DNA from: Ganoderma boninense
Lineage: Eukaryota; Basidiomycota; Agaricomycetes; Polyporales; Polyporaceae
Assembly: GCA_002900995.3 (NCBI GenBank)
Contig: CM035304.1
Span: 1,099,498 to 1,163,497, forward strand
Length of the DNA stretch: 64,000 nt
Direction: 5' to 3'
Below the pieces are notes generated by a model, which was given only the letters and a program-made list of their open reading frames with translations, had not been told where the DNA came from and did not search any database. Numbering within the stretch: position 1 is the stretch's first letter; every line of letters begins with the position of its first letter. The position numbers and the translations under genes were made by a program. Below are positions 1 through 64,000 of the stretch, piece by piece.

Positions 1-70
1 TATACCATAGATGATGGCGGTGGTCCTATCGACACCGTCAAGATATGATAATACACCAAAGGCTCGAAGT

Positions 71-97
71 GCTAGTCCGCCGGCCCGGGCGACTAGC
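71..97. repeat. Short inverted repeat (hairpin)
   Basis: GCTAGTC at 71-77 is complementary to GACTAGC at 91-97, with a GC-rich loop. The rest of 1-867 holds only short ORFs without recognisable domains, so I see no supportable gene there. Function unknown; it may be the relic of an insertion or chance. Confidence 0.4.
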
Positions 98-867
98 AGT
101 GTTCAAGTCCCCGACCTCGAGGAACAGGACATAAGTTCGTTCGCACTTACTCGACGTTGATACCGAGTACTCAGGAAAGCCGAAGTTATGAGCTTACCAA
201 GCTTCCACTCGACAGTTTGGACTACGGTATACCGCCTCAGGAATTGGAGGTCATGGCTACTTCGCTATTCTGTGGCAGGCTTCGGGCCGCTGGTGCCGTA
301 CCGGCGCCTATTCGAGTTCTCCTTCTCCGATGTCCATCGAGGGCTTAACAACGTCAACCATGATGCCCCCTCCCCCATGCGATTTCTTATTACCCCCATA
401 CGCTTGCTAGAGATACTTCGATATATTTTTTCAACCTGTCTCCCGCCTACCCGCCAAGAGAAGAAGCCACCCGGCATCGTGATTGGCCCGTTGCTCATCC
501 GAGTCGAACGCGATATTGATAAGTTGACCGTTCACCTCGTCGTTTGGAACGGGGACGGAAATCCGAGGTAGTAACACTATGATAGAAGGCCGACTCTGTC
601 AAGCAGGGTAGAGGTGGTGTTTTGAGTCGACTCGATGGAGCCCGAGCATCACGGCTGGCGACAGGTGAGTACTTACCTGACTTTCGCGAGGTTCAATCAG
701 ACTAATTGCGCTGTTCACTCTACGTGGTCTTTACCGCTCAGCGTTACACAGGAACTCTAGGATGGTTTGCTGTTAGGGATATAGCATCGGCAGGAAGTAC
801 GTGTACTTATTATTCTCTCTCTCTGAATGATGCGCACACCTTCGTACTCGCGTCGCGGTGCAGGACC

Positions 868-1240
868 CCAATGCTCAAAATCTCGTTACGCTTCATCCTC
901 CTCATATTCATGGTAGTGACCTTCCTCACTGTCTTCTGTGTCTCAGCCATCCGGAGGTTCAAGCTATCGGCGTTGCGTCACGCGAGCGGGTAGGAGTCAT
1001 CCCCCTGAAGAGCACTGTCAGCACCGTTCTATTGCTTTTACGCCTAGAAAGCATGGTCGGCCAGATCGTCTTCGCTACGACCAGTGAGAGCTGGATTACC
1101 GGCCTCTCATTCCTGCATTCACGGCATGCTCTCGAGCAGAGCACGATCACGATGGGTGACCCGATGGGGCTGCAGCTCCGGTTGTCACGGTCTGTATGAA
1201 TGGATCCAACGGGCTCCCAGTGACCATGTAAGTCGTGCAC
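868..1240 (+). pseudogene. Relic of MDL1-like ABC transporter (exon 5 region)
   Basis: The stretch follows the transmembrane part of the intact ABC gene at 17720-20541, in particular its exon 5 (18784-19219). Shared blocks include one around 'cctcctcat..tggtagtgacc', a 'tcggcgttgcg' block, an 'agcaccgttct' block, and 'cgatcacgatgggtgac', which in the intact gene encodes the ITMGD motif. Parts of the exon are missing, reading frames are shifted and no ATP-binding domain follows, so this is a dead fragment. It lies 2.4 kb upstream of the first DUF6533 gene, which fits repeated duplication of a DUF6533+ABC unit. The homology was read by eye; the exact ends are uncertain. Confidence 0.6.
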
Positions 1241-3590
1241 ATGTTCACTCCCGCGTTGCCTACTGATTCTTGTTTGAAGGCGCGCTATTCATAGTCGGAA
1301 TGTGGCCGTGGGTTTCGCACACAAATGGCATCATGGAGGAACATCAACGGTTCTTTTGAATGCCCACAGGAATACACTCGCACCGCGCTGGCTCCGTGCA
1401 GAGGTTAGAGCTCGAGGTATGTCCCTTCTGAATCCCCATCCTCAACCTCGGTCTCAATCCTTGTCTAAACCACGTTAGCGGCGCCACCCTTCACTGTGCT
1501 AGTGTTGCGTCTCAAGTCACGACTCTCATCCACGAAGAGCATCCCAGTGCACTCTAGGTCCCTCACGCAGTCTATTTGCTTTGGGCCTTCCAGGCTCATA
1601 GAACACCGGGGAAGCTGCTCAAGCGCAGCACCCAGGAGAGCGAGCTGAAGCTCGCCCATTTGCAATCTCACTCCTAAGCGTTCAGCAAGGTTTTAGAGTA
1701 CATCGCCGCCGCCGTGCTCGGACCCATCGAGCAGTCGGTCAACACCGGCATAGGGGGCATCGCCGTCACGACTTCTTACCTGGTAAGCTAGAGTCGCCCC
1801 GGCTTGTACACATCACGTCGGAGTCCACGGCCAGTAACCGGACTACGGACGGTGACGTCGTCCAAGGTGGACTTGGCCACATAGTCAGGCTGGGCCTGCG
1901 ACGTGAGGATGCAGACATGGACCAGGAGATTGACGTGCTTGTGGGCTATCACTCAAGATCCACCTTCGCTACCAGGACGTCAAGATGGCAGCTGTTATTT
2001 CACCAATACCATCCTGGTCCCCTCGTAGCTTCAACACATGCGATGTTTCGACTGTTGCCCACGTCCACTCCTCCATCTCAGTCGCCTGCGCTCTCTCATG
2101 AGGCTCTACTCTCCCTCATTCGATGTGCTTAATACCTGTTTGAAAACACTACTGACGAGTACCTCTAGATGCCGTAGCACCAACCTGCGAGCTCTCCACG
2201 TGTACACGCGCTGCATACATCATCGACCTCTTCATGACGACATGACACGACCCGGCGCTGTACTGGCTTCTGCTCGCCCGCGGGCGCGCACACCATGAGT
2301 CGTGACATTGGCGGGGACGCTGTCGATGGAATCCTCATGGAGTCTGAGGTACGCCTCTGTTCATTCGGCGTCAGTTATTTGAAGCCTCAACCTCCCGATG
2401 CGCTGGCCTTCATACGGGGTGGCGGCTGTCGAAGTCACCTTTCAGCTCTCGACGCTACCACTCCTCTACTCGTCTGTAAAGCCATTTGCATTGAGAACAT
2501 CCATGTGTCACTCTTTGGGTATTCCCGCGCGATCACTCTCTGTAGCATACCCAGGCAGCTTCGAGGCACTTTGAGACATGACCTCCATCGTGCGTCAGTT
2601 GATCTTGCTCGCGGGCGTGGATGCTCCAGCGACGATACCAGTGTCTGGTTATTTTGGTCTCTCTCTTGCTCCCGAGCCCTTGAAAATCGAGCTGTGCGAC
2701 AAATGCGTTGGTCGCATCATGGACGGCGAGCAATGCGGCCCTCAGAGAGTTCCGCATCACAGCAAGCCCCTGTTCTGGTGATACTGCTTCCGACATATTT
2801 GAAGCATCCTTTCTAGAGTTAGAACTCGGGGCCAATAGGCAGAATGTGATGGTTGTAGACTTTGCAGACCGGTGGGGCGTCCGTGGCCTAGCGCTTCCTG
2901 CGCAACGTATCGGCGGGCCTTCAAGCTTCAGGGCCGAAATCTCTGAACGTACGGCTACTAGTACAAATTCCGATTGCACTGGTGACTGCCCTCCTCATTG
3001 TAGAGTTTTATAGTGGCCGCAACCACAGCTCAGTATGGGTCCGAGTTATCTTCGGACATCTCTGAAGCTTTCCGCCAAACTCCGACTCCGACCCCGGATA
3101 CATTAGATGATCGATCCGCACAATGTCCACGATAGATTAATGCTCCAAGCCCATAATCTTCTTCAAGGCGCGTCACTCCGAGAGCCCATACTGAAGTCAG
3201 CGATAGGGAACAAGAAAAAGCCCGCTATATAGCCTGCTTTGTCGAGTCTTGCCCCGGTGAGCTGCGGTTTTGGTCACTTGGCCTCATTAAAGGTGAATCC
3301 TTCGTGCTGTGCAACCGCCTCCTAATCCATACGAGGGTCCAACTAAATGCTAAAGGAGGTTCAGATGGTAGCACAGAGGAGGACCACGAGGACCAGAAAA
3401 TTTGCAAAGAGAGGGGGGTATCGACAGTTCTGAGTTCATGCGCCGATGAGTGATTCACTTTCATACCTGGCGGGGACACTCTATATTGATTGACAGATGA
3501 TGCCAGATGCCAGCGGCGACATAGGGTTTAATAGATTGCGCTTTATGAGCTCTCCGGCGATATCGCAGCAACTCAAGCTGCCGTCTTGCA
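1241..3590. other. No supportable gene
   Basis: Only short, mutually overlapping ORFs occur on both strands. The longest, about 148 codons on the minus strand at 2533-2979, has no recognisable domain, and + strand ORFs overlap it. A short segment near 1690-1790 reads as a plausible hydrophobic peptide but has no partner exons that I can join. I treat the stretch as intergenic or decayed sequence. Confidence 0.5.
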
Positions 3591-3597
3591 TATATAA
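3591..3597 (+). promoter_or_regulatory. Putative TATA box of DUF6533 gene 1
   Basis: 'tatataa' lies 80 bp upstream of the ATG at 3677. Equivalent ATATAAG-type boxes lie 60-90 bp upstream of the ATG in several other copies of the family (minus-strand genes at 33.6, 40.0, 43.4 and 56.5 kb), which supports a shared core promoter. Confidence 0.5.
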
Positions 3598-3676
3598 GGT
3601 CATTGTGATGGTGATATCTCCATGATATTTCCCTCCCTCTGCACCGTCATCCTCAGAACTTCTTACCACTCTTACC

Positions 3677-5488
3677 ATGTCTACCGTCCAGGTCAGTCCA
3701 CAGGAGATGGCGGACATGTAAGTCTCGCTGCGGTTTGGAAACACACCATGATAATTAATGGTGTTCCTTATCTCTGGGTTGGTTGATAGATATACTTCGA
3801 TCTATTGCGTCTATGCCGCTTGCGGTACTACCTTGTACAACGTCTCCTCATACCAGGCGCTGACTTGCAGTTGATAGCGGTACTCATCTACGACTGGTTC
3901 CTCTGCCTCGACCACGAAGTCAGGTACATATGGAAGTGGCACTCTGGAGTTACTGTCTCGACACTCGTATATGCTGTGTCCCGATACGGGATGCTCATTC
4001 CCAATATTCTGGTTGTCGCGACGGTCTATCCAATGTCAGACCTCGTACGCACTCTCATTTTAACTCTTCCTTGTAGCGTAGTCACTCACGTTGATATAGA
4101 GGTGGATGCTGTTTTCAACTGTGATATTGGTTTTATGCTCACGGCCCTGCTTTCCTGGGACAGCTGTGCTGCGAATCTGTGGACCCAGGTGGTTTTGGAG
4201 ATATTGAGCATAGTAGCTGTTAGCGGTGCGTCAAATCTTTTTCAAGATCCTTTTTTGAGCTGGATTAAGCTTGCTTCCACTGGCAGCTTTCTCTGCTCTA
4301 CGTGCATACGCATTGTCGAATAGGAACTTGTGGTTGACAGCTATGATTATTCTTCTGGTGCTGCCCCCAACAGCGATCTTTATTGTGAGTATACCAGACG
4401 TCTCTCTGGCGCATCAGTCAATAATTGTTTTCCTGGTCAGGCTCAGTCCATCTATGAATCACCTCTAAATCTTCCCAGTCCAATCAATTGTACCTCATCG
4501 TCCTTTATTCCTTCGGCTTTGTCAAGCCTAACGTAAGTCCTCTCGACCATATTTGTGTGTATCGGCGTTAACAAATCCCCTCAGTAGTGCGTTGAACATA
4601 CGCCAATGATGTTTTACGAGTGCTCACGTTTACCATCCACAGTCACTGTGGTTACGCGGGTATCGCAGCTTGGGATCGAGGTTCTTGTTATTGTTGTCAC
4701 ATGGTGGTACAATTATCAGTCGTACCAGGTACAGAAAGGTCGCATCAACCTTGGGCAGTCAATTAGTTCTGTTCTTGTCTACAATGGTGAGTCATTTCAT
4801 CAATTGAGTTATGTCCGTAGCTGAGTAGTGGATTGACACCTCAGGAAGCATATATTTCTTGTGCGTACGCTCCCCAGGACCTGAGAGCAATTCCTCATAC
4901 TCATTGGAAACTGATCAGATTCCTCGCGAGCTTATACACGATCGACATTATTTTCCGGACGGCGTCGGTATGTCCTTCGACCACTGTCGCCTGGATCATT
5001 ATGTCCTTTTGCTCACACGTCACCAAGGTTCCAGAGAATGCTTCTTATGTGGATGGCTTCCTGGAGCTGTTCTATGATCCGTGAGTTTGTCACGCTAAAT
5101 ATGGTGCCGTACCCTTGGTTCAAACGACTGATTCTCTTGTAGCCTTTCTTCAATTCTAGTCTGTCGCTTCATGCTCTCCCTCCGTCAATTCGACGCCAGC
5201 ATCGCGCCTACAGGCACGGCTTCTCAAGTCCGAGATCACACGGCATCGACTATGCTTCAGTTCGGTACGCAGCCAAGCGAGTCGCTCCCGGCCTTCATCA
5301 CGTCGTTCGCACACCCTGTGCATGTCGATTGGTCCCTATCCGAGGCAGACACGGACGCAGTCGTCAACGATGGACCAGAGTGGAGAGAAATGGATGTGAT
5401 AGAGACTGGGATAGAGACGCTGCCCTGCTCGGATCCAACTTCTGGAGAGGGTCAGCCTGCCAAGCCTGAGGTGGAATATTCCGTATAG
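3677..5488 (+). CDS. DUF6533 multi-pass membrane protein, copy 1
   Basis: The model has 13 exons: 3677-3717, 3790-3824, 3878-4044, 4100-4101, 4164-4225, 4287-4384, 4441-4532, 4585-4586, 4643-4786, 4845-4860, 4919-4967, 5028-5080 and 5143-5488. They sum to 1107 nt, giving 368 aa without internal stops. The DUF6533 block is at about residues 26-81 (YDWFLCL, SRY and YPMSDL motifs). About seven hydrophobic segments follow, with FSALRAYALSNRN near 103-116, a predicted extracellular NLPSPINC loop near 145, and VVTWWY near 180. The soluble C-terminal tail carries SESLPAF..FAHPVHVD near 299-316. Two exons are only 2 nt long (AG and TA); without them the frame breaks. The function of DUF6533 proteins is unknown; a receptor- or sensor-like role in a membrane is inference from topology alone. 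It resembles copy 3 most closely, including a nearly identical N-terminus. Confidence 0.92.
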
Positions 5489-6484
5489 TCTGGTGAGTCG
5501 GCATATCAAGCGTGGCAGTTATAAGGTTGTTATTGACCCTGGCGCGGGATAGATACGGAACATAAATATCTGATACCGGAGCAAGTCTCGCGCAGCTGCC
5601 CATGGAGCACACTGTCCCGAACTTGGCCAGGCTCTAGTATACTATTTCATGCAATTATTCGCGTCCTTCGAGCTGTAGTCGCCCACAACTGGAGCGTTTG
5701 TCGTCCTTCTTCTACATAAACATACTTACTGTAGTTCCAAGTACCTGAGACGAAGAAGTCGATGTTCGCTGCCATCTTGAGGATCCGAGTCGAACGCTTT
5801 AGTTGGGTCTCGGTCCCACTGGGCTGGCACCGCCGTTGTGGGACCGCAACTTTGAGGCACTGCATCTGCGCGTCTACTTATCTACTCAGACGCACGCCGG
5901 CACTTGGTCGGTACCTTCTGGGTACCTTTATGCTCTCCTGCACACTGCGCAGTCATCATGGTCTCGCCAGCTTCGTCCACGATGCTCCACTCCCCAGTGA
6001 CGAACCATTCAACGTTGACATACTCCTCCCACTCAAAAGGCCCCGAAAGGTAACTGCCACGACGGGAGGAGCAGCTAGCTCCATGGAATAAAGTTATGTC
6101 GATAGAGGAGTAGGAAGTTTGCATCTACTTACAGCTACTTACTTGACTCCAGCCTGTGTTGACTTCCTACAGATCTCACGTTCGATGAGGGGTGTGCCTC
6201 TCCTCCGAAGGATTCGATGGAAGCAATTGTCGGACATCCACAGTGGAGGTGAAATGCACGCCAGTGTCTGACGAGGCGTAGGACAGGTAAAGGTCTCACC
6301 ACCGGTACGTAGCACCGATCAGAGTTTAAGGTCACTTACCCTGGCCTAATCTCGACTCATTTCACGCATTTTTCTGCTTCTTCACTGCAGGTTTCAAATG
6401 CGGTCACGATCGTAAATAGCTTTCTCATCCTGCCAGTGTCCAACATATGGCCATTACCTATGGTCCGTTCCACCGCGGGTATAC
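5489..6484. other. No firm gene; possible minus-strand remnants
   Basis: Two minus-strand reading frames (about 5882-6124 and 5647-5865) contain aromatic-rich segments, VNVEWFVTGEW and ANIDFFVSGTWNY, that look alike and might be decayed exons of one gene. I cannot join them into a start-to-stop model and recognise no family. Confidence 0.3.
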
Positions 6485-6780
6485 GCTTGATTAGCATTCG
6501 ACTGATGCTCGCGCTGGCAGCATAACCTCCATTTTCGTTTTCCCCTTCATCATCACGCCTCGCCATCCGACGTCCGTGAGGCATTCCGAAACCCCTCCGT
6601 GACCCTTTCCGGAACGGCCTCGAATGTCCGAGAGCACGCGACCTTAAGTTCGCAGCCCAGCGCAGTCGGTTGCTCTCAGGCTTCATCGCCTCCTCCAACC
6701 CTGCGCATGTCGACTCTGCCCTCTGCACTCCTCGGGTGGACCCCGAATTCCGTTGTCAAATACGGGCGGAGAGAGATCCG
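6485..6780 (+). pseudogene. Relic of DUF6533 last exon
   Basis: The stretch matches exon 13 of the DUF6533 genes. A block near 6490-6525 corresponds to the region encoding ILVCRFMLSLRQF. The block at about 6605-6725 corresponds to the tail around the SESLPAF..HPVHVD motif; here it reads as SGFIASSNPAHVDS in one frame. Stops and frameshifts separate the blocks, and no upstream exons (TM1-TM6) are present nearby. It is therefore an orphan 3' fragment of a former family member, ending just where a 75-bp inverted-repeat arm begins at 6801. Confidence 0.7.
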
Positions 6781-6800
6781 AATGGCGAGGAACGGGGTCT

Positions 6801-6875
6801 AGCCGTACTCAATTCTAAACTGTCCAAACGGAGTCCCATCAAGACAGCCCCATAAAAGGGAAGCCCTTGACAGAC
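6801..6875. repeat. Left arm of ~75-bp inverted repeat (partner 7916-7990)
   Basis: The reverse complement of 7916-7990 matches this stretch closely: both contain gccgtactcaattctaaa and aaaagggaagcccttgacag. A few mismatches and a 1-nt indel separate them. The arms bracket a 1.04-kb segment that contains the first 782-bp direct repeat. This could be a TIR element or an inverted duplication. Confidence 0.75.
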
Positions 6876-7134
6876 GTGATGGGAAGAGTCGTCGCAGATA
6901 TAGCCTAGTTCAGGGTTTCTCAAGGGCAAGGTAGTTGGCGGAGTCTGAAGCCGACTTGTTCTCCAAGGATAAAGCGGCAGCTCTTAGGTACGTTAGTCTT
7001 CAATACCTCGGTTTGAGCTTGTAAAACCTAGATACAAGACCTTTTGCCTAAAAACGATGCTCGGAGGCGAAATAATCGTAAGCTGTTCATGGAGGCACTG
7101 CAATTAAAGGTCAGTATCTGACCAACACGCTCCT

Positions 7135-7916
7135 GTCTCCGTTGCTGACCATATACGGACAATGGATGACAGTCGATCCATTTTAGTACATGGTCTGCTA
7201 GTGGTCGCGCCCCCTTTGCAGGAGCTGAGGCTTCAGCTTTCGACTCTCGGATTTGATCGGCTTTGATGCGGGTTAGCCAATCAGCAGCCGAGTTTCATTC
7301 ATCGGCCCGGTCACGTTACTCACTCCTTCCCAAACCGTCGATGGCGCTTATTGCGTCTCCAGTGGTCGTTGGACCCAACGCGAGGATTGTATGCAGTATG
7401 CGGCTGTCCTTTCAGCATCCCAAACAGATAAAGTCAGTGTATTATGCATCATATTCGAATAATATCGTATTTAGATTACTCCCGGAGCCTTCTGGACCTT
7501 AAGGTAGCATTTCTCAATGGTGGTCACACCTGGAATACGACCTACATTGTTTCTCTGAGAAGCTGAGTGGAAGGACTATAATGACCATATACATACGTCC
7601 AGCGTCTGTTTGACGCGATGCCGGACATGCCCGTGTGGCATACTCAGAGACCTCCAGGTGGGCTGGTGGACATTGAGACTGGGCCACTTTATGAATACAT
7701 CAACAAAAATAGCCCAGGCCTCATTCAACCACCACGACCACTGCTACTGAGCTCCCAAATTCGCCACTGTTGACAAGGTATATGCACAAGAACGGAGAAC
7801 GTGCACGCGGAAGGGGACGCGCTGTTTGCCGCTGTGTACGTGTAGACGAGGGCACGTGATCCGACTAAAGCCGAATCCCGAGCTCTGCCAAAACGCTCCG
7901 GGTTGATCAAGACTAG
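7135..7916. repeat. 782-bp direct repeat, copy A
   Basis: The sequence recurs at 8018-8799 with a constant offset of 883 bp and no difference that I could see, so the duplication is recent. Inside, around 7490-7590, the + strand encodes DLKVAFLNG and, in another frame, IYIRP, which resemble the Ty1/copia reverse-transcriptase blocks. This suggests a decayed copia fragment. No LTRs or complete ORF are visible, and the short ORF at 7263-7502 is not a credible gene. Confidence 0.9.
7490..7600 (+). mobile_element. Possible Ty1/copia reverse-transcriptase relic
   Basis: The phrases DLKVAFLNG and IYIRP resemble the copia RT blocks that read roughly LDVKTAFLNG and EIYMxQPxGF, in the right order and spacing but in different frames. 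The same relic is repeated at 8373-8483 because it lies within the 782-bp direct repeat. Evidence is short and by eye. Confidence 0.35.
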
Positions 7917-7990
7917 TCTGTCAAGGGCTTCCCTTTTACGGGCATGTCCTGGTGGCACTTCGTTTGGGAATTTTAGAATTGAGTACGGCT
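7916..7990. repeat. Right arm of ~75-bp inverted repeat
   Basis: This is the inverted partner of 6801-6875. It lies in the 101-bp spacer between the two 782-bp direct repeats. The spacer 7917-8007 interrupts an otherwise continuous 'gactag|gtaagcattagtctc' junction that is intact after copy B (8794-8815), so this arm looks inserted into copy A's downstream flank. Confidence 0.7.
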
Positions 7991-8017
7991 TCTGCGTCTC
8001 CAGTGGGGTAAGCATTA

Positions 8018-8799
8018 GTCTCCGTTGCTGACCATATACGGACAATGGATGACAGTCGATCCATTTTAGTACATGGTCTGCTAGTGGTCGCGCCCCCTTT
8101 GCAGGAGCTGAGGCTTCAGCTTTCGACTCTCGGATTTGATCGGCTTTGATGCGGGTTAGCCAATCAGCAGCCGAGTTTCATTCATCGGCCCGGTCACGTT
8201 ACTCACTCCTTCCCAAACCGTCGATGGCGCTTATTGCGTCTCCAGTGGTCGTTGGACCCAACGCGAGGATTGTATGCAGTATGCGGCTGTCCTTTCAGCA
8301 TCCCAAACAGATAAAGTCAGTGTATTATGCATCATATTCGAATAATATCGTATTTAGATTACTCCCGGAGCCTTCTGGACCTTAAGGTAGCATTTCTCAA
8401 TGGTGGTCACACCTGGAATACGACCTACATTGTTTCTCTGAGAAGCTGAGTGGAAGGACTATAATGACCATATACATACGTCCAGCGTCTGTTTGACGCG
8501 ATGCCGGACATGCCCGTGTGGCATACTCAGAGACCTCCAGGTGGGCTGGTGGACATTGAGACTGGGCCACTTTATGAATACATCAACAAAAATAGCCCAG
8601 GCCTCATTCAACCACCACGACCACTGCTACTGAGCTCCCAAATTCGCCACTGTTGACAAGGTATATGCACAAGAACGGAGAACGTGCACGCGGAAGGGGA
8701 CGCGCTGTTTGCCGCTGTGTACGTGTAGACGAGGGCACGTGATCCGACTAAAGCCGAATCCCGAGCTCTGCCAAAACGCTCCGGGTTGATCAAGACTAG
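8018..8799. repeat. 782-bp direct repeat, copy B
   Basis: Second copy of 7135-7916, including the possible copia RT relic. After 8799 the sequence continues 'gtaagcattagtct', the same phrase that precedes copy B at 8008-8021. Confidence 0.9.
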
Positions 8800-8825
8800 G
8801 TAAGCATTAGTCTCGTCCCCATCCG

Positions 8826-8854
8826 TTTTGGCGCCCCCGACTCTGCGCCAAAAC
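8826..8854. repeat. Short hairpin gttttggcgc/gcgccaaaac
   Basis: A 10-bp perfect inverted repeat with a 9-nt loop sits immediately outside the left arm of the element at 8850-9359. Confidence 0.6.
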
Positions 8855-9359
8855 GTCTGGTGCATTTCGGGCTCGGCTAAGGGTGCCGTGACAACGCGTC
8901 ACAGCACGTGCTCTCCATGATGGAGCGCGCGAGGGCGTGCTGGAGGTCGACGCTCGCGAGGGCAAATGGCGACACTTGTCGTAGCTGTGAGCTCTCGCGA
9001 GACTAGCGAGGGTGCTCCCAATGCTGCTCTGGCGTGAACGCGACCTAAACGCTAGCGAGGAGGCTGGGATTCATTGACCAAGCCCTGCCTCTTGGGGGCA
9101 TGCCTGCTAGGCGAAGCTGTGACGTTGTTCGGGAAGGATCTGTACTGTTTTAGCAAAAACTACGAGCCGCGCTCAATTGGAACCATTGCGTTACTCCTGA
9201 TATGCCAACGTTGGGAATGGGCAGTCGCGCGCAATGAACTCGATGTGCGCGCACCGGCAGAGCGAATGTCACCCAGTCACCGCTCTCTGTCAGAGCTGTG
9301 ACCTGAGTTACCCGAAGTCACGGCACCCTTAGCCGAGCCCGAAGTACACCAGACGTTAT
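8850..9359. mobile_element. Non-autonomous TIR element (~510 bp)
   Basis: The left arm at about 8850-8892 (aaacgtctggtg ... gggtgccgtgac) is the near-perfect inverse of the right arm at about 9317-9359. The shared core is ttcgggctcggctaagggtg. The interior is GC-rich and has no transposase, which fits a MITE or other deletion derivative of a DNA transposon. The superfamily cannot be assigned from the ends seen here. Confidence 0.65.
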
Positions 9360-9474
9360 AGGGCTCTCTCCCCGGCGCTCACAAATCCCTCCGTGCGAAA
9401 TTTCCTGTCGCTACTCACCGCCTTCTCTGATGGATTTGGGAGCGCGGGGGAGAGAGCCCATAACGTCTGGAACC
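9349..9474. mobile_element. 126-bp hairpin element sharing the same terminus
   Basis: 'ccagacgttatagggctctctcccc' (25 nt in full, ending 9373) is mirrored at the other end, where the inverse of ccagacgttat closes the element at 9474. Both arms continue through a ctcacaaatccc-like block. Its outer terminus ccagacgttat is shared with the right arm of the 8850-9359 element, so the two overlap or are nested. The phrase 'gactaggtaagcat' flanks the whole composite at about 8795 and about 9477. Confidence 0.65.
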
Positions 9475-10046
9475 GAGACTAGGTAAGCATCATCTTTCCC
9501 GGATCGTGTCCCTGATCAGCCCGCCAAAATTGAGCATGCTCTATGATTTGTGCCTGAGGCTGTGGGTTGTCCAGATACTGTTGTCCAATATGGCGGTACC
9601 CCGGTACGTCGAATACTCGATCCTCTCTCGTCAAAGGTTTCTGGATGTTTGCTTTCCCTATGCTTCAAAAGATGTCTTCGTGACGACGGGCCATCGTGCG
9701 CCCCGAATCACAACCATGCAACAGTACTCGTTTCCCCGACTTCGCGACCAGTGAGAACTCTTCAACGTTCGCTTCCACGTCTCTTGCCAACTTGAACTCG
9801 TGAACGTTCAACTGTCTTCGGGGGGTCTTCGGGAAAACGTTGTCCCGAAATCTTATAGCCGTGAGGCGCCTGCGAGGTGGGTAAGATGTTGCTTTACTTG
9901 CATGCTGAGATCTTCATCTCGCATTCGCGCTCCATCAAGCGGAGATTGAGCAGTGGGAGCCATGTATGCCTGATAAATATCCCATCGCCCTGGCAGAACC
10001 CTGCTGAGGGCCACTTCTCCTGCCCCACAAGCTCAGTCCCGACACA
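9475..10046. other. Upstream region of DUF6533 copy 2
   Basis: No supportable gene. A weak TATA-like gataaata lies near 9972, about 75 bp before the ATG at 10047. Confidence 0.4.
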
Positions 10047-11853
10047 ATGTCCTCCATATATGTCCCTCCGCAAGTGCTATCTTTTCTGTAAGTCGACGGA
10101 CAACGTTAATACGTATTGCAGGAAGACTAACACGACTCTTCGCTCTGGAATTCAAGCTACACGTCCATAGACTGCGGCATTGCCGTTTGCGGTTCGAGTT
10201 TCACATTGCTAGTTGCTCCATTGACCGATGCTAACCTGCTCGACGACAGCACTCCTCGTCTACGACTGGCTCCTGTGCCTCGACCAGGAGGTTAGGCTGA
10301 TATGGAGTTGGCGTTCTGTGGTCACCCTCCCGTCGCTGCTGTATGCGATCAGCCGCTACCTGATGCTTGTTTACTCGCTCATGTCTATCGCGACGATCTA
10401 TCCGATGTCGGACTTGGTATGTGGCCCCGCTACCTCTCTTCTTCGGCACGCTTACATTTGCGTGTAGAGGTACAGGATGTTCGTCAACTTGGTTACGTAT
10501 TCATCTGACCTTACGCTCGCTCTCTCCACAACAGCTGTAAGGCGGACGTCTGGGCCCAGACTGCTATCGAGATAGTGTGTCTGACTACTTTCAACGGTGC
10601 GTCTGAGCTGCTCCTCAGAACATGCCAGAAGGCTAACCAGGGAACTCGCCCGTTATAGCCTTCTCTGCCTTGCGAGCATACGCACTGTCGAACAGAAATA
10701 GATGGCTGGCGACTTTAATCGTCCTCCTGACGCTTCCACCTACGGCGATGCGCATCGTGAGTGTCGCAGACATCGCTCCCGATCATGCCCAGTGACTTGG
10801 TTCGAACATAAGGTTCAATCCTTCTATCAGGCTCCCGATAACCTACCGAGCCCACTGAATTGCGGCTCGTCGGCCTCGCTCTCCCCTGCCCTCTCAACCA
10901 GGTGTGTTTGACAACGCGGCCCGGCCCCACGTTTCGTGTCGCAGCAATAGTGAGCTGACCACTTCCTCTTTCCAGTGGTGCGCAGAATATCAATATGACA
11001 CGCTCACACTGTGCTCACTTTTGCTTCCTGCAGTTATCGTAGTTGTACGGGGATGCCAGTTCGCGGCTGAGCTGCTTGTGATTGGGATTACTTGGTGGTA
11101 CACCTATCAGGCGTATCGCGTCCGGAAAAGTGTCGACCTTGGAACACCTATCAGCTCCCTCCTCATTTACAATGGTGAGTCGTGGCGTGGGTTGTCGTGT
11201 TTCTCACTGACAAGAGGGGAAAACACAGGAAGCACATATTTCCTGTACGCCTCGCTTCCTACTAGCCCAACGCGTCGATTCGGGAAGCTCATTTCGAGTT
11301 CCATAGATTCCTCGCGACCTTGTACATCCTCGACATCATTTTAACTCGACAATCAGTAAGTCTTTGAGATTGTGGCTATCAGGATCCTGCCTTACCTATT
11401 CACCATCCCTAGCTCCCAGCGAATGTCCGGAACGCTGCAGCATTTATGGAAACATTCATCGACCCGTGAGTCTACCTCGCGACCCTTTGTCCCTGTTCAT
11501 CCCAGATATCATCTCATCGGACATACAGCATCACTTCAGTACTCACATGTCATTTCATGCTCTCGCTCCGTGAAAGCGATAGCATCGCGATGTACGCGGG
11601 TACGACCTCCGAGTCCCGAGGAGCAGACCATGGCAGGGTGTCGACGATGCTTCAGTTCGGGGCGCAGCCCAGCGAGAGCCTCCCGTCCTTCATCGCATCC
11701 TTTGCGCATCCCGTCCATGTCGAGCCGTCCCTCTCTGAGTATGAGAAAGACTCAGACATACCCATCGACGAGGAATCTGAATGGCGAGAGATGGATGTGG
11801 TGGCGCCACCGTCCCAGAGTGCGGCCCACGGTCTACCGCATACGTACAACTGA
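10047..11853 (+). CDS. DUF6533 multi-pass membrane protein, copy 2
   Basis: This copy has the same 13-exon plan as copy 1. Exon 1 is 41 nt from the ATG at 10047, exon 2 is 10157-10191 (35 nt), exon 3 is 10250-10416 (167 nt), and the last exon is 11529-11853. The 2-nt exons are 10468-10469 (AG) and 10976-10977 (TG). The model totals 1086 nt, 361 aa. Hallmarks are YDWLLCLDQEVRLIW and YPMSDL, then SCKADVWAQT (whose Ser codon is completed by the first microexon), FSALRAYALSNRN, VQSFYQAPDNLPSPLNC, ITWWYTY and a C-terminal SESLPSFIASFAHPVHV. The function is unknown. A truncated ABC-transporter pseudogene follows 330 bp downstream, the same neighbour order as copy 3 and the intact ABC gene. Confidence 0.9.
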
Positions 11854-12179
11854 AAGTAGTCTGGCGTGGCTACCAGTCCCTGTGCAGTTTGTGAGTAGAA
11901 TTCCAATTATCTACAGACCGCAAGTGTTTGAATTCCCTTCAGTGGCTAGCACTGTAGCAGTTGCTGGCACAGTGCGATGTTGAAAACCAGCATCGAGCTC
12001 GAATCTCTGGTGTTGTCTGAAAGCCTGAATTAAATGCTGTCTGTATCATGTATGTTAGTACATAACATATTGTACCTCACGGGTCGAGTGTTGTAGTCCC
12101 TTCTTCTATTCCAGGGTGTGAGATGTGGGGTGCGGGGTCTGCGGCAGAGAAAGGGAGAGAGTAGACGTTCTTCCAGCGA

Positions 12180-13310
12180 TGACGTGCGCTTAATCCACAA
12201 ACGTCGGTGCGCGGCTGTTGCGCCTTCGCGCCGTCGCCGACGTCCGGAAGCCGTTCTCTTTCCACCATCCCCCGAGCCGCGGCACCCTCGACGTCGACGA
12301 CGGTGCTCGGATTCCCTGCGCGCACCATCGTCGCCCAAACCCTGCGCAAACACGGCTCTGAGGCCTCTGGCTCGACGCGTCTCTAGTCCACTATGGCTCC
12401 AGATCGTCGACACACCCGCTCTGAGGCTCAACTAGTCTCCCAGGCATTCCACTCGACGATGTTTGGTCACCTCTCCACCATCTCGCTCTTCTGAGCATTT
12501 GCCATGCATCTCTGTGCCGATCTCGGAGAGTAAGCCAACACCAGAAGGTTCCCGCAAGCTACAGCTGACCTGCCTCGAAGGTCAACCTGGAGTCGCTTTT
12601 TCCCCTCAGACTTGCAGGAGGTTCCAAAAGATCGCCGCTCTCGCACTCCCGGAGGAGAAGCTGCTTTGGAATTGCCATCGGTCTGCTCCTCGTCTCGAGC
12701 ATGGTGTCCATGAGCGTGCCGTTCACGATCGGTAAGCTCGTTGATTACTTTTCGACTGCCAACCCGGTATGATCCACGCTTGCCTTTGCGCATTCTGCAG
12801 TCCAAGAGCCTTGTATGCTTATCATCGCGCCCCTCATACGTAGGCAATTCCGTTTGGTCCGTCGACAGGACAAGCTGCGGTGATCATCATGTTTACGGCG
12901 GGCGCGACTGCGAACACAGGGCGGTCGAGTTCGTGCAGAAGGGCGAGAATGAGCTTTGAGCAGGCTCAGCGTAACCTAGCACTGTCGGCGAAAGGTGAGT
13001 GTTGCAAGATTTTCGTCAGGCGGGCAGCATTGTTGATCCTTCTACGTGTTCGCTGTTCGGCATGATGCAGAACCTCTCGCATGATCTTCGGTCGGTGATC
13101 ATGGTACCCTCAGGACGTACGTGTTTTCTTAGTTGCTGTGTGCATTCTCTGCAACTCACCCACAGCTCATGCTTCCCATGCTCAAGGTTGTAGGGCCTCT
13201 GACTTTCTTCCATGCCGTCCGATATGATCGGTATGCCAAGCTTGAGCTCTGTTCAATGTCATCCAGGAGGTTTTGGGTGACATGACGAAGGTGTCCGTTG
13301 ACTCCACGGC
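12180..13310 (+). pseudogene. Truncated, frameshifted MDL1-like ABC transporter
   Basis: The stretch is colinear with 17700-18950 of the intact ABC gene. The presequence region is present around 12285-12535, but the ATG equivalent reads GTG. FRKIAALALPEE at about 12625 corresponds to [12 protein letters not shown]. After that a frameshift occurs, although the first intron position (GT at about 12770) and the block encoding AVIIMFTAGATANTG are still visible. A deletion removes the exon 2-exon 3 junction. The NLSHDLRSVIM block is kept, and homology ends near the VLGDMTKV block at about 13270-13310. The nucleotide-binding domain is absent. It follows DUF6533 copy 2 just as the intact gene follows copy 3. 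Confidence 0.85.
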
Positions 13311-13460
13311 CTGAGACAACTCTCGCTCCTGCCATTCGTCATGTCCACCGCGCACCCCGTGCTCCTCGACTGGTCCCCCCTCCATGCACTACCACGACTG
13401 CGGCTTCGAGGCAAATGGAGCCGCGAGTGGATGCGAATGGCTCGACACTCCGTCCATCCT
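13300..13460 (+). pseudogene. Relic of DUF6533 tail
   Basis: One frame reads LLPFVMSTAHPVLLDWSP, followed by a KWSREWMRM-like block. These correspond to LPAFITSFAHPVHVDWSL and the later PEWREMD of copy 1. It abuts the 3' end of the truncated ABC pseudogene with no upstream DUF6533 exons, so a deletion or recombination probably joined the middle of an ABC gene to the tail of a DUF6533 gene. Confidence 0.55.
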
Positions 13461-14581
13461 CAGCACTCATCTCTGATTGTCGCAATCACTTTGATCTTGC
13501 TTTCGGCGACAGAGCCTCTCTCTCATCGGCAAGCCGACCAGTCGCAAACACACTCAATCCCCTTGCTGCGCAGCTCCTTGCTCCAGTCGCCGTCTTCCCC
13601 AACGCCTTCAAGCGCGAGATCAGGGTCATCTTGGGCTACAATCGGGATATCTGGATGCTATGTGGCCGCCGCAGCCGCAGAGTACGTTACTTGTGGGGTC
13701 TGCGACCACTCCGAGCCCGACGTTGACCTGGTCTTGGAGCGATATAGCACGCAGAACCGCCCTGTAGGACGGGACGCTCAAATGCTCCTTTCTCCACCGT
13801 CCATCGCTGCGCTTTCTTACTTGATGAAATCCTAAATCGATATCTCTCGCGGGTTCACCGTGGTTGAGAAAGCGGGTTCGATACCCCGTACGTCTTCCTC
13901 GCCCGCCGTGTCCCTTCCCCTGACGGACGTCCGGTTGTTGAGACGAATGACGGGACGCGAGGTCGGAGGAGAACCGTAGTATAGCTTCCGGAAATCTGTG
14001 CTGATGGAACGAGGCACGGGCGAAGGGACGTAGGAGAAGATTGAGAGGAGCGCGGCTGTTCGGCGCATCATCGTATTCGAGGCTGCCCTGTGAGTCCTTT
14101 CGCCCGCCTTCTCTCCACCAATAGCGCAATGCACAGCGCATTTAGAGTTCCATGTCGGACTCGGGCCTTTACTGTGGCTGTCCCGGCTCCGAAGTGTTCG
14201 CAGCATACTCATTGAATTTTATAGAGTTCGTGATGGCCGAGTCCTATATAGGTGGCACTTGATGGCCGTAGACTCGGAAGGTGTCAGGTGTCTGTGGCGT
14301 GGCGCAATCGCTCAACTCAGTGTTCACCTGTACCTTATTCTACCTGGTAGTGAGTCCCAGGATTTATGTCTATGACTAACTGGGGCTATCCTTCAGCGGA
14401 GATGCGAGTCACTCGAAGCAAACTGCGACTGTCAATGGTCAGGAAGGTAGTCCGTCGAGTCTGAGAACTGGTTCTGGCTCCAATTGCATGTGCTGATAAG
14501 TACTAGTACATATATCTGGCACCTCACTAGAAGCACGAGACAAATCCACTCAAGGTCCGCGACAGGTCGATGTCCCGGGGC
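13461..14581. other. No supportable gene
   Basis: Overlapping ORFs occur on both strands (13626-14141 and 13832-14212 on minus), with no recognisable domain. A B-box-like ggttcgataccc near 13877 is not part of a tRNA fold that I can draw. Confidence 0.4.
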
Positions 14582-14801
14582 TTACAGCTGTTTGCATAAC
14601 GATAGGCCCCTCGGGTACCTTTTACACACAGAGGCGGACCTTCAAGTTCAGACACCGAAGGCGTCCCATCAACGCAGAAAGCTGCTGGGACTTAAATATT
14701 GAATCAGCGATGTAGCCAGATCACTCGGATCATCAAGTTGAGTGTCCGCCCTTGTGTGTAAAAAGTAGCCGAGGGGTCTATCGTTATGCAAACAGCTGTA
14801 A
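14582..14801. mobile_element. MITE-like hairpin with 58-bp inverted repeats
   Basis: Arm 14582-14639 (from ttacagctgtttgcataacg) is the imperfect inverse of 14744-14801 (ending aacagctgtaa), around a 104-bp centre. If the terminal TA is a target duplication, the ends are CAGCTG inside TA, a Tc1/mariner-like arrangement. No transposase is present. Confidence 0.65.
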
Positions 14802-15259
14802 ATTTTCTTCGGAGCGCCTGTGCATACGTATGTGCTGCAGTAACTTCTATGGTCTCCCTCTCGAAGTACCTGTGAACCAAAGACTCTATGGACTTGGGCA
14901 ATCAACCTGCTCACACCCACATACGACTCGCTGGCTCAATAGGTAGGACAGTTCGCCCCCATTCCCGGTCCACTTCAAGTTGGAACCTGACTGACTTTTC
15001 TCCGTGTATCCGGACGTTTGCAGTGGAGTAACGCCAGAATTAGAACGCGCGCGCAAGTATGTAGGCTCATTGTCTTTGCACCCGAGGGTCGCAGATTAGC
15101 CGGTGGATACGGACGGCAACAAGCGGTGACATAGGGCCCGGGAGACGCGAGCGAGGCTTCCGTACACATAAATGCGCCACCTACACCACCTCCGCAGAAC
15201 CCTTGCTGTCCCAGATTGAACCTCGGAATTCGTCGCTCACAGAGTCTGCAACTCGCACG
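14802..15259. other. Upstream region of DUF6533 copy 3
   Basis: No gene seen. A weak cataaat lies about 95 bp before the ATG at 15260. Confidence 0.4.
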
Positions 15260-17108
15260 ATGTCCGCCGTCCAGGTCAGTCCACAGGAGATGTCGGACAT
15301 GTAAGCTCATTCGCAGCCCTGTGCCAGCTGGTTGCAAGTACTAACACGGTACCGTCGTTGACATTCGAGACATTAGATATACCACAAACTACTGTGTTTA
15401 CGCTTGTGGTGGTACTATCTCGCATGATTACTCCATTCGTCGCTGCCTGGCGCTGACCTGCGACCATAGTAATCCTCGTCTACGATTGGGTACTGTGCTT
15501 CGGCAAAGAAGTCGAATATATATGGAGATGGCGCTCCAGAGTCGGCATCTCAACGGTGGTGTACGCCGTCTGTCGGTACGGAATGGTGATACACAACATT
15601 CTGGCTGTCGTCCAGGTTTATCCCATGTCAGACCAAGTACGTGGGATTCTGTTTCCGTTCTCTCTCCACGAGGAACTCACCACAATGGATGCAGAGGTAC
15701 TTAGTATAGGTGATACTTGACCGGAAGTTAGTCGGTTACGCTGACGCCGTCTCTTCACCCGATAGTTGCGCGGCGAACCAGTGGACCCAAGTTGTCACCG
15801 AGATTTTGGCCATGGTAGCAATCTGGGGTGCGTTCATATGCCCTTCTCGAATAATGACGCAGTATTGAAGCAACCTGACTTCGGCTCGATTCAAGCTTTC
15901 TCTGGCCTGCGTGCATATGCGCTGTCGAGCAGGGCATTATGGCTGACGGCCGTAATATTTTTCTGGATGCTGCCACCAACAGTGATTTTCACCGTGAGCG
16001 TCTTCGATGTTGCTCCGGCCAAGAGTCGGACAGTCATCATCCATCACAGGTCGAATCCTGCTACGAAGCTCCCCTGAACTTTCCGAGTCCTATAAATTGC
16101 TCCTCGTCGAGCTCGCTGCCTTCGGCCCTTTCAAATATGACGTGAGTCATACTACGACCGGGATTCGGCATGGCGACGCTGATCGATAGACAATTCTCTC
16201 TTTCCAGTAGTGTGTAGCCTCAGCACCCATAATCTTTCTGCGATGCTCACTTTCGCCATCTAGTTACGCTGGTTACGCGGGTATCGCAGCTTGTTATAGA
16301 ACTCCTGGCTGTCGTCGTCACATGGTGGTACAGCTTTCAGTCGTATCGGATTCAGAAGGGTACCATCGACCTCGGGAACTCTTTGAGTTCGTTCCTCGTG
16401 TACAACGGTGAGTGACCTCATGTATGGGGCCGTATTCCAATCTAAATTGCTACTCGAAATCTTAGGAAGCACCTATTTCTTGTGCGCGTTAGTTGCGCGA
16501 AGCGCGAGAATGACAGACTGATCAGGACCTCTGTGCAGGTTTCTTGCGAGCTTGTACATCTTCGACATCATTGTTCGGACGGCTTCGGTGGGTCCTTCAA
16601 CCGTGGATAATTGTACCGCGAGGTGTCCCTCATCCACTCTCCAGGTTCCCGAATCCGTCTCCAATGTAGCCGACTTCTTGGAACTCTTCTACGATCCGTA
16701 AGCCGCTGCCTTATCCGTCGTACCGAAGGCCTCCTTCCCGACTAGCGGTTTACTCGCAGCTTGGCATCGATTCTCGTTTGCCGCTTCATGCTCTCCCTCC
16801 GCCAATTCGATGCCAGCATTACATACGCGACCGAGGGCACAGACCCTCGCAGTCCAGACCACACCGCATCGACAGTCCTCCGGTTCGGGGCTCAGCCGAG
16901 CGAGTCGCTCCCGGCTCTCATCGTGCCATTCGCCCACCCCGTTCACGTCGACTGGCCCCTGTCAGAGACGGATCCAGAAGGTGTCGCCGGATTCGAAGGT
17001 GGATGGGAGTGCCGAGAAATGGATGCGGTGACGACCGGGACAGAGACACTACCCTGCTCGGATCTAACCTCTCAAGGTCAAACTACCGAGGTGGAACACT
17101 CCGTGTAA
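15260..17108 (+). CDS. DUF6533 multi-pass membrane protein, copy 3
   Basis: This copy has a 13-exon structure with the same exon sizes as copy 1, except a 32-nt exon 2 (15377-15408) and a longer last exon (16760-17108). The 2-nt exons are 15695-15696 (AG) and 16208-16209 (TA). The coding total is again 1107 nt, 368 aa. The N-terminus MSAVQVSPQEMSDM differs from copy 1 at two residues. Motifs include YDWVLCFGKEVEYIW, SCAANQWTQ, TLVTRVSQL, VTWWYSF, GSTYFL and SESLPALIVPFAHPVHVDW. The copy 1/copy 3 similarity implies a fairly recent duplication. The intact ABC transporter follows 610 bp downstream. The function is unknown. Confidence 0.92.
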
Positions 17109-17719
17109 TTTATTGAGTCGGTGGTATCTCGGCGAGGGAAGCGTTCTGATATTGGTTGCTAGTTGTGGTTGGCCATGGGCCATGGGCCCGGGTCAAGCGT
17201 ATCCGAGGCATGCGTATCCGAGGCCGAACTGCCCACACCGTCGCGCGATGTACATAGATAGGTTTTCCGTTGATCCTGAAGTCGGATGTATTAGTTTAAT
17301 TTACGCATTCCCCGCCGCGTTCGCCGGGCTGGTGGCAACGACATTGTACCTCTGCAACTTGAAGGAAATCTGTTATCCCCCTTGTGGACGGTTTGCGAGC
17401 CTGGGCCGCCCTTCGACACTTGGTGGAAAATATCGTGACCTGTAAATCGTTTTCTCCATATATTCTGCTGTCCGTACGTACGTGTGGAGCTCTGAAGCCG
17501 GCGTTGCGTGTGGGGGAGGAAGGTGGACGAGGGATAGATTTTCGGAAGTGAGAATGAGAATTGATTCGATGACGCAAGCCCAACGCCGGGGCGCGTCGGC
17601 GCGTGGCTGCTCGCGTTCTCGCGCCGGCCGACGTGCGCAAGCGGCAAGCCCTCCTTCTCCTCCTACCAACTGGTACTGCACTCCCCCGGCCAGCTGTGGT
17701 GCCATCGACGTCGACGACG
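17109..17719. other. Intergenic; short repeats
   Basis: No gene. Contains small direct repeats near 17170-17225 (ggccatgggc twice; gcgtatccgaggc twice). This stretch is the 5' region of the ABC transporter. Confidence 0.5.
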
Positions 17720-20541
17720 ATGCTCGCACTCTCTGCGCGCATCCTCGTCGCTCCATCCCTCCGCCCGGCTGCCTTGGGGCCTCTCTCCCGCCACGTCTCA
17801 AGCCCGCCATGCTTCCGAGCGTTCCGTGCACCACCGGGCAGTCGGCTTGCGTCTCTCAGGCTTCCCTCTGGACGATGTTTTGCCACCTCTCCACCTTCTC
17901 GCTCTCCTGAGGCTTCGCCACCCACCTCTGTGCCGGTCTCTGAGAGCAAGGCAGCGCAAGAAGCTTCCACACAGGCTAAGGCGAACGTGCCTAGAAGGTC
18001 ACTATGGAGTCGCTTCCTCCCCTCGAACGCGCAGGAGTCTGGCAAGAGCGCATCCTCGTTTCGCAAGGTCGTCGCCCTCGCACTCCCGGAGAGGAAGCCG
18101 CTTGGAATCGCAATCGGTCTGCTACTCGTCTCGAGCACGGTGTCGATGAGCGTCCCGTTCACGATCGGTAAGCTCATTGATTACTTCTCGACTGCGAACC
18201 CGGTACGTTCCACCCTTGTCTTTGCGCGTTCTGCAGTCCAAGAGCCTTGTATGCTTATCACCGCGACTCTCATATAGGCAATTCCCTTTGGCCTGTCGAC
18301 AGGACAAGCTGCGGTGATCATCCTCCTCATGTTTACGGTGGGCGCGACTGCGAACGCGGGGCGCACGATGCTCATGCGTCTAGCGGGTACGTGTCTATCT
18401 CACGCACTCTATTTCTGCGGCCGGGTCCGTCGCGCGGGAACGGGACTGATGCCGGTGTATTGCAGGTCAGCGGATCGTCGCACGGCTACGGGAACGGACA
18501 TACGCGGCGGCTTTGCGGCAGGAGGTCGAGTTTGTGGAGAAGGGCGAGGGTGATGTTCTGAGCAGGCTCAGCGTGGACTCTAGCATTGTCGGCGAAAGGT
18601 GCGTGCTGCAATATTTTGCTCAAAAGGGTTCACGTTTTTGACCCTCCTCCGCGCTTGCTGCTCAGCGTGACGCAGAACCTGTCGGATGGTCTTCGGTCAG
18701 TGGTCATGGCATCTGCAGGACGTACGTGTTTCCTCCCTATGTGCCGGCTACGTGCGAACGTCTGGATTGACTGAGCGATGCAGTGGGAGCGATGCTCTAC
18801 ATCTCACCCCAGCTCACGCTTCTCATGCTCACGGTCGTACCCCCGGTTTCCCTCGGCGCTGTCTTCTATGGTCGGTACCTCAAGAAGCTCTCCAATCGCA
18901 CGCAAGAAGCTCTGGGAGACATGACGAAGGTCGCCCAGGAGGCCTTGTCGGCGTTGCGGACTGTCCAGGCTTTCAACGCGAACAAGCAGGAGGAGAGCAA
19001 GTTCCATGAGAGGGTCGGCACCGTTCTCTCGCTCGCGCGCAAGGAGGCTATCGCTAGCGGGATCTTCTTCGGTGCGACAGGCTGGAGCGGGAACGTCACC
19101 CTGCTTGCGCTCCTGGGCTATGGCGGCACGCTTGTCAGCAGGGGCGCGATCACGATGGGCGACCTGACCAGTCTGTTGCTGTACACGGTCTACGTCGGCA
19201 ACGGCCTGCAGATGCTAACGTAACTCGTCCCCATTTCCTTGCTGTGTCGCATACTGACTGTTGGCGTCCGACAGCACGTTCTTCGTAGGTGTTCTCAAGC
19301 CTTTCCTGCTCGACCAGTCCTGACGCGCGGGCTGTGGTTTGCAGTCCTCGATCATGCGGGGCATCGGTGCCGGTGTGCGCATCTTCGATCTGCTCGACCG
19401 CGCGCCGGCGATCCCGCCTGACACGGGCGTAGCTGTCGATCCCTCGCGGCGCGGCGTGATTCGCTTCGAGCACGTGTGGTTCGAATACCCGACCCGGCGC
19501 AACGTGCAGATCCTCAAGGACCTTAACCTCGAGATCGGTGTCGGCGAGAGCGTCGCCATCGTGTACGTTCCTCAGCTTTGGTGAATCCTCAGCGGTAGTG
19601 CTGACGCGGTGCTCATTCCAGGGGCGCGAGTGGCAGTGGGAAGAGCTCGATCAACTCGCTCCTCATGAGGTACTACGACCCCGTCCGGGGCAAGGTTACC
19701 TTCGATGGCCAAGGTATCTCTCTTCCTCTCCCTAAGCACCCCCGCAATGATCTGGACTGAGCACGGCCGTAGATATCCGGGAATTCACGCCCTCGTCGTG
19801 GCGGCACGCCATCGGCGTCGTCCCGCAGGACCCCATCCTCTTCACGGGAACCATTGCGTCGAACATCGCGTACGGGAACTCGGACGCGACGAGGGAGCAG
19901 ATCGAGGCTGCCGCGCGCGAGGCGAACTGCGAGTTCGTGTGGGGCATGCCGCACGGCTTTGACACGGAGAGTGCGTCCTGCTTCCGTCTCCTCTCTAACC
20001 CCAGCACGGTGATTGATTGATGCGGCCCACGCACAGTTGGCCGCTCGTCTCTGTCGGGAGGGCAGCGCCAGCGGCTCGCGATCGCGCGCGCGCTGCTGAA
20101 GAAGCCGGCGATCCTCGCGCTGGACGAGGCGACGAGCTCGCTGGACGCGACATCGGAGCACCGCGTCAACGACGCGATCGACAAGATCCTGCGGTCGCGG
20201 CAGACGACGTGCCTCGTCGTTGCGCATCGGCTGTCGACCATCGCGCGCGCGGAGCGCATCGTTGTGCTCGAGGACGGGCAGATCGTCGAGAGCGGGACGT
20301 ACCGCCAGCTGGTGAGTCGCGTCGCTGCTGTGATTGCAGAGAAGGACAAGGAGATCCACTAACCATGGACATACGACGCCAGGTCAACACAGAAGGCTCG
20401 CGATTCCGGCAGCTGATGGCGGCCCAGCTCGACGCTGCGGCGGGAGAGTCTCTTGCTGCTGGGCGTTCGACTTCGTTTAACTCTGTCCAGCTTGATGACG
20501 CTCTGGGGCAGGAACGCCGACAGCAGGAGGCGACTCTTTGA
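17720..20541 (+). CDS. Mitochondrial ABC half-transporter (MDL1/ABCB10-like)
   Basis: Eleven exons: 17720-18202, 18278-18386, 18466-18598, 18666-18721, 18784-19219, 19275-19284, 19345-19562, 19622-19713, 19773-19970, 20037-20311 and 20383-20541. They total 2169 nt, 722 aa, with no stops. The first ~70 residues are Arg/Ser/Pro-rich and nearly acid-free, with an RCFATSP site, which predicts import into mitochondria. One ABC transmembrane domain (about 130-430) precedes one ATPase domain. The ATPase has Walker [10 protein letters not shown] (483-491), a VVPQD Q-loop, signature LSGGQ (584-588), Walker B ILALDE (604-609) and the H-loop His642. The family exports peptides or metabolites from the mitochondrial matrix as a dimer. 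Exon 6 is only 10 nt. An in-frame upstream ATG at 17603 exists, but the decayed paralogue does not support it. Two broken copies lie upstream in the window. Confidence 0.93.
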
Positions 20542-22899
20542 AGCGTCGCGTGGTATCTTAATGTCGGGTTCTACCTCGCGACCATTTAACAACAAGCGTC
20601 AGGTGTGCTGCCTTCGAGCACTGTGTCCTCAGGTCTGCCTGTATGGAGGCACAGCAAGACTCGGGCGTACAGCGATTCAGGGTTGAGGGGTGCCACCATG
20701 GCCCGGGGATGCAATATCTTTATAGACGTATAGATTGGGATAGACCAGGGAGCGGGCCTCGACGTCGCACACATACCAAGTTACCAACATAGCTGTATCC
20801 CTGGCATTGCATCGGCATCGCATAGCTTCCTAATCGTGTATTCCACCAATCAACCACTCATTCGACCCACATCCCGGTTTTCTCTCGCCGTTGTTGTCGC
20901 CCGCGGTCGCAGCTCCTTCGCAGTGCCTCGGACGTCTCTTCAAGTTGATGTCGATTCGCCTGAGAGGCGTACGAGGGAGAAAGTGTCGTGGTGGCAGCGA
21001 GCACTCTTCCGCATGGGAGACAAATATGATCGCATGGCAACTTGTCCAGTCTGCACTGGCAGCTGTCGCGAGGGCCCTGACTGGGAACAAACAGCTCGCT
21101 GCTCGCGAACCTACTACCGGAAACCCTAACCTTAACGCTGGGCAGCTACGCCGCGCGCGCCGCCACGTCTCCGATCTTGTCCTCCGACTACCACCATAAA
21201 AATGTCAACCTGAAGGTCCCTAGCTTGACGGCACATCGACCATATGAGAGGAATCTTGTTGGTATGTATTTTATCCGGCACACATCTTTTTCGAGACTCG
21301 GACCCGGGGCGCTGAGCGTCGCTGAAGGGACTCGGAAAAGTCTTCGCACTGGTAAGCCTACCATTTCGAACGGCAATGCAAACTACAGGCTATCAAATAT
21401 AAAGGAGAGTGTAGGGCTGTGACGGTAGAGGAGGAGGAGGAGTGCTGGGACCAGTTCAGTACTAGGTACGCCATCTACCAGACTCCAGTACCCTCTCGTG
21501 TCGCTATCAGGCTGTTGCGGTGTACGTTTCGCTTGTCCTCTGTACAGTCGTGTGCGGAAACTGATCCCTTGTTAGACGTAGTGATTCGCATGTCTCGCAA
21601 TATTTGCAATGACATGGCGTTTTACTGCAATAAATTCGTTGTATTTTCGGAATCCACTACTTTCTGACCGCGGCGATCAAGCAGTTGCGATGCGTCTCCC
21701 CGCCTACTACCGCTAGCTGCATGCGCTGCCAGACGATATGCCTTGATCCTCGTCCTCAACGATTATATCGCTTGCCAGTAACATCTACAGAGCCGTATCC
21801 CACTCATCGTAGCCTCCGGGTTACGAATTAACTTGGGGATACGTGTCTCTGTAGGTCCTAATGTAGGTACGTTTGTGTCGTCCATTCGCCTTCAGGGCTG
21901 GACACCAGGATAGGCACGGTCTGCGACTCCCTTCTAGCACGCTTGCACCCCCGCGAGCGAAGGCTCGTGCTTGAATCGTCCCTGTCCCACCTAGAATACG
22001 TCTCACAGTTGTTCCAACCCTCTGCGCTACTCTTGCTGCGCGTATCCAGTGTTACCTGGTCTCCTGAAAGGTGAGTCCCGGAGATTGATCGACCAGTCGG
22101 TCATGATGCTGGCTGATAATACCGTTGGTGCCGGTATTGAACGTTGAACTCTCCTCCGGTGGAGATTCCTGCAGACACCGGACCTCTCTCTCCCTCTTCG
22201 CGCCCCAATTCTCGATTTTCGCTAGGCCAGCCACGACAACCATCGCCCGTGCGACCTTCCCAATGTTCAGGCTTAATGTGTGCCAGACGACTCGGCGCAT
22301 GGCCTGCCAGACCTCGTTTCCCTCCTCCCCTTCTGCCCTACCTCCAGGTATCGTATTCTTCCCGTTTTTCATCACATCCAAAATTGTCAGGCACATGAGG
22401 ACAGGTACGTGTCGAAGGCGTCTCCACTATTGCGAATACTGAACTCTCGCCGGTGGGTTCGGATCAGATTCAAAGAATCCACAGAGACGGAGGTGCGGAC
22501 ACAATGCGATGCCCCAGCAGTGCTGTTGGGCCTCTGCGTTGATTCCGGTGTGTACTATGAAATACTCTGTCCTTTTACTCGCACGCGGGAATGAAATACA
22601 TGACGTTCAGAGAGGGAGTCGGAATTAGAGGCTGGGCTTTACGGCATGAGCGCCAGCTCTCTGGCACCCAAGAAGCCTCGCAGAAACTTCGTGCCGGAAC
22701 AACCGCCGATGAGCATTCGGATATGCACACTACCCCCAAACCGCGGCGTTATCCGGAGGTTTTTTGAGGTTTCGATTCATGCCGACAAGGCGATGGACCT
22801 GCGTTACTCCACACTCGATATCAATATGAGCGGGCCTGTCTTCCTCGAGTTCGCGTCCCGCATTCCACATCCCACTCTTTGGATCCTCCACAGACGGCT
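20542..22899. other. No supportable gene
   Basis: ORFs up to about 114 codons occur on both strands without recognisable domains (for example 22052-22396 minus and 22125-22442 plus, which overlap). A (GAG)n microsatellite sits at about 21425-21441. Confidence 0.45.
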
Positions 22900-24527
22900 A
22901 TGGGTTCAAGCGCGAACTTCATCGAAATCTTGTAGGTGTGAATTCAACGCAGCTGTCCTCCCGAAAGCCTAACAGCATGCTTGTAAGGGTCACAACGGAG
23001 TATTGCCAGGTGGCTGCCCTAGGTAAGCAGACACCCCTCCCTCGAATATGTGCCATTCGGAACACAACTTATGCGTTTCGTTAGCTCTTGTGACCTACGA
23101 CTGGCTGGTATGCCTTCCGTCAGAACTGACCCATATATGGCCCGCCGAGCGCAGGAAGACCATGGCTACCATGCTCTACATCGTCAACCGTTACGCTACG
23201 ATTATATCTCTCGCCCTCCCGTTGACCACCTTCTTCCCCGCACTATTCCCAACGTTGGAGTCCTGCGTCATTGAGGTTACCTTCGCCACCGCATTCACCT
23301 TGGCACCGGTGCTGACTTATCCGGGTACGCTCGTTTTAACGCTCCGGCATGATGATTATGCTGATTATCCTTCTTCTCCAGCATTACATACCCTGCGGGT
23401 ATACACCCTATCCAACAGAAATAAAGTGCTCAGCGCAATTACGTTTGCGCTGTCTCTATTTGAATTTATCATGCAACTCGTCCGTCCCATTTCTACCCAT
23501 CGGTCACGGCGTGTGTGCAGCGGCTGATTCTAGTGCCAGGTCCAGCAAGCTGCATATACCCGCGTCGCACTCGAACCTCCCCCCTTCGGCTGTAGTGGCT
23601 TCGACACGACACCAGTCAATCTGGGTCTCAAGTGAGTCTCGGATACAGATGCTTTGACCACATGTGGCTTGGTGATACCCGGCGGCTGAAGCAGATTACA
23701 GACGTAAGTGGGTCAAAAGCGTAAGGAGATTATGAGAACTCACAGCGAACCATGACTGCAGTGGTCTTCATCGAAGGCGCCATCAACGTCGCCTCGAACA
23801 TCTTGGTCATCTACGTGACATGGCGCAACACAAAGTGGGCTACTGCACAGCTACAGGAGGGGCTTAACATCGGATCGTCGTTCTCTCGCGTCATGCTATA
23901 CCACGGTGAGCTCAAGCTATTCCATCTCGATTCGTTGTCCAGCGCTGATCCCCAGTCTTCGGTTTAGGCAGTGTGTATTTTCTGTATGCCCTTGATTTTA
24001 TCTACTCTTTTGGCGTCTGGTTAATCTGCCACAACCAGCGTCTTCATCATCATTACCATTGTCCAGACACTTTTCTCTGTCTTCAACGTACGCTCGTTCC
24101 TTCAAGTCACTTGAGGTTCTCCAACTTAACTGTACCCCCAGTTGCACTCCATAGACACGACGTCGGGATACCCCGCCGTCTTCCTGGACCCGTACGCACC
24201 ATCTACCCATTCTGCTCAGATCGACTCATGATGCGGTGTTTTTTTTTTAGGATAGAGTCGTTATTGCTCTGCAGGTTTCTCCTCGGGCTGCAGGAGACGG
24301 CTGCCGACCTCGCTGGGACGGCCAATTCCCGTTCCCTCGATCTCAACTTCGCATCGGCAACTGGCACAAGCACATCCCCCGCGTTCCCTCACTTCATCGC
24401 ATCCATGGGCAATTCTGTCCACAATGATTTCGGGGAGGAGGGAACGTCGAGTCCGGGCGGAGAGGAGACGCCGGGTGACTGTTCCCCACACATCGGAGAC
24501 GAGAACGGCGTCCGTACTTCTGGTTGA
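22900..24527 (+). CDS. DUF6533 multi-pass membrane protein, copy 4 (divergent)
   Basis: The proposed first exon, 22900-22931 (MGSSANFIEI), is followed by a 35-nt exon 2 (22988-23022), the same size as in the other copies, and exon 3 from 23085. Visible motifs are YDWLVCLPSELTHIW, VNRYATI, LHTLRVYTLSNRN, VIYVTWRN, GSVYFLYALDFIY, VFLDP and CRFLLGLQE. The tail has FPHFIASMGNSVHND in place of the FIASFAHPVHVD motif. Unlike the others, it runs without a break through the position of the first microexon (LESC), so those two introns were lost. The second microexon is retained (AC at 23702-23703). The middle exons (23390-23640) are the least certain part of the model. The function is unknown. Confidence 0.75.
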
Positions 24528-27492
24528 GCTGTGTCAGATCGTCGCTGCGGTGGTGCAATGTGAATGGATCTGTATTGTCTGCCTAGCATGAGTTCTCCCT
24601 TCAAGCGATATACAGTCGCATCTCCGACCCTTGGAACCACAGGCCAGGCATTGTCCCAAGGTCCCAGGAACCGGAAGAGCGAATCCCCTCGTCGCCGGGA
24701 GTTTCGACCGGAGCATCCCGGCGATGTTTCAACGAGTGCGATAAACACAAGATGCGTCGACACCTCCCGAAGGCAGAGCATACAGTCGCCTCGCTTATTC
24801 GGAATTGTGTGGGCGTTGATGGTCGCGCTCGACGTGACGACCAGATAGACGTCCACGGTGAAATTGAACAGTCCGAGCGGGACAGGTACTTGGACCACCA
24901 TCACAGGGAGTAATACGCACAGGACTCATCAGGATCCCGCACAATTCTAAACCAGGCAAGCACCCGGACGAAGTCAGGAGCATGAAGAGGATACGGACGA
25001 GGCAAAGGTAGGAGGCAGCGCATCTAACAAAACTGAGGGACGTGAATCCCAGTAGATCAAGACCAAGGCAGCGCATGTCGCTGAAGAATACATGACGTAC
25101 GCTGCGGCGAGTCAGCGAAAACGAGTTAGAACAGGGACAAGCAGGAGAACAACATGTGTCTCGTGTTCGCGGCACGCAAGTCCGTGTCGTAGGCCTATTG
25201 ACAATTGAATGCTATTGGCAGCAACATCAGCTCGCTGATGAGAGCAGACAAGGTATCTCGGAGAGCGTACCAGAGGCCCAGGGTTCCATGAAAGCCAAAG
25301 AGCCGTCATCCTGGGTTCTTCTCCGACGGCGCACGATGTCAAGGATCTCCGGTTTCCTCGTGTATCCCTCCAAACTATCCGAACAGGGTATTGAGTCGGA
25401 GGGATGCTGTGGCGTAGCCAGCACTCCATGTCCGCCCGATGACGGACGCATCAGGAATGGATCGGCGGACTATGGGCTTGAATATGGCTGGAGAGCGACT
25501 TGCCGAGAACTTTGTCTTGAACACTTTTCACGACCAGTACTGGACAGCAGGCGGCATCCGCCATCCGACGAGGGAACGTAAGGGAGATGAGTGCTGATCT
25601 TGAGGTGGCACGAAGACTCGTTATGCGTAGCGGTTGTATTATTTGATGCCGTCGTGCGGTGAACCCAGTTCGCAGCATAGACTGAGGCGTCGATGGGTGG
25701 ATAGAACGAAGTGCAGGGCGTCACGGAGGCAGGTAGACAGCTTGGGGATAGGTCATGAAACCGCAGCACGGCCGCCCACAATTTGAAGCAACTTCACTTG
25801 ATGACCGCACTCGGAAGGACGCGTGGCGAATGGACGTAGACTGAATGCGGGACGTGGAGCCTCAGTAGCGTTTTAGCATATCCGTGGTAAACCTCACGTA
25901 CGGTGAACTGGTGAAGTCGCGCTGGAACTATGCGGCAGGGGCGTCCTCGAACGACTTCCGGAGAGCGCATGGCATGGCTTGTTAAGCTACACACCGACTG
26001 TGCACCTTCACAGGATCTTAATTGAGGGGTCTGATATGCAAGTGTAAAGCGAGTCCGTGACTCCTGGAGCGAAGTAAAGGGTCTAACGCACCACCGGAGC
26101 AACGACCCAGACCGGGCAGTTGAGACATCCTCTCCATCGGCCTTCCTCGTCTCAAATGTCACACGAACTCGAGCACGGACAGCTTTCGCTGCACTTCGTT
26201 CCGCTCGCATTGTAGTTGGGGCTCCTCGTATGGCCCCAGGACGGCCCCAGCACCTTGTGGACAAGCCTGGGAGCCACCAAGGAATGTGGCGGAGACACGT
26301 AGTCTTCAATCACCGCCCTAGTAAACGTATGTGAGCTATGGAATACAGGACGGATGTCGGCGAGGAGGGTCGTATGAATGTGTCGTACCTAGGCTAGATG
26401 TATGCGTGGATGGTAACCTCTCCTCAGTTACAGCCTGAAATCTCAAGTGACCCCACGTGTACAATCGTTGCCCTTTGCCTCAAAGTGGCTCTTGAGCACA
26501 GATGACCAATGAATGCACGAGGAAAAGAAGCGGAACTTACCTGAGAATTCTCCCGGACGCGGAAGCTCCGTCGCAAAGTCGACGATCAACCCCTTCAACA
26601 GCGTCATCGGCACCGCGTCCCCGCATACGGTGGATAGATCGGCGCAAAATGGCTGTTCGGATGGCGCACATGTCCAGCATACAGCAAGCGAAAACGCGAT
26701 TAGAGACGCACCGGTAGCCTGGGTCACCCCTTTTCGCGATCTTCAGCCTCTCCTAGTACGAATGACATTCTCCGCTCTCCACTGAAAGTCGCGATCAGGC
26801 CGCGCCGTGGTTTTCTCGCCTGGGGATGGAGCAGAGTGGCTGTATAAATCGACATCCAGGAGCCAGTACGGTTAGGACAAGCGACTGGGGGAGGAGACGA
26901 TATATAGCTCGGCTGCTTGGTCGGTCATGACGACGGTGGCCTCTTCAGGTGGCACACCTGGCCTTCCCCACGCGACTCCGACAGAGAAGGCTATGAGACT
27001 AATCGTGTCCTGTGGGATGGTGGCTGCTGAGCGCTGAGCAATGACAGTGCGTTGACGGTGTAGAAACAAAGGTTCTTTGAAAAAGCTTGGCCGGGGCGAC
27101 AGTTGCTTCGTGGATGTCGATTCCTCCAGGGGGAGAGGCAGACGGAGATGCAATTGTGCGCAATGCGTAAGGGACCAGTTTCAGAGCAGGGCGGTGTGGA
27201 TGGGAGAGTAGCGTAAGGGAAGAGCGATGGTCATCGTCGCAGTCGTGGCCAGCTGTGGAGGAGAGGTTGAAGGGATCGACGAGCCGAGGCTGCCGTCCGA
27301 CCGGGCCGTTGAAGGACGCCTAAGAACACACCACCGCGGACGCCGGAGGGAACCTTCCTGCTCATGCATCTGACCTCCCACATCCCAGGAACGGCCCGTT
27401 CAGCCTCTCGGGCAGTATTTAAGGTCAGAACGACTGCGCTTGTGCCACTCAATCTCCCATCACGTCCTCAAATCTGCTCACATCGAGGAGAA
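24528..27492. other. No firm gene; scattered minus-strand frames
   Basis: Nothing joins into a complete model. Two minus-strand segments resemble each other: SLIAFSLAVCWTCAPS (within 26443-26727, followed by a good GTAAGT donor) and SLIAFSVGVAWGRPG (within 26872-27153). They could be exons of two decayed or unrecognised paralogues. The minus frame at 24795-25175 is hydrophobic but unassigned. Confidence 0.35.
27413..27420 (+). promoter_or_regulatory. Putative TATA-like box of YCII gene
   Basis: 'tatttaag' lies about 75 bp upstream of the ATG at 27493. Confidence 0.35.
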
Positions 27493-27925
27493 ATGCCGTA
27501 TTTCGCTGTCTATGCACCCGATTACCCCGACGAGGGGGCGATCGAGCGTCGCTTCAAGGTTCGCGAGGCGCACCTGGCCAATGCAGCCAAGGAGCCCAGG
27601 ATGAGTCCGTGACATCCACAATTTGAGTGCTTTTAACCCACTGACATGTTCCCTCAGAGGTTGGGGGAGCGATGCTCTCCCCGAACGAGGCTCTCGACAC
27701 TCCAAACCCACCCGAGAAGAAGATGATCGGGTCCCTCATGATTTTCGAGGCCGAATCGTACGCCGAAGTCAAAGAGCTTATCGAAAACGACGTTTACTGG
27801 ACAGGCGACGTTGTACGTATGATTCAATCCCCTATTGTACAGCTGCTCACGAGCCATGTCGTCGCCAGTGGGACAAGGAGAGAACGGAAATCCATCCTTG
27901 GGTCTCACCTAAGTTGTTACAGTGA
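27493..27925 (+). CDS. YCII-domain protein (107 aa)
   Basis: The model has three exons, 27493-27604, 27658-27812 and 27869-27925, totalling 324 nt. It starts FAVYAPDYPDEGAIERRFKVREAHL, continues VGGAMLSP and KKMIGSLMIFEAESYAEV, and ends with WDKERTEIHPWVSP. This is the usual order and length (about 100 aa) of the YCII-related ferredoxin-like fold, a small dimeric domain with a conserved His (here REAH). Family members are found in the cytoplasm and several act as hydrolases or dehalogenases, but the substrate here is unknown. The first intron needs a weak GTCCGT donor to preserve the frame into VGGAM. The second intron is GTACGT...CCAG. It is a single gene, unrelated to the surrounding membrane-protein array. 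Confidence 0.85.
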
Positions 27926-29117
27926 TTCAGGAAACACCAAGTAGAAGAATAACATCAACTTTGATCGCGATTGACTCCATGTGTACTCATCTCTACTGGT
28001 ATTATTGCCTCTCGTCCCTCCAGAGGGTCAGTCCCGAGCGAAAGGTATTCAATTCTCAGGCACAATTTATCCTGGATCGTCTCGGACTCGGAAGGAATAC
28101 CGTCATTCGCAGCGGTCATGGAGTCCCCGTGAAGAGAGGGTATACTGAACATGATAGTGCCGCGGATAGTGGGGTAAGCATTCCAAGTTCATAATGTCTT
28201 GCCGAAGAGTAGGCACCCCATGCACTGCGGTAGTCAGACCAATCAGGGCTTGGAAGTTCGGCTGCTGGACTGCAAATCCTTCGAGATGTCCTCGTGGCTG
28301 AAATGGCAATGTATCAGTCCACGGCGAGGACGGTTCCGTGATTCCATTCCTTGTGGCGCTTTTCACTGGATATTCGCGTGCCGTCCTGCTCTTGGTTGAG
28401 TGGCGCAAGGAGTTCTTTCAGTATCCTTGACAAATAGGTGCGGGGAGCGTGGCTCATGGCAGACTTCCGCCATGCCTACCTTCTCTCCATGGCCGATGTG
28501 GTTTGGTTACACATTGGACCTGGGTAAAAGGGGCCGAGTACTGCTGATATCATACTGTAGACGAAGCACCACCAGAGAGGAGACTTGAGATATGCATGAG
28601 CACCAAGTACCGAAGCGTTGTTGCCCCGCGTGAGGTTCTGGCTGTCTAGCCTTGACCCACAATAGTCATGCACAATAGTCAGGGCTCGAGTCAGTGGAAA
28701 TGAATGGTGAGGAGTCTCCCTTCTGTCGACGGCGATGTTCACTATACGGATCCAGCGCTGCGCAGCTCTCAGATACAGTGGCAATTCTGATGATATTTAT
28801 GTGCACATCCTGGATTCTGTATAGAGTCATTCACGCTGTTATAGAAATTGCTGAGTGGCGAACATTTTGATGTGGCGATGTTAGATTCATTCCACCTTAT
28901 GGGCGCAGTGATGTCGAGAAAAATGTAGAATGAACCTGAGTCTCAAACATGTGTCAATATGACCTGAAACACTCCGGGATGCTGATATGGAGAGCACCCA
29001 GGCTGAAACAAGAACAAACCTATTTGACTTCCCACAACACAATAGTGTTGTTATCATTCTATGTCTCCTAAGCAACAGGCAGGTGGATATAAAATAACAC
29101 ACACCTCTCACTCTCCC
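27926..29117. other. No supportable gene; composition becomes AT-rich
   Basis: Short ORFs only. From about 28780 rightward the sequence turns clearly AT-rich, continuing into the gene at 29158. Confidence 0.45.
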
Positions 29118-29126
29118 AATATAAAT
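29118..29126 (+). promoter_or_regulatory. Putative TATA box of AT-rich orphan gene
   Basis: 'aatataaat' lies about 35-40 bp upstream of the ATG at 29158, after a CT-rich tract (acctctcactctccc). Confidence 0.45.
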
Positions 29127-29157
29127 TCCCATCTCTACATCGATTCAGATACCTACA

Positions 29158-31164
29158 ATGCACTCCCACTTGCATTTCTCTCAACAGCCTGGCAGTGGTT
29201 CTGCAAGACCTAGGAGCGATGAAAATCTTCAAAAAGCAAATCAGTGTGCGTAGTTGTGCAATAAATTTTGAAATGAGAAATAATAATAGCCTGTCTTATA
29301 GCCGGAGATAAACTTACAGAGGAGACTGCCCGCAATGATGCTCTGGGAATAAAGTTCTCACTCTTATTAGATGGAATAATAAGCGAGACAAATTTCTTGG
29401 AGAAGTTGGACATGAATAGAAACAACTCTGCAAATTGTGAAGGCATGACTGCTGAGAGATGCAAAAAATTGTGTCAAGAGGTGTTCAAGGATATCAAACA
29501 TTACAGCAGGGAAGCTCAATGCATGCGGAGCATACATGCTCTATGTAAGCATTTTTGAGTCAAATTATATCTCATCAATTGTGCTGTTCATCTCTAACAC
29601 ACTTTTATTGAACAGATTCTACCTCATTAAGGCTAGACACATCTGAGCACAAGGCAACCCTGACCAGCCATACATTATTTGATGCAGTAGAAGACATGAA
29701 AACTATCCTTGACCATAAAGGGGTCTTATGCAAAGGAGACAAAGAACAAAATATCCTGTCAGTTTACAACTTCTCCTTGAGTAGAAATTGTCACATTAAA
29801 ATGGTACTAGTCCTGCCCCACCACATGCTAGACAGTCAAACCTTGAAAATTTGATAAAGGGAAACACACCACTGCTTAAAAACATTACATTGGGCTCTGA
29901 GGGGCTCTACAAAGCATATGAGCTCTTAGTGGGCCTTGATTCTAAGTTGGATGAGTCTCTCTTATTAATTAATCAAGCTGCAATTACTGGAATTCAAGCT
30001 GCAGACAAGGATGTTGGCATCCAACCAATGATCTTCCAAAGAGATGGAGACTCCTCTCAAATGCAAACAAACACAGTACCACTGAGGCAGTCTACAGCTT
30101 CATCATCATATCCAGCTATAGAATGCAATCAGTCTTTGAAACCACAGCATCTATCTGTGAATGCAGAGATATCAATTGCAAGACAAAATGAGATAATTTT
30201 AGTACAAACCAATCTTGGTATGTGTGTAGCTTTAGACATACAAGAAATGAGCTGACACTTGCATAAAGACCTATTGACAAAATCATTAACCATGATTGGA
30301 TATGTGAAGAAAATTGAAGAGATCAAGAAACGACTGGCCTTTCCCTGCCTATTTGAAATTTGGCATGGCTTTTATGCAATTTTGAACCAAGATGTCAAAA
30401 GAGCATCAGTAGACAGGCTAACTGTCCTGCGAGAAAATCTCTACCAGATTGGGCAATGTGCCACCATTCTTGGATGTCTTCTTATAAAACCAATGGTCCA
30501 CAGTGGGTGCTCAACATGTCATCAGATTTGTCAAAAATTGCTGAGAAAATTCTCATCTCTCATTTAAGGGCACCAAAGAGCCCAGCTTGGTGATATAAAT
30601 CCAGAATTTCTGATGATGAAAGAGGCAAACATTGAGAGAGAGATTGAAATCCACCTCGCAGGACTGCTCGAGTTCACTGCCTCAAATGAGGCTTTGTCTC
30701 AAATTGATGGAACACTAGCAAATGCATGGAAAACAACAACAAGGAGAACTCTGGATATATTGGAAGACAAAATGCTCAATGGAACCATAGACAATGCTCT
30801 GGCTGGAGCCTCGGGCAAGTTGTCAAGATATGCACTGACAGAGGCCATAAAGGTACTCCAGTCACAACCAATCCCAACTCCTGAACAGATGAGTTCAATG
30901 CGCGACAGTTTGAATAAGCTGTTCGATCATTCTAAAGCAGCAGAAATATTGTGCCTGAGATTGCAAGCATTGCTGCTACATATCAATGGCAAAGATATAA
31001 GGCCCATCTCATCGGAAGGATATGATCCATTAAATGTGGACTCGGAGTGCCGTGAGAAACTTTCCAGGTGTGGTGTCAATTCACCAGCTTTCCAGTGTAG
31101 AGAGTGGTTTGAGACACCAGGGTTTGAATGTGTATACAAGGGGCAGTGTGCAAAAGCCAAATAA
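29158..31164 (+). CDS. Unrecognised AT-rich six-exon gene (569 aa)
   Basis: Exons are 29158-29245, 29302-29544, 29616-29757, 29811-30217, 30269-30502 and 30569-31164, totalling 1710 nt with no internal stop. Every intron has GT-AG ends and is 51-71 nt long. Two in-frame stops that first suggested a pseudogene (TGA near 30253 and TAA near 30565) both fall inside introns. The protein is hydrophilic and mostly helical-looking, without signal peptide or membrane segments. It has a Cys-rich C-terminal end (SECREKLSRCG, FQCREWF, FECVYKGQC). I recognise no family. Base composition is far more AT-rich than the DUF6533 or ABC genes, suggesting different origin or a distinct compositional domain. Confidence 0.7.
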
Positions 31165-32392
31165 CTTAATTATAATCAGCAAACAGTATGGAATAGAATA
31201 CCTGCGAATTGATACATAGCACTAGCATGAATTAGTTATATTCAGAGGTGTTATACGCATCACCCTCGTGAATACAGAGGGCTAGCATCTATCGCTGCGC
31301 GAGTCAACCACAACCTGCGCTCGACAATGGTGCTAGGATACCTGACGCCATGATGACTGCTACATCAGCCTCCGCCGACCTAGGCGTGCTCCTTGAAGCT
31401 GCCAGTCCTTCTCACCGAACTCACGCTGTGCTGCAAGCTCTGCGACCGTCTTGCTGGTTCGCACACTGTTGCACGACTGCAACCCTCTCCCTGGTCCCCT
31501 CTCATGCGCTGCATCTTGCACCCTTATGTTGGACACGGGAACCATGACGTGCGCAAAGCAACTTGGGAGGCGTCGAGCACCTGATGGGTCTGGACTGTCC
31601 TCAGAGCTCTGAGCTCGTTGCAGGACGGAGTGTCCCATGCTTGGAGGCATCCGGATATAGGCTTCTCTTGTGCAGAGGGAATGGAGAGCTGCGCTGTACT
31701 CGTCACCCCGATGGTGTGCGCTGCAACTGTTCCTCATGCCGCTCGAGTTCTCATCTGTTCTCGAACTCAAAGCATCAAGCCGGCTACATCGCTGCCACTA
31801 TGGTCGCAGGATGAGTCACGAGCACCGGTGGTAGCAGATTTCTTCCATTCCTTCGGAACTTCGTGCACCACAATTCATGGACCCGCGCGAATGCCATTGT
31901 CTAGTGCATCATTGACAGTTCGAGGGATGATAACACTGATTGTGGAGGTGAGACGCTCGTCTGACCGGCATGCAGGCAATTGATTATGTCATGAGTAGGT
32001 TCAACAACTCGGAGAAAAAGAGTTCCGTTTACCGCATATACCGCCAGGGCCCGTAACGTTGCCTCCTTGCCCCCAGGTTTCAGTTTCACGATGCTGATAG
32101 CTGTGCTAGCGAATGTCGAAGAAAGAGGTTGAGTGTCCGAGCAGGGTTGAGGAGGGCTTCGCCGAGTCGAATGACCGCGTAACCGACATGCGCACTGCAC
32201 GCTGGACACAAGGTGCGTGTAGCTACACGTCTCCATAGACTCCGGTGGCCATTCCTCATGCGCAGTCCAAACAACAGCCCGTGGAGCTCGTACGACTTCT
32301 ATCCTGGCGACGATCCAATCCTCATCTCTCTGCCTGCGACGAGCCTTGCAATTGGCCTTCCTCTATGTTCACTATCATAGACGAGCACCTGG
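31165..32392. other. No supportable gene
   Basis: Composition returns to the GC-richer background. ORFs on both strands around 31360-31980 overlap and carry no recognisable domain. Confidence 0.4.
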
Positions 32393-32398
32393 TATAAA
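32393..32398 (+). promoter_or_regulatory. Putative TATA box of carbonic anhydrase
   Basis: 'tataaa' lies 81 bp upstream of the ATG at 32479. Confidence 0.5.
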
Positions 32399-32478
32399 GC
32401 TCTGTCAGCATCTCCCTCCAGCTCCGCACGTCACAGCACGTACTCGCTTCTCCTCCTCCTCACAATTCTACGACCGCC

Positions 32479-33331
32479 ATGGCTGCCGACAACTCCGCTC
32501 CCAACTCTATGGTCCTCACCAACATGCTCAACCGGAACGAGAAGTGGGTGGTTGCGATGAACCTCGCCACCGACGGCAAGTTCTTCCCCACCTCTGCTGA
32601 AGGCCAATACCCAAAGGCAAGTCGTCCCTTAATTGAGAAATCCAGATCGCTCTCGCTGCCCTCCCGTCGCAGAGTCGGGAAAGGCGACGTGTGCCGGGCA
32701 GTGACTCTCGCCCGGGCCGGGGGTTGAGGTCCACTCAGTTTCGAGACGCCGTTGCTGACTACTGTGCATAGGTTCTCTGGATCGGCTGCGCGGACTCACG
32801 AGTCCCGGAGTCTGTAATCACTAACTCCTACCCCGGTGAAATCTTCGTCCAGCGCAACATCGCAAAGTGAGTAATACATCCCGCGTCCAAATATCGATTC
32901 CCGACGCCTACTCACCCCTTCACATTTCTCGCAGCCAGTTCCTCCTCGATGACGACAACGCCGTCTCCGTGCTCAGCTACGCCGTCGGCACAGTGGAAGT
33001 CGATCATATCATCGTGGTCGGTCACACCAGATGCGGCGGGGTCGAGGCGGCGTGGAACGCTGCCCAGGAGGACCCATCAGAGCCTGGGTCCGCTATCGAG
33101 CGCTGGCTCGTGCCCCTCACGGAGTTCGCGCGAAAGACGGGGGGCGACGTCGCCACCCTCACTGAGGCGAACATGGGCGAGCAGGTCCGGAACGTCCTGA
33201 AGAGCGAGGCGGTACAGAACGAATGGAGGAAGCGCGACGTCCACGTCCATGGGTGGATGTACGAGCTTGAGACTGGGAAGCTGCGCGACCTGGGAATTAG
33301 CGTGGGGAGGGACGGCCCGCTGCATTTCTAA
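32479..33331 (+). CDS. Beta-class carbonic anhydrase
   Basis: The model has three exons, 32479-32616, 32772-32866 and 32935-33331, totalling 630 nt, 209 aa. It catalyses reversible hydration of CO2 to bicarbonate and is expected in the cytosol, since there is no obvious targeting peptide. Zinc ligands are Cys52 (in CADSR), His108 and Cys111 (in GHTRCGG). The Asp54-Arg56 catalytic dyad is intact, and the FVQRNIAN segment follows as expected. The C-terminal part has [13 protein letters not shown]. Length is typical of fungal beta enzymes. The first intron starts with GC (AAG|GCAAGT) and ends TAG. No GT donor there keeps the [10 protein letters not shown] frame, so this is a GC-AG intron. It ends 253 bp from the tail of DUF6533 copy 5, in convergent orientation. 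Confidence 0.95.
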
Positions 33332-33584
33332 ATCGTTGTGGATCCTGGATGCATTATTGAAGCATGTACTTACTAAGTATTGGTATCTCGGTCATGAAAT
33401 AGATGTTGTACATGCGCTAATCGTCCTGAATATTGCATGCACCATCGTCGTTCCGGAGCATCATCCGTCCTCCGCATACACACAAGGGTGACTATCCCGG
33501 AGATAATCTGTACCACATTGCGCAGAAATCCAGCTCGCTCGCGTCGAGGAGCCCATCTAAGGCCTGTCATGCTGCAGCTGGACG

Positions 33585-35482
33585 TCAGTCGACCACGGTC
33601 CACTCGGTTGCATCTCGCCTTGCACAGATTGACACAACATTACGCACATCGTCGGAAGAACATTTCGATCTGCCCGGGAATTCGTCGCCGGGCTCAATGC
33701 CTACATCGGTTTCATAGAGATCCAAGTCTACATGGACAGGATGGGCGAATGACGCAACGAAGGCTGGAAGGTTATTGCTGGAATGCACGGCGAACACGAG
33801 AGCCGTCGAGTGGGGGCTGTGTCCTTGGCCTTGAGTATCTTGCAAGGATAATGTCGCGAGTGCGACGGTGTTGTCGAATTGTCGGAGCGAGAGGATAAAG
33901 CGACATGCAAGGATAGAGGTTGCACTGCGTGTGCAAGGCTGATATGTCAGATGAGAGCAAGAGAGAAGGGGGTTGAAATGTCGGACTGACACATCGTAGA
34001 ATTGCACTAGGAAGCTGTCCACGGCCGTGAGCCCAGCGTGAAGCACTTGGAGACGATTACAGGTACCTACGGGTCGTAGAACGTGGCAACGAATACCCGC
34101 CCGGTAGAGATCTCTCCGGATAACTAGCAAATATATGAGAGGTCATCATAAATTGAATAAACTGGGGTTAAAATACGTACTGACGCCATCTTGAGAATTA
34201 TGTCGACAATGTACAAGATTAAGAGAAACCTGGAAAAAATCACAGTGAACCGTCAAGGCAACATTTTCGCAGAGAGCAGCTCGTACAAGAAATACAGGCT
34301 TCCTACATTCACGCAATGTAAGCCGAGCTCGAGGATGCCGTGATCTGCAAGATGACTCACCGTTATACAGCAGGAGAGAACTGACTGTGGTACCCAAGTT
34401 GATTCCTCTTCGAATGCGGTACGACTGGTAAGCATACCACCAGGTGATGCCGACCACAAGCAGCTCTGCTATAATCTGTGACCCGCGGGATACGATCGTC
34501 ACTGCGAATTACCGCAGTGAGCTTGGGTGAGCATGCAGACGGATATCCTGCGCACCACTAGAAAACGCAATGAGATCAATTTCGACGTCATAAAACATGA
34601 ACCCGAGGCTGTTGAAGACACCTTGTAGAGAGTGTCCGAGATAATGTGACCGAGGGGCTACAATTAAATGGACTAGGAAGGTTTTTTGGATCTGCGTAGA
34701 CATCTTGAAGCTTGCAAGACAGAGGTTTACGGGCTATGGGCAGGAACGATGCTCGAAAACGCTCACAATCGCCATCACCGATGGCGGTAGTACCAGGATG
34801 TTGATTATCGCCGCCAAGTATATATTCCTGTTGGATAGCGCGTATGCGCGCAGCGCAGAAAATACTAGAGATACATCTGATAAGTTTGATGCTTGCGTAA
34901 GGAGTGAGTCTGACGTACCGCCAAATGAGATTGTAGCCAGCATTCGTGAGATGATTTGGGCCCATGCGTTAGCCCTACAGCTAGAGGGGAAAGAAAGAAG
35001 GCCATAAGCACGCTCGTCAATTCACTGGGTTGGACATTGCTGGCTACTACCTCTAGAAATGGAGTGGTAACCTTGTCGGAAGAAGGGACATTAGCGGGAA
35101 GGCTTACTAGGTCCGACATGGGATAGTTGGTTGCGATGACCAGGACATTCTGTATCAAGAGCGAATAGCGGCTCACTAGATACACTACAGGAGCGGCGGT
35201 TACTTTGGGGTGCAATCCTGAGCCCCATATCAAAGTGACCTCTTCGCCGAGACACAGGAGCCAGTCGTACAGAACGAGCGCTGGGACGGAATGTCAGGAT
35301 TGGGCCGTTCCAAAGTTGTGCACGGTGCGGTACCGGATGCGGCATTTCCACTGTATGCATTCATGTAGCTGATTTTTAAGTTCATAGGGTGATCAGGACT
35401 CCTCCGAAACAGATAAAAGGTGCTACAAGACTCGGACTCACAAACTTGCTAGTTCTTGGGCGCTGAAGTCGTTCGCGGACAT
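33585..35482 (-). CDS. DUF6533 multi-pass membrane protein, copy 5
   Basis: On the minus strand, start codon at 35480-35482 (MSANDFSAQELASL) and stop at 33585-33587. Exon sizes of 41, 35 and 167 nt match copy 1. The two 2-nt exons are 35051-35052 (AG) and 34556-34557 (TG). Motifs are YDWLLCLGEEVTLIW, SRYSLLI, YPMSDL, SCRANAWAQ, FSALRAYALSNRN, NLPSPFNCSPS, ITWWYAYQSYRIRRG and LPAFVASFAHPVHVD. It is the first of five minus-strand copies, facing the plus-strand array, and ends tail-to-tail with the carbonic anhydrase. The function is unknown. Confidence 0.88.
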
Positions 35483-35570
35483 AATGACATTCGCCTGATG
35501 CGACACCGAACAAGGAGTGCCAAGACACTGGAGAGGAAGACAACACCGGCGGGATTAGAAGTAGGGCACC

Positions 35571-35579
35571 CCTTATATG
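35571..35579 (-). promoter_or_regulatory. Putative TATA box of DUF6533 copy 5
   Basis: On the minus strand this reads catataagg, about 90 bp upstream of the ATG at 35482. Confidence 0.45.
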
Positions 35580-38500
35580 TTCCAGCCCTTTGTGGCGCCA
35601 AATGTTCGCGCCGACACACGCCTCCTAGCACAGCCTGAGTCCGCATTGAGCGGAACATCTGTCAGAAGGGAAAAAATTCAGCGTTGGCCGGACATTGAAG
35701 TAAGCTGTACCGCACATCGAAGCTATGCCGGTCCCTCACCTGATCCGTACCCGCCTGACCTCATAGGGCTCATGCTTGCGGTCTCCCGGTTCTGAGGCGG
35801 GCCAGTTTCCCTGAGTCGATCCGCGCGGGGGACTTGAGGCTAGAACTTGGTGAGGGCCGTCATTCCCGTGCCCAATTCGGATGGACTTAATCACTTGATA
35901 GTGTGGAAATATCTTGATGATGCGGACGAGAGCAGAGAGTGAATGAAGAGGCTGCTCAGAAAATGAGAACGGGTCCGACGAGAGTCGCTCCAAGTTGGAA
36001 AGTTCGCATGCACGACAGGCGCTAAGTATGTCGGCGACTGCCGGCTCTCCCTCGTGCCCTCTCGTCCCCTGGAAGGACTCGTCCATCCCAGCCACCTCTA
36101 CACACGGCGACACATCCTCATGTTTCCTCTATTCGTATATCCACCAAACACACTATTCTGGCTTGATAATCTAGTGTCCCAACCTCGTACTGTCCTCTCG
36201 TCCAACTTAGCGATTCGTATGGCGCCCCGGCCGAAATCTGACCAGGGGCCGACTTCCCGCTCCTCGCGTCGCTTGGACTAGAAGGACATGGCCGTCGCAG
36301 GAAACACTGAAAGATGTATGTGCAGTTGACGGTAAGTGCTCATTTTGACGTCCTACATGCTGATGCAAGCATACTTTGGTCCAACGGCCGCGGGGCCTCC
36401 AGCCTGGAGTTAACGTCAATTTTTCGTGGCCTTGAAGCCAGGGGGAGGAGCCAGGCTACACTCAGCTTGAACTGAGGCCCGTGCTCCAGTACGTCGCATC
36501 GCTACCTGCCTCACTCCACTGTCTCCTTAACGCGCTCGTCAGTTCTTTATCACCTCCCATCTCTCTGTGCGGACCCCTCTCGTGCGTCAACGCCCGGAAC
36601 GAGACGGACAGATCGCTAGCAAGCAACAATGGACGGCATGGCTGGTCGGTAGGGTCCCACGAGAGACCTATCCTTCTCCACGTGGTGCTCGTGCAGCGGA
36701 GCCTCCATCCATCCCACCTCCAGAAGTCGCGGTTAACAGTTGGAGAGCCCCACGGGAACATTCATGGTGAAGATGGACCGAGCGCCCTTCGTGCAAAGGT
36801 GTGACGTGGAGCACTGAGCTCGGGCAAGACGGCGAGGCGATGATCATGAGGACGCAAGCGTCGGCGAAGATAGGAACATGGTGAGAGTCGGACTCGTCGC
36901 TGAGTAGGAGCTCAACACGGCGGGCCGATTTCATCCCGGGAAAGCTGCCACTACCACCGGCGTACGTCTCCGGACCACGACGCTGAGGTCTGGATACCGG
37001 GATACGGCAGCGCGGTGAGTACAGCACTCTGTCTACTCCCAAACTCCTGCTTCTTCGTATCTCATCGCACTCCACCTTCCAATCGGTCCCTCACTCTCAT
37101 TTCCTTTCACTGCCAATGCCGTCGTAATTATGTCCCGCTCAGCGACAACTCTCGCCATCCACTCCAAGCGCGCGGTGCCAGAGATCCCACCTCGGTGTGC
37201 GCCTCCCTCCCGGGGTCCCTCAAGCCCATCGAGAGAGACGTCCAGCCCTCTCACTCCCTGTCCCGTTGCGGTACCTTCCACTCTTTTCAAGCCCTCTCCA
37301 TTCTTCCCTCGAGAGCCGGCACCCCATCTACTACCTCTCCATCTCAAGATCGAGGTATCGCGGCTATGAGGTCTTACTCCGATCTCTTTTCCGGTGTCGC
37401 ACTTGGTTCTTCATGCATTACGATAGGAACTTGCTACCGAGGAGCTCGTCATCGGATGGACTGACGTGGTGGCATTCGACTCTGTATTCTTGCGTCCTAG
37501 ATCCCAAAGTGCGTCTGTTCCGCCCTCACCGTCACCTTCAGACGTCAGAGTGTGGACCACCACCCCTCGCCCTCCGCCCTCCGCCGTCGTCCATGTCCTA
37601 TAACGTTCACGGCATCGACACTCTGTGTCTCTTAGACGGTGTTATGGGTATGCTGTCCTGGATGGAGATCGTAGCCACTCTCCGCCCATCTGTAGGCACC
37701 GTCTCCATCTTGGCGTTATAAATCTACTCTAGACGACGACGGCCCCTCTTCATTGCGCCTCCGCTCAGGTTGTCACGCGGCTCGAGTGGACCAGATTCGG
37801 AGCGCTACAGCGCCGTTGTACCACGAGCACAAGCATGCCCAATCTCGGACTCAACAACGGACGTTCAGAGTACAACCCTTCCGCCTGCCACCTCTGCAAG
37901 CTGCTCAAGTCTCGAGGATGCGTGAGCTTTCCATGCTGTCCACGTCAAGTCCTTCCACCTTCGCCACTCGCCTACCCTATCGCTCACTAGCAGGCTGCTT
38001 TGGAGGACTCCAATGCTCTCTGTGGAGCTTCCCTCGCATCGTTCTGCGTTCTTGCGTCGCGACCCTCTAGTGGTGTGCAAACTCCCGTGCGGGGCTCGAG
38101 GACGTCCGTGCGATGCTTGTCAAGCAGACGTCTGGTGTCGACTTCCCCCGGCCTTGCGGAAACTCTTGTCGCGCTTGCTCAGAGCCGTCCGACCCAAGTG
38201 CCTGACGTGTTACGGGTATGGTAGCCAGCCCGCGAAAGTCGAAGAGACTTGCGATGTTGGCGTATCGGATGGCCTCGCGCGGAGCTAAAGTGGCAGTCTC
38301 CTGGTATTCGTCGCGTCGTTGAGCAGCTCCCCCTCGCTATGCGCAACTCCTTGCGCGTGAAAGCGACCTGACAGCGGTGGATGGTGTCTTCGATCCTGGC
38401 TGGGTCCGCGGCCTTCTCGCGATGGCGATCGTCATCTGCGGAGTCGAACCCCATGCCTCTGTCGTTAATGAGACGCCGCGTGAGACAAACATTGGCGTGG

Positions 38501-40004
38501 CTCGCTCACGCAAACGAGTCCCGCGAGGGTGAGGCCATTCGTGCTTGCGACGGAGATGCTCCAGCCATTACGTAGTCGACTGCGGCCAGAAGAAGGATGG
38601 TGTCGGATACTGCCACAGCAACCTATGGCCGGACTAACTCGGAGATACTGGAGAGATCACCAATCTGTTATCGGAGCAATATTCTGGCTACCTACGCCGC
38701 TCTTGTGCTCGTTGCGAGCCTTTCCGCGCGACTAGTTACTCATACCTAGTCCCTCCACTTTCGCGACCCTCATATCCTCTCGCGCGCACTCTCGTGGCTG
38801 TTGCAGGCTTGCAAGGGCTTCCCCATCACCGCGATGTATGCTCCCGTGATCGACGTCCCCATTATCCGCAAGCTCTGGGAGAAGGCGGTGCCTGTTGAGC
38901 ACTGTCTGTGTCTGCTACCTCTGGTTGCCCGGGAATGCCGCGTCGCGCTCGCGCGGCCGTCCCGACTCCAGTACCGGTCCTACTTGGGAGATGCAAGGCG
39001 GCTCTTCTCGTGTTCGCCCCGACGGGAAGCAGCTCACGCTTGCTAGCGCGCGATTCGCTGTCCCAGCATCGTCACTGGAGCATAGAGCGCACCGCCCTCA
39101 ATCCAGGCTGGTCGCCCTCTTCTTCCGTTGGTTATTCTCGCATGCAGTTGCAGTCTAAACCTGTTTGGCCATGCTCGTGCTCAGGACATATCAAGAGCTC
39201 CTTCAGAATAGCCCAAGTGCGACGGTGTGGGGGCAGATGACTTGTGATCCTTGGGGTAGTCTCCTCGTCGGAGTCAGAGCTCGGCAAGACTAGAGCTATG
39301 TATGTGCCGGTTAGGTGTGCCACATTGTCTATCGTTACGAATATGGCGATTGATTTCGAGTAAACATGCAGGTGTTTCGCGCGTGCCTAGAGGGCCACGC
39401 TGGATCGACATGAACACGACACATTGCCCTTCCGGATAGATAGTCCCATGACGTGAAGGTGGTCGCGAGTCCACATTGAACAGTATACATTGCTTGATGG
39501 CGCACGAAATGTGTCTCGTTTGTCGCATGAAAAACTCGCTATTGGGCAAGAGCACTAGGCAATACGTATCTACGCGGTCTTAATGTCGGCTGTCGCCAGG
39601 ATTCCGGAGAACTCTGCCTCGCGCGGGATCCTCCCAGTTCCGGCACTCCGGAGATCGTAGCCAGCCAGCGACACTGGCGGACGTTCTGAGTGTCAGCCTC
39701 GCGGGGAATCTCAGGGCGAACCTCCTTGTGTCACTCGCGTCGCAGGACAACTCACGCTTCTGAGCGCGCACCTCGTTGTTGAAACGTCCTGGTACTCGTT
39801 CTGTATTCGACTTGTACTCTACTTTGTCGCGCACAAAGCCTGACGGCATACCGTTCATCATCACCACTCTATCAACGCCTCGATTTGGAGGACGGGGCGA
39901 TATCATACCAAGAACGACCTCGACAAAGGCCCTAAGCCGAGCTGTCCGGAGCGGCGGAGAGTTTGAGGCTTCGACCAGAGGCTTGGGTATGACTAGAGGA
40001 TGCC
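35580..40004. other. 4.4 kb without supportable gene
   Basis: Many overlapping ORFs under 180 codons occur on both strands, none with a domain that I recognise. Proline/serine-rich frames around 37015-37720 and a few Cys-containing stretches near 38090-38170 look like decayed exons, but they cannot be joined. Possibly the remains of one or more dead genes. Confidence 0.4.
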
Positions 40005-41721
40005 TCAACTGGAGGTCGGCAACCCAGATGCCTCTTCAACTTCGTCATCTTCCTCATCCAATGTAAATGAGTCGATGTGGACAGGATGAGCGAAGGATGC
40101 TATGAATGCTGGGAGTCTGTCGCTAGGGCGTGCAGCAAAATCGAGCACTGCGGAAGCTTCATGCCCTCCGACTGGAAACACCACACTGGGAACCGTCACA
40201 GAGGCAGCGGTGCTGTCGAATTGGCGGAGGGAGAGGATAAATCGACAGGTGAGAATCGAGGCTATCCTGATTCTGGTCAGAATATTTTGGGAAGAGGAGC
40301 TGTCAGTGGAGAGAACGTACGGGTCGTAAAAGATGATCATGAGCCTGTCAGCGTCGAACACCGAGGCTGGAACCTGTGAGTCATGATGAGAAAAGGCGCG
40401 GTGTGGTGAAAGGTTGGTTGGATGGCACACCTGTGCCGTGTTGAAGATGATATCGAGGATGTACATGTTCGCAAGCACGCTGAAAAGAAGCCATAAACGT
40501 CTAACATTAGAAGATCGGAAGAACTAGGCGTACAGAAAATAGAGACTTCCTGATTGCGCCCCCTGTTAGCTAGCCATAGGACGTGTTATATGAGGACTCA
40601 CCATTGTATACCAGAACAGAACTGATGGTCCTACCCAATTTTACTCCTTGTCGAATGCGATATGACTGGTATGTATACCACCAGGTGATACTGATGACAA
40701 GCAATTCCCCTGCAAGCTGCGAGGCTCGGAAGACGATAATTGCTATATGTTCCGGGAGTGTGAAGCGTAGGAGGACTTTCAATTAGTATACTGCTTACAA
40801 CTGCAATTAAATATAAATTTATCAGCGTTGCTCGAAGGTAAGGGTGCTATTGAACCCACATGATAGAGACTGTCTGCGATATGAAGCTCGAGGGACTGCA
40901 ATTGAAAGGACTGGGCAGGTTTTGAGGAACTGTATACACATATTGAAGCTGAAAGATTTTTGTCACCAAAGTCAGCAGAAGTCCCACATGCGATAACTCA
41001 CAATCGTCATCGCTGAGGGTGGTAATGCCAAAATGATGATTATGACTATCATCCACGCATTTCTGTCTGATAGTGCGTATGAACGCAGAGCCGAAAACGC
41101 TGAAACCAAGTCTAGATCTGGATATGAATGAGAAGTCGAAGTTTTCATACGCACTAGTGATTGCCATTATCCCTAGTATACGTGCGATGGTTTGAGCCCA
41201 CACATTTGCGTTACAGCTATCGAGGATATGGTCAGCATGATGTAAGTATATTATATCAACTTTTCTCAACGGACAGCTACTTCTAAATGTCATATAATGA
41301 GTCCATATAAACAAATACGTGTTTGATGTGGCTTACCATGTCAGACATTGGATAGTTCGTTGCAATGGACAAGATAGCCTGTAAAAGATATGAATAGCGA
41401 CTGAATACATAGACCACAGAGGCAGCAGAAACTCTCGGCTTCCGATCTGAGCTCCATATGAACCTGACCTCCTTGGTCAGGCATAGAAGCCAGTCGTATA
41501 CGAGAAGGGCTATCACAATATATATGATAGTAAGGATCATTCCATTCCGAAAAAAAGGATGCAGGAGACGGCCATACCAGGTGCTGCATTTCCCATGAGT
41601 GCGTTCAAGTCACTATTATTCAATAATCCACAAGGGTCAGTGTATCTTCATACTTGACATGAAATCGTATGGGGACTCACAGAAGCCATGCGTAATGCAC
41701 GCTAACCTCAGGCACAGACAT
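40005..41721 (-). CDS. DUF6533 multi-pass membrane protein, copy 6
   Basis: On the minus strand, start at 41719-41721 (MSVPEVSVHYAWLL) and stop at 40005-40007. The first exon is 41 nt. The 2-nt exons are 41281-41282 (here AA, giving Asn instead of Ser in NCNANVWAQT) and 40799-40800 (TT). Motifs are YDWLLCLTKEVRFIW, FSRYSYLL, YPMSDM, FSALRSYALSDRN, NLPSPFNCSPS, ITWWYTYQSYRIRQG, and DRLPAFIASFAHPVHIDS near the C-terminus. The changed microexon sequence with unchanged length is informative: the length, not the bases, is conserved. The function is unknown. Confidence 0.88.
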
Positions 41722-41806
41722 GCTTGTTTAGCCGTAGTGGTTGTGAATGAAATGCGGCAAGAGTGACCGGGGTGGGATGTAAGAACACGATGCCAGGAAG
41801 GGGGGA

Positions 41807-41814
41807 CTTATATT
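41807..41814 (-). promoter_or_regulatory. Putative TATA box of DUF6533 copy 6
   Basis: On the minus strand this reads aatataag, 86 bp upstream of the ATG. Confidence 0.5.
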
Positions 41815-43419
41815 CCCCTCCTTCCAGAACGCCGCTACCTCGCCAACGGGTGCATAGTTTGACATCTACAGATGAAATATCTGTCAGCCGAGTTTGATGC
41901 AGAGAACCCTCCCCACAAACCGTTGGCGTTCTGCTGTATTTGTCGCCTGCACATGCATAGAGGCTCTCTTGCGAACTCAATCTTCTTCTGCATTCGATGC
42001 ACGTTTGACAGATTGGTAAAATGACTGGATCAATACTTTAAACGTAATTAAAGCAAAACAAGTGCCGTATATACACTCGCGCAAAGACTGGATCCAGCTT
42101 GCAAGATGAGGACCCATCACGACTAAGTAAGTACCACGAAGGGGGTAAAGCGCTTCTTTACAGCGCTGACACGCCGGGAAGCCGACGGTCAGCGGGATGC
42201 AGAATGTGCGCACCGTTAATGACGCTGACGTGGAAGGAAGACAGGACGCACAAACGTAGGTGATGGTACGAGAATTGGGGCCGGTTTGAGTTCCATGAGA
42301 TAATGCCGAGACCGAAGTCCGACTATCGCTGCTGAACGCTAATGTAATAGAGCGCACGAGGAGACATCATCCAAGTTGCACCCACTCAGCTACAGACGCC
42401 TTGAACGTGGCCGGAAATTGCCTGAGACTTCTCATGTCCCGCCGCTTCTACGTGTCATCAACTCGTCCATCTCGAGCCCCTGAGCCAATTTCTTCTGCCC
42501 ATTTCCTGCTTTTGTCACCAAAATACACTCAACGACGCATTTGAGCTGGTGCTTCTCGTTCTACCGTCGCTCTGCGTCAACGCATCAACACGCGTAGCAA
42601 GACTTGCTCATAGTCATAGAGCAACACGAATCAATCATCTTGAAGACGACCAGGCTACCATCTTAAGCTTGAGTTTCCGCACGTGTATGTTCTAAGTTAT
42701 ACTTCAGCACTACCTTGCTGACCACTGTCATTCAGCGTTGGATGTGATTATCTAGCAGCGTGTCTCTGCTGACTTCTCGCGGCCATGGAGTATGGGACAG
42801 GAACTGATTGACTCTCCGTGTGATGATGCAGATGATACGGATGATTCGGTGCAAGGTGCGTCATATCTCGAGGTTTCTGGCGATACACCATCAGAGCTGC
42901 AGCGCAAGAATTCCACGATCCTCTTTCCCAACTCCTCTATCCTCACACCCAAAAGCCTTTTCCGGCAGTTTATCACCAGGCTGTCCTTCGGGATCAAAAG
43001 ATGCCTCAACTCACCTTGAGACAAACATGACGTGGGGGATAAAGCGACTTCTATCCATCTTTGGGGGGCTGTACGATGGATAGCGTGATGAGGTACGGGC
43101 AGATTATCAGCAACCTGCGCAAGAAGACGATACGATGGGAGACACACGGCCGAAATAGATGCAGTGTAGCCCTCCCGATCCACCATTACGGTCGTAGATC
43201 TTATCGCAAGTGTAGCGAGTACTCCGTACTGACCTCCAAAACTTCATAAGGGCTGGAACGGCAGTTTGCATGAAGCTTCGACCGAATGACATGTGCGGAA
43301 ACGTTGTGGTACAGCAAGCCTACCCTCAGATTCAAAGCGGCAAGTCCGGGTCGCGCAAATCAAGCGATTTATACCTGTAGTGCTGCACAGGAAGAAGTAC
43401 CTGTGGTGATTATTTACCG
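41815..43419. other. No supportable gene
   Basis: Minus frames at 41977-42357 and 42752-43186 and the overlapping plus frames lack recognisable domains. Confidence 0.4.
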
Positions 43420-45289
43420 TTAGTCTAACCCAACATGTCCTGGAGTGGACTTCTCGTGAACAGTGGTATACTCACTGGAGGATATCCCGAAGACAGTTGG
43501 CGGTTCAATTGTGGCGAAGGATCGATTTGCAGGACCATGTGGGCGCAGCCCACTTGTACTAGCAACGACACGTACTTCTCCGTGGTCTGGTCCATCATAG
43601 AGTGTTGCTTCAGGCCCGCCTACCTCAGACCGATCCGAATCGACGTGGACAGGATGAGCAAAGGACGAGATAAAAGCGGGGAGGCCGTCGTTGTGGTGCG
43701 CTCCGAATCGAAGGACCGTTGAGTCTGTATGCTCCCTGAGTTGGCTCGATGATAACCCTGGAAAATCCGAGCTTGACGCGACGTTGCTGTCGAATTTCCG
43801 AAGAGAGAGGACGAAGTGGCAAACGAGAATCGAAGTGATCCTGCGAGCATCGTCAATCACATAATACGCCGAATGGGGAGACGACGCGACCTACGGGTCA
43901 TAGAATATGGTCATGAGGCTGTCTGCACTCAAGACCACGTCGGGTACCTGGAGCGAAATGAGAGGTGAGATTGAGACGCTCGCAAGATGTCGGAGATGAC
44001 CGTACTGGTGCGGTGCGGAAGATGATATCGAGGATATACAGAGCCGCGAGAAACCTAATGCTTTTGGAGTGAGCTCCGAAGATCACACCCTAAGAAGGAA
44101 GGCGCACAAGAAATAGAGACTTCCTAGTTATGCAGCATGTTAGTGCTCGTGTTTGGACAGAACTATCCACGAGGTAACTCGCCGTTGTAGAGGAGCAGCG
44201 AACTGACGGTATTCCCGAGCTTGACACCTCGCTGAATTTGATACCACTGGTAGGAGTACCACCAGGTGATACCGACCACCAGCAGCTCCGCTGCAAACTG
44301 CGATGCTCTTGTCGCCATGTACACTACGGTAGGAGCGATGAGCGACAGATAAAAGCGTCAGATTAGCACGCGTCGTACCGCTGAAATTGGTTATCACTTG
44401 TACACGCCATCGACAGAATGCGGTAAACAGAGCTTACCTTATGGAGAGTGTTGGAGAAAGCGATACTGAGGCGCTACAATTGAATGGACTGGGTAGGTTT
44501 TGCGAGGATATGTGGACGGATTGGATCTTCGTGGGCAAATGGCTCAGAAATGTTTACAAAAATGGTGCGCGGAAGCTTACGATTGGCATTATCGTTGGGG
44601 GAAGTGCAAAAACGATGATTATAACGACAATCCATACACTCCTGTTCGACAATGCATATGCACGTAGTGCGGAGAAGGCTTGAAGCCGACAAGCCAGAGT
44701 TAGTCAGAATGGGAGTGTGTTTAGGGAAGGTGGATGTGCCTACCGCTGACCGGAATGGGGCTGAGCATCGTGACGGCAGCCTGGGTCCAAATATTCGCCC
44801 TACAGCTAACAGGAGTGGCACATGTTAAGATAGAGGAATTTATCACCCAGTGAGCGAGCATCCGTTACCTCTGCGTACCTGTGATCAGCTCTGTATGCGA
44901 GAAAGTAGAGATGATCTGGCTTACGCGGTCTGACATCGGAAAGTTCGACAGAATGCCCAGAACGCTCTGTATGAGCAATATATAACGACTACAGGCGTAC
45001 ACCAGTAGCGACCCCGTAGCCTTTGAGCGACTGTTCCATATAAAATCAATTTCTTGGTCGAAAGAAAGGATCCAGTCGTAGATGACGAGTGCTAAGACAC
45101 GAGATTAGTATCGCAAAACGGAGTGATACTATTCATGCTTGTACCAGAAGCAGCATTGCCACAGTACGTAGCTATGTAGCTATTGATCGACGATCAACAA
45201 CAATGTCAGAAGTCGTGTGCTAGTAACCAAAACTAGTGCTGGACTCACAAACTCGACAGCTCTCGAGCACCGGCATTGGCGGCAGACAT
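43420..45289 (-). CDS. DUF6533 multi-pass membrane protein, copy 7
   Basis: On the minus strand, start at 45287-45289 (MSAANAGARELSSL, 41-nt exon 1) and stop at 43420-43422. The 2-nt exons are 44869-44870 (AG) and 44379-44380 (CG). Motifs: YDW, a Ser-Cys-Arg-Ala-Asn block whose Ser codon spans the first microexon, FSALRAYALSNR, TRASQFAAELLVVGITWWYS, and DGLPAFISSFAHPVHVDS in the last exon. The tail beyond that motif is longer than in copies 1-3. The function is unknown. Confidence 0.87.
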
Positions 45290-45359
45290 GGTTTCCTGAA
45301 TTGATGCGGATGATGGGATGGGAGGAGTATGTCTGAGGGGACGAGTTACGGTGCGGACG

Positions 45360-45367
45360 CTTATATC
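45360..45367 (-). promoter_or_regulatory. Putative TATA box of DUF6533 copy 7
   Basis: On the minus strand this reads gatataag, 71 bp upstream of the ATG. Confidence 0.5.
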
Positions 45368-48300
45368 TGAAGTCCGTCGAGAAGCGGTAGTCTTCATGGA
45401 TTTCGCTGCTCCCGCACCATGACCGTACCTTCGACCTCCGGCGTCCGCTCGGCGTAGAGAAGCCGAGAAACATGATGGCGACAAAGTGTTCTGCACATGA
45501 ACCGTTGAGACGCGACCGCATAGCGGCATAGCTTCTTGTTGGTGAACATCGAGATGGGAAGCCGAAAGGCACGCCGTGAGTGGCTCTCTGGCTATCTTCG
45601 ACCCTATCCTCTGCCGAACCGGTCGTAATCAGCATCTTGACCTCTAATAATATAAATCGCTCACGACACCACCTCACCCTCGCATTGCTCACCCCGGTCA
45701 GTAGGTCGGGTCCATCCGCTCGAGTCCAAGTACCGGTCCTGGTGACGGCATTGTGGATGAGTTCAGACCTCGAGCGAGAAATACGAATGCATGCTACTCC
45801 TGGCTCCGCGCGACCGTTGCCAATACGAGTGGTCGCAGTTGGGGGGATCATCCCATTCAAACGCTATGACGGCAATGCGCAGTCCTGTGTAGGAGCAAAA
45901 TGAGGTGATACGCAACATCAACATCAAGGTGTACCGCCATCTGGCCATCCGATCACCAACTCTCCACAAAATCTCCAAGAACGTTCCTGGTATACAACGA
46001 GCCGAAACTGTAGCTAGCTTCGACCAATATTTCATAGATGCAGAGCCACTAGAATCTTAACAACATATGAATGGAACCCAGCGGGATACCGAAAAGATGG
46101 CAGTTGGCGGACTGCGAGCGCGAACTTGTAACCTGTTCTGCGGGGTGATTGTGCTACGTACCCATTTGTCGGAATTTCCAGCTCTACCGTTCATGGTAGT
46201 TGAATAGTCGGTTCACCAAGAAGATAGACTGAAATGGAATATAATCAGTGAAAGATGGGGAACGATCGGTGGGAAGCAGGCTCACCGCGTAGCGATCAGT
46301 AGTTCCCGGAGCCTCACGGCAACGAAATGCCCAGTATTCTGAATGAGGCTGCCTCAGAGAGGACACAAGCAGTATGCGAAGTCGTCATGAGTCTATGTCG
46401 GAGAACGAAAAAGGCGGGGGCAATGGGCGCGATCCTTCGGTAGGTCTGCCAGTGCCAGAGCCTCACTTCAGGCGCTAGGCATCGGCGTTTGCCGTTGGCC
46501 CAATGGTGTGCGTTGCTGGCACGTTTGGTTCGTCTTGAACGTCTTCTTCCTCTCTTTGCTCCCTGTGGATCACGCAACCAGCTAGCATCCGACATTTACA
46601 GGCTGCGTCCAACATCTTGCGCTGTCCCAGACCGCTCCTTGCCAAGGCCCTAAGCCTAGGAGCTCTCCATCCCGGCTGGACTGCCACATCCACTGCCACT
46701 CGGTGCTGCTCGGCTCGCCCATGGACTGAAACCACCGTCAAGCGACTTTGAATATCTTTTCAAATGATGTTGGCGGCTCAGCTGAAGCGTAATGGTGAAT
46801 GACATGGGATTCCGTCCCGGTGCGTTGGCACTCTAGTCTCTGCCTCTGCGGAAATATCGCTGATGTCAACCAGACATGCTGACGCTCCACCCGCTCCTTC
46901 TCTGGACGACGGGCATCACTCGACACTTTTGTGAGTTGTTTTCGATATCGCCACCAACATGTTCCTCATCCTCTAGCTTCGCCGTCGTCCTGATCTTGCC
47001 GTCCTCCCACTTAGCATTCTCAATCGTCCCTCGACACCAGGGACAGGAACACCCCATTGGCGAGCTGTACCGCCTTTTACAGTCCATGCAGATGCCGTGA
47101 TAACCGCGCAGAGCTCCCGCTCAGCCTTCGCTCGACCAGAATGGGCGACCGGAAGAAGCTGTGCGCATCCTGCAGCAAAATCTACAGAAACACCAGCTGG
47201 GTAAAGCGGGCATCGCTTGGCGACTGCGATGAGGACGGATGTGGGCAACTGGACGTGCGTAGACCCGGCGAGCCGAAGCCTGAGATCGGCCGCTACAGGA
47301 TGCCGGCGTCGATGAGGGCGGGGTTGCGGTAGGTCCGGCACCCCTCCCGGCCTCTTCGCTGCGGCCACCGCGTCTCTGCACCTCGCCCCAATCTCGACGC
47401 TCTCCCTCGGGCTCAGCCGTCTTCCTATTCCTTCTGCATATTTGTTGCCCTAGCTTCTGTCGTAGTCTCTCGACACTCTCAGGAGTTGACTGGGCCTTGT
47501 CTCGCACTCCATCCGCGAGTGACTCACCGGGGCCTTCGTCGTCCGATGTTGCACTCATCTTCGACCCCCTGATCTCGACTCTCCATGCTCCTGAGGAAAG
47601 CTACTGCAGCAACATCCAACACTGTCAATACCCATTCCCTTCTCTCGTGCTTCGCCGATCCGATGACCAACAGGGTTGTCTCAATGCCTTGCGCCAGCGG
47701 CCATCAACCTCTGATATGCTCATGAGCGCGGTTGAATCGCGGATAGCCCTCTCGGCCCCGTCTCCTCAATCTTCGCGAGGGCATCTCTCGCGAGGCCCTC
47801 CTCTCGCTCACCGCCGGGCTTCACCTTGTCCTTCTAGCCTCGATATGTAGACTCAACGCAGTCGCGCATGAAGAACGCTACTGGTTCATATCGCTGTCTT
47901 ACGACGCTCCCTGTAACCCTCGTCGTTGGCTGTCCACCTGGCATGTACACCATCACCTGCCAACAGCCGTGGCCCTACCCTTCTTGCCTCCGTCTTCCTG
48001 TAGTCCTCGCACGACGTGCACGCTTCTCCCACACAATTTCAGATGCCGTCGCGCAGGGGTGCCGCGTGCTGCTCCTCGAAGGCTCCACACGAGCTCGTTC
48101 TGGGATGCCCAGAGGTTGGCAGGAACATCTAGGGACGACCTTCGATTCCCGATCTTGTCCACGGTTTATGTCAGCGGGGCAGTTTGGCTGTCGTTATGGT
48201 CGAGTACGTGCAGCGCGGTGGACATCCAGCTGTCCCGATCGAAGTCTCATACCTTGCGATGGGTTGCATACGGACATCGGTCGCTCCTGAGTGGTCTTTC

Positions 48301-50266
48301 CTCGAATATCGACGAGCTTCAGGACATGACATCCGACATGCATCAAGTTATCAAAGACGGCGTGGCGGACGGCGCCACTGGAGGCACTCGGCTCGTTGGA
48401 GGACAGTCTCGCATTGGCACTCGATGGCTCGTCGCCCTGTCTTAGGTACGCGGGGTGCTTGGTTACGTCGCGCTTGTAGAAATTTGATCATTCTAATACA
48501 CACTAGGTCGACATCGGTGTTCTGTTCAGGGAAGTAGCCTTGGCCAGCCTGACAGCCTTGGCCGATGAAGCGACGAAGACTCGAAGTAAATGATAGGTGA
48601 CGCGGCGCGCCCCGTCCGCCTTGTACGAGCTCCCTGCGTGGCGCACCTGTTCTGCTCGTTCACGAGTCAGTCATGCGAGGGTCTGAACGCGAGCTGCCGC
48701 TAGGACCTAAAAGAAGGTGAGTCTCCGAAAGTGGCTCCCCTCCGCGCGCCTTGCTATCGACACCAATCATCCAACCACGCTCTCCTCCCGCACAGATTCC
48801 GCGTCAAGTCCAAAATCACGAGCCAGATGGAGGCAAAAGCACGCGACACCACGACCAGGCTGCACTCTGCCTCCGCCTCAGCCACTGCCATGACCCCCAA
48901 AGCACCCCTGTCGATGTTCGACTCGTGCACATCTGCCTTTACGGAAGGCCGTCGCGAACGAACGCGCCAAGACAGACCCTGTCTCTCACAGTGATGCCAT
49001 GCGGCATGCATTTATGCGGCCTGCTCGCCCCACCGATCACTTCATCCACAATCCGTCCACCTCTATGATCTCATCCTTCCCGCGGCTGCTCCAGGAGTCC
49101 TGCAAGCCCGTCCAGCTCGCAGACTCTCCGCCATCCATAGCCGCGCGCGAGCTGCACAACAACGGCGCGGATCGTGAAACTGATCAGATTGACGACCACC
49201 GTTGCCTGCAATGGGATGGGAGCCTGGTAAGTGATCGACTGCAGTTCTCACGCTAAGTACGTCGTCGTGCTCACGTACCCGTGCTTTCACTGTTGCGAAA
49301 GATGGGATCCAGCAAGCACACCCTTTCCGTCGTCTCGGGGAGAGGAGCAGAGGCGCAGCATGATCTCTATGTTATCCAGCCGAGTATCGTCTGTTAACGA
49401 AGACGTGCCCGGCGTCGAGGATTAACGGGGGAAATTGCGTTCGGGGCAGACAGACATTCTGGAGACGTTACCTGCTGGGGGCACGATCAGAGCTGTTGGC
49501 CCACGAAGGGTGTTAATATACGGATCGAACCGGCTTTTAGACTCGAACACAATGACATATGTCGTACGTCCTCGACGGCCGTGAACGCAGCACGCTGTAG
49601 ACAGTGTTGTAGTCCTTAGCGCGGTCATGTGGCAAACCTGCGCTTATCCGAAGCCGCCGCCATGGCCCAGGGGAATACTGGCGTCGCCCAGGCCATCCTC
49701 GCGGCTAGTAAGTTCGGTCGTCCGGAGTGGCCATACATGAGTCGTCCGGATGTATCACGGCTTCCATGGGCACGGTCACGGCACAGTGTTCGTACCCTGC
49801 GTTTACAGTTCAGTGCGCATTTGCTTCTGGCTGTGCGAACTGATACATCTGGATATCACTTCCTTGCAGGACGATGCTGAGAGCCAGGTACAATAAGTAG
49901 CGGAGAATATTATGGAACCAAGAATGTTGAAAGTGAGTCGTCCCTGTCTCAGCAGGATCTACACGCAGAGGGCATGGACGACACATGCACTTCTTGAGAA
50001 TATATAAGGATACCTGTCTGGTTCTGGGCCGCATATGCCGTTTTGTCCCGTACTGCGCAGCCTTCTCTTCGCACCTGGGGCCATCTCGCAATCTGGTCGG
50101 ACGGAGCGACGGCTCGAACCTCCATATGCAATATCCAGTTTCATTCAGATGAGAGGAGGACGTGGATTATTGGCTATCCATGTCTCGCTGTAGCTTTCCG
50201 GTCGTCAGCCAATGCATATGACTTCAGAGACAACTGACCTGCCAACATTGCATTGCTCGCGAAGGA
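45368..50266. other. 4.9 kb without firm gene
   Basis: Minus frames at 47121-47558 (acidic, charged start MSATSDDEGPG, then Arg/Glu-rich) and 46866-47087 (containing CMDCKRRYSSPMGCSCPWC, a CxxC-type putative zinc motif) could be exons of one small minus-strand gene. I cannot define the splice junctions, and a plus-strand frame in between also looks Cys-rich. Around 48300-48420 the plus strand reads MTSDMHQVIKDG, faintly like an ABC multidrug-transporter loop, but no other block supports it. Confidence 0.3.
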
Positions 50267-52090
50267 CTATGCAGAAATTTCGCGGGTAGTGGGCGATTGG
50301 CTTGAATCTGACGTCGCGCTCCGATAGCAGATGTCCTGTGAATGCGCCCCCACGGCCGTATCGCACCACTCATATGCGGCTTCTGCGTCTCGTGAAATCG
50401 TGTCTGAGTCCGGTTCGGACCGAACAGCGTCAACGTGGACAGGATTAGCGAAGGACGCGATGAAGGACGGGAGGCTGTCGCTCCGCCGTGCCCCGAAGTT
50501 GAGGACGGTGGAGTCCCGGACATGAGAGCCTGGTTCGGATCCCGTGCTGTCTTCGCCAGTGATATCAAATTCGCGAAGCAAGATTATGAAGCGACACGTT
50601 ACGATGGAAATGATCCTGTGAGCGTCCTGAGCTGTCCGCATATGAGGCTCGGGGAGTGAGGGGACTTACGGTTCATAGAACTGGGTTATGAGGCCGTCCG
50701 CATTCACAGCAGCAGCAGGGAGCTGGAATAAAGGGAGATGAGACACGGGGACACATGTGGGTCGGGTTCGAAGTACGTACTTCCGCCGTCATGAAGATCA
50801 AGCTGAGGATGTACAACGCGGCGAGGAACCTTCAGTTCGGACGCATGAGCGCACACGGTCTCGAGCGTGATGAGCAGAGGGCCTCACAAAAAACAGAGGC
50901 TTCCTGAGCATGACGGTACTGGTCAGATCGTGCCCCCAGCATATGGAATAGACAGTGGATATCTTACCATTGTAAAGAAGGAGAGAGCTGATGGTCACGG
51001 TGTTTTCGACTTTGATGCCCCTCCGAATGCGATATGACTGGTAGGTGTACCACCAGGTGATGCAGACGACAAGCAGTTCCAAGGCCAATTGCGATACTCG
51101 CACGAGAACAGACGCTGCGGTGGAAGAGTCTCAAAGTCAGAGTCGCAGATATGGGTACAGAAGACCATCTATGTTACCACTGAGAAGGTTGTATTAGAGG
51201 TTGAAGTGCAATCAAATAGCATTGCGCGAGTCGCTGGACATACATGTAATTGAACCTGGGGGATATATTTGTTGAAGAGGTGCAATCGAATGGGCTGGGC
51301 AAATTTTGTGGCGTAACATGAATAGATTGGATCTTCTCTCGCGAAAGATCGTTATTAATCAGTTTTGAGTCGGAGAAAGTACATGAGTACTCACAATGGG
51401 GACTACGAATGGTGGTAGCGCTAAGAGGATGATTAAAGTCATCATCCATGCACTCCTGTTGGACAGAGCATAAGCACGGAGAGCAGAGAAGGCTATAGGC
51501 AAGGGTGGTTTATTGATTTTGTTCCAGTTGTTTCAGAACACGAGTGGACTAACCACTATTCGGAATCGGGCTTAGGACCGTGTCGGCCATTTGGGCCCAA
51601 GTATTTGCACTGCAACTATTCAAGCGAGTAATTCGCATGAGTACGCTGACATCAAACAGGCCTATGGATATCCGTTACCCCTACAAACTCAGTGAGATAA
51701 GTAACAGGATATATGCGACAGAATGCCACGTACCAGATCCGACACGGGAAAGTTGGACGCGATGACCAGAATACTCTGCATGAGCATGAGGTAGCGGTTG
51801 GAGAGATACAAAAGCGAGGAGCCGGTGAACTTTGAGCGCGAGTTCCACATCAGTCTGACTTCTTGGTCGAAACACAGGATCCAGTCATATATCATGAGCG
51901 CTGAAGAGTACATTTAGCGTCGAACGACCGAGCAAATAGGACGCTATATCGCACCGCAAGTGGCATTGCCGAAATATGCGCTCATAAGGCTGTTACACGA
52001 CGGTGAACAAGGACGTTAGGACTCATGGGAAGCGAGAGACTGGATGAACTGAACGTACAAATTCGAAATCTCCTGCACCACTGCGGACAT
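50267..52090 (-). CDS. DUF6533 multi-pass membrane protein, copy 8
   Basis: On the minus strand, start at 52088-52090 (MSAVVQEISN; exon 1 is 32 nt, three codons shorter than most copies) and stop at 50267-50269. The 2-nt exons are 51679-51680 (GG, giving Gly-Cys instead of Ser-Cys) and 51178-51179 (TG). Motifs are YDWILCFDQEVRLMW, SNRYLMLM, SDL, FSALRAYALSNR, NLPSPFDCTSS, VSQLALELLVVCITWWYTY, ILSLLL and SLPSFIASFANPVHVDA. The function is unknown. Confidence 0.87.
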
Positions 52091-54245
52091 TGTATTGGAT
52101 GGGGATGCAGGTGAGAAGTGTCGAGGATTAGAGGGTGGAAGACTAAGGACGCCGATTTGACGCAAGGACGATGGTGGGACATTTAACTGCCTCCACAGGC
52201 GTCGGAGTGTGCCCAAGAAAAATTGAGTTTCGCCGCCAGAATGACAACTGCATCGCCTGCACAAACGTAGAGTTAGGTGCCCGCTATTATAAACTCGATC
52301 GTTTTCTCCTCACACGGTTCCTCTCTGCGTCGAGGACTGGACGGTAAATTAAGCACGGAAGGAAACCCGACTCTCTCCATGATCTAGGCTTATTCCGGCC
52401 GTTCATTGAAGAGCCTCTCGCGCTCGGCATAACTCCACTCTATGTTTCGGCATAGTGTCAGGCGGGGATGGTTCAGGCACGAGGCAAAGTCCATCGCTTA
52501 GTGGGGGCTGCGGCACTGCAAGATGCTGTGAATTATGCTTCCCCAACGAAGATGAGCCTCCACGGTAGACTCCAGGTCGGAGATTGAGCGAGGTATGGCA
52601 ATGGCAATAAACTTCCGACCTACGGCGTCACGGCGATAACACGCTGGGGCATGTGCTGGTGGCGCATTTTGCCAGGAGTGATCCCTTTGAATCTCTCGTT
52701 CCATGGCCACTAGACGTCCGGAACTCTCTGTGTGCACTTCTGCAAAATACCGCTCGCATCTCGCTGTCATATTTCAGAGTACTGAAACGCTCTTCAGCCC
52801 CACCAGGAGTGACTAGCGACGAGCATAAAAGGGAAGTCTAACATTGGAACATGCCCTGATCGCAGAGGACAGAGAGTATATCCGAGAGATGGGGCCACCA
52901 CCCATTCTTAAGCTTCGTGCGCATATATGCGCTCTAATTGCTTTTTAAATGTGAGGACCCAGCCACCGTCTTTTCCTCGCAATCCGAACCGAGGATGGCA
53001 ATATCCCAGTGTCCTCAGCGAACCCAGACCTCCAATCAGACGCTCGCGGGCACGCGCAGTCGTAGCTTCTGTCGTCCGCGACGCTACGTTGACACTCCGC
53101 CTCCAGAACTATCTTAAGACCAGCGAGTGCGGCCGCGCGCACACAGCACCGACTTTTGCGCCGTCCGAGTCGCTCGATAACTTACAGCCAGCCGCCTTCT
53201 CGAGCTCCAGGGCACTGCCTTGATCAAGACCTCTCCAGCGCCGCAATCAGTGAACCTGATTCCTTCGGCAACTTCTACATTCTAGGCTGGCGGCCGAGAG
53301 AGCCCCCAGGGGCCCTGTCCGAGTCTTCCGCCTCGCCGGCTTCCTCTGCCGCTGCTGCGACGGGAGGTCACGGCGCTCTACGTCGCTGCGACGCTGCCAG
53401 TGCCCCACCCTGACGATACTTATCCAATCCTCGGGAGTTACCAGGGCCCTATGCCAGGGTGGCTCGGATCGCAAGTTGACTGTCCATCATGTTTTTCAAA
53501 TGCTCGAGTACTCCGCTCTCTTGTGGACAGGTCCGCCGCTTGCTTGCCAGTGAAACTCTAAGAGAGTTGCGTCCAAGTTCTCGAGACGTCGCCGTGGCTG
53601 ACCCACTGGCCCACGTGCCTTGGAGCGGACGAACACCGCACTGGCGGACCGATGATTGTCCGATGAGCCTGAGTTGATATACAGTATGAGCATATCTGAG
53701 AGCAGACACATGTAGTACACACGTACCGTCTTGTATGTCATCTTGCAGACGAGTGCAGGAGTGGATGGCCGCACTGTCGGAAGGAGGACGGATGACTCCC
53801 GGAAGGCGAGCGAGTACTCTTCATGCAATCGCAGGCTCGAGTGCCATCGCCGCAACCCCGCCGGCCGCAGGGGTAGATGATGGAGACCGCGCGAAGAAAA
53901 GAAAGAGTCGGTCTATAGTCTGAATCAGCACTATAGATAAGAACAATTGACAGGCAAAACGGCGTCGGGGAGGCGACACGCCGTCGCGACGCGCGTGGGC
54001 CTCTGACAATACGGTGCTAGCGGCTACCACAGCAGAGCGTCTAAACAATACGCCCCTCTTGTGAGGCGACAGCAGCCAGGTCCTGGGCAGTCTCGTTACT
54101 CGTCAAGGTATATGTCCTCCTCGCCTCGCCGCCATGGGCCTCTCCCTCCTCCTCCGAGTCGCCTCCGCCACACCAGATGCACATGCATGACCGCCACCCG
54201 GACAGCAAAGAAACACGTACCGGAGACCAACGACGCGAGGCCACC
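52091..54245. other. No supportable gene
   Basis: Short frames only. A tattataaa-like box lies near 52285 (minus orientation), about 195 bp from the copy 8 start. Confidence 0.4.
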
Positions 54246-55356
54246 ATGTCTGGGTCCTACCAACTTGCGCCTCCGTCATCTGTGCCGGGGATACCTGACC
54301 TCCGCCGCCGGAACGTTGTCGATTCCAAGTCGCGTCTCCCGGACACGGCGAGCCGGACGCCCTCAGACGTCGAAGCGGACCTCCGTAGATTCGCGGCCAC
54401 GACCGTGAATACAATATCCGCCTTGAAGGGCCTCGTGCTGCAGATTTCGACGCGGCCACGCACAGGTGCAGATGCGGCGGCGACCGCAGGGTTTTGGCCC
54501 TGGTTGGCGGCCATGTCGCACTGTGGCCGCCTCGTGAAGGTGGAATGCTCGAGATTCGTGCGTGAGTCGAGGCAAATGTGCAGGCGGTTCGGAGTGCCTG
54601 ATCCTGTGGAGGAGCATCTCGAGGTAGCCGTGCATGCTCGGGCTGGGACAGATGCAGAAGGTGAGGCGAACGACTGACTCCTCTCGAACGTCGCGGACTC
54701 ACCTTGCATGCCATGCAGACCTCATGCAGTCCTCAAGGGAAATGTTTGGGTTGTGTCAGAGGAGGATCGGTCAGGTGTCCGCCAAATGGAACAACGAAGA
54801 CGTCATCAAAGAGGACCTTCGCGCATTCTTATGCCGGCCGCAGGACCACTCGCCACAACCGGCGCCAGGCCTGGGGATGTGGCGGCTGCTTCTGGAAGTC
54901 GCTGTCGACATGGAGTCAGTGGGAAAGATGTACGGCAGGATGTATACGGACCTCAAGATGCTCCATGATCGGGGCGAACAGGTCGGATGGCAGAATTGGG
55001 AGATTTGCTGTGCACGGCACAACGTCACGGTGGGTCGTAAAAGACTGCGCGCGGAGCCGCGAACAGAGGAGGGGGAACGGATGGTATTGGCGAGTCATAT
55101 CCAGGAACAGCTACCTGATGGGACAGGATCTGCAGCACCCCCGAGCGACAGCGACGGAGAGCGTCAGCGGCCCCAGCCTGAGATGAGCGCAACAGTCCTC
55201 ACAACGACGGAGGTGTCATCGGCAGACGTACCACTGGTAGCCTTGGTTTCGAGCCGCGACTCCGAGCGTTCTAGTGGGAATGGATCTGTGGGTCGCTTTC
55301 GCAGGTTCGGGAACAGGATCGTGGCTCTCACAAGTAGGGGGAAGAGAGCAGCCTGA
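54246..55356 (+). CDS. Unrecognised two-exon protein (350 aa)
   Basis: The model has two exons, 54246-54660 and 54719-55356, joined by a 58-nt GTGAGG...GCAG intron; the total is 1053 nt. The start MSGSYQLAPPSSVPG is chosen because it is the ATG nearest the conserved-looking reading frame; an in-frame ATG lies further upstream at 54177. The middle (about 60-260) looks like a helical globular domain (LRRFAATTVNTISAL, MWRLLLEVAVDMESVGKMY, GWQNWEICC). The C-terminal third is Ser/Thr/Glu-rich and probably disordered. No signal peptide or membrane segment. I recognise no family; it may be a basidiomycete-specific protein. Confidence 0.6.
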
Positions 55357-56529
55357 TCGGATCACTGATCGTGCCCAGACCACACGACTGTCACATGCAC
55401 GTGACAGATGGTCACCGGTCACGACTGGAGTGGATAGCGCCCGACGATCATTTTCGGACCTCGCGTTCGATGGCTCCCCGAGTCCGCGGCAGGTTCGTCT
55501 ATGCTCGGGCAAGTTTTTTGTGTCTACTCATTGTACCTGCTTATTACTCAACTACATTTAGTCCGGTATATATATCGCCAAAGTTCGTTCAACCACCACG
55601 CCCGGCAGGACGCCATAACGACGCTCGACTCAGCCTGAGTCGACCTCAGCAACCAAACACTTCAAGTTTCGCCCATAGTATTCCACTTGCGAGCTGTATC
55701 TTTTCATGTACCAAGGCTTGGAAATTTAGTGGAGGAATGAAGGTGTACACTTCCGACTACAAGTATAACAGAGGTGAGTTTGTGAGACCTCAATGTCCTC
55801 AGTCGCGAGCATGCGGAGTTCCCAACGCATGAGCCAGATGTACGAGGAGGCGCACAGCACCACGATGCTCGGCATAGGCTAGCGCTGCAGCTACCGTCAT
55901 AACCCTCGAAAGGTTGACCGCGTTCAGCTCGGGGCACACCTCTCTTAGAGGAGTGCGCGCGATGCGCAGCTGGTACGCACGTTCCGATACAGACGTGGCC
56001 CGGTCCTTCTCGCGACGGCGTTTGCGCATCCGCCCACAATTGACAGTGCCGGGGAAAGCTCAGCAGCACCGCTGTGCGCTGATAGAATGATATGATCCAG
56101 ACACGGCACTGTATTCAGGACCCCAGCGAAGAGAAGTTACCTGCGAGAGTCCAAGAGGCATTGAAGCGAGAGCACGGCACGCGCGCATCGTCCAGGGATG
56201 TCGATGAACTCTGACTGACGCTGGTTGGGGTTCTGGAGTCATAAGGTTAGATTATGCATGCTACAAATCAGAGTATTCGATCAACGCGACTGGCCAGAGT
56301 CGCGATCACAACAGTCGGGCATGGACGGTGCTCCCCGAGGTATTCTAACCCGCGGCACTTCACAGAACCTTCCGCCGTCCGAGTCAACCCATGCACCGTC
56401 CAATGGATGAGTACGGCGAGTTGTACTTTTCTCGATACCTCTCAACTTCCTCGACCTGACCAACGGTCAGTCCATGCCTGCAAGGTTTCCCGTGACGACG
56501 GCTTGCAAACGTGAATGGCCGTCGACGAG
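55357..56529. other. No supportable gene
   Basis: A minus frame at 55799-56029 (MRKRRREKDRATSVSERAY...) reads like protein but has no partner exons that I can identify. Otherwise nothing. Confidence 0.35.
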
Positions 56530-58444
56530 CTACGCCAAGTTATCCACCGCAGAAAAGGGCCGAGTCGGCCCAGGGCTCGAGCTGCGGTGACCGTGAGGCT
56601 GGGGTTCCAAATCCAAGGTCCGAGTCGGTGCTGGTGCTCCAACCTCGTTGTTCAAGTTGGCTTCCGGCGATTCGGGGCCGTCGGTGTCTCCGACATCAGC
56701 GTCCGAGGAGAGCGTCGAGTCGACGTGGTGGACAGGGTGAGCGAAGGACGCGATGAAGGACGGGAGGCTCTCGCTGGGCTGCGCCCCGAACTCGAGGATG
56801 GTCGAGGCCGCAGGGTCGCGGGGTCGGGATCCTGGCACAGACTTTGTCGGGGACGTCGACGCGATGGTGGCCTCGAACTGGCGGAGCGAGAGCATGAACC
56901 GGCAGACGAGGATCGACGTTATGCTGCGCGCGTGGATTCTCATCAGGGAACAAACCACGCCGAGCGCCGTAGCCTGCAGCGGGCGGACTCACGGATCTAT
57001 GAATGCTTCCACGAATTCTGAACGGTCTCGGGTCGCGCCTGAGGTTGCGACCTGCAAGCGGGACGTGTTATGATGAATTGGGAATGCTACGCGAGTGGCG
57101 AAAGGTGGGCCACCGCACCAGTGCTGTTGTGAAGACGATGTCGATGCTGTACAAGGTCGCCAGAAATCTGAAAATGAAATCGAGGTATGAGTCCCAGGAA
57201 TGATGGAGGTGACGGAGCCCAGCATACAGGAAGTAGAGGCTTCCTAAGAACGCACAGACTGGCACGTCAGACAATGCGATGCGGGATAAGGTCGAGATGA
57301 TGACTTGCCATTATAGAGAAGGAGAGAACCCAGTGTTTTCCCAAGTTGGGCGTTTTTCCCGAGGCGATACGAATGGTAGGTGTACCACCAGGTGATAACA
57401 ATCACCAGTAGCTCAGCAGCGAATTGCGACGCTCGTGCCACAGCGACAACTGGAAGGTAATGAAAATGAGGATAACGGAACTAGCATATCACATATCAAA
57501 TGGTAGCACGCACTCCTGGGATAAAAATTAGTCTTTTTGTAAGCATCGACATCTAGAACGCTGGCTGACATCCACAATCACCATACCTTAGAGACATATT
57601 TGGAGATAGTGAGCTCGACGACGAGCAATTTATCGGACTGGGCAGGTTAATGGGCGTTTCGTGTACGGACTGGATCTTCTCGATACATAAATTTGTGATG
57701 AGGGGCGGGGGGGAATATCTCAGGGACTCACGAGGTACATCACGGCTGGTGGTAGTGCCAGAAGGACGACTATAGACGTGAAGAACATACTCCTGTTCGA
57801 CAGTGCGTACGCACGCAGGGCCGAGAATGCTGCAAACCGGCACTATTTAGACCAGGAATGAGATAGTAGGGAGATTAGTGCTGGACGTACCACTGAACGA
57901 GAGCATCCCAAGTATCTCAGTGATGTTCTGGGTCCATCCATTCGCTGTACAGCTGCTCGGGAGCCAGTTTAATCAGTACGAAGATTACTGCTAGGCGCAG
58001 CTTTGATGACGAAGAGCTACCTCTACAATTGTGGATGATGAGTCCCTCAAAGGTAAGAGAAGAAGGCAGACTGCGCACCGAGTCTCCCATGGGCAATATT
58101 GTTGAAGCGACCAGCACAAATTGCAAGAGCATCGCATAACGGCTGAACACGTAAACGAGAGAAGGGGCGCTGAATCTTGACTTCCAGCCCCATATGAATT
58201 TTACCTCCTTTCCAAGGCAGAGGATCCAGTCGTATGCAAGGAGCGCTAAGCCCTAAAATCAAAATCGAAACAATCTGGCAACAAGCAGTGTGAATGCCCA
58301 CTGCATACAGCAGCACCACACCTCGTGGATGTGTAGCTATCAAATATTCCGGAACGAAGACATATTAGGTAGACTCTAGGTAAGCTTCATCAAATAGACG
58401 TACTTAAAAGATATCATTCCGGCACTGATATGAATGGTCGACAT
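56530..58444 (-). CDS. DUF6533 multi-pass membrane protein, copy 9
   Basis: On the minus strand, start at 58442-58444 (MSTIHISAGMISF, 41-nt exon 1) and stop at 56530-56532. The 2-nt exons are 58021-58022 (AG) and 57514-57515 (GA). Motifs are YDWILCLGKEVKFIW, FSRYAMLL, SCTANGWTQN, FSALRAYALSNR, HETPINLPSPINCSSSS, RASQFAAELLVIVITWWYTYHSYR, SLYFLYAGL and SESLPSFIASFAHPVHHVDS. The longer tail has extra Pro/Ser-rich sequence. It is the outermost minus-strand copy. The function is unknown. Confidence 0.88.
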
Positions 58445-58504
58445 GGTGTCCAGGACTATGAGTGTCGAGCCTGAAAGTTCCTGAAGGGATACTACGAGGG
58501 CGCC

Positions 58505-58512
58505 CTTATATC
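58505..58512 (-). promoter_or_regulatory. Putative TATA box of DUF6533 copy 9
   Basis: On the minus strand this reads gatataag, 61 bp upstream of the ATG. Confidence 0.5.
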
Positions 58513-61500
58513 CCTCGGTTTAAAATATGAAAGCCTATCTTGCACAGATGAATGCTTTTCCAATGGCTGCATCCCCCGGAGGAGATCGGATCTCTGTTAG
58601 TAGAAGCTTCGTTCTCCGGGAATAGAAGCCGGGAAAGACCAAATTTTCCCCACCGGCAGTGTTCTATGAACGATACCCTGCCCTGAGTACTAACGCCGCA
58701 GCACTTCGCTTGCGATATCATTCGAATTTCGCATGCTGCCCTGTCAAACCTAATGGATCGGCAACTTGAATATGAACCATCGCGTCTCGTACCTCCAAAA
58801 TCCATGAACCTAGTGGGCCTGGTGAAGTGACCAATATGCTGGGCCATGGCCACAGCGGAATTCGTGCTTGCTCGACATATACCGAGATGTAGTGCTGATC
58901 TTTCTAAAAATTGGGTTAGTTCAATATTATCCGAAGGAAAGGAAAGAGAGAGCGAACGACTCACTCTGCTTGTTGTAAGGATTGAGAGCCTGTCAAAGGT
59001 GCGATGTTTTGACACTGACCATTCAGCCTGAGGACATATGATAGCTGTACACCCTACATCCACTTAATTTGTTTCGTCATCGCCTATATTCGCGCCAGGG
59101 GTACAGTCATCAACCGGCTGACATAACACCTCCATCTGGTGTAACATTTTGTCTATATTTCGACAAGGAGCGAAGCTTTCCCCCTGATTTTTGTTACAAT
59201 ATATTCCATATGTTGTCTCTAAACTATGTGCAAAATATGGACCCACAACGTTCATTTAACCCCACAAAATCTTGCTGTAAACATTGGAGAACCATGTAGA
59301 TTTGACTGTGCGAAATATGTACCTACTCTCTATGAATATTTCGTCTATGCTTCATTCAAATCATCACACCATAGTATGAAACTTTGCATACTAAATGTCC
59401 CTTGTTTTAATAATTATAATGAGCTTTTTCCCGGACATACACAGTGCTGCATGACGAATTTGAGCCAAGGTGTTACATCAGGTGGAAATGCTTCCTTAAG
59501 CGCCAAAAGAATGTTCGGACAATCAAGCCTACGTTTCATGAAACCGCAACACATAATCGATTTCAATGCATTCAGATTAACAGTAGCTACAATTAGACAC
59601 TAGAATCATGGCAATAGCTGCAGAAATGAAGGAGAAAGCTCAAAAATTCAATTCGGCGTTACACTGGGCGGTTGATGACTGTAAGCTCATCGAAGGGAGA
59701 TCGCGGGCAACGTCTGAGTCTGAACGAAACGATGGTGCCTCAGAAGTCGTGATACTAAGTTCGTGCCTCAGAAGTCGTCATACTAAGTTCGATTTGAAGT
59801 ATTTTGGGACGGCATCTTGGAGAATTGGCCACCATAATGCCGCAGCAGCTGGTCGCAGTGCGGGACGGGTTTTCCACGGTGCCCAGATTCCACACGATAC
59901 GACAATATGGAAGGTCACCGAAGGTTTCTGACGCCTGAACCTGCAGCCGGCTGTAACGCGCAACATCCAGAATGACATTGGCACCTTATAATAACAATCA
60001 TTCAGCGTAAGTTTCCCTTATGTTATGCATATGGCTACATGTTTCAGAGGTGTCACAGACCGGCGCGGTGTCCTTCGCAGGAGCGAGGGGAAAAAGAGTA
60101 GACTGATTGTCCTCAGCTGCAGGCTGAGGCTCCTCCGCAATCGCATGTGTCACAAGCACTGTGTGTCACAAGCACGTGCGTAGCGCCCACACGATAATTT
60201 GCAACTTGAACCTCTCGTTTCTGGGCCCTGGCCCAACGCCGCCCAGCATCGTCCTGCTCCTCGACGTTCACGAACTTCATCCCTGCGTCTGTCTGTTTAC
60301 TTTTCCAGGGACTGTCTCTATCACTGGCTTTCTGTCAACGTAGCCGTTACGAACGCGCTGGCGGCGAGTGCTTACTGCTCAAATTCAAGTTTGTGAGCCC
60401 GTGAACCAACATCACATATGGTCTCCGGCAAGCAAGCAAGGATGTGCCAGTAAGTGTTCTCCTACCGGTCTCTCAGAAGGTATTGACACACGTATGGAGG
60501 ACGTCCAGACCACCGCCCATGTCTTGCTGAGGGAACCACCGAGAACCATCGGAGGACGGCGACCTAAACCCTCGGTGTGTGACGGGCCAAGTTTGTGTAC
60601 CATGGATCATCTGCCAATGCCATGCGCCGACTTTCACTATTTAGCAAAGATGTGACCTGCCCATGAGATTGAATCGGTACGCCCCTACCAGTAGCAATGG
60701 ACCTCTCTCACACGCCATGCCCAGAGCCTCGCCGGCACCCTGATGTCGGAGTGTGTACATTACCTCATCAGAGCATCGAAGGAAGCGCAGCGTCCTTGGG
60801 TTTGCCACTATTTATGGGACAACCGCTGCGCACCTCAGCTTCGTTTTCTACGGAGTTGCCCAGCCGTGATGATGTCCAAACCCTTCAGCGCCGTCTTTCC
60901 GCAGCATCTCCACCACGGAGAGTCGTTGGCGCCATTTCAGGATTATTAATTGTCCTGGAAAGCTAGGTGGACGCTCTGGTGTGGTGATAGTCCCGCCTAT
61001 CGGGATGATGTCTTCGTTCATCGCGACAAACTGATCCACAAGATCGTACGACGTAGCCGGCTTTGCTCCCTACTGGAGGGGCAGGATGCCTTATGTAGAC
61101 CCCTCTTCCCGCCCAGTACTGCGCACATAGGTAGGTATTCAACCTGCTTTCGGTACGCAATGCGCGACAAAAATCTAACAGAGCTGCAGCAGGTGCGAGG
61201 AATTCCGCTGCACGACAATGCCTGCACGTGCCCCTTCACCCCATACTGGATGTGAATTGTACGTCCACGCAGCCTTGGACACTACCGCAATCATCAGCAA
61301 TTCGTCCGGAACTTGACCGGACTTGAGGCTACTTAACGCCTTGATGGCACTGGCAGAGCCTTGATGGCACTTGTGCTCTGGCGACCACTTGATACGACTG
61401 GTTAGCCCTTGGTTAGCGCCTGATCTTATGCAGGTAGCGCTCGTTAAGAGTCCACCGAGCTACGGCCGCAATGCGGTCTTCGAAGACTCCTCAGCGACCC

Positions 61501-61552
61501 CCTGTTGATAATGTAATAACATTTGCACATTGTACGTAGTGATCCAATAACT
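58513..61552. other. No supportable gene; AT-rich tract
   Basis: The stretch about 59050-59610 is AT-rich, like 28.8-31.2 kb. It contains a 125-codon frame (59226-59603) without recognisable features. Other ORFs overlap on opposite strands. I found no transposon end for the neighbouring Plavaka element here. Confidence 0.4.
59736..59791. repeat. 28-bp tandem duplication
   Basis: A 28-bp unit beginning tgcctcagaagtcgt occurs twice in tandem (59736-59763 and 59764-59791) with a single g/c difference. Confidence 0.85.
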
Positions 61553-64000
61553 CTAATAGATCTCCTCATGCGCGTGGTGGTCTGCATATTTGTTGACGAA
61601 GTATGCACTAAATGAATCGAGAGCGTCTGAAGCCTGCATGAACGGTGGTATATGGTGAGTACCGTGGACGGGGATGAGGTGAGCACTACGGAATATGGTA
61701 TTGACATGAATGATATCAAGAATACGCTGTCCATTCACATCTAGATCAGGTTCAACGACCCAAAGACCAGTGTCTTCGTCTGGCTCGTCGCCCACGGCCG
61801 AGAACCACTCAACGAGCGCGCATGAGAAGTCACGAGCTTCGTCCATTATCAGCTGCGAATCAATGTAACGAAAAGAAAAAAAGAGACGGATACGGGCGAC
61901 CATGAGGCTTCGAAACCCGCGCTGGGTAGGATCCGCGCCGACAAGCACGCAGTCGTAGCGAGGGGGTCCTTTGCGCCAGGACGGTGTGGCACGGATATGC
62001 TCGCGATGCATACCACCGACGCCGGAGGGGTCGCTGGGGGCATAGAAAGTGGCGGCTGCTGAGTGGTAGACATAGATGCGGGAGGGACAGATGGGGAGAG
62101 CGTCCGGGTTGTCGGGTATGTCGAGATTGGGGCTGATTTGTTGGAAGAGAAACCGGGACACGAGGGATGGAAGGGAGGGTATGCCGAGGTGGTTCCCGAG
62201 CTCGGCTACTGTTCTGGGGTATCGTGGCTCTGGAACAAAGGAGTCACTGATTAGAAAGACGGATGGATGTCAACGAGGAAAGAACTTACGATGTTTGTGA
62301 GCTAGAACAACAAATCCGCTTACCCGTGGGCAGCCAATGGCCCCGTCCTCGAGATCTTGGGCTACAGGGTCTGCATCTCCATGGCCATCATCTGGCGGGG
62401 CTTCGTCGTTGGCATCGTCGTCAGCGGCGTTGTGTGGGTGGTGGTGTTCGTCGCCATCTCTGAGTCCGTCTTCCGCCGATTCGGTTTCATCATCTGATGG
62501 CGGGTCGATGTACGGGTCGTCGTCGAAGAGATCTTCATCAGAGATGGGTGCGGCTTGAACTTCGGGAGGGTGGTTATTGTCGGGAGGTTGAGTGAGTGCT
62601 AACGCGGCGATGGCCTCGGATAGACAGGTGCCGGAGAGCATACCGCGAGCTGAGAAATCTGCTCGTGCGTAGGCAATCTTCTCAAGGCGTTGGTTGGTCA
62701 GCAGCATCTGGCCAAGAGCATCATACCGGTTCGAACGTCGCCATGGCTCCTTGACTGCCTTGATATGCTTGGCTTCTGTGATCGAAGAGCAGAGTCCATT
62801 CGGAGCACCGAAGTTTCGGATGTGTTGAAGGTAGTGGTCAAGCGCGTGTTGTCGAGGAAGCGAGAATCCATCAGGCCGTACACCGCTCGTCTTGAAGATT
62901 TCTCGATGGATGTGGAAGCGTTTGCGTGCATCCTCCATCTTGGCAAGCGTAGAGTCAGTAAGAAATGGGCGCCGAGCGAGATAGCAGAACTCCAAGTACG
63001 CCGCGATCGCGTGGACAATATCGGGCGGCACAATTCCGGACAGTGCAGGTAAGTAGATCTAAAATGTACGTTAGGATAACAGTACAAAATGTAATGTCAT
63101 CCTAAGTGTCACTGGCTTACCTTCATGAGACCTTTGGAGTCGTCTCCGGTCCACTGCTTGAAATCTCGGCCTTGCTTGAAATTCCGCAGACCAGGGAAGG
63201 GAGGTGTTGCAGCTAACCTACAAGACCAGGTACTAGGCTGTCAGACATCGTCGCCATCTCCGAAGTGAGAGATGATATAAAAGACTCACTGCCGGTCAAT
63301 CTCGTCAAGCAGCTCCTTCCCCCGAGCTTTGCCATGCGTCATCGTAAGGTAGTCGCCGACCCACGAAACGAGGTGATCCTTGAATGTGCCTTTGATAAGC
63401 TGGTGGAGGAGATCACCAGAAAGGAGCTCGTAGATGTCCGCTCGCGGAAATCCCGCTGTGAAGGGCTGAAGAAGCCTAACATCAGAGAAGACGACATGGT
63501 CGTGTTCGCTGCACTCACAATGACATCCGACACGATCCCCCAATCATCCCACAGGACCTTAGGCTCGAACGTGGTGCACAGCTATTCAGAATAGAGCCGC
63601 GACCGCTTCTGACCTGGCTCGGGAGTGTCAAGGTTATTAGGGGTTTTGTAACATCTATGGAAGCATCAGATAAACATGCGAACAGCAAGCATGCGCATCA
63701 AGACTCTGAGAAATGCTTAGACGTACGCGGGGCACCATCCCTGGACGATGTTTGCAACGAGAACCTGTTCTGGATAGTCGGCAATATAAGGCCCCAAGGC
63801 CCAGACGACACAACGATAGTGTCCGTCAGGGCAGCGAACGACTTCCGGGGTATGCATGCCAGGAAGAAGCGACTGCAGGATGGCCCCTAGGCTAGACTGG
63901 AAGAGTTGACGCTTGAAGCGGCGGAACGCGGTCGTGTCCGCATGCTTTCGTTCAGCTGTCAGTCCATGCTCAGCTCTTGCCTTGGTAGCGCGGAATTGAA
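61553..64000 (-). pseudogene. Plavaka-type transposase, 5'-truncated by the window and degraded
   Basis: Minus-strand exons are approximately 63751-64000, 63519-63600, 63290-63465, 63121-63217, 62324-63058 and 61553-62227 (C-terminus). Characteristic Plavaka blocks appear in order: LGPYIADYPEQ and VQGWCP; VLWDDWGIVSDV; PRADIYELLSGDLLHQLIKG; FKDHL..THGKA; FKQWTGDDSKGLMK; YLPALSGIVPPDIV; an acidic linker rich in Asp/Glu/His; FYAPSDPSGVGGMHRE; and WFSAVGDEPDEDTGLWVVEP, then VNKYADHH. Plavaka is a CACTA-like DNA transposon of basidiomycetes. Downstream of GWCP the frame breaks. A stop (TAG, about 63592) also lies in frame just before the LCTTFEPKVLW block, so this copy is probably inactive. Terminal repeats were not found. 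Confidence 0.85.

Follow-up and report, generated by a model that had tools for sequence, protein, structure and literature searches.

Eight DUF6533 genes within a 64,000-nucleotide stretch of Ganoderma boninense DNA (the window) contain, at a position we call site 1, a two-nucleotide unit (NN) that is very likely a real coding exon, used constitutively and ancestral to this fungus's DUF6533 gene family. From sequence we strongly infer that NN is included in the mRNA, and its use would appear to be constitutive.

Predicted two-nucleotide exons in the window

A first-pass annotation had placed an AG|NN|GT unit between exons 3 and 5 of eight genes. We found all eight units in transcript sense at the coordinates and in the phases it had claimed, with exon 3 ending in phase 0 and the first base of exon 5 completing a codon, and we reproduced its intron lengths of 55 and 62 nt for copy 1. 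Across the eight copies the introns flanking NN measure 51–58 nt (intron 1) and 62–70 nt (intron 2). A second two-nucleotide exon (site 2) lies downstream of site 1 in the window genes and in many other copies (Table 1); it was detected in 42 of 98 copies with a strict filter and in 56 of 98 when the donor requirement was relaxed.

Table 1. Positions in the window of the predicted two-nucleotide exons and adjoining features. Exon 5 of copies 2–8 is given by its start only; in copies 7 and 8 the computed end lies 3 nt before the likely donor.
Feature	Position	Strand	Detail
Copy 1 intron 1	4045..4099	+	55 nt, GTACGC..TAG
Copy 1 site 1 exon	4100..4101	+	AG; AG|C = Ser
Copy 1 intron 2	4102..4163	+	62 nt, GTGGAT..CAG
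Copy 1 exon 5	4164..4225	+	starts 1 base ahead of conserved Cys codon
Copy 2 site 1 exon	10468..10469	+	AG; introns 10417-10467, 10470-10534; exon 5 from 10535
Copy 3 site 1 exon	15695..15696	+	AG; introns 15637-15694, 15697-15765; exon 5 from 15766
Copy 4 site 1 exon	35051..35052	-	AG; introns 35107-35053, 35050-34981; exon 5 from 34980 down
Copy 5 site 1 exon	41281..41282	-	AA (Asn); introns 41336-41283, 41280-41217; exon 5 from 41216 down
Copy 6 site 1 exon	44869..44870	-	AG; introns 44924-44871, 44868-44806; exon 5 from 44805 down
Copy 7 site 1 exon	51679..51680	-	GG (Gly); introns 51733-51681, 51678-51616; exon 5 from 51615 down
Copy 8 site 1 exon	58021..58022	-	AG; introns 58078-58023, 58020-57953; exon 5 from 57952 down
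Ninth copy Ser codon	23261..23263	+	TCC adjoining Cys, single uninterrupted exon
Copy 1 site 2 exon	4585..4586	+	TA; introns 4533-4584, 4587-4642
Copy 2 site 2 exon	10976..10977	+	TG
Copy 3 site 2 exon	16208..16209	+	TA
Ninth copy site 2 exon	23702..23703	+	AC; weaker GC-donor candidate (23649-23650) also passed loose filter
Copy 4 site 2 exon	34556..34557	-	TG; loose filter only
Copy 5 site 2 exon	40799..40800	-	TT; second candidate CA at 40792-40793
Copy 6 site 2 exon	44379..44380	-	CG
Copy 7 site 2 exon	51178..51179	-	TG
Copy 8 site 2 exon	57514..57515	-	GA

While eight genes do carry the unit, the window holds nine DUF6533 matches. The ninth (23072, plus strand) has no AG|NN|GT unit and is apparently uninterrupted at site 1, with Ser and Cys encoded in one exon and a loop of 25 residues, compared with 22–26 in most other copies. 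It has probably lost both site 1 introns, and as an intronless length marker for NN it is suggestive only. We also searched the G. boninense genome for fused copies with two junction peptides and found no cross-junction match that can be read as intron loss; one match (C1:1134533-1134673) extends out of exon 3 of the 35051 gene and into that gene's intron 1, which is open by chance.

Length specificity and splice signals across the genome

The feature is not confined to the eight-gene cluster but occurs genome-wide. The 55.6-Mb genome contains at least 150 DUF6533 matches, and all 150 that were scored exceed the curated cut-off of the DUF6533 profile (PF20151), as do the proteins P0001, P0003, P0046 and P0060. 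Of the 114 readable copies, 100 are fitted by a model that places a 2-nt exon at site 1, so that consensus acceptor and donor sites surround an ultra-small exon of the 1–2 nt class in these 100 and in all eight window copies, while each alternative exon length (1 and 3–11 nt) fits 1–19 of the 114. Because the same-frame control lengths of 5, 8 and 11 nt fit 16, 11 and 19 copies, the frame model by itself falls short of full specificity. By eye, AG|NN|GT is in place in nine of the 14 copies outside the fitted set; the copies without it are L018, L037, L048, L081 and the ninth window copy (5/114). The 100 fitted rows, and the NN tallies derived from them, include a wrong unit for the 41281 gene (CT, should be AA), several rows with a wrong exon 5 (intron 2 >80 nt) and doubtful rows such as L009, L055 and L056, in which odd donors or exons were picked.

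Motif spacing was counted in the 97 of 114 copies for which our first script located the donor and exon 5. The strict motif ([CT]AG-N2-GT[AG], both introns ≥38 nt) is present in 80 of these, and at spacings of 0, 1, 3–5 and 7–15 it is present in 1–7. Spacing 6 reaches 18/97, an excess that may stem from GTANGT donors. When the gap sequence was shuffled 200 times the strict 2-nt motif appeared in a mean of 3.5 and a maximum of 10 of 97 copies. The loose motif (AG-Nk-GT) occurs at the two-base spacing in 92/97 copies and at other spacings in 10–61. All of these counts come from related paralogues and are thus not independent observations.

The upper value of 61 belongs to spacing 0 and arises because NN = AG itself creates AG|GT. 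Recursive splice sites (ratchet points) have a neighbouring acceptor and donor that imply stepwise removal, an implication that the DUF6533 units share, and the TAGAG|GT formed when NN is AG, together with the 61/97 loose zero-length matches, would suit splicing at a zero-length exon in which AG|GT is the ratchet point and NN is absent from the mRNA. We consider this extremely unlikely and rejected it, since 48 of the 100 modelled copies have an NN other than AG, in which the unit offers no AG|GT, and since joining exon 3 to exon 5 minus NN is out of frame; the strict zero-length motif is found in just 7/97 copies, and AG accounts for only 3 of the 56 NN at site 2. Unlike recursive sites, the DUF6533 units have two bases between acceptor and donor and introns mostly of 50–70 nt.

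For the branch-site, single-intron and U1 analyses we dropped the 16 rows with an intron >80 nt, leaving 84 (the faulty 41281 row among them). The branch-type motif CTRAY lies 8–35 nt ahead of the acceptor in 40/84 introns 1 and 26/84 introns 2; over 300 shuffles the mean was 10.2 for intron 1 and 10.4 for intron 2, and no shuffle gave more than 19 and 20, respectively. The motif is present in 38% of 61 control introns, and its frequency and position in the flanking introns are control-like, which places a putative branch site in each flank of NN. The gap from exon 3 to exon 5 (median 120 nt, 97 copies) is twice as long as these genes' ordinary introns (57 nt).

Both the branch-site motif immediately ahead of NN and this doubled gap argue against removal of a single intron through some other frame-keeping donor or acceptor, with the central AG|NN|GT there by chance. 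Some frame-keeping GT..AG pair does exist near the junction in 77/84 copies, the commonest donor being 10 nt upstream (GTCNGA within the Met-Ser-Asp codons, 34/84), but reasonable sites (GTRNG..YAG) occur in just 32/84 and no single pair in more than 8/84. P0003, P0028, P0041 and other homologues moreover retain MSDL-x-C. Having enumerated these single-intron alternatives across the 84 copies and found them not conserved, we rejected them as very improbable.

The donor that follows NN also varies with NN. After removal of three further near-duplicates, a G at donor position +5 was present in 17/42 copies with NN = AG versus 32/39 copies with other NN (Fisher p = 2e-4). Non-AG pairs are followed by donors with a better U1 match (p = 3e-5 outside the C1 cluster; p = 0.0014 in a permutation stratified by contig). 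Within the C1 cluster by itself the compensation is not significant (p = 0.09–0.14), and p is 0.07 for the +5G test by itself once C1 and C5 are left out. Such compensation is as expected if NN is read as the end of an exon.

Reading frame and homologous proteins

The reading frame of these genes needs the exon at site 1. Each of the eight window genes is thrown out of frame when NN is skipped; six then meet a stop within 19 residues, and the other two show none over the translated stretch of exon 6. Copy 1 spliced by hand with both 2-nt exons has an intact frame of 368 residues, and the frame terminates early, at residue 101 or 207, if either one is left out. A distant paralogue (L067) has an intact 381-aa frame with a 13-exon layout identical to that of copy 1. 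That five of 114 copies lack the unit suggests some decay in the family, and one could suppose that the copies are decaying and that a frameshift mutation accounts for the phase gap. The probability of this is close to negligible given that the identical 2-nt phase gap recurs in about 100 divergent copies, and that the full-length copy 1 and L067 proteins have relatives in G. adspersum with 69% and 71% identity.

The single residue predicted from NN is present in 9 of 45 homologues from a first database search, some of them Ganoderma gene models, in 5 to 7 of the 14 examined (17 in all) from a second, with P0046, P0047, P0049, P0052 and P0055 as clear carriers, and in none of the seven new homologues from a third. 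The claim that gene finders miss such exons thus needs qualifying: some models do carry the residue, while the other 36 of the first search and all seven of the third do not show it, many of the remaining models skipping or extending the junction and some being without the region. P0003 and P0060 have exactly the predicted residue in uninterrupted proteins of 364 and 341 aa. These are probably transcript-derived (cDNA), as judged from their small contigs (2.5 and 2.3 kb) and the source tag 'lgn'.

Taken together, length specificity across about 100 paralogues, branch-site motifs at both acceptors, the NN/donor compensation, frame loss on skipping, the 368-residue frame and the database proteins bearing the residue support the original proposal of a real 2-nt exon rather than a chance motif.

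Proposed splicing of NN and relation to known ultra-small exons

We propose that a short intron of the major (U2) GT-AG type lies on either side of NN, and that intron definition would recognize each of them separately. Only two bases separate the acceptor of intron 1 from the donor of intron 2, which makes it very probable that the two introns are excised sequentially. U1 may read NN as the exonic part of the intron 2 donor, which would favor AG as NN; other pairs would be permissible in donors whose intronic part is stronger. Together with the first base of exon 5, NN would encode a single residue (Ser, Gly, Ala or Asp, among others) immediately ahead of the conserved Cys where predicted transmembrane helix 3 starts, and the frame would be lost without NN. 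Two-nt exons thus seemingly must be spliced in for readable DUF6533 membrane proteins, and automated gene models of the family are often wrong around these junctions.

The first-pass annotation put 2-nt exons at the lower limit of what spliceosomes are known to define, which is not exact, as 1-nt exons are published from Arabidopsis and Fusarium (PMC4674806, PMC8831610, PMC12940212). Those of plant APC11 (PMC4674806) and VPS55 (PMC8831610) were confirmed by RT-PCR and RNA-seq, and for APC11 intron definition with stepwise removal was proposed (PMC4674806). Like these, the DUF6533 exon is far under exon-definition size, intron-flanked, conserved and often unannotated. The plant exons, however, are 1 nt long, belong to a single gene family each and are confirmed by reads, whereas the DUF6533 exons are 2 nt long, occur in about 100 paralogues of one genome at two sites per gene, and are known here from DNA and database proteins.

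The 1-nt exon of the Fusarium P450 CYP621A is, by its authors' claim, the first in a fungal gene (PMC12940212). It resembles the DUF6533 case in lying at a phase gap inside an intron more than twice the usual size with conserved AG..GT flanks, in CYP621A across orthologues with an intronless relative as length marker; it differs in being a 1-nt exon in the Fusarium (ascomycete) orthologues of one gene, with an identical AGGGT unit in 24/24 genes and SRA reads behind it (PMC12940212). In Trichoderma virens the fungal microexon of Xlr2 acts as a switch with a functional consequence, and its authors call fungal microexons little characterised; unlike NN, its inclusion is regulated and it belongs to a transcription-factor gene rather than to a gene family (PMC11121469). 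Closer in phylum or genus, Phanerochaete P450 genes have exons as short as 6 bp (PMC1184071) and very short exons of Ganoderma lingzhi are seen better by RNA-Seq than by Iso-Seq (PMC11590231), and in both cases short exons are misplaced by software or long reads; the available text of these two papers describes no family of 2-nt exons. Our literature search found no publication on a family-wide set of 2-nt exons of the DUF6533 kind.

Exons of 1–2 nt have so far been known as isolated cases. Here, a single genome offers some 100 natural variants of one site plus a second site in the same genes, all with varied bases and splice strengths, so that the handling by the spliceosome of exons too small for two-sided binding becomes testable by comparison within one species. 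We also considered that two obligatory 2-nt exons per gene could form a shared gate in this receptor-like family of at least 150 genes, with stepwise splicing limiting or regulating which of the copies give readable mRNA; we think this unlikely, and if true it would make family expression tunable via splicing efficiency. A DUF6533-family member, SNB1, is required for fruiting-body patterning in Coprinopsis (PMC10949477). A search of viral contigs found no relatives of P0003. The structure model of P0003 (pLDDT 74.8, pTM 0.64) has seven long helices, and the 50 Foldseek matches listed for this model are all GPCRs, Ste2 among them, with query TM scores of 0.33–0.48, pointing to a possible GPCR-like fold.

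Two-nucleotide units and reading frame in the window

The first-pass annotation had proposed that eight DUF6533 genes carry, between exons 3 and 5 (site 1), a 2-nt exon lying within an AG|NN|GT unit, where NN stands for the two exonic bases. All eight units are present as described, with an acceptor AG, two bases and a donor GT in transcript sense, and the phase gap also holds: exon 3, ending in YPMSDL or a variant, closes in phase 0, and the long exon that follows opens one base 5' of a Cys codon. The flanking introns of these units measure 51–58 nt upstream and 62–70 nt downstream. When exon 3 is joined straight to exon 5 the frame is shifted in all eight copies, and a stop follows within 1–19 residues in six of them, with none in the translated exon 6 stretch of copies 15695 and 51679 (copies are named by the position of NN). 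By far the best reading of this DNA is that NN at site 1 would be a genuine 2-nt exon of ancestral origin. Frame-preserving alternatives with a single intron were tried and rejected, conservation being absent.

The window contains nine DUF6533 matches. The ninth, at 23072, is without a site 1 unit and its reading frame is continuous there; in this gene (23072–23330, + strand) the introns at site 1 have seemingly been lost and the 2-nt exon at site 2, a second such site downstream, has been retained. The neighbouring genes 44869 and 51679 have very similar copies at C1:1182102 and C1:1188679, about 37 kb onward, a pattern suggestive of segmental duplication inside the cluster on contig C1.

In copy 1 (4100) the frame is intact over 368 residues, from the ATG at 3677 to a stop ending at 5488, and comprises 13 exons, two of them 2 nt long (41, 35, 167, 2, 62, 98, 92, 2, 144, 16, 49 and 53 nt plus the last exon). 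Omission of the first 2-nt exon brings a stop at residue 101, and omission of the second at residue 207. L067, a distant paralogue on another contig with NN = GG, encodes 381 residues in the same exon order (44, 35, 164, 2, 62, 101, 86, 2, 129, 16, 49 and 59 nt plus the last exon). Because the two genes share this order, we infer that the layout predates the separation of their subfamilies. The 16-nt exon (window 4845–4860) is of equal length in both.

Site 2 candidates in the nine window DUF6533 genes under the loose filter
Gene	Strand	Site 2 candidate
4100 (copy 1)	+	4585
10468	+	10976
15695	+	16208
23072 (ninth)	+	23702
35051	-	34556
41281	-	40799
44869	-	44379
51679	-	51178
58021	-	57514

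Genome-wide counts and chance expectation

The 55.6-Mb genome holds at least 150 DUF6533 (PF20151) matches (191 candidates, 150 scored), often clustered (contigs C1, C3, C5, C7, C8, C10, C12 and others), and DNA of 114 of the 150 was analysed. A motif scan could place both the donor and exon 5 for 97 of these 114 copies, 80 of which have the strict motif with two bases, against a shuffled mean of 3.5 and maximum of 10. Spacings of 0, 1, 3–5 and 7–15 occurred in 1–7 of the 97 copies and a spacing of 6 in 18, an excess that we putatively ascribe to GTANGT donors. With the loose motif, two bases were found in 92 of 97 copies and other spacings in 10–61.

A second script, which models the full frame, fitted a two-base exon in 100 of 114 copies (99 by the top-scoring model), while exon lengths of 1 and 3–11 fitted 1–19 copies, the highest counts belonging to the same-frame lengths 5, 8 and 11 (16, 11 and 19). 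Among the 14 misses, AG|NN|GT is visible by eye in nine (L014, L025, L045, one copy of L059, L062, L064, L072, L075 and L076) and was not seen by eye at site 1 in L018, L037, L048, L081 and the ninth window copy. NN is AG in 52 of the 100 modelled copies, GG in 13, GC in 11, GA in 9 and another pair in 15, a tally that includes at least one miscalled row (41281) and a few doubtful ones.

Splice signals and the second site

Of the 100 modelled copies, the 84 in which neither intron exceeds 80 nt were used to assess splice signals. The donor following NN is GT in 98% and GC in the remainder; its position +3 is A or G in 89%, and its position +5 is G in 61%. Beyond the AG|NN|GT unit the information profile is low. 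GC donors follow NN in L039 (GCAAGT) and L029 (GCACGT), and probably occur at intron 1 in L025 and L050 (GCAAGT). The branch motif CTRAY lies 8–35 nt upstream of the acceptor in 48% of first introns, 31% of second introns and 38% of 61 control introns located after exon 5, and in introns 1 and 2 mostly 10–19 nt before the acceptor. The motif was observed in 40/84 first introns (shuffled mean 10.2, maximum 19) and in 26/84 second introns (shuffled mean 10.4, maximum 20).

With three near-duplicates dropped, donor +5G was found in 17 of 42 copies when NN is AG versus 32 of 39 with other pairs (p = 2e-4; this and the p values below are nominal, being uncorrected for multiple testing and drawn from related copies). 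Mean U1 matches at +3 to +6 are 1.69 after AG and 2.54 after other pairs. This difference gives p = 3e-5 outside the C1 cluster (again nominal for related copies), has the same direction within it without being significant (p = 0.09–0.14), and gives p = 0.0014 in a contig-stratified permutation. Without C1 and C5, p is 0.07 for +5G alone and 0.002 for the U1 match, both nominal given the relatedness. Such an exonic–intronic exchange of the 5' splice site would be expected if U1 reads NN as exon.

At site 2, which in copy 1 lies 485 nt downstream of site 1, a strict filter found a 2-nt exon in 42 of 98 copies and other lengths from 0 to 12 in 0–5; a looser filter found it in all nine window copies, two with an additional candidate. 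NN is AG here in just 3 of 56 cases, and 51 of the 56 have G at +5, which agrees with the compensation rule.

Homologous proteins and known ultra-small exons

A first protein search returned 45 proteins, all 43 named ones from Ganoderma. Exactly one residue separates the exon 3 end from Cys in nine of the 45 (P0001, P0003, P0005, P0007, P0023, P0025, P0028, P0037 and P0041); in the remainder the junction is skipped or extended, or the region is absent. Among the 14 aligned of 17 proteins from a second search, the single residue is clear in P0046 (G), P0047 (D), P0049 (G), P0052 (A) and P0055 (V; Dichomitus squalens), and P0059 and P0060 are compatible with it. None of seven further proteins from a third, profile search has it. 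The source tag 'lgn' of P0003 and P0060 presumably denotes assembled SRA contigs. These proteins run uninterrupted for 364 aa on a 2518-base contig and 341 aa on a 2319-base contig, respectively, versus 13 exons in the genomic genes, which suggests that both are transcript-derived.

Ultra-small exons are already known as a kind: 1-nt exons are on record in plants (PMC4674806, PMC8831610) and in CYP621A of Fusarium (PMC12940212). The argument for CYP621A is of the same kind as ours, with SRA reads in addition (PMC12940212). The literature searched contained no report of 2-nt exons in the DUF6533 family, nor a description of the scale seen here, a double set of such exons across about 100 genes.

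In Coprinopsis the DUF6533 protein SNB1, described as seven-helix, is required for fruiting-body patterning (PMC10949477). The predicted model of P0003 has seven long helices, and the PDB matches listed by Foldseek are GPCRs with modest query TM-scores of 0.33–0.48. The site 1 codon corresponds to residue 82, adjoining Cys83, where predicted helix 3 begins, and Cys152 is modelled in the hairpin preceding helix 5. Each Cys of this pair is conserved in 20 of 24 aligned rows.
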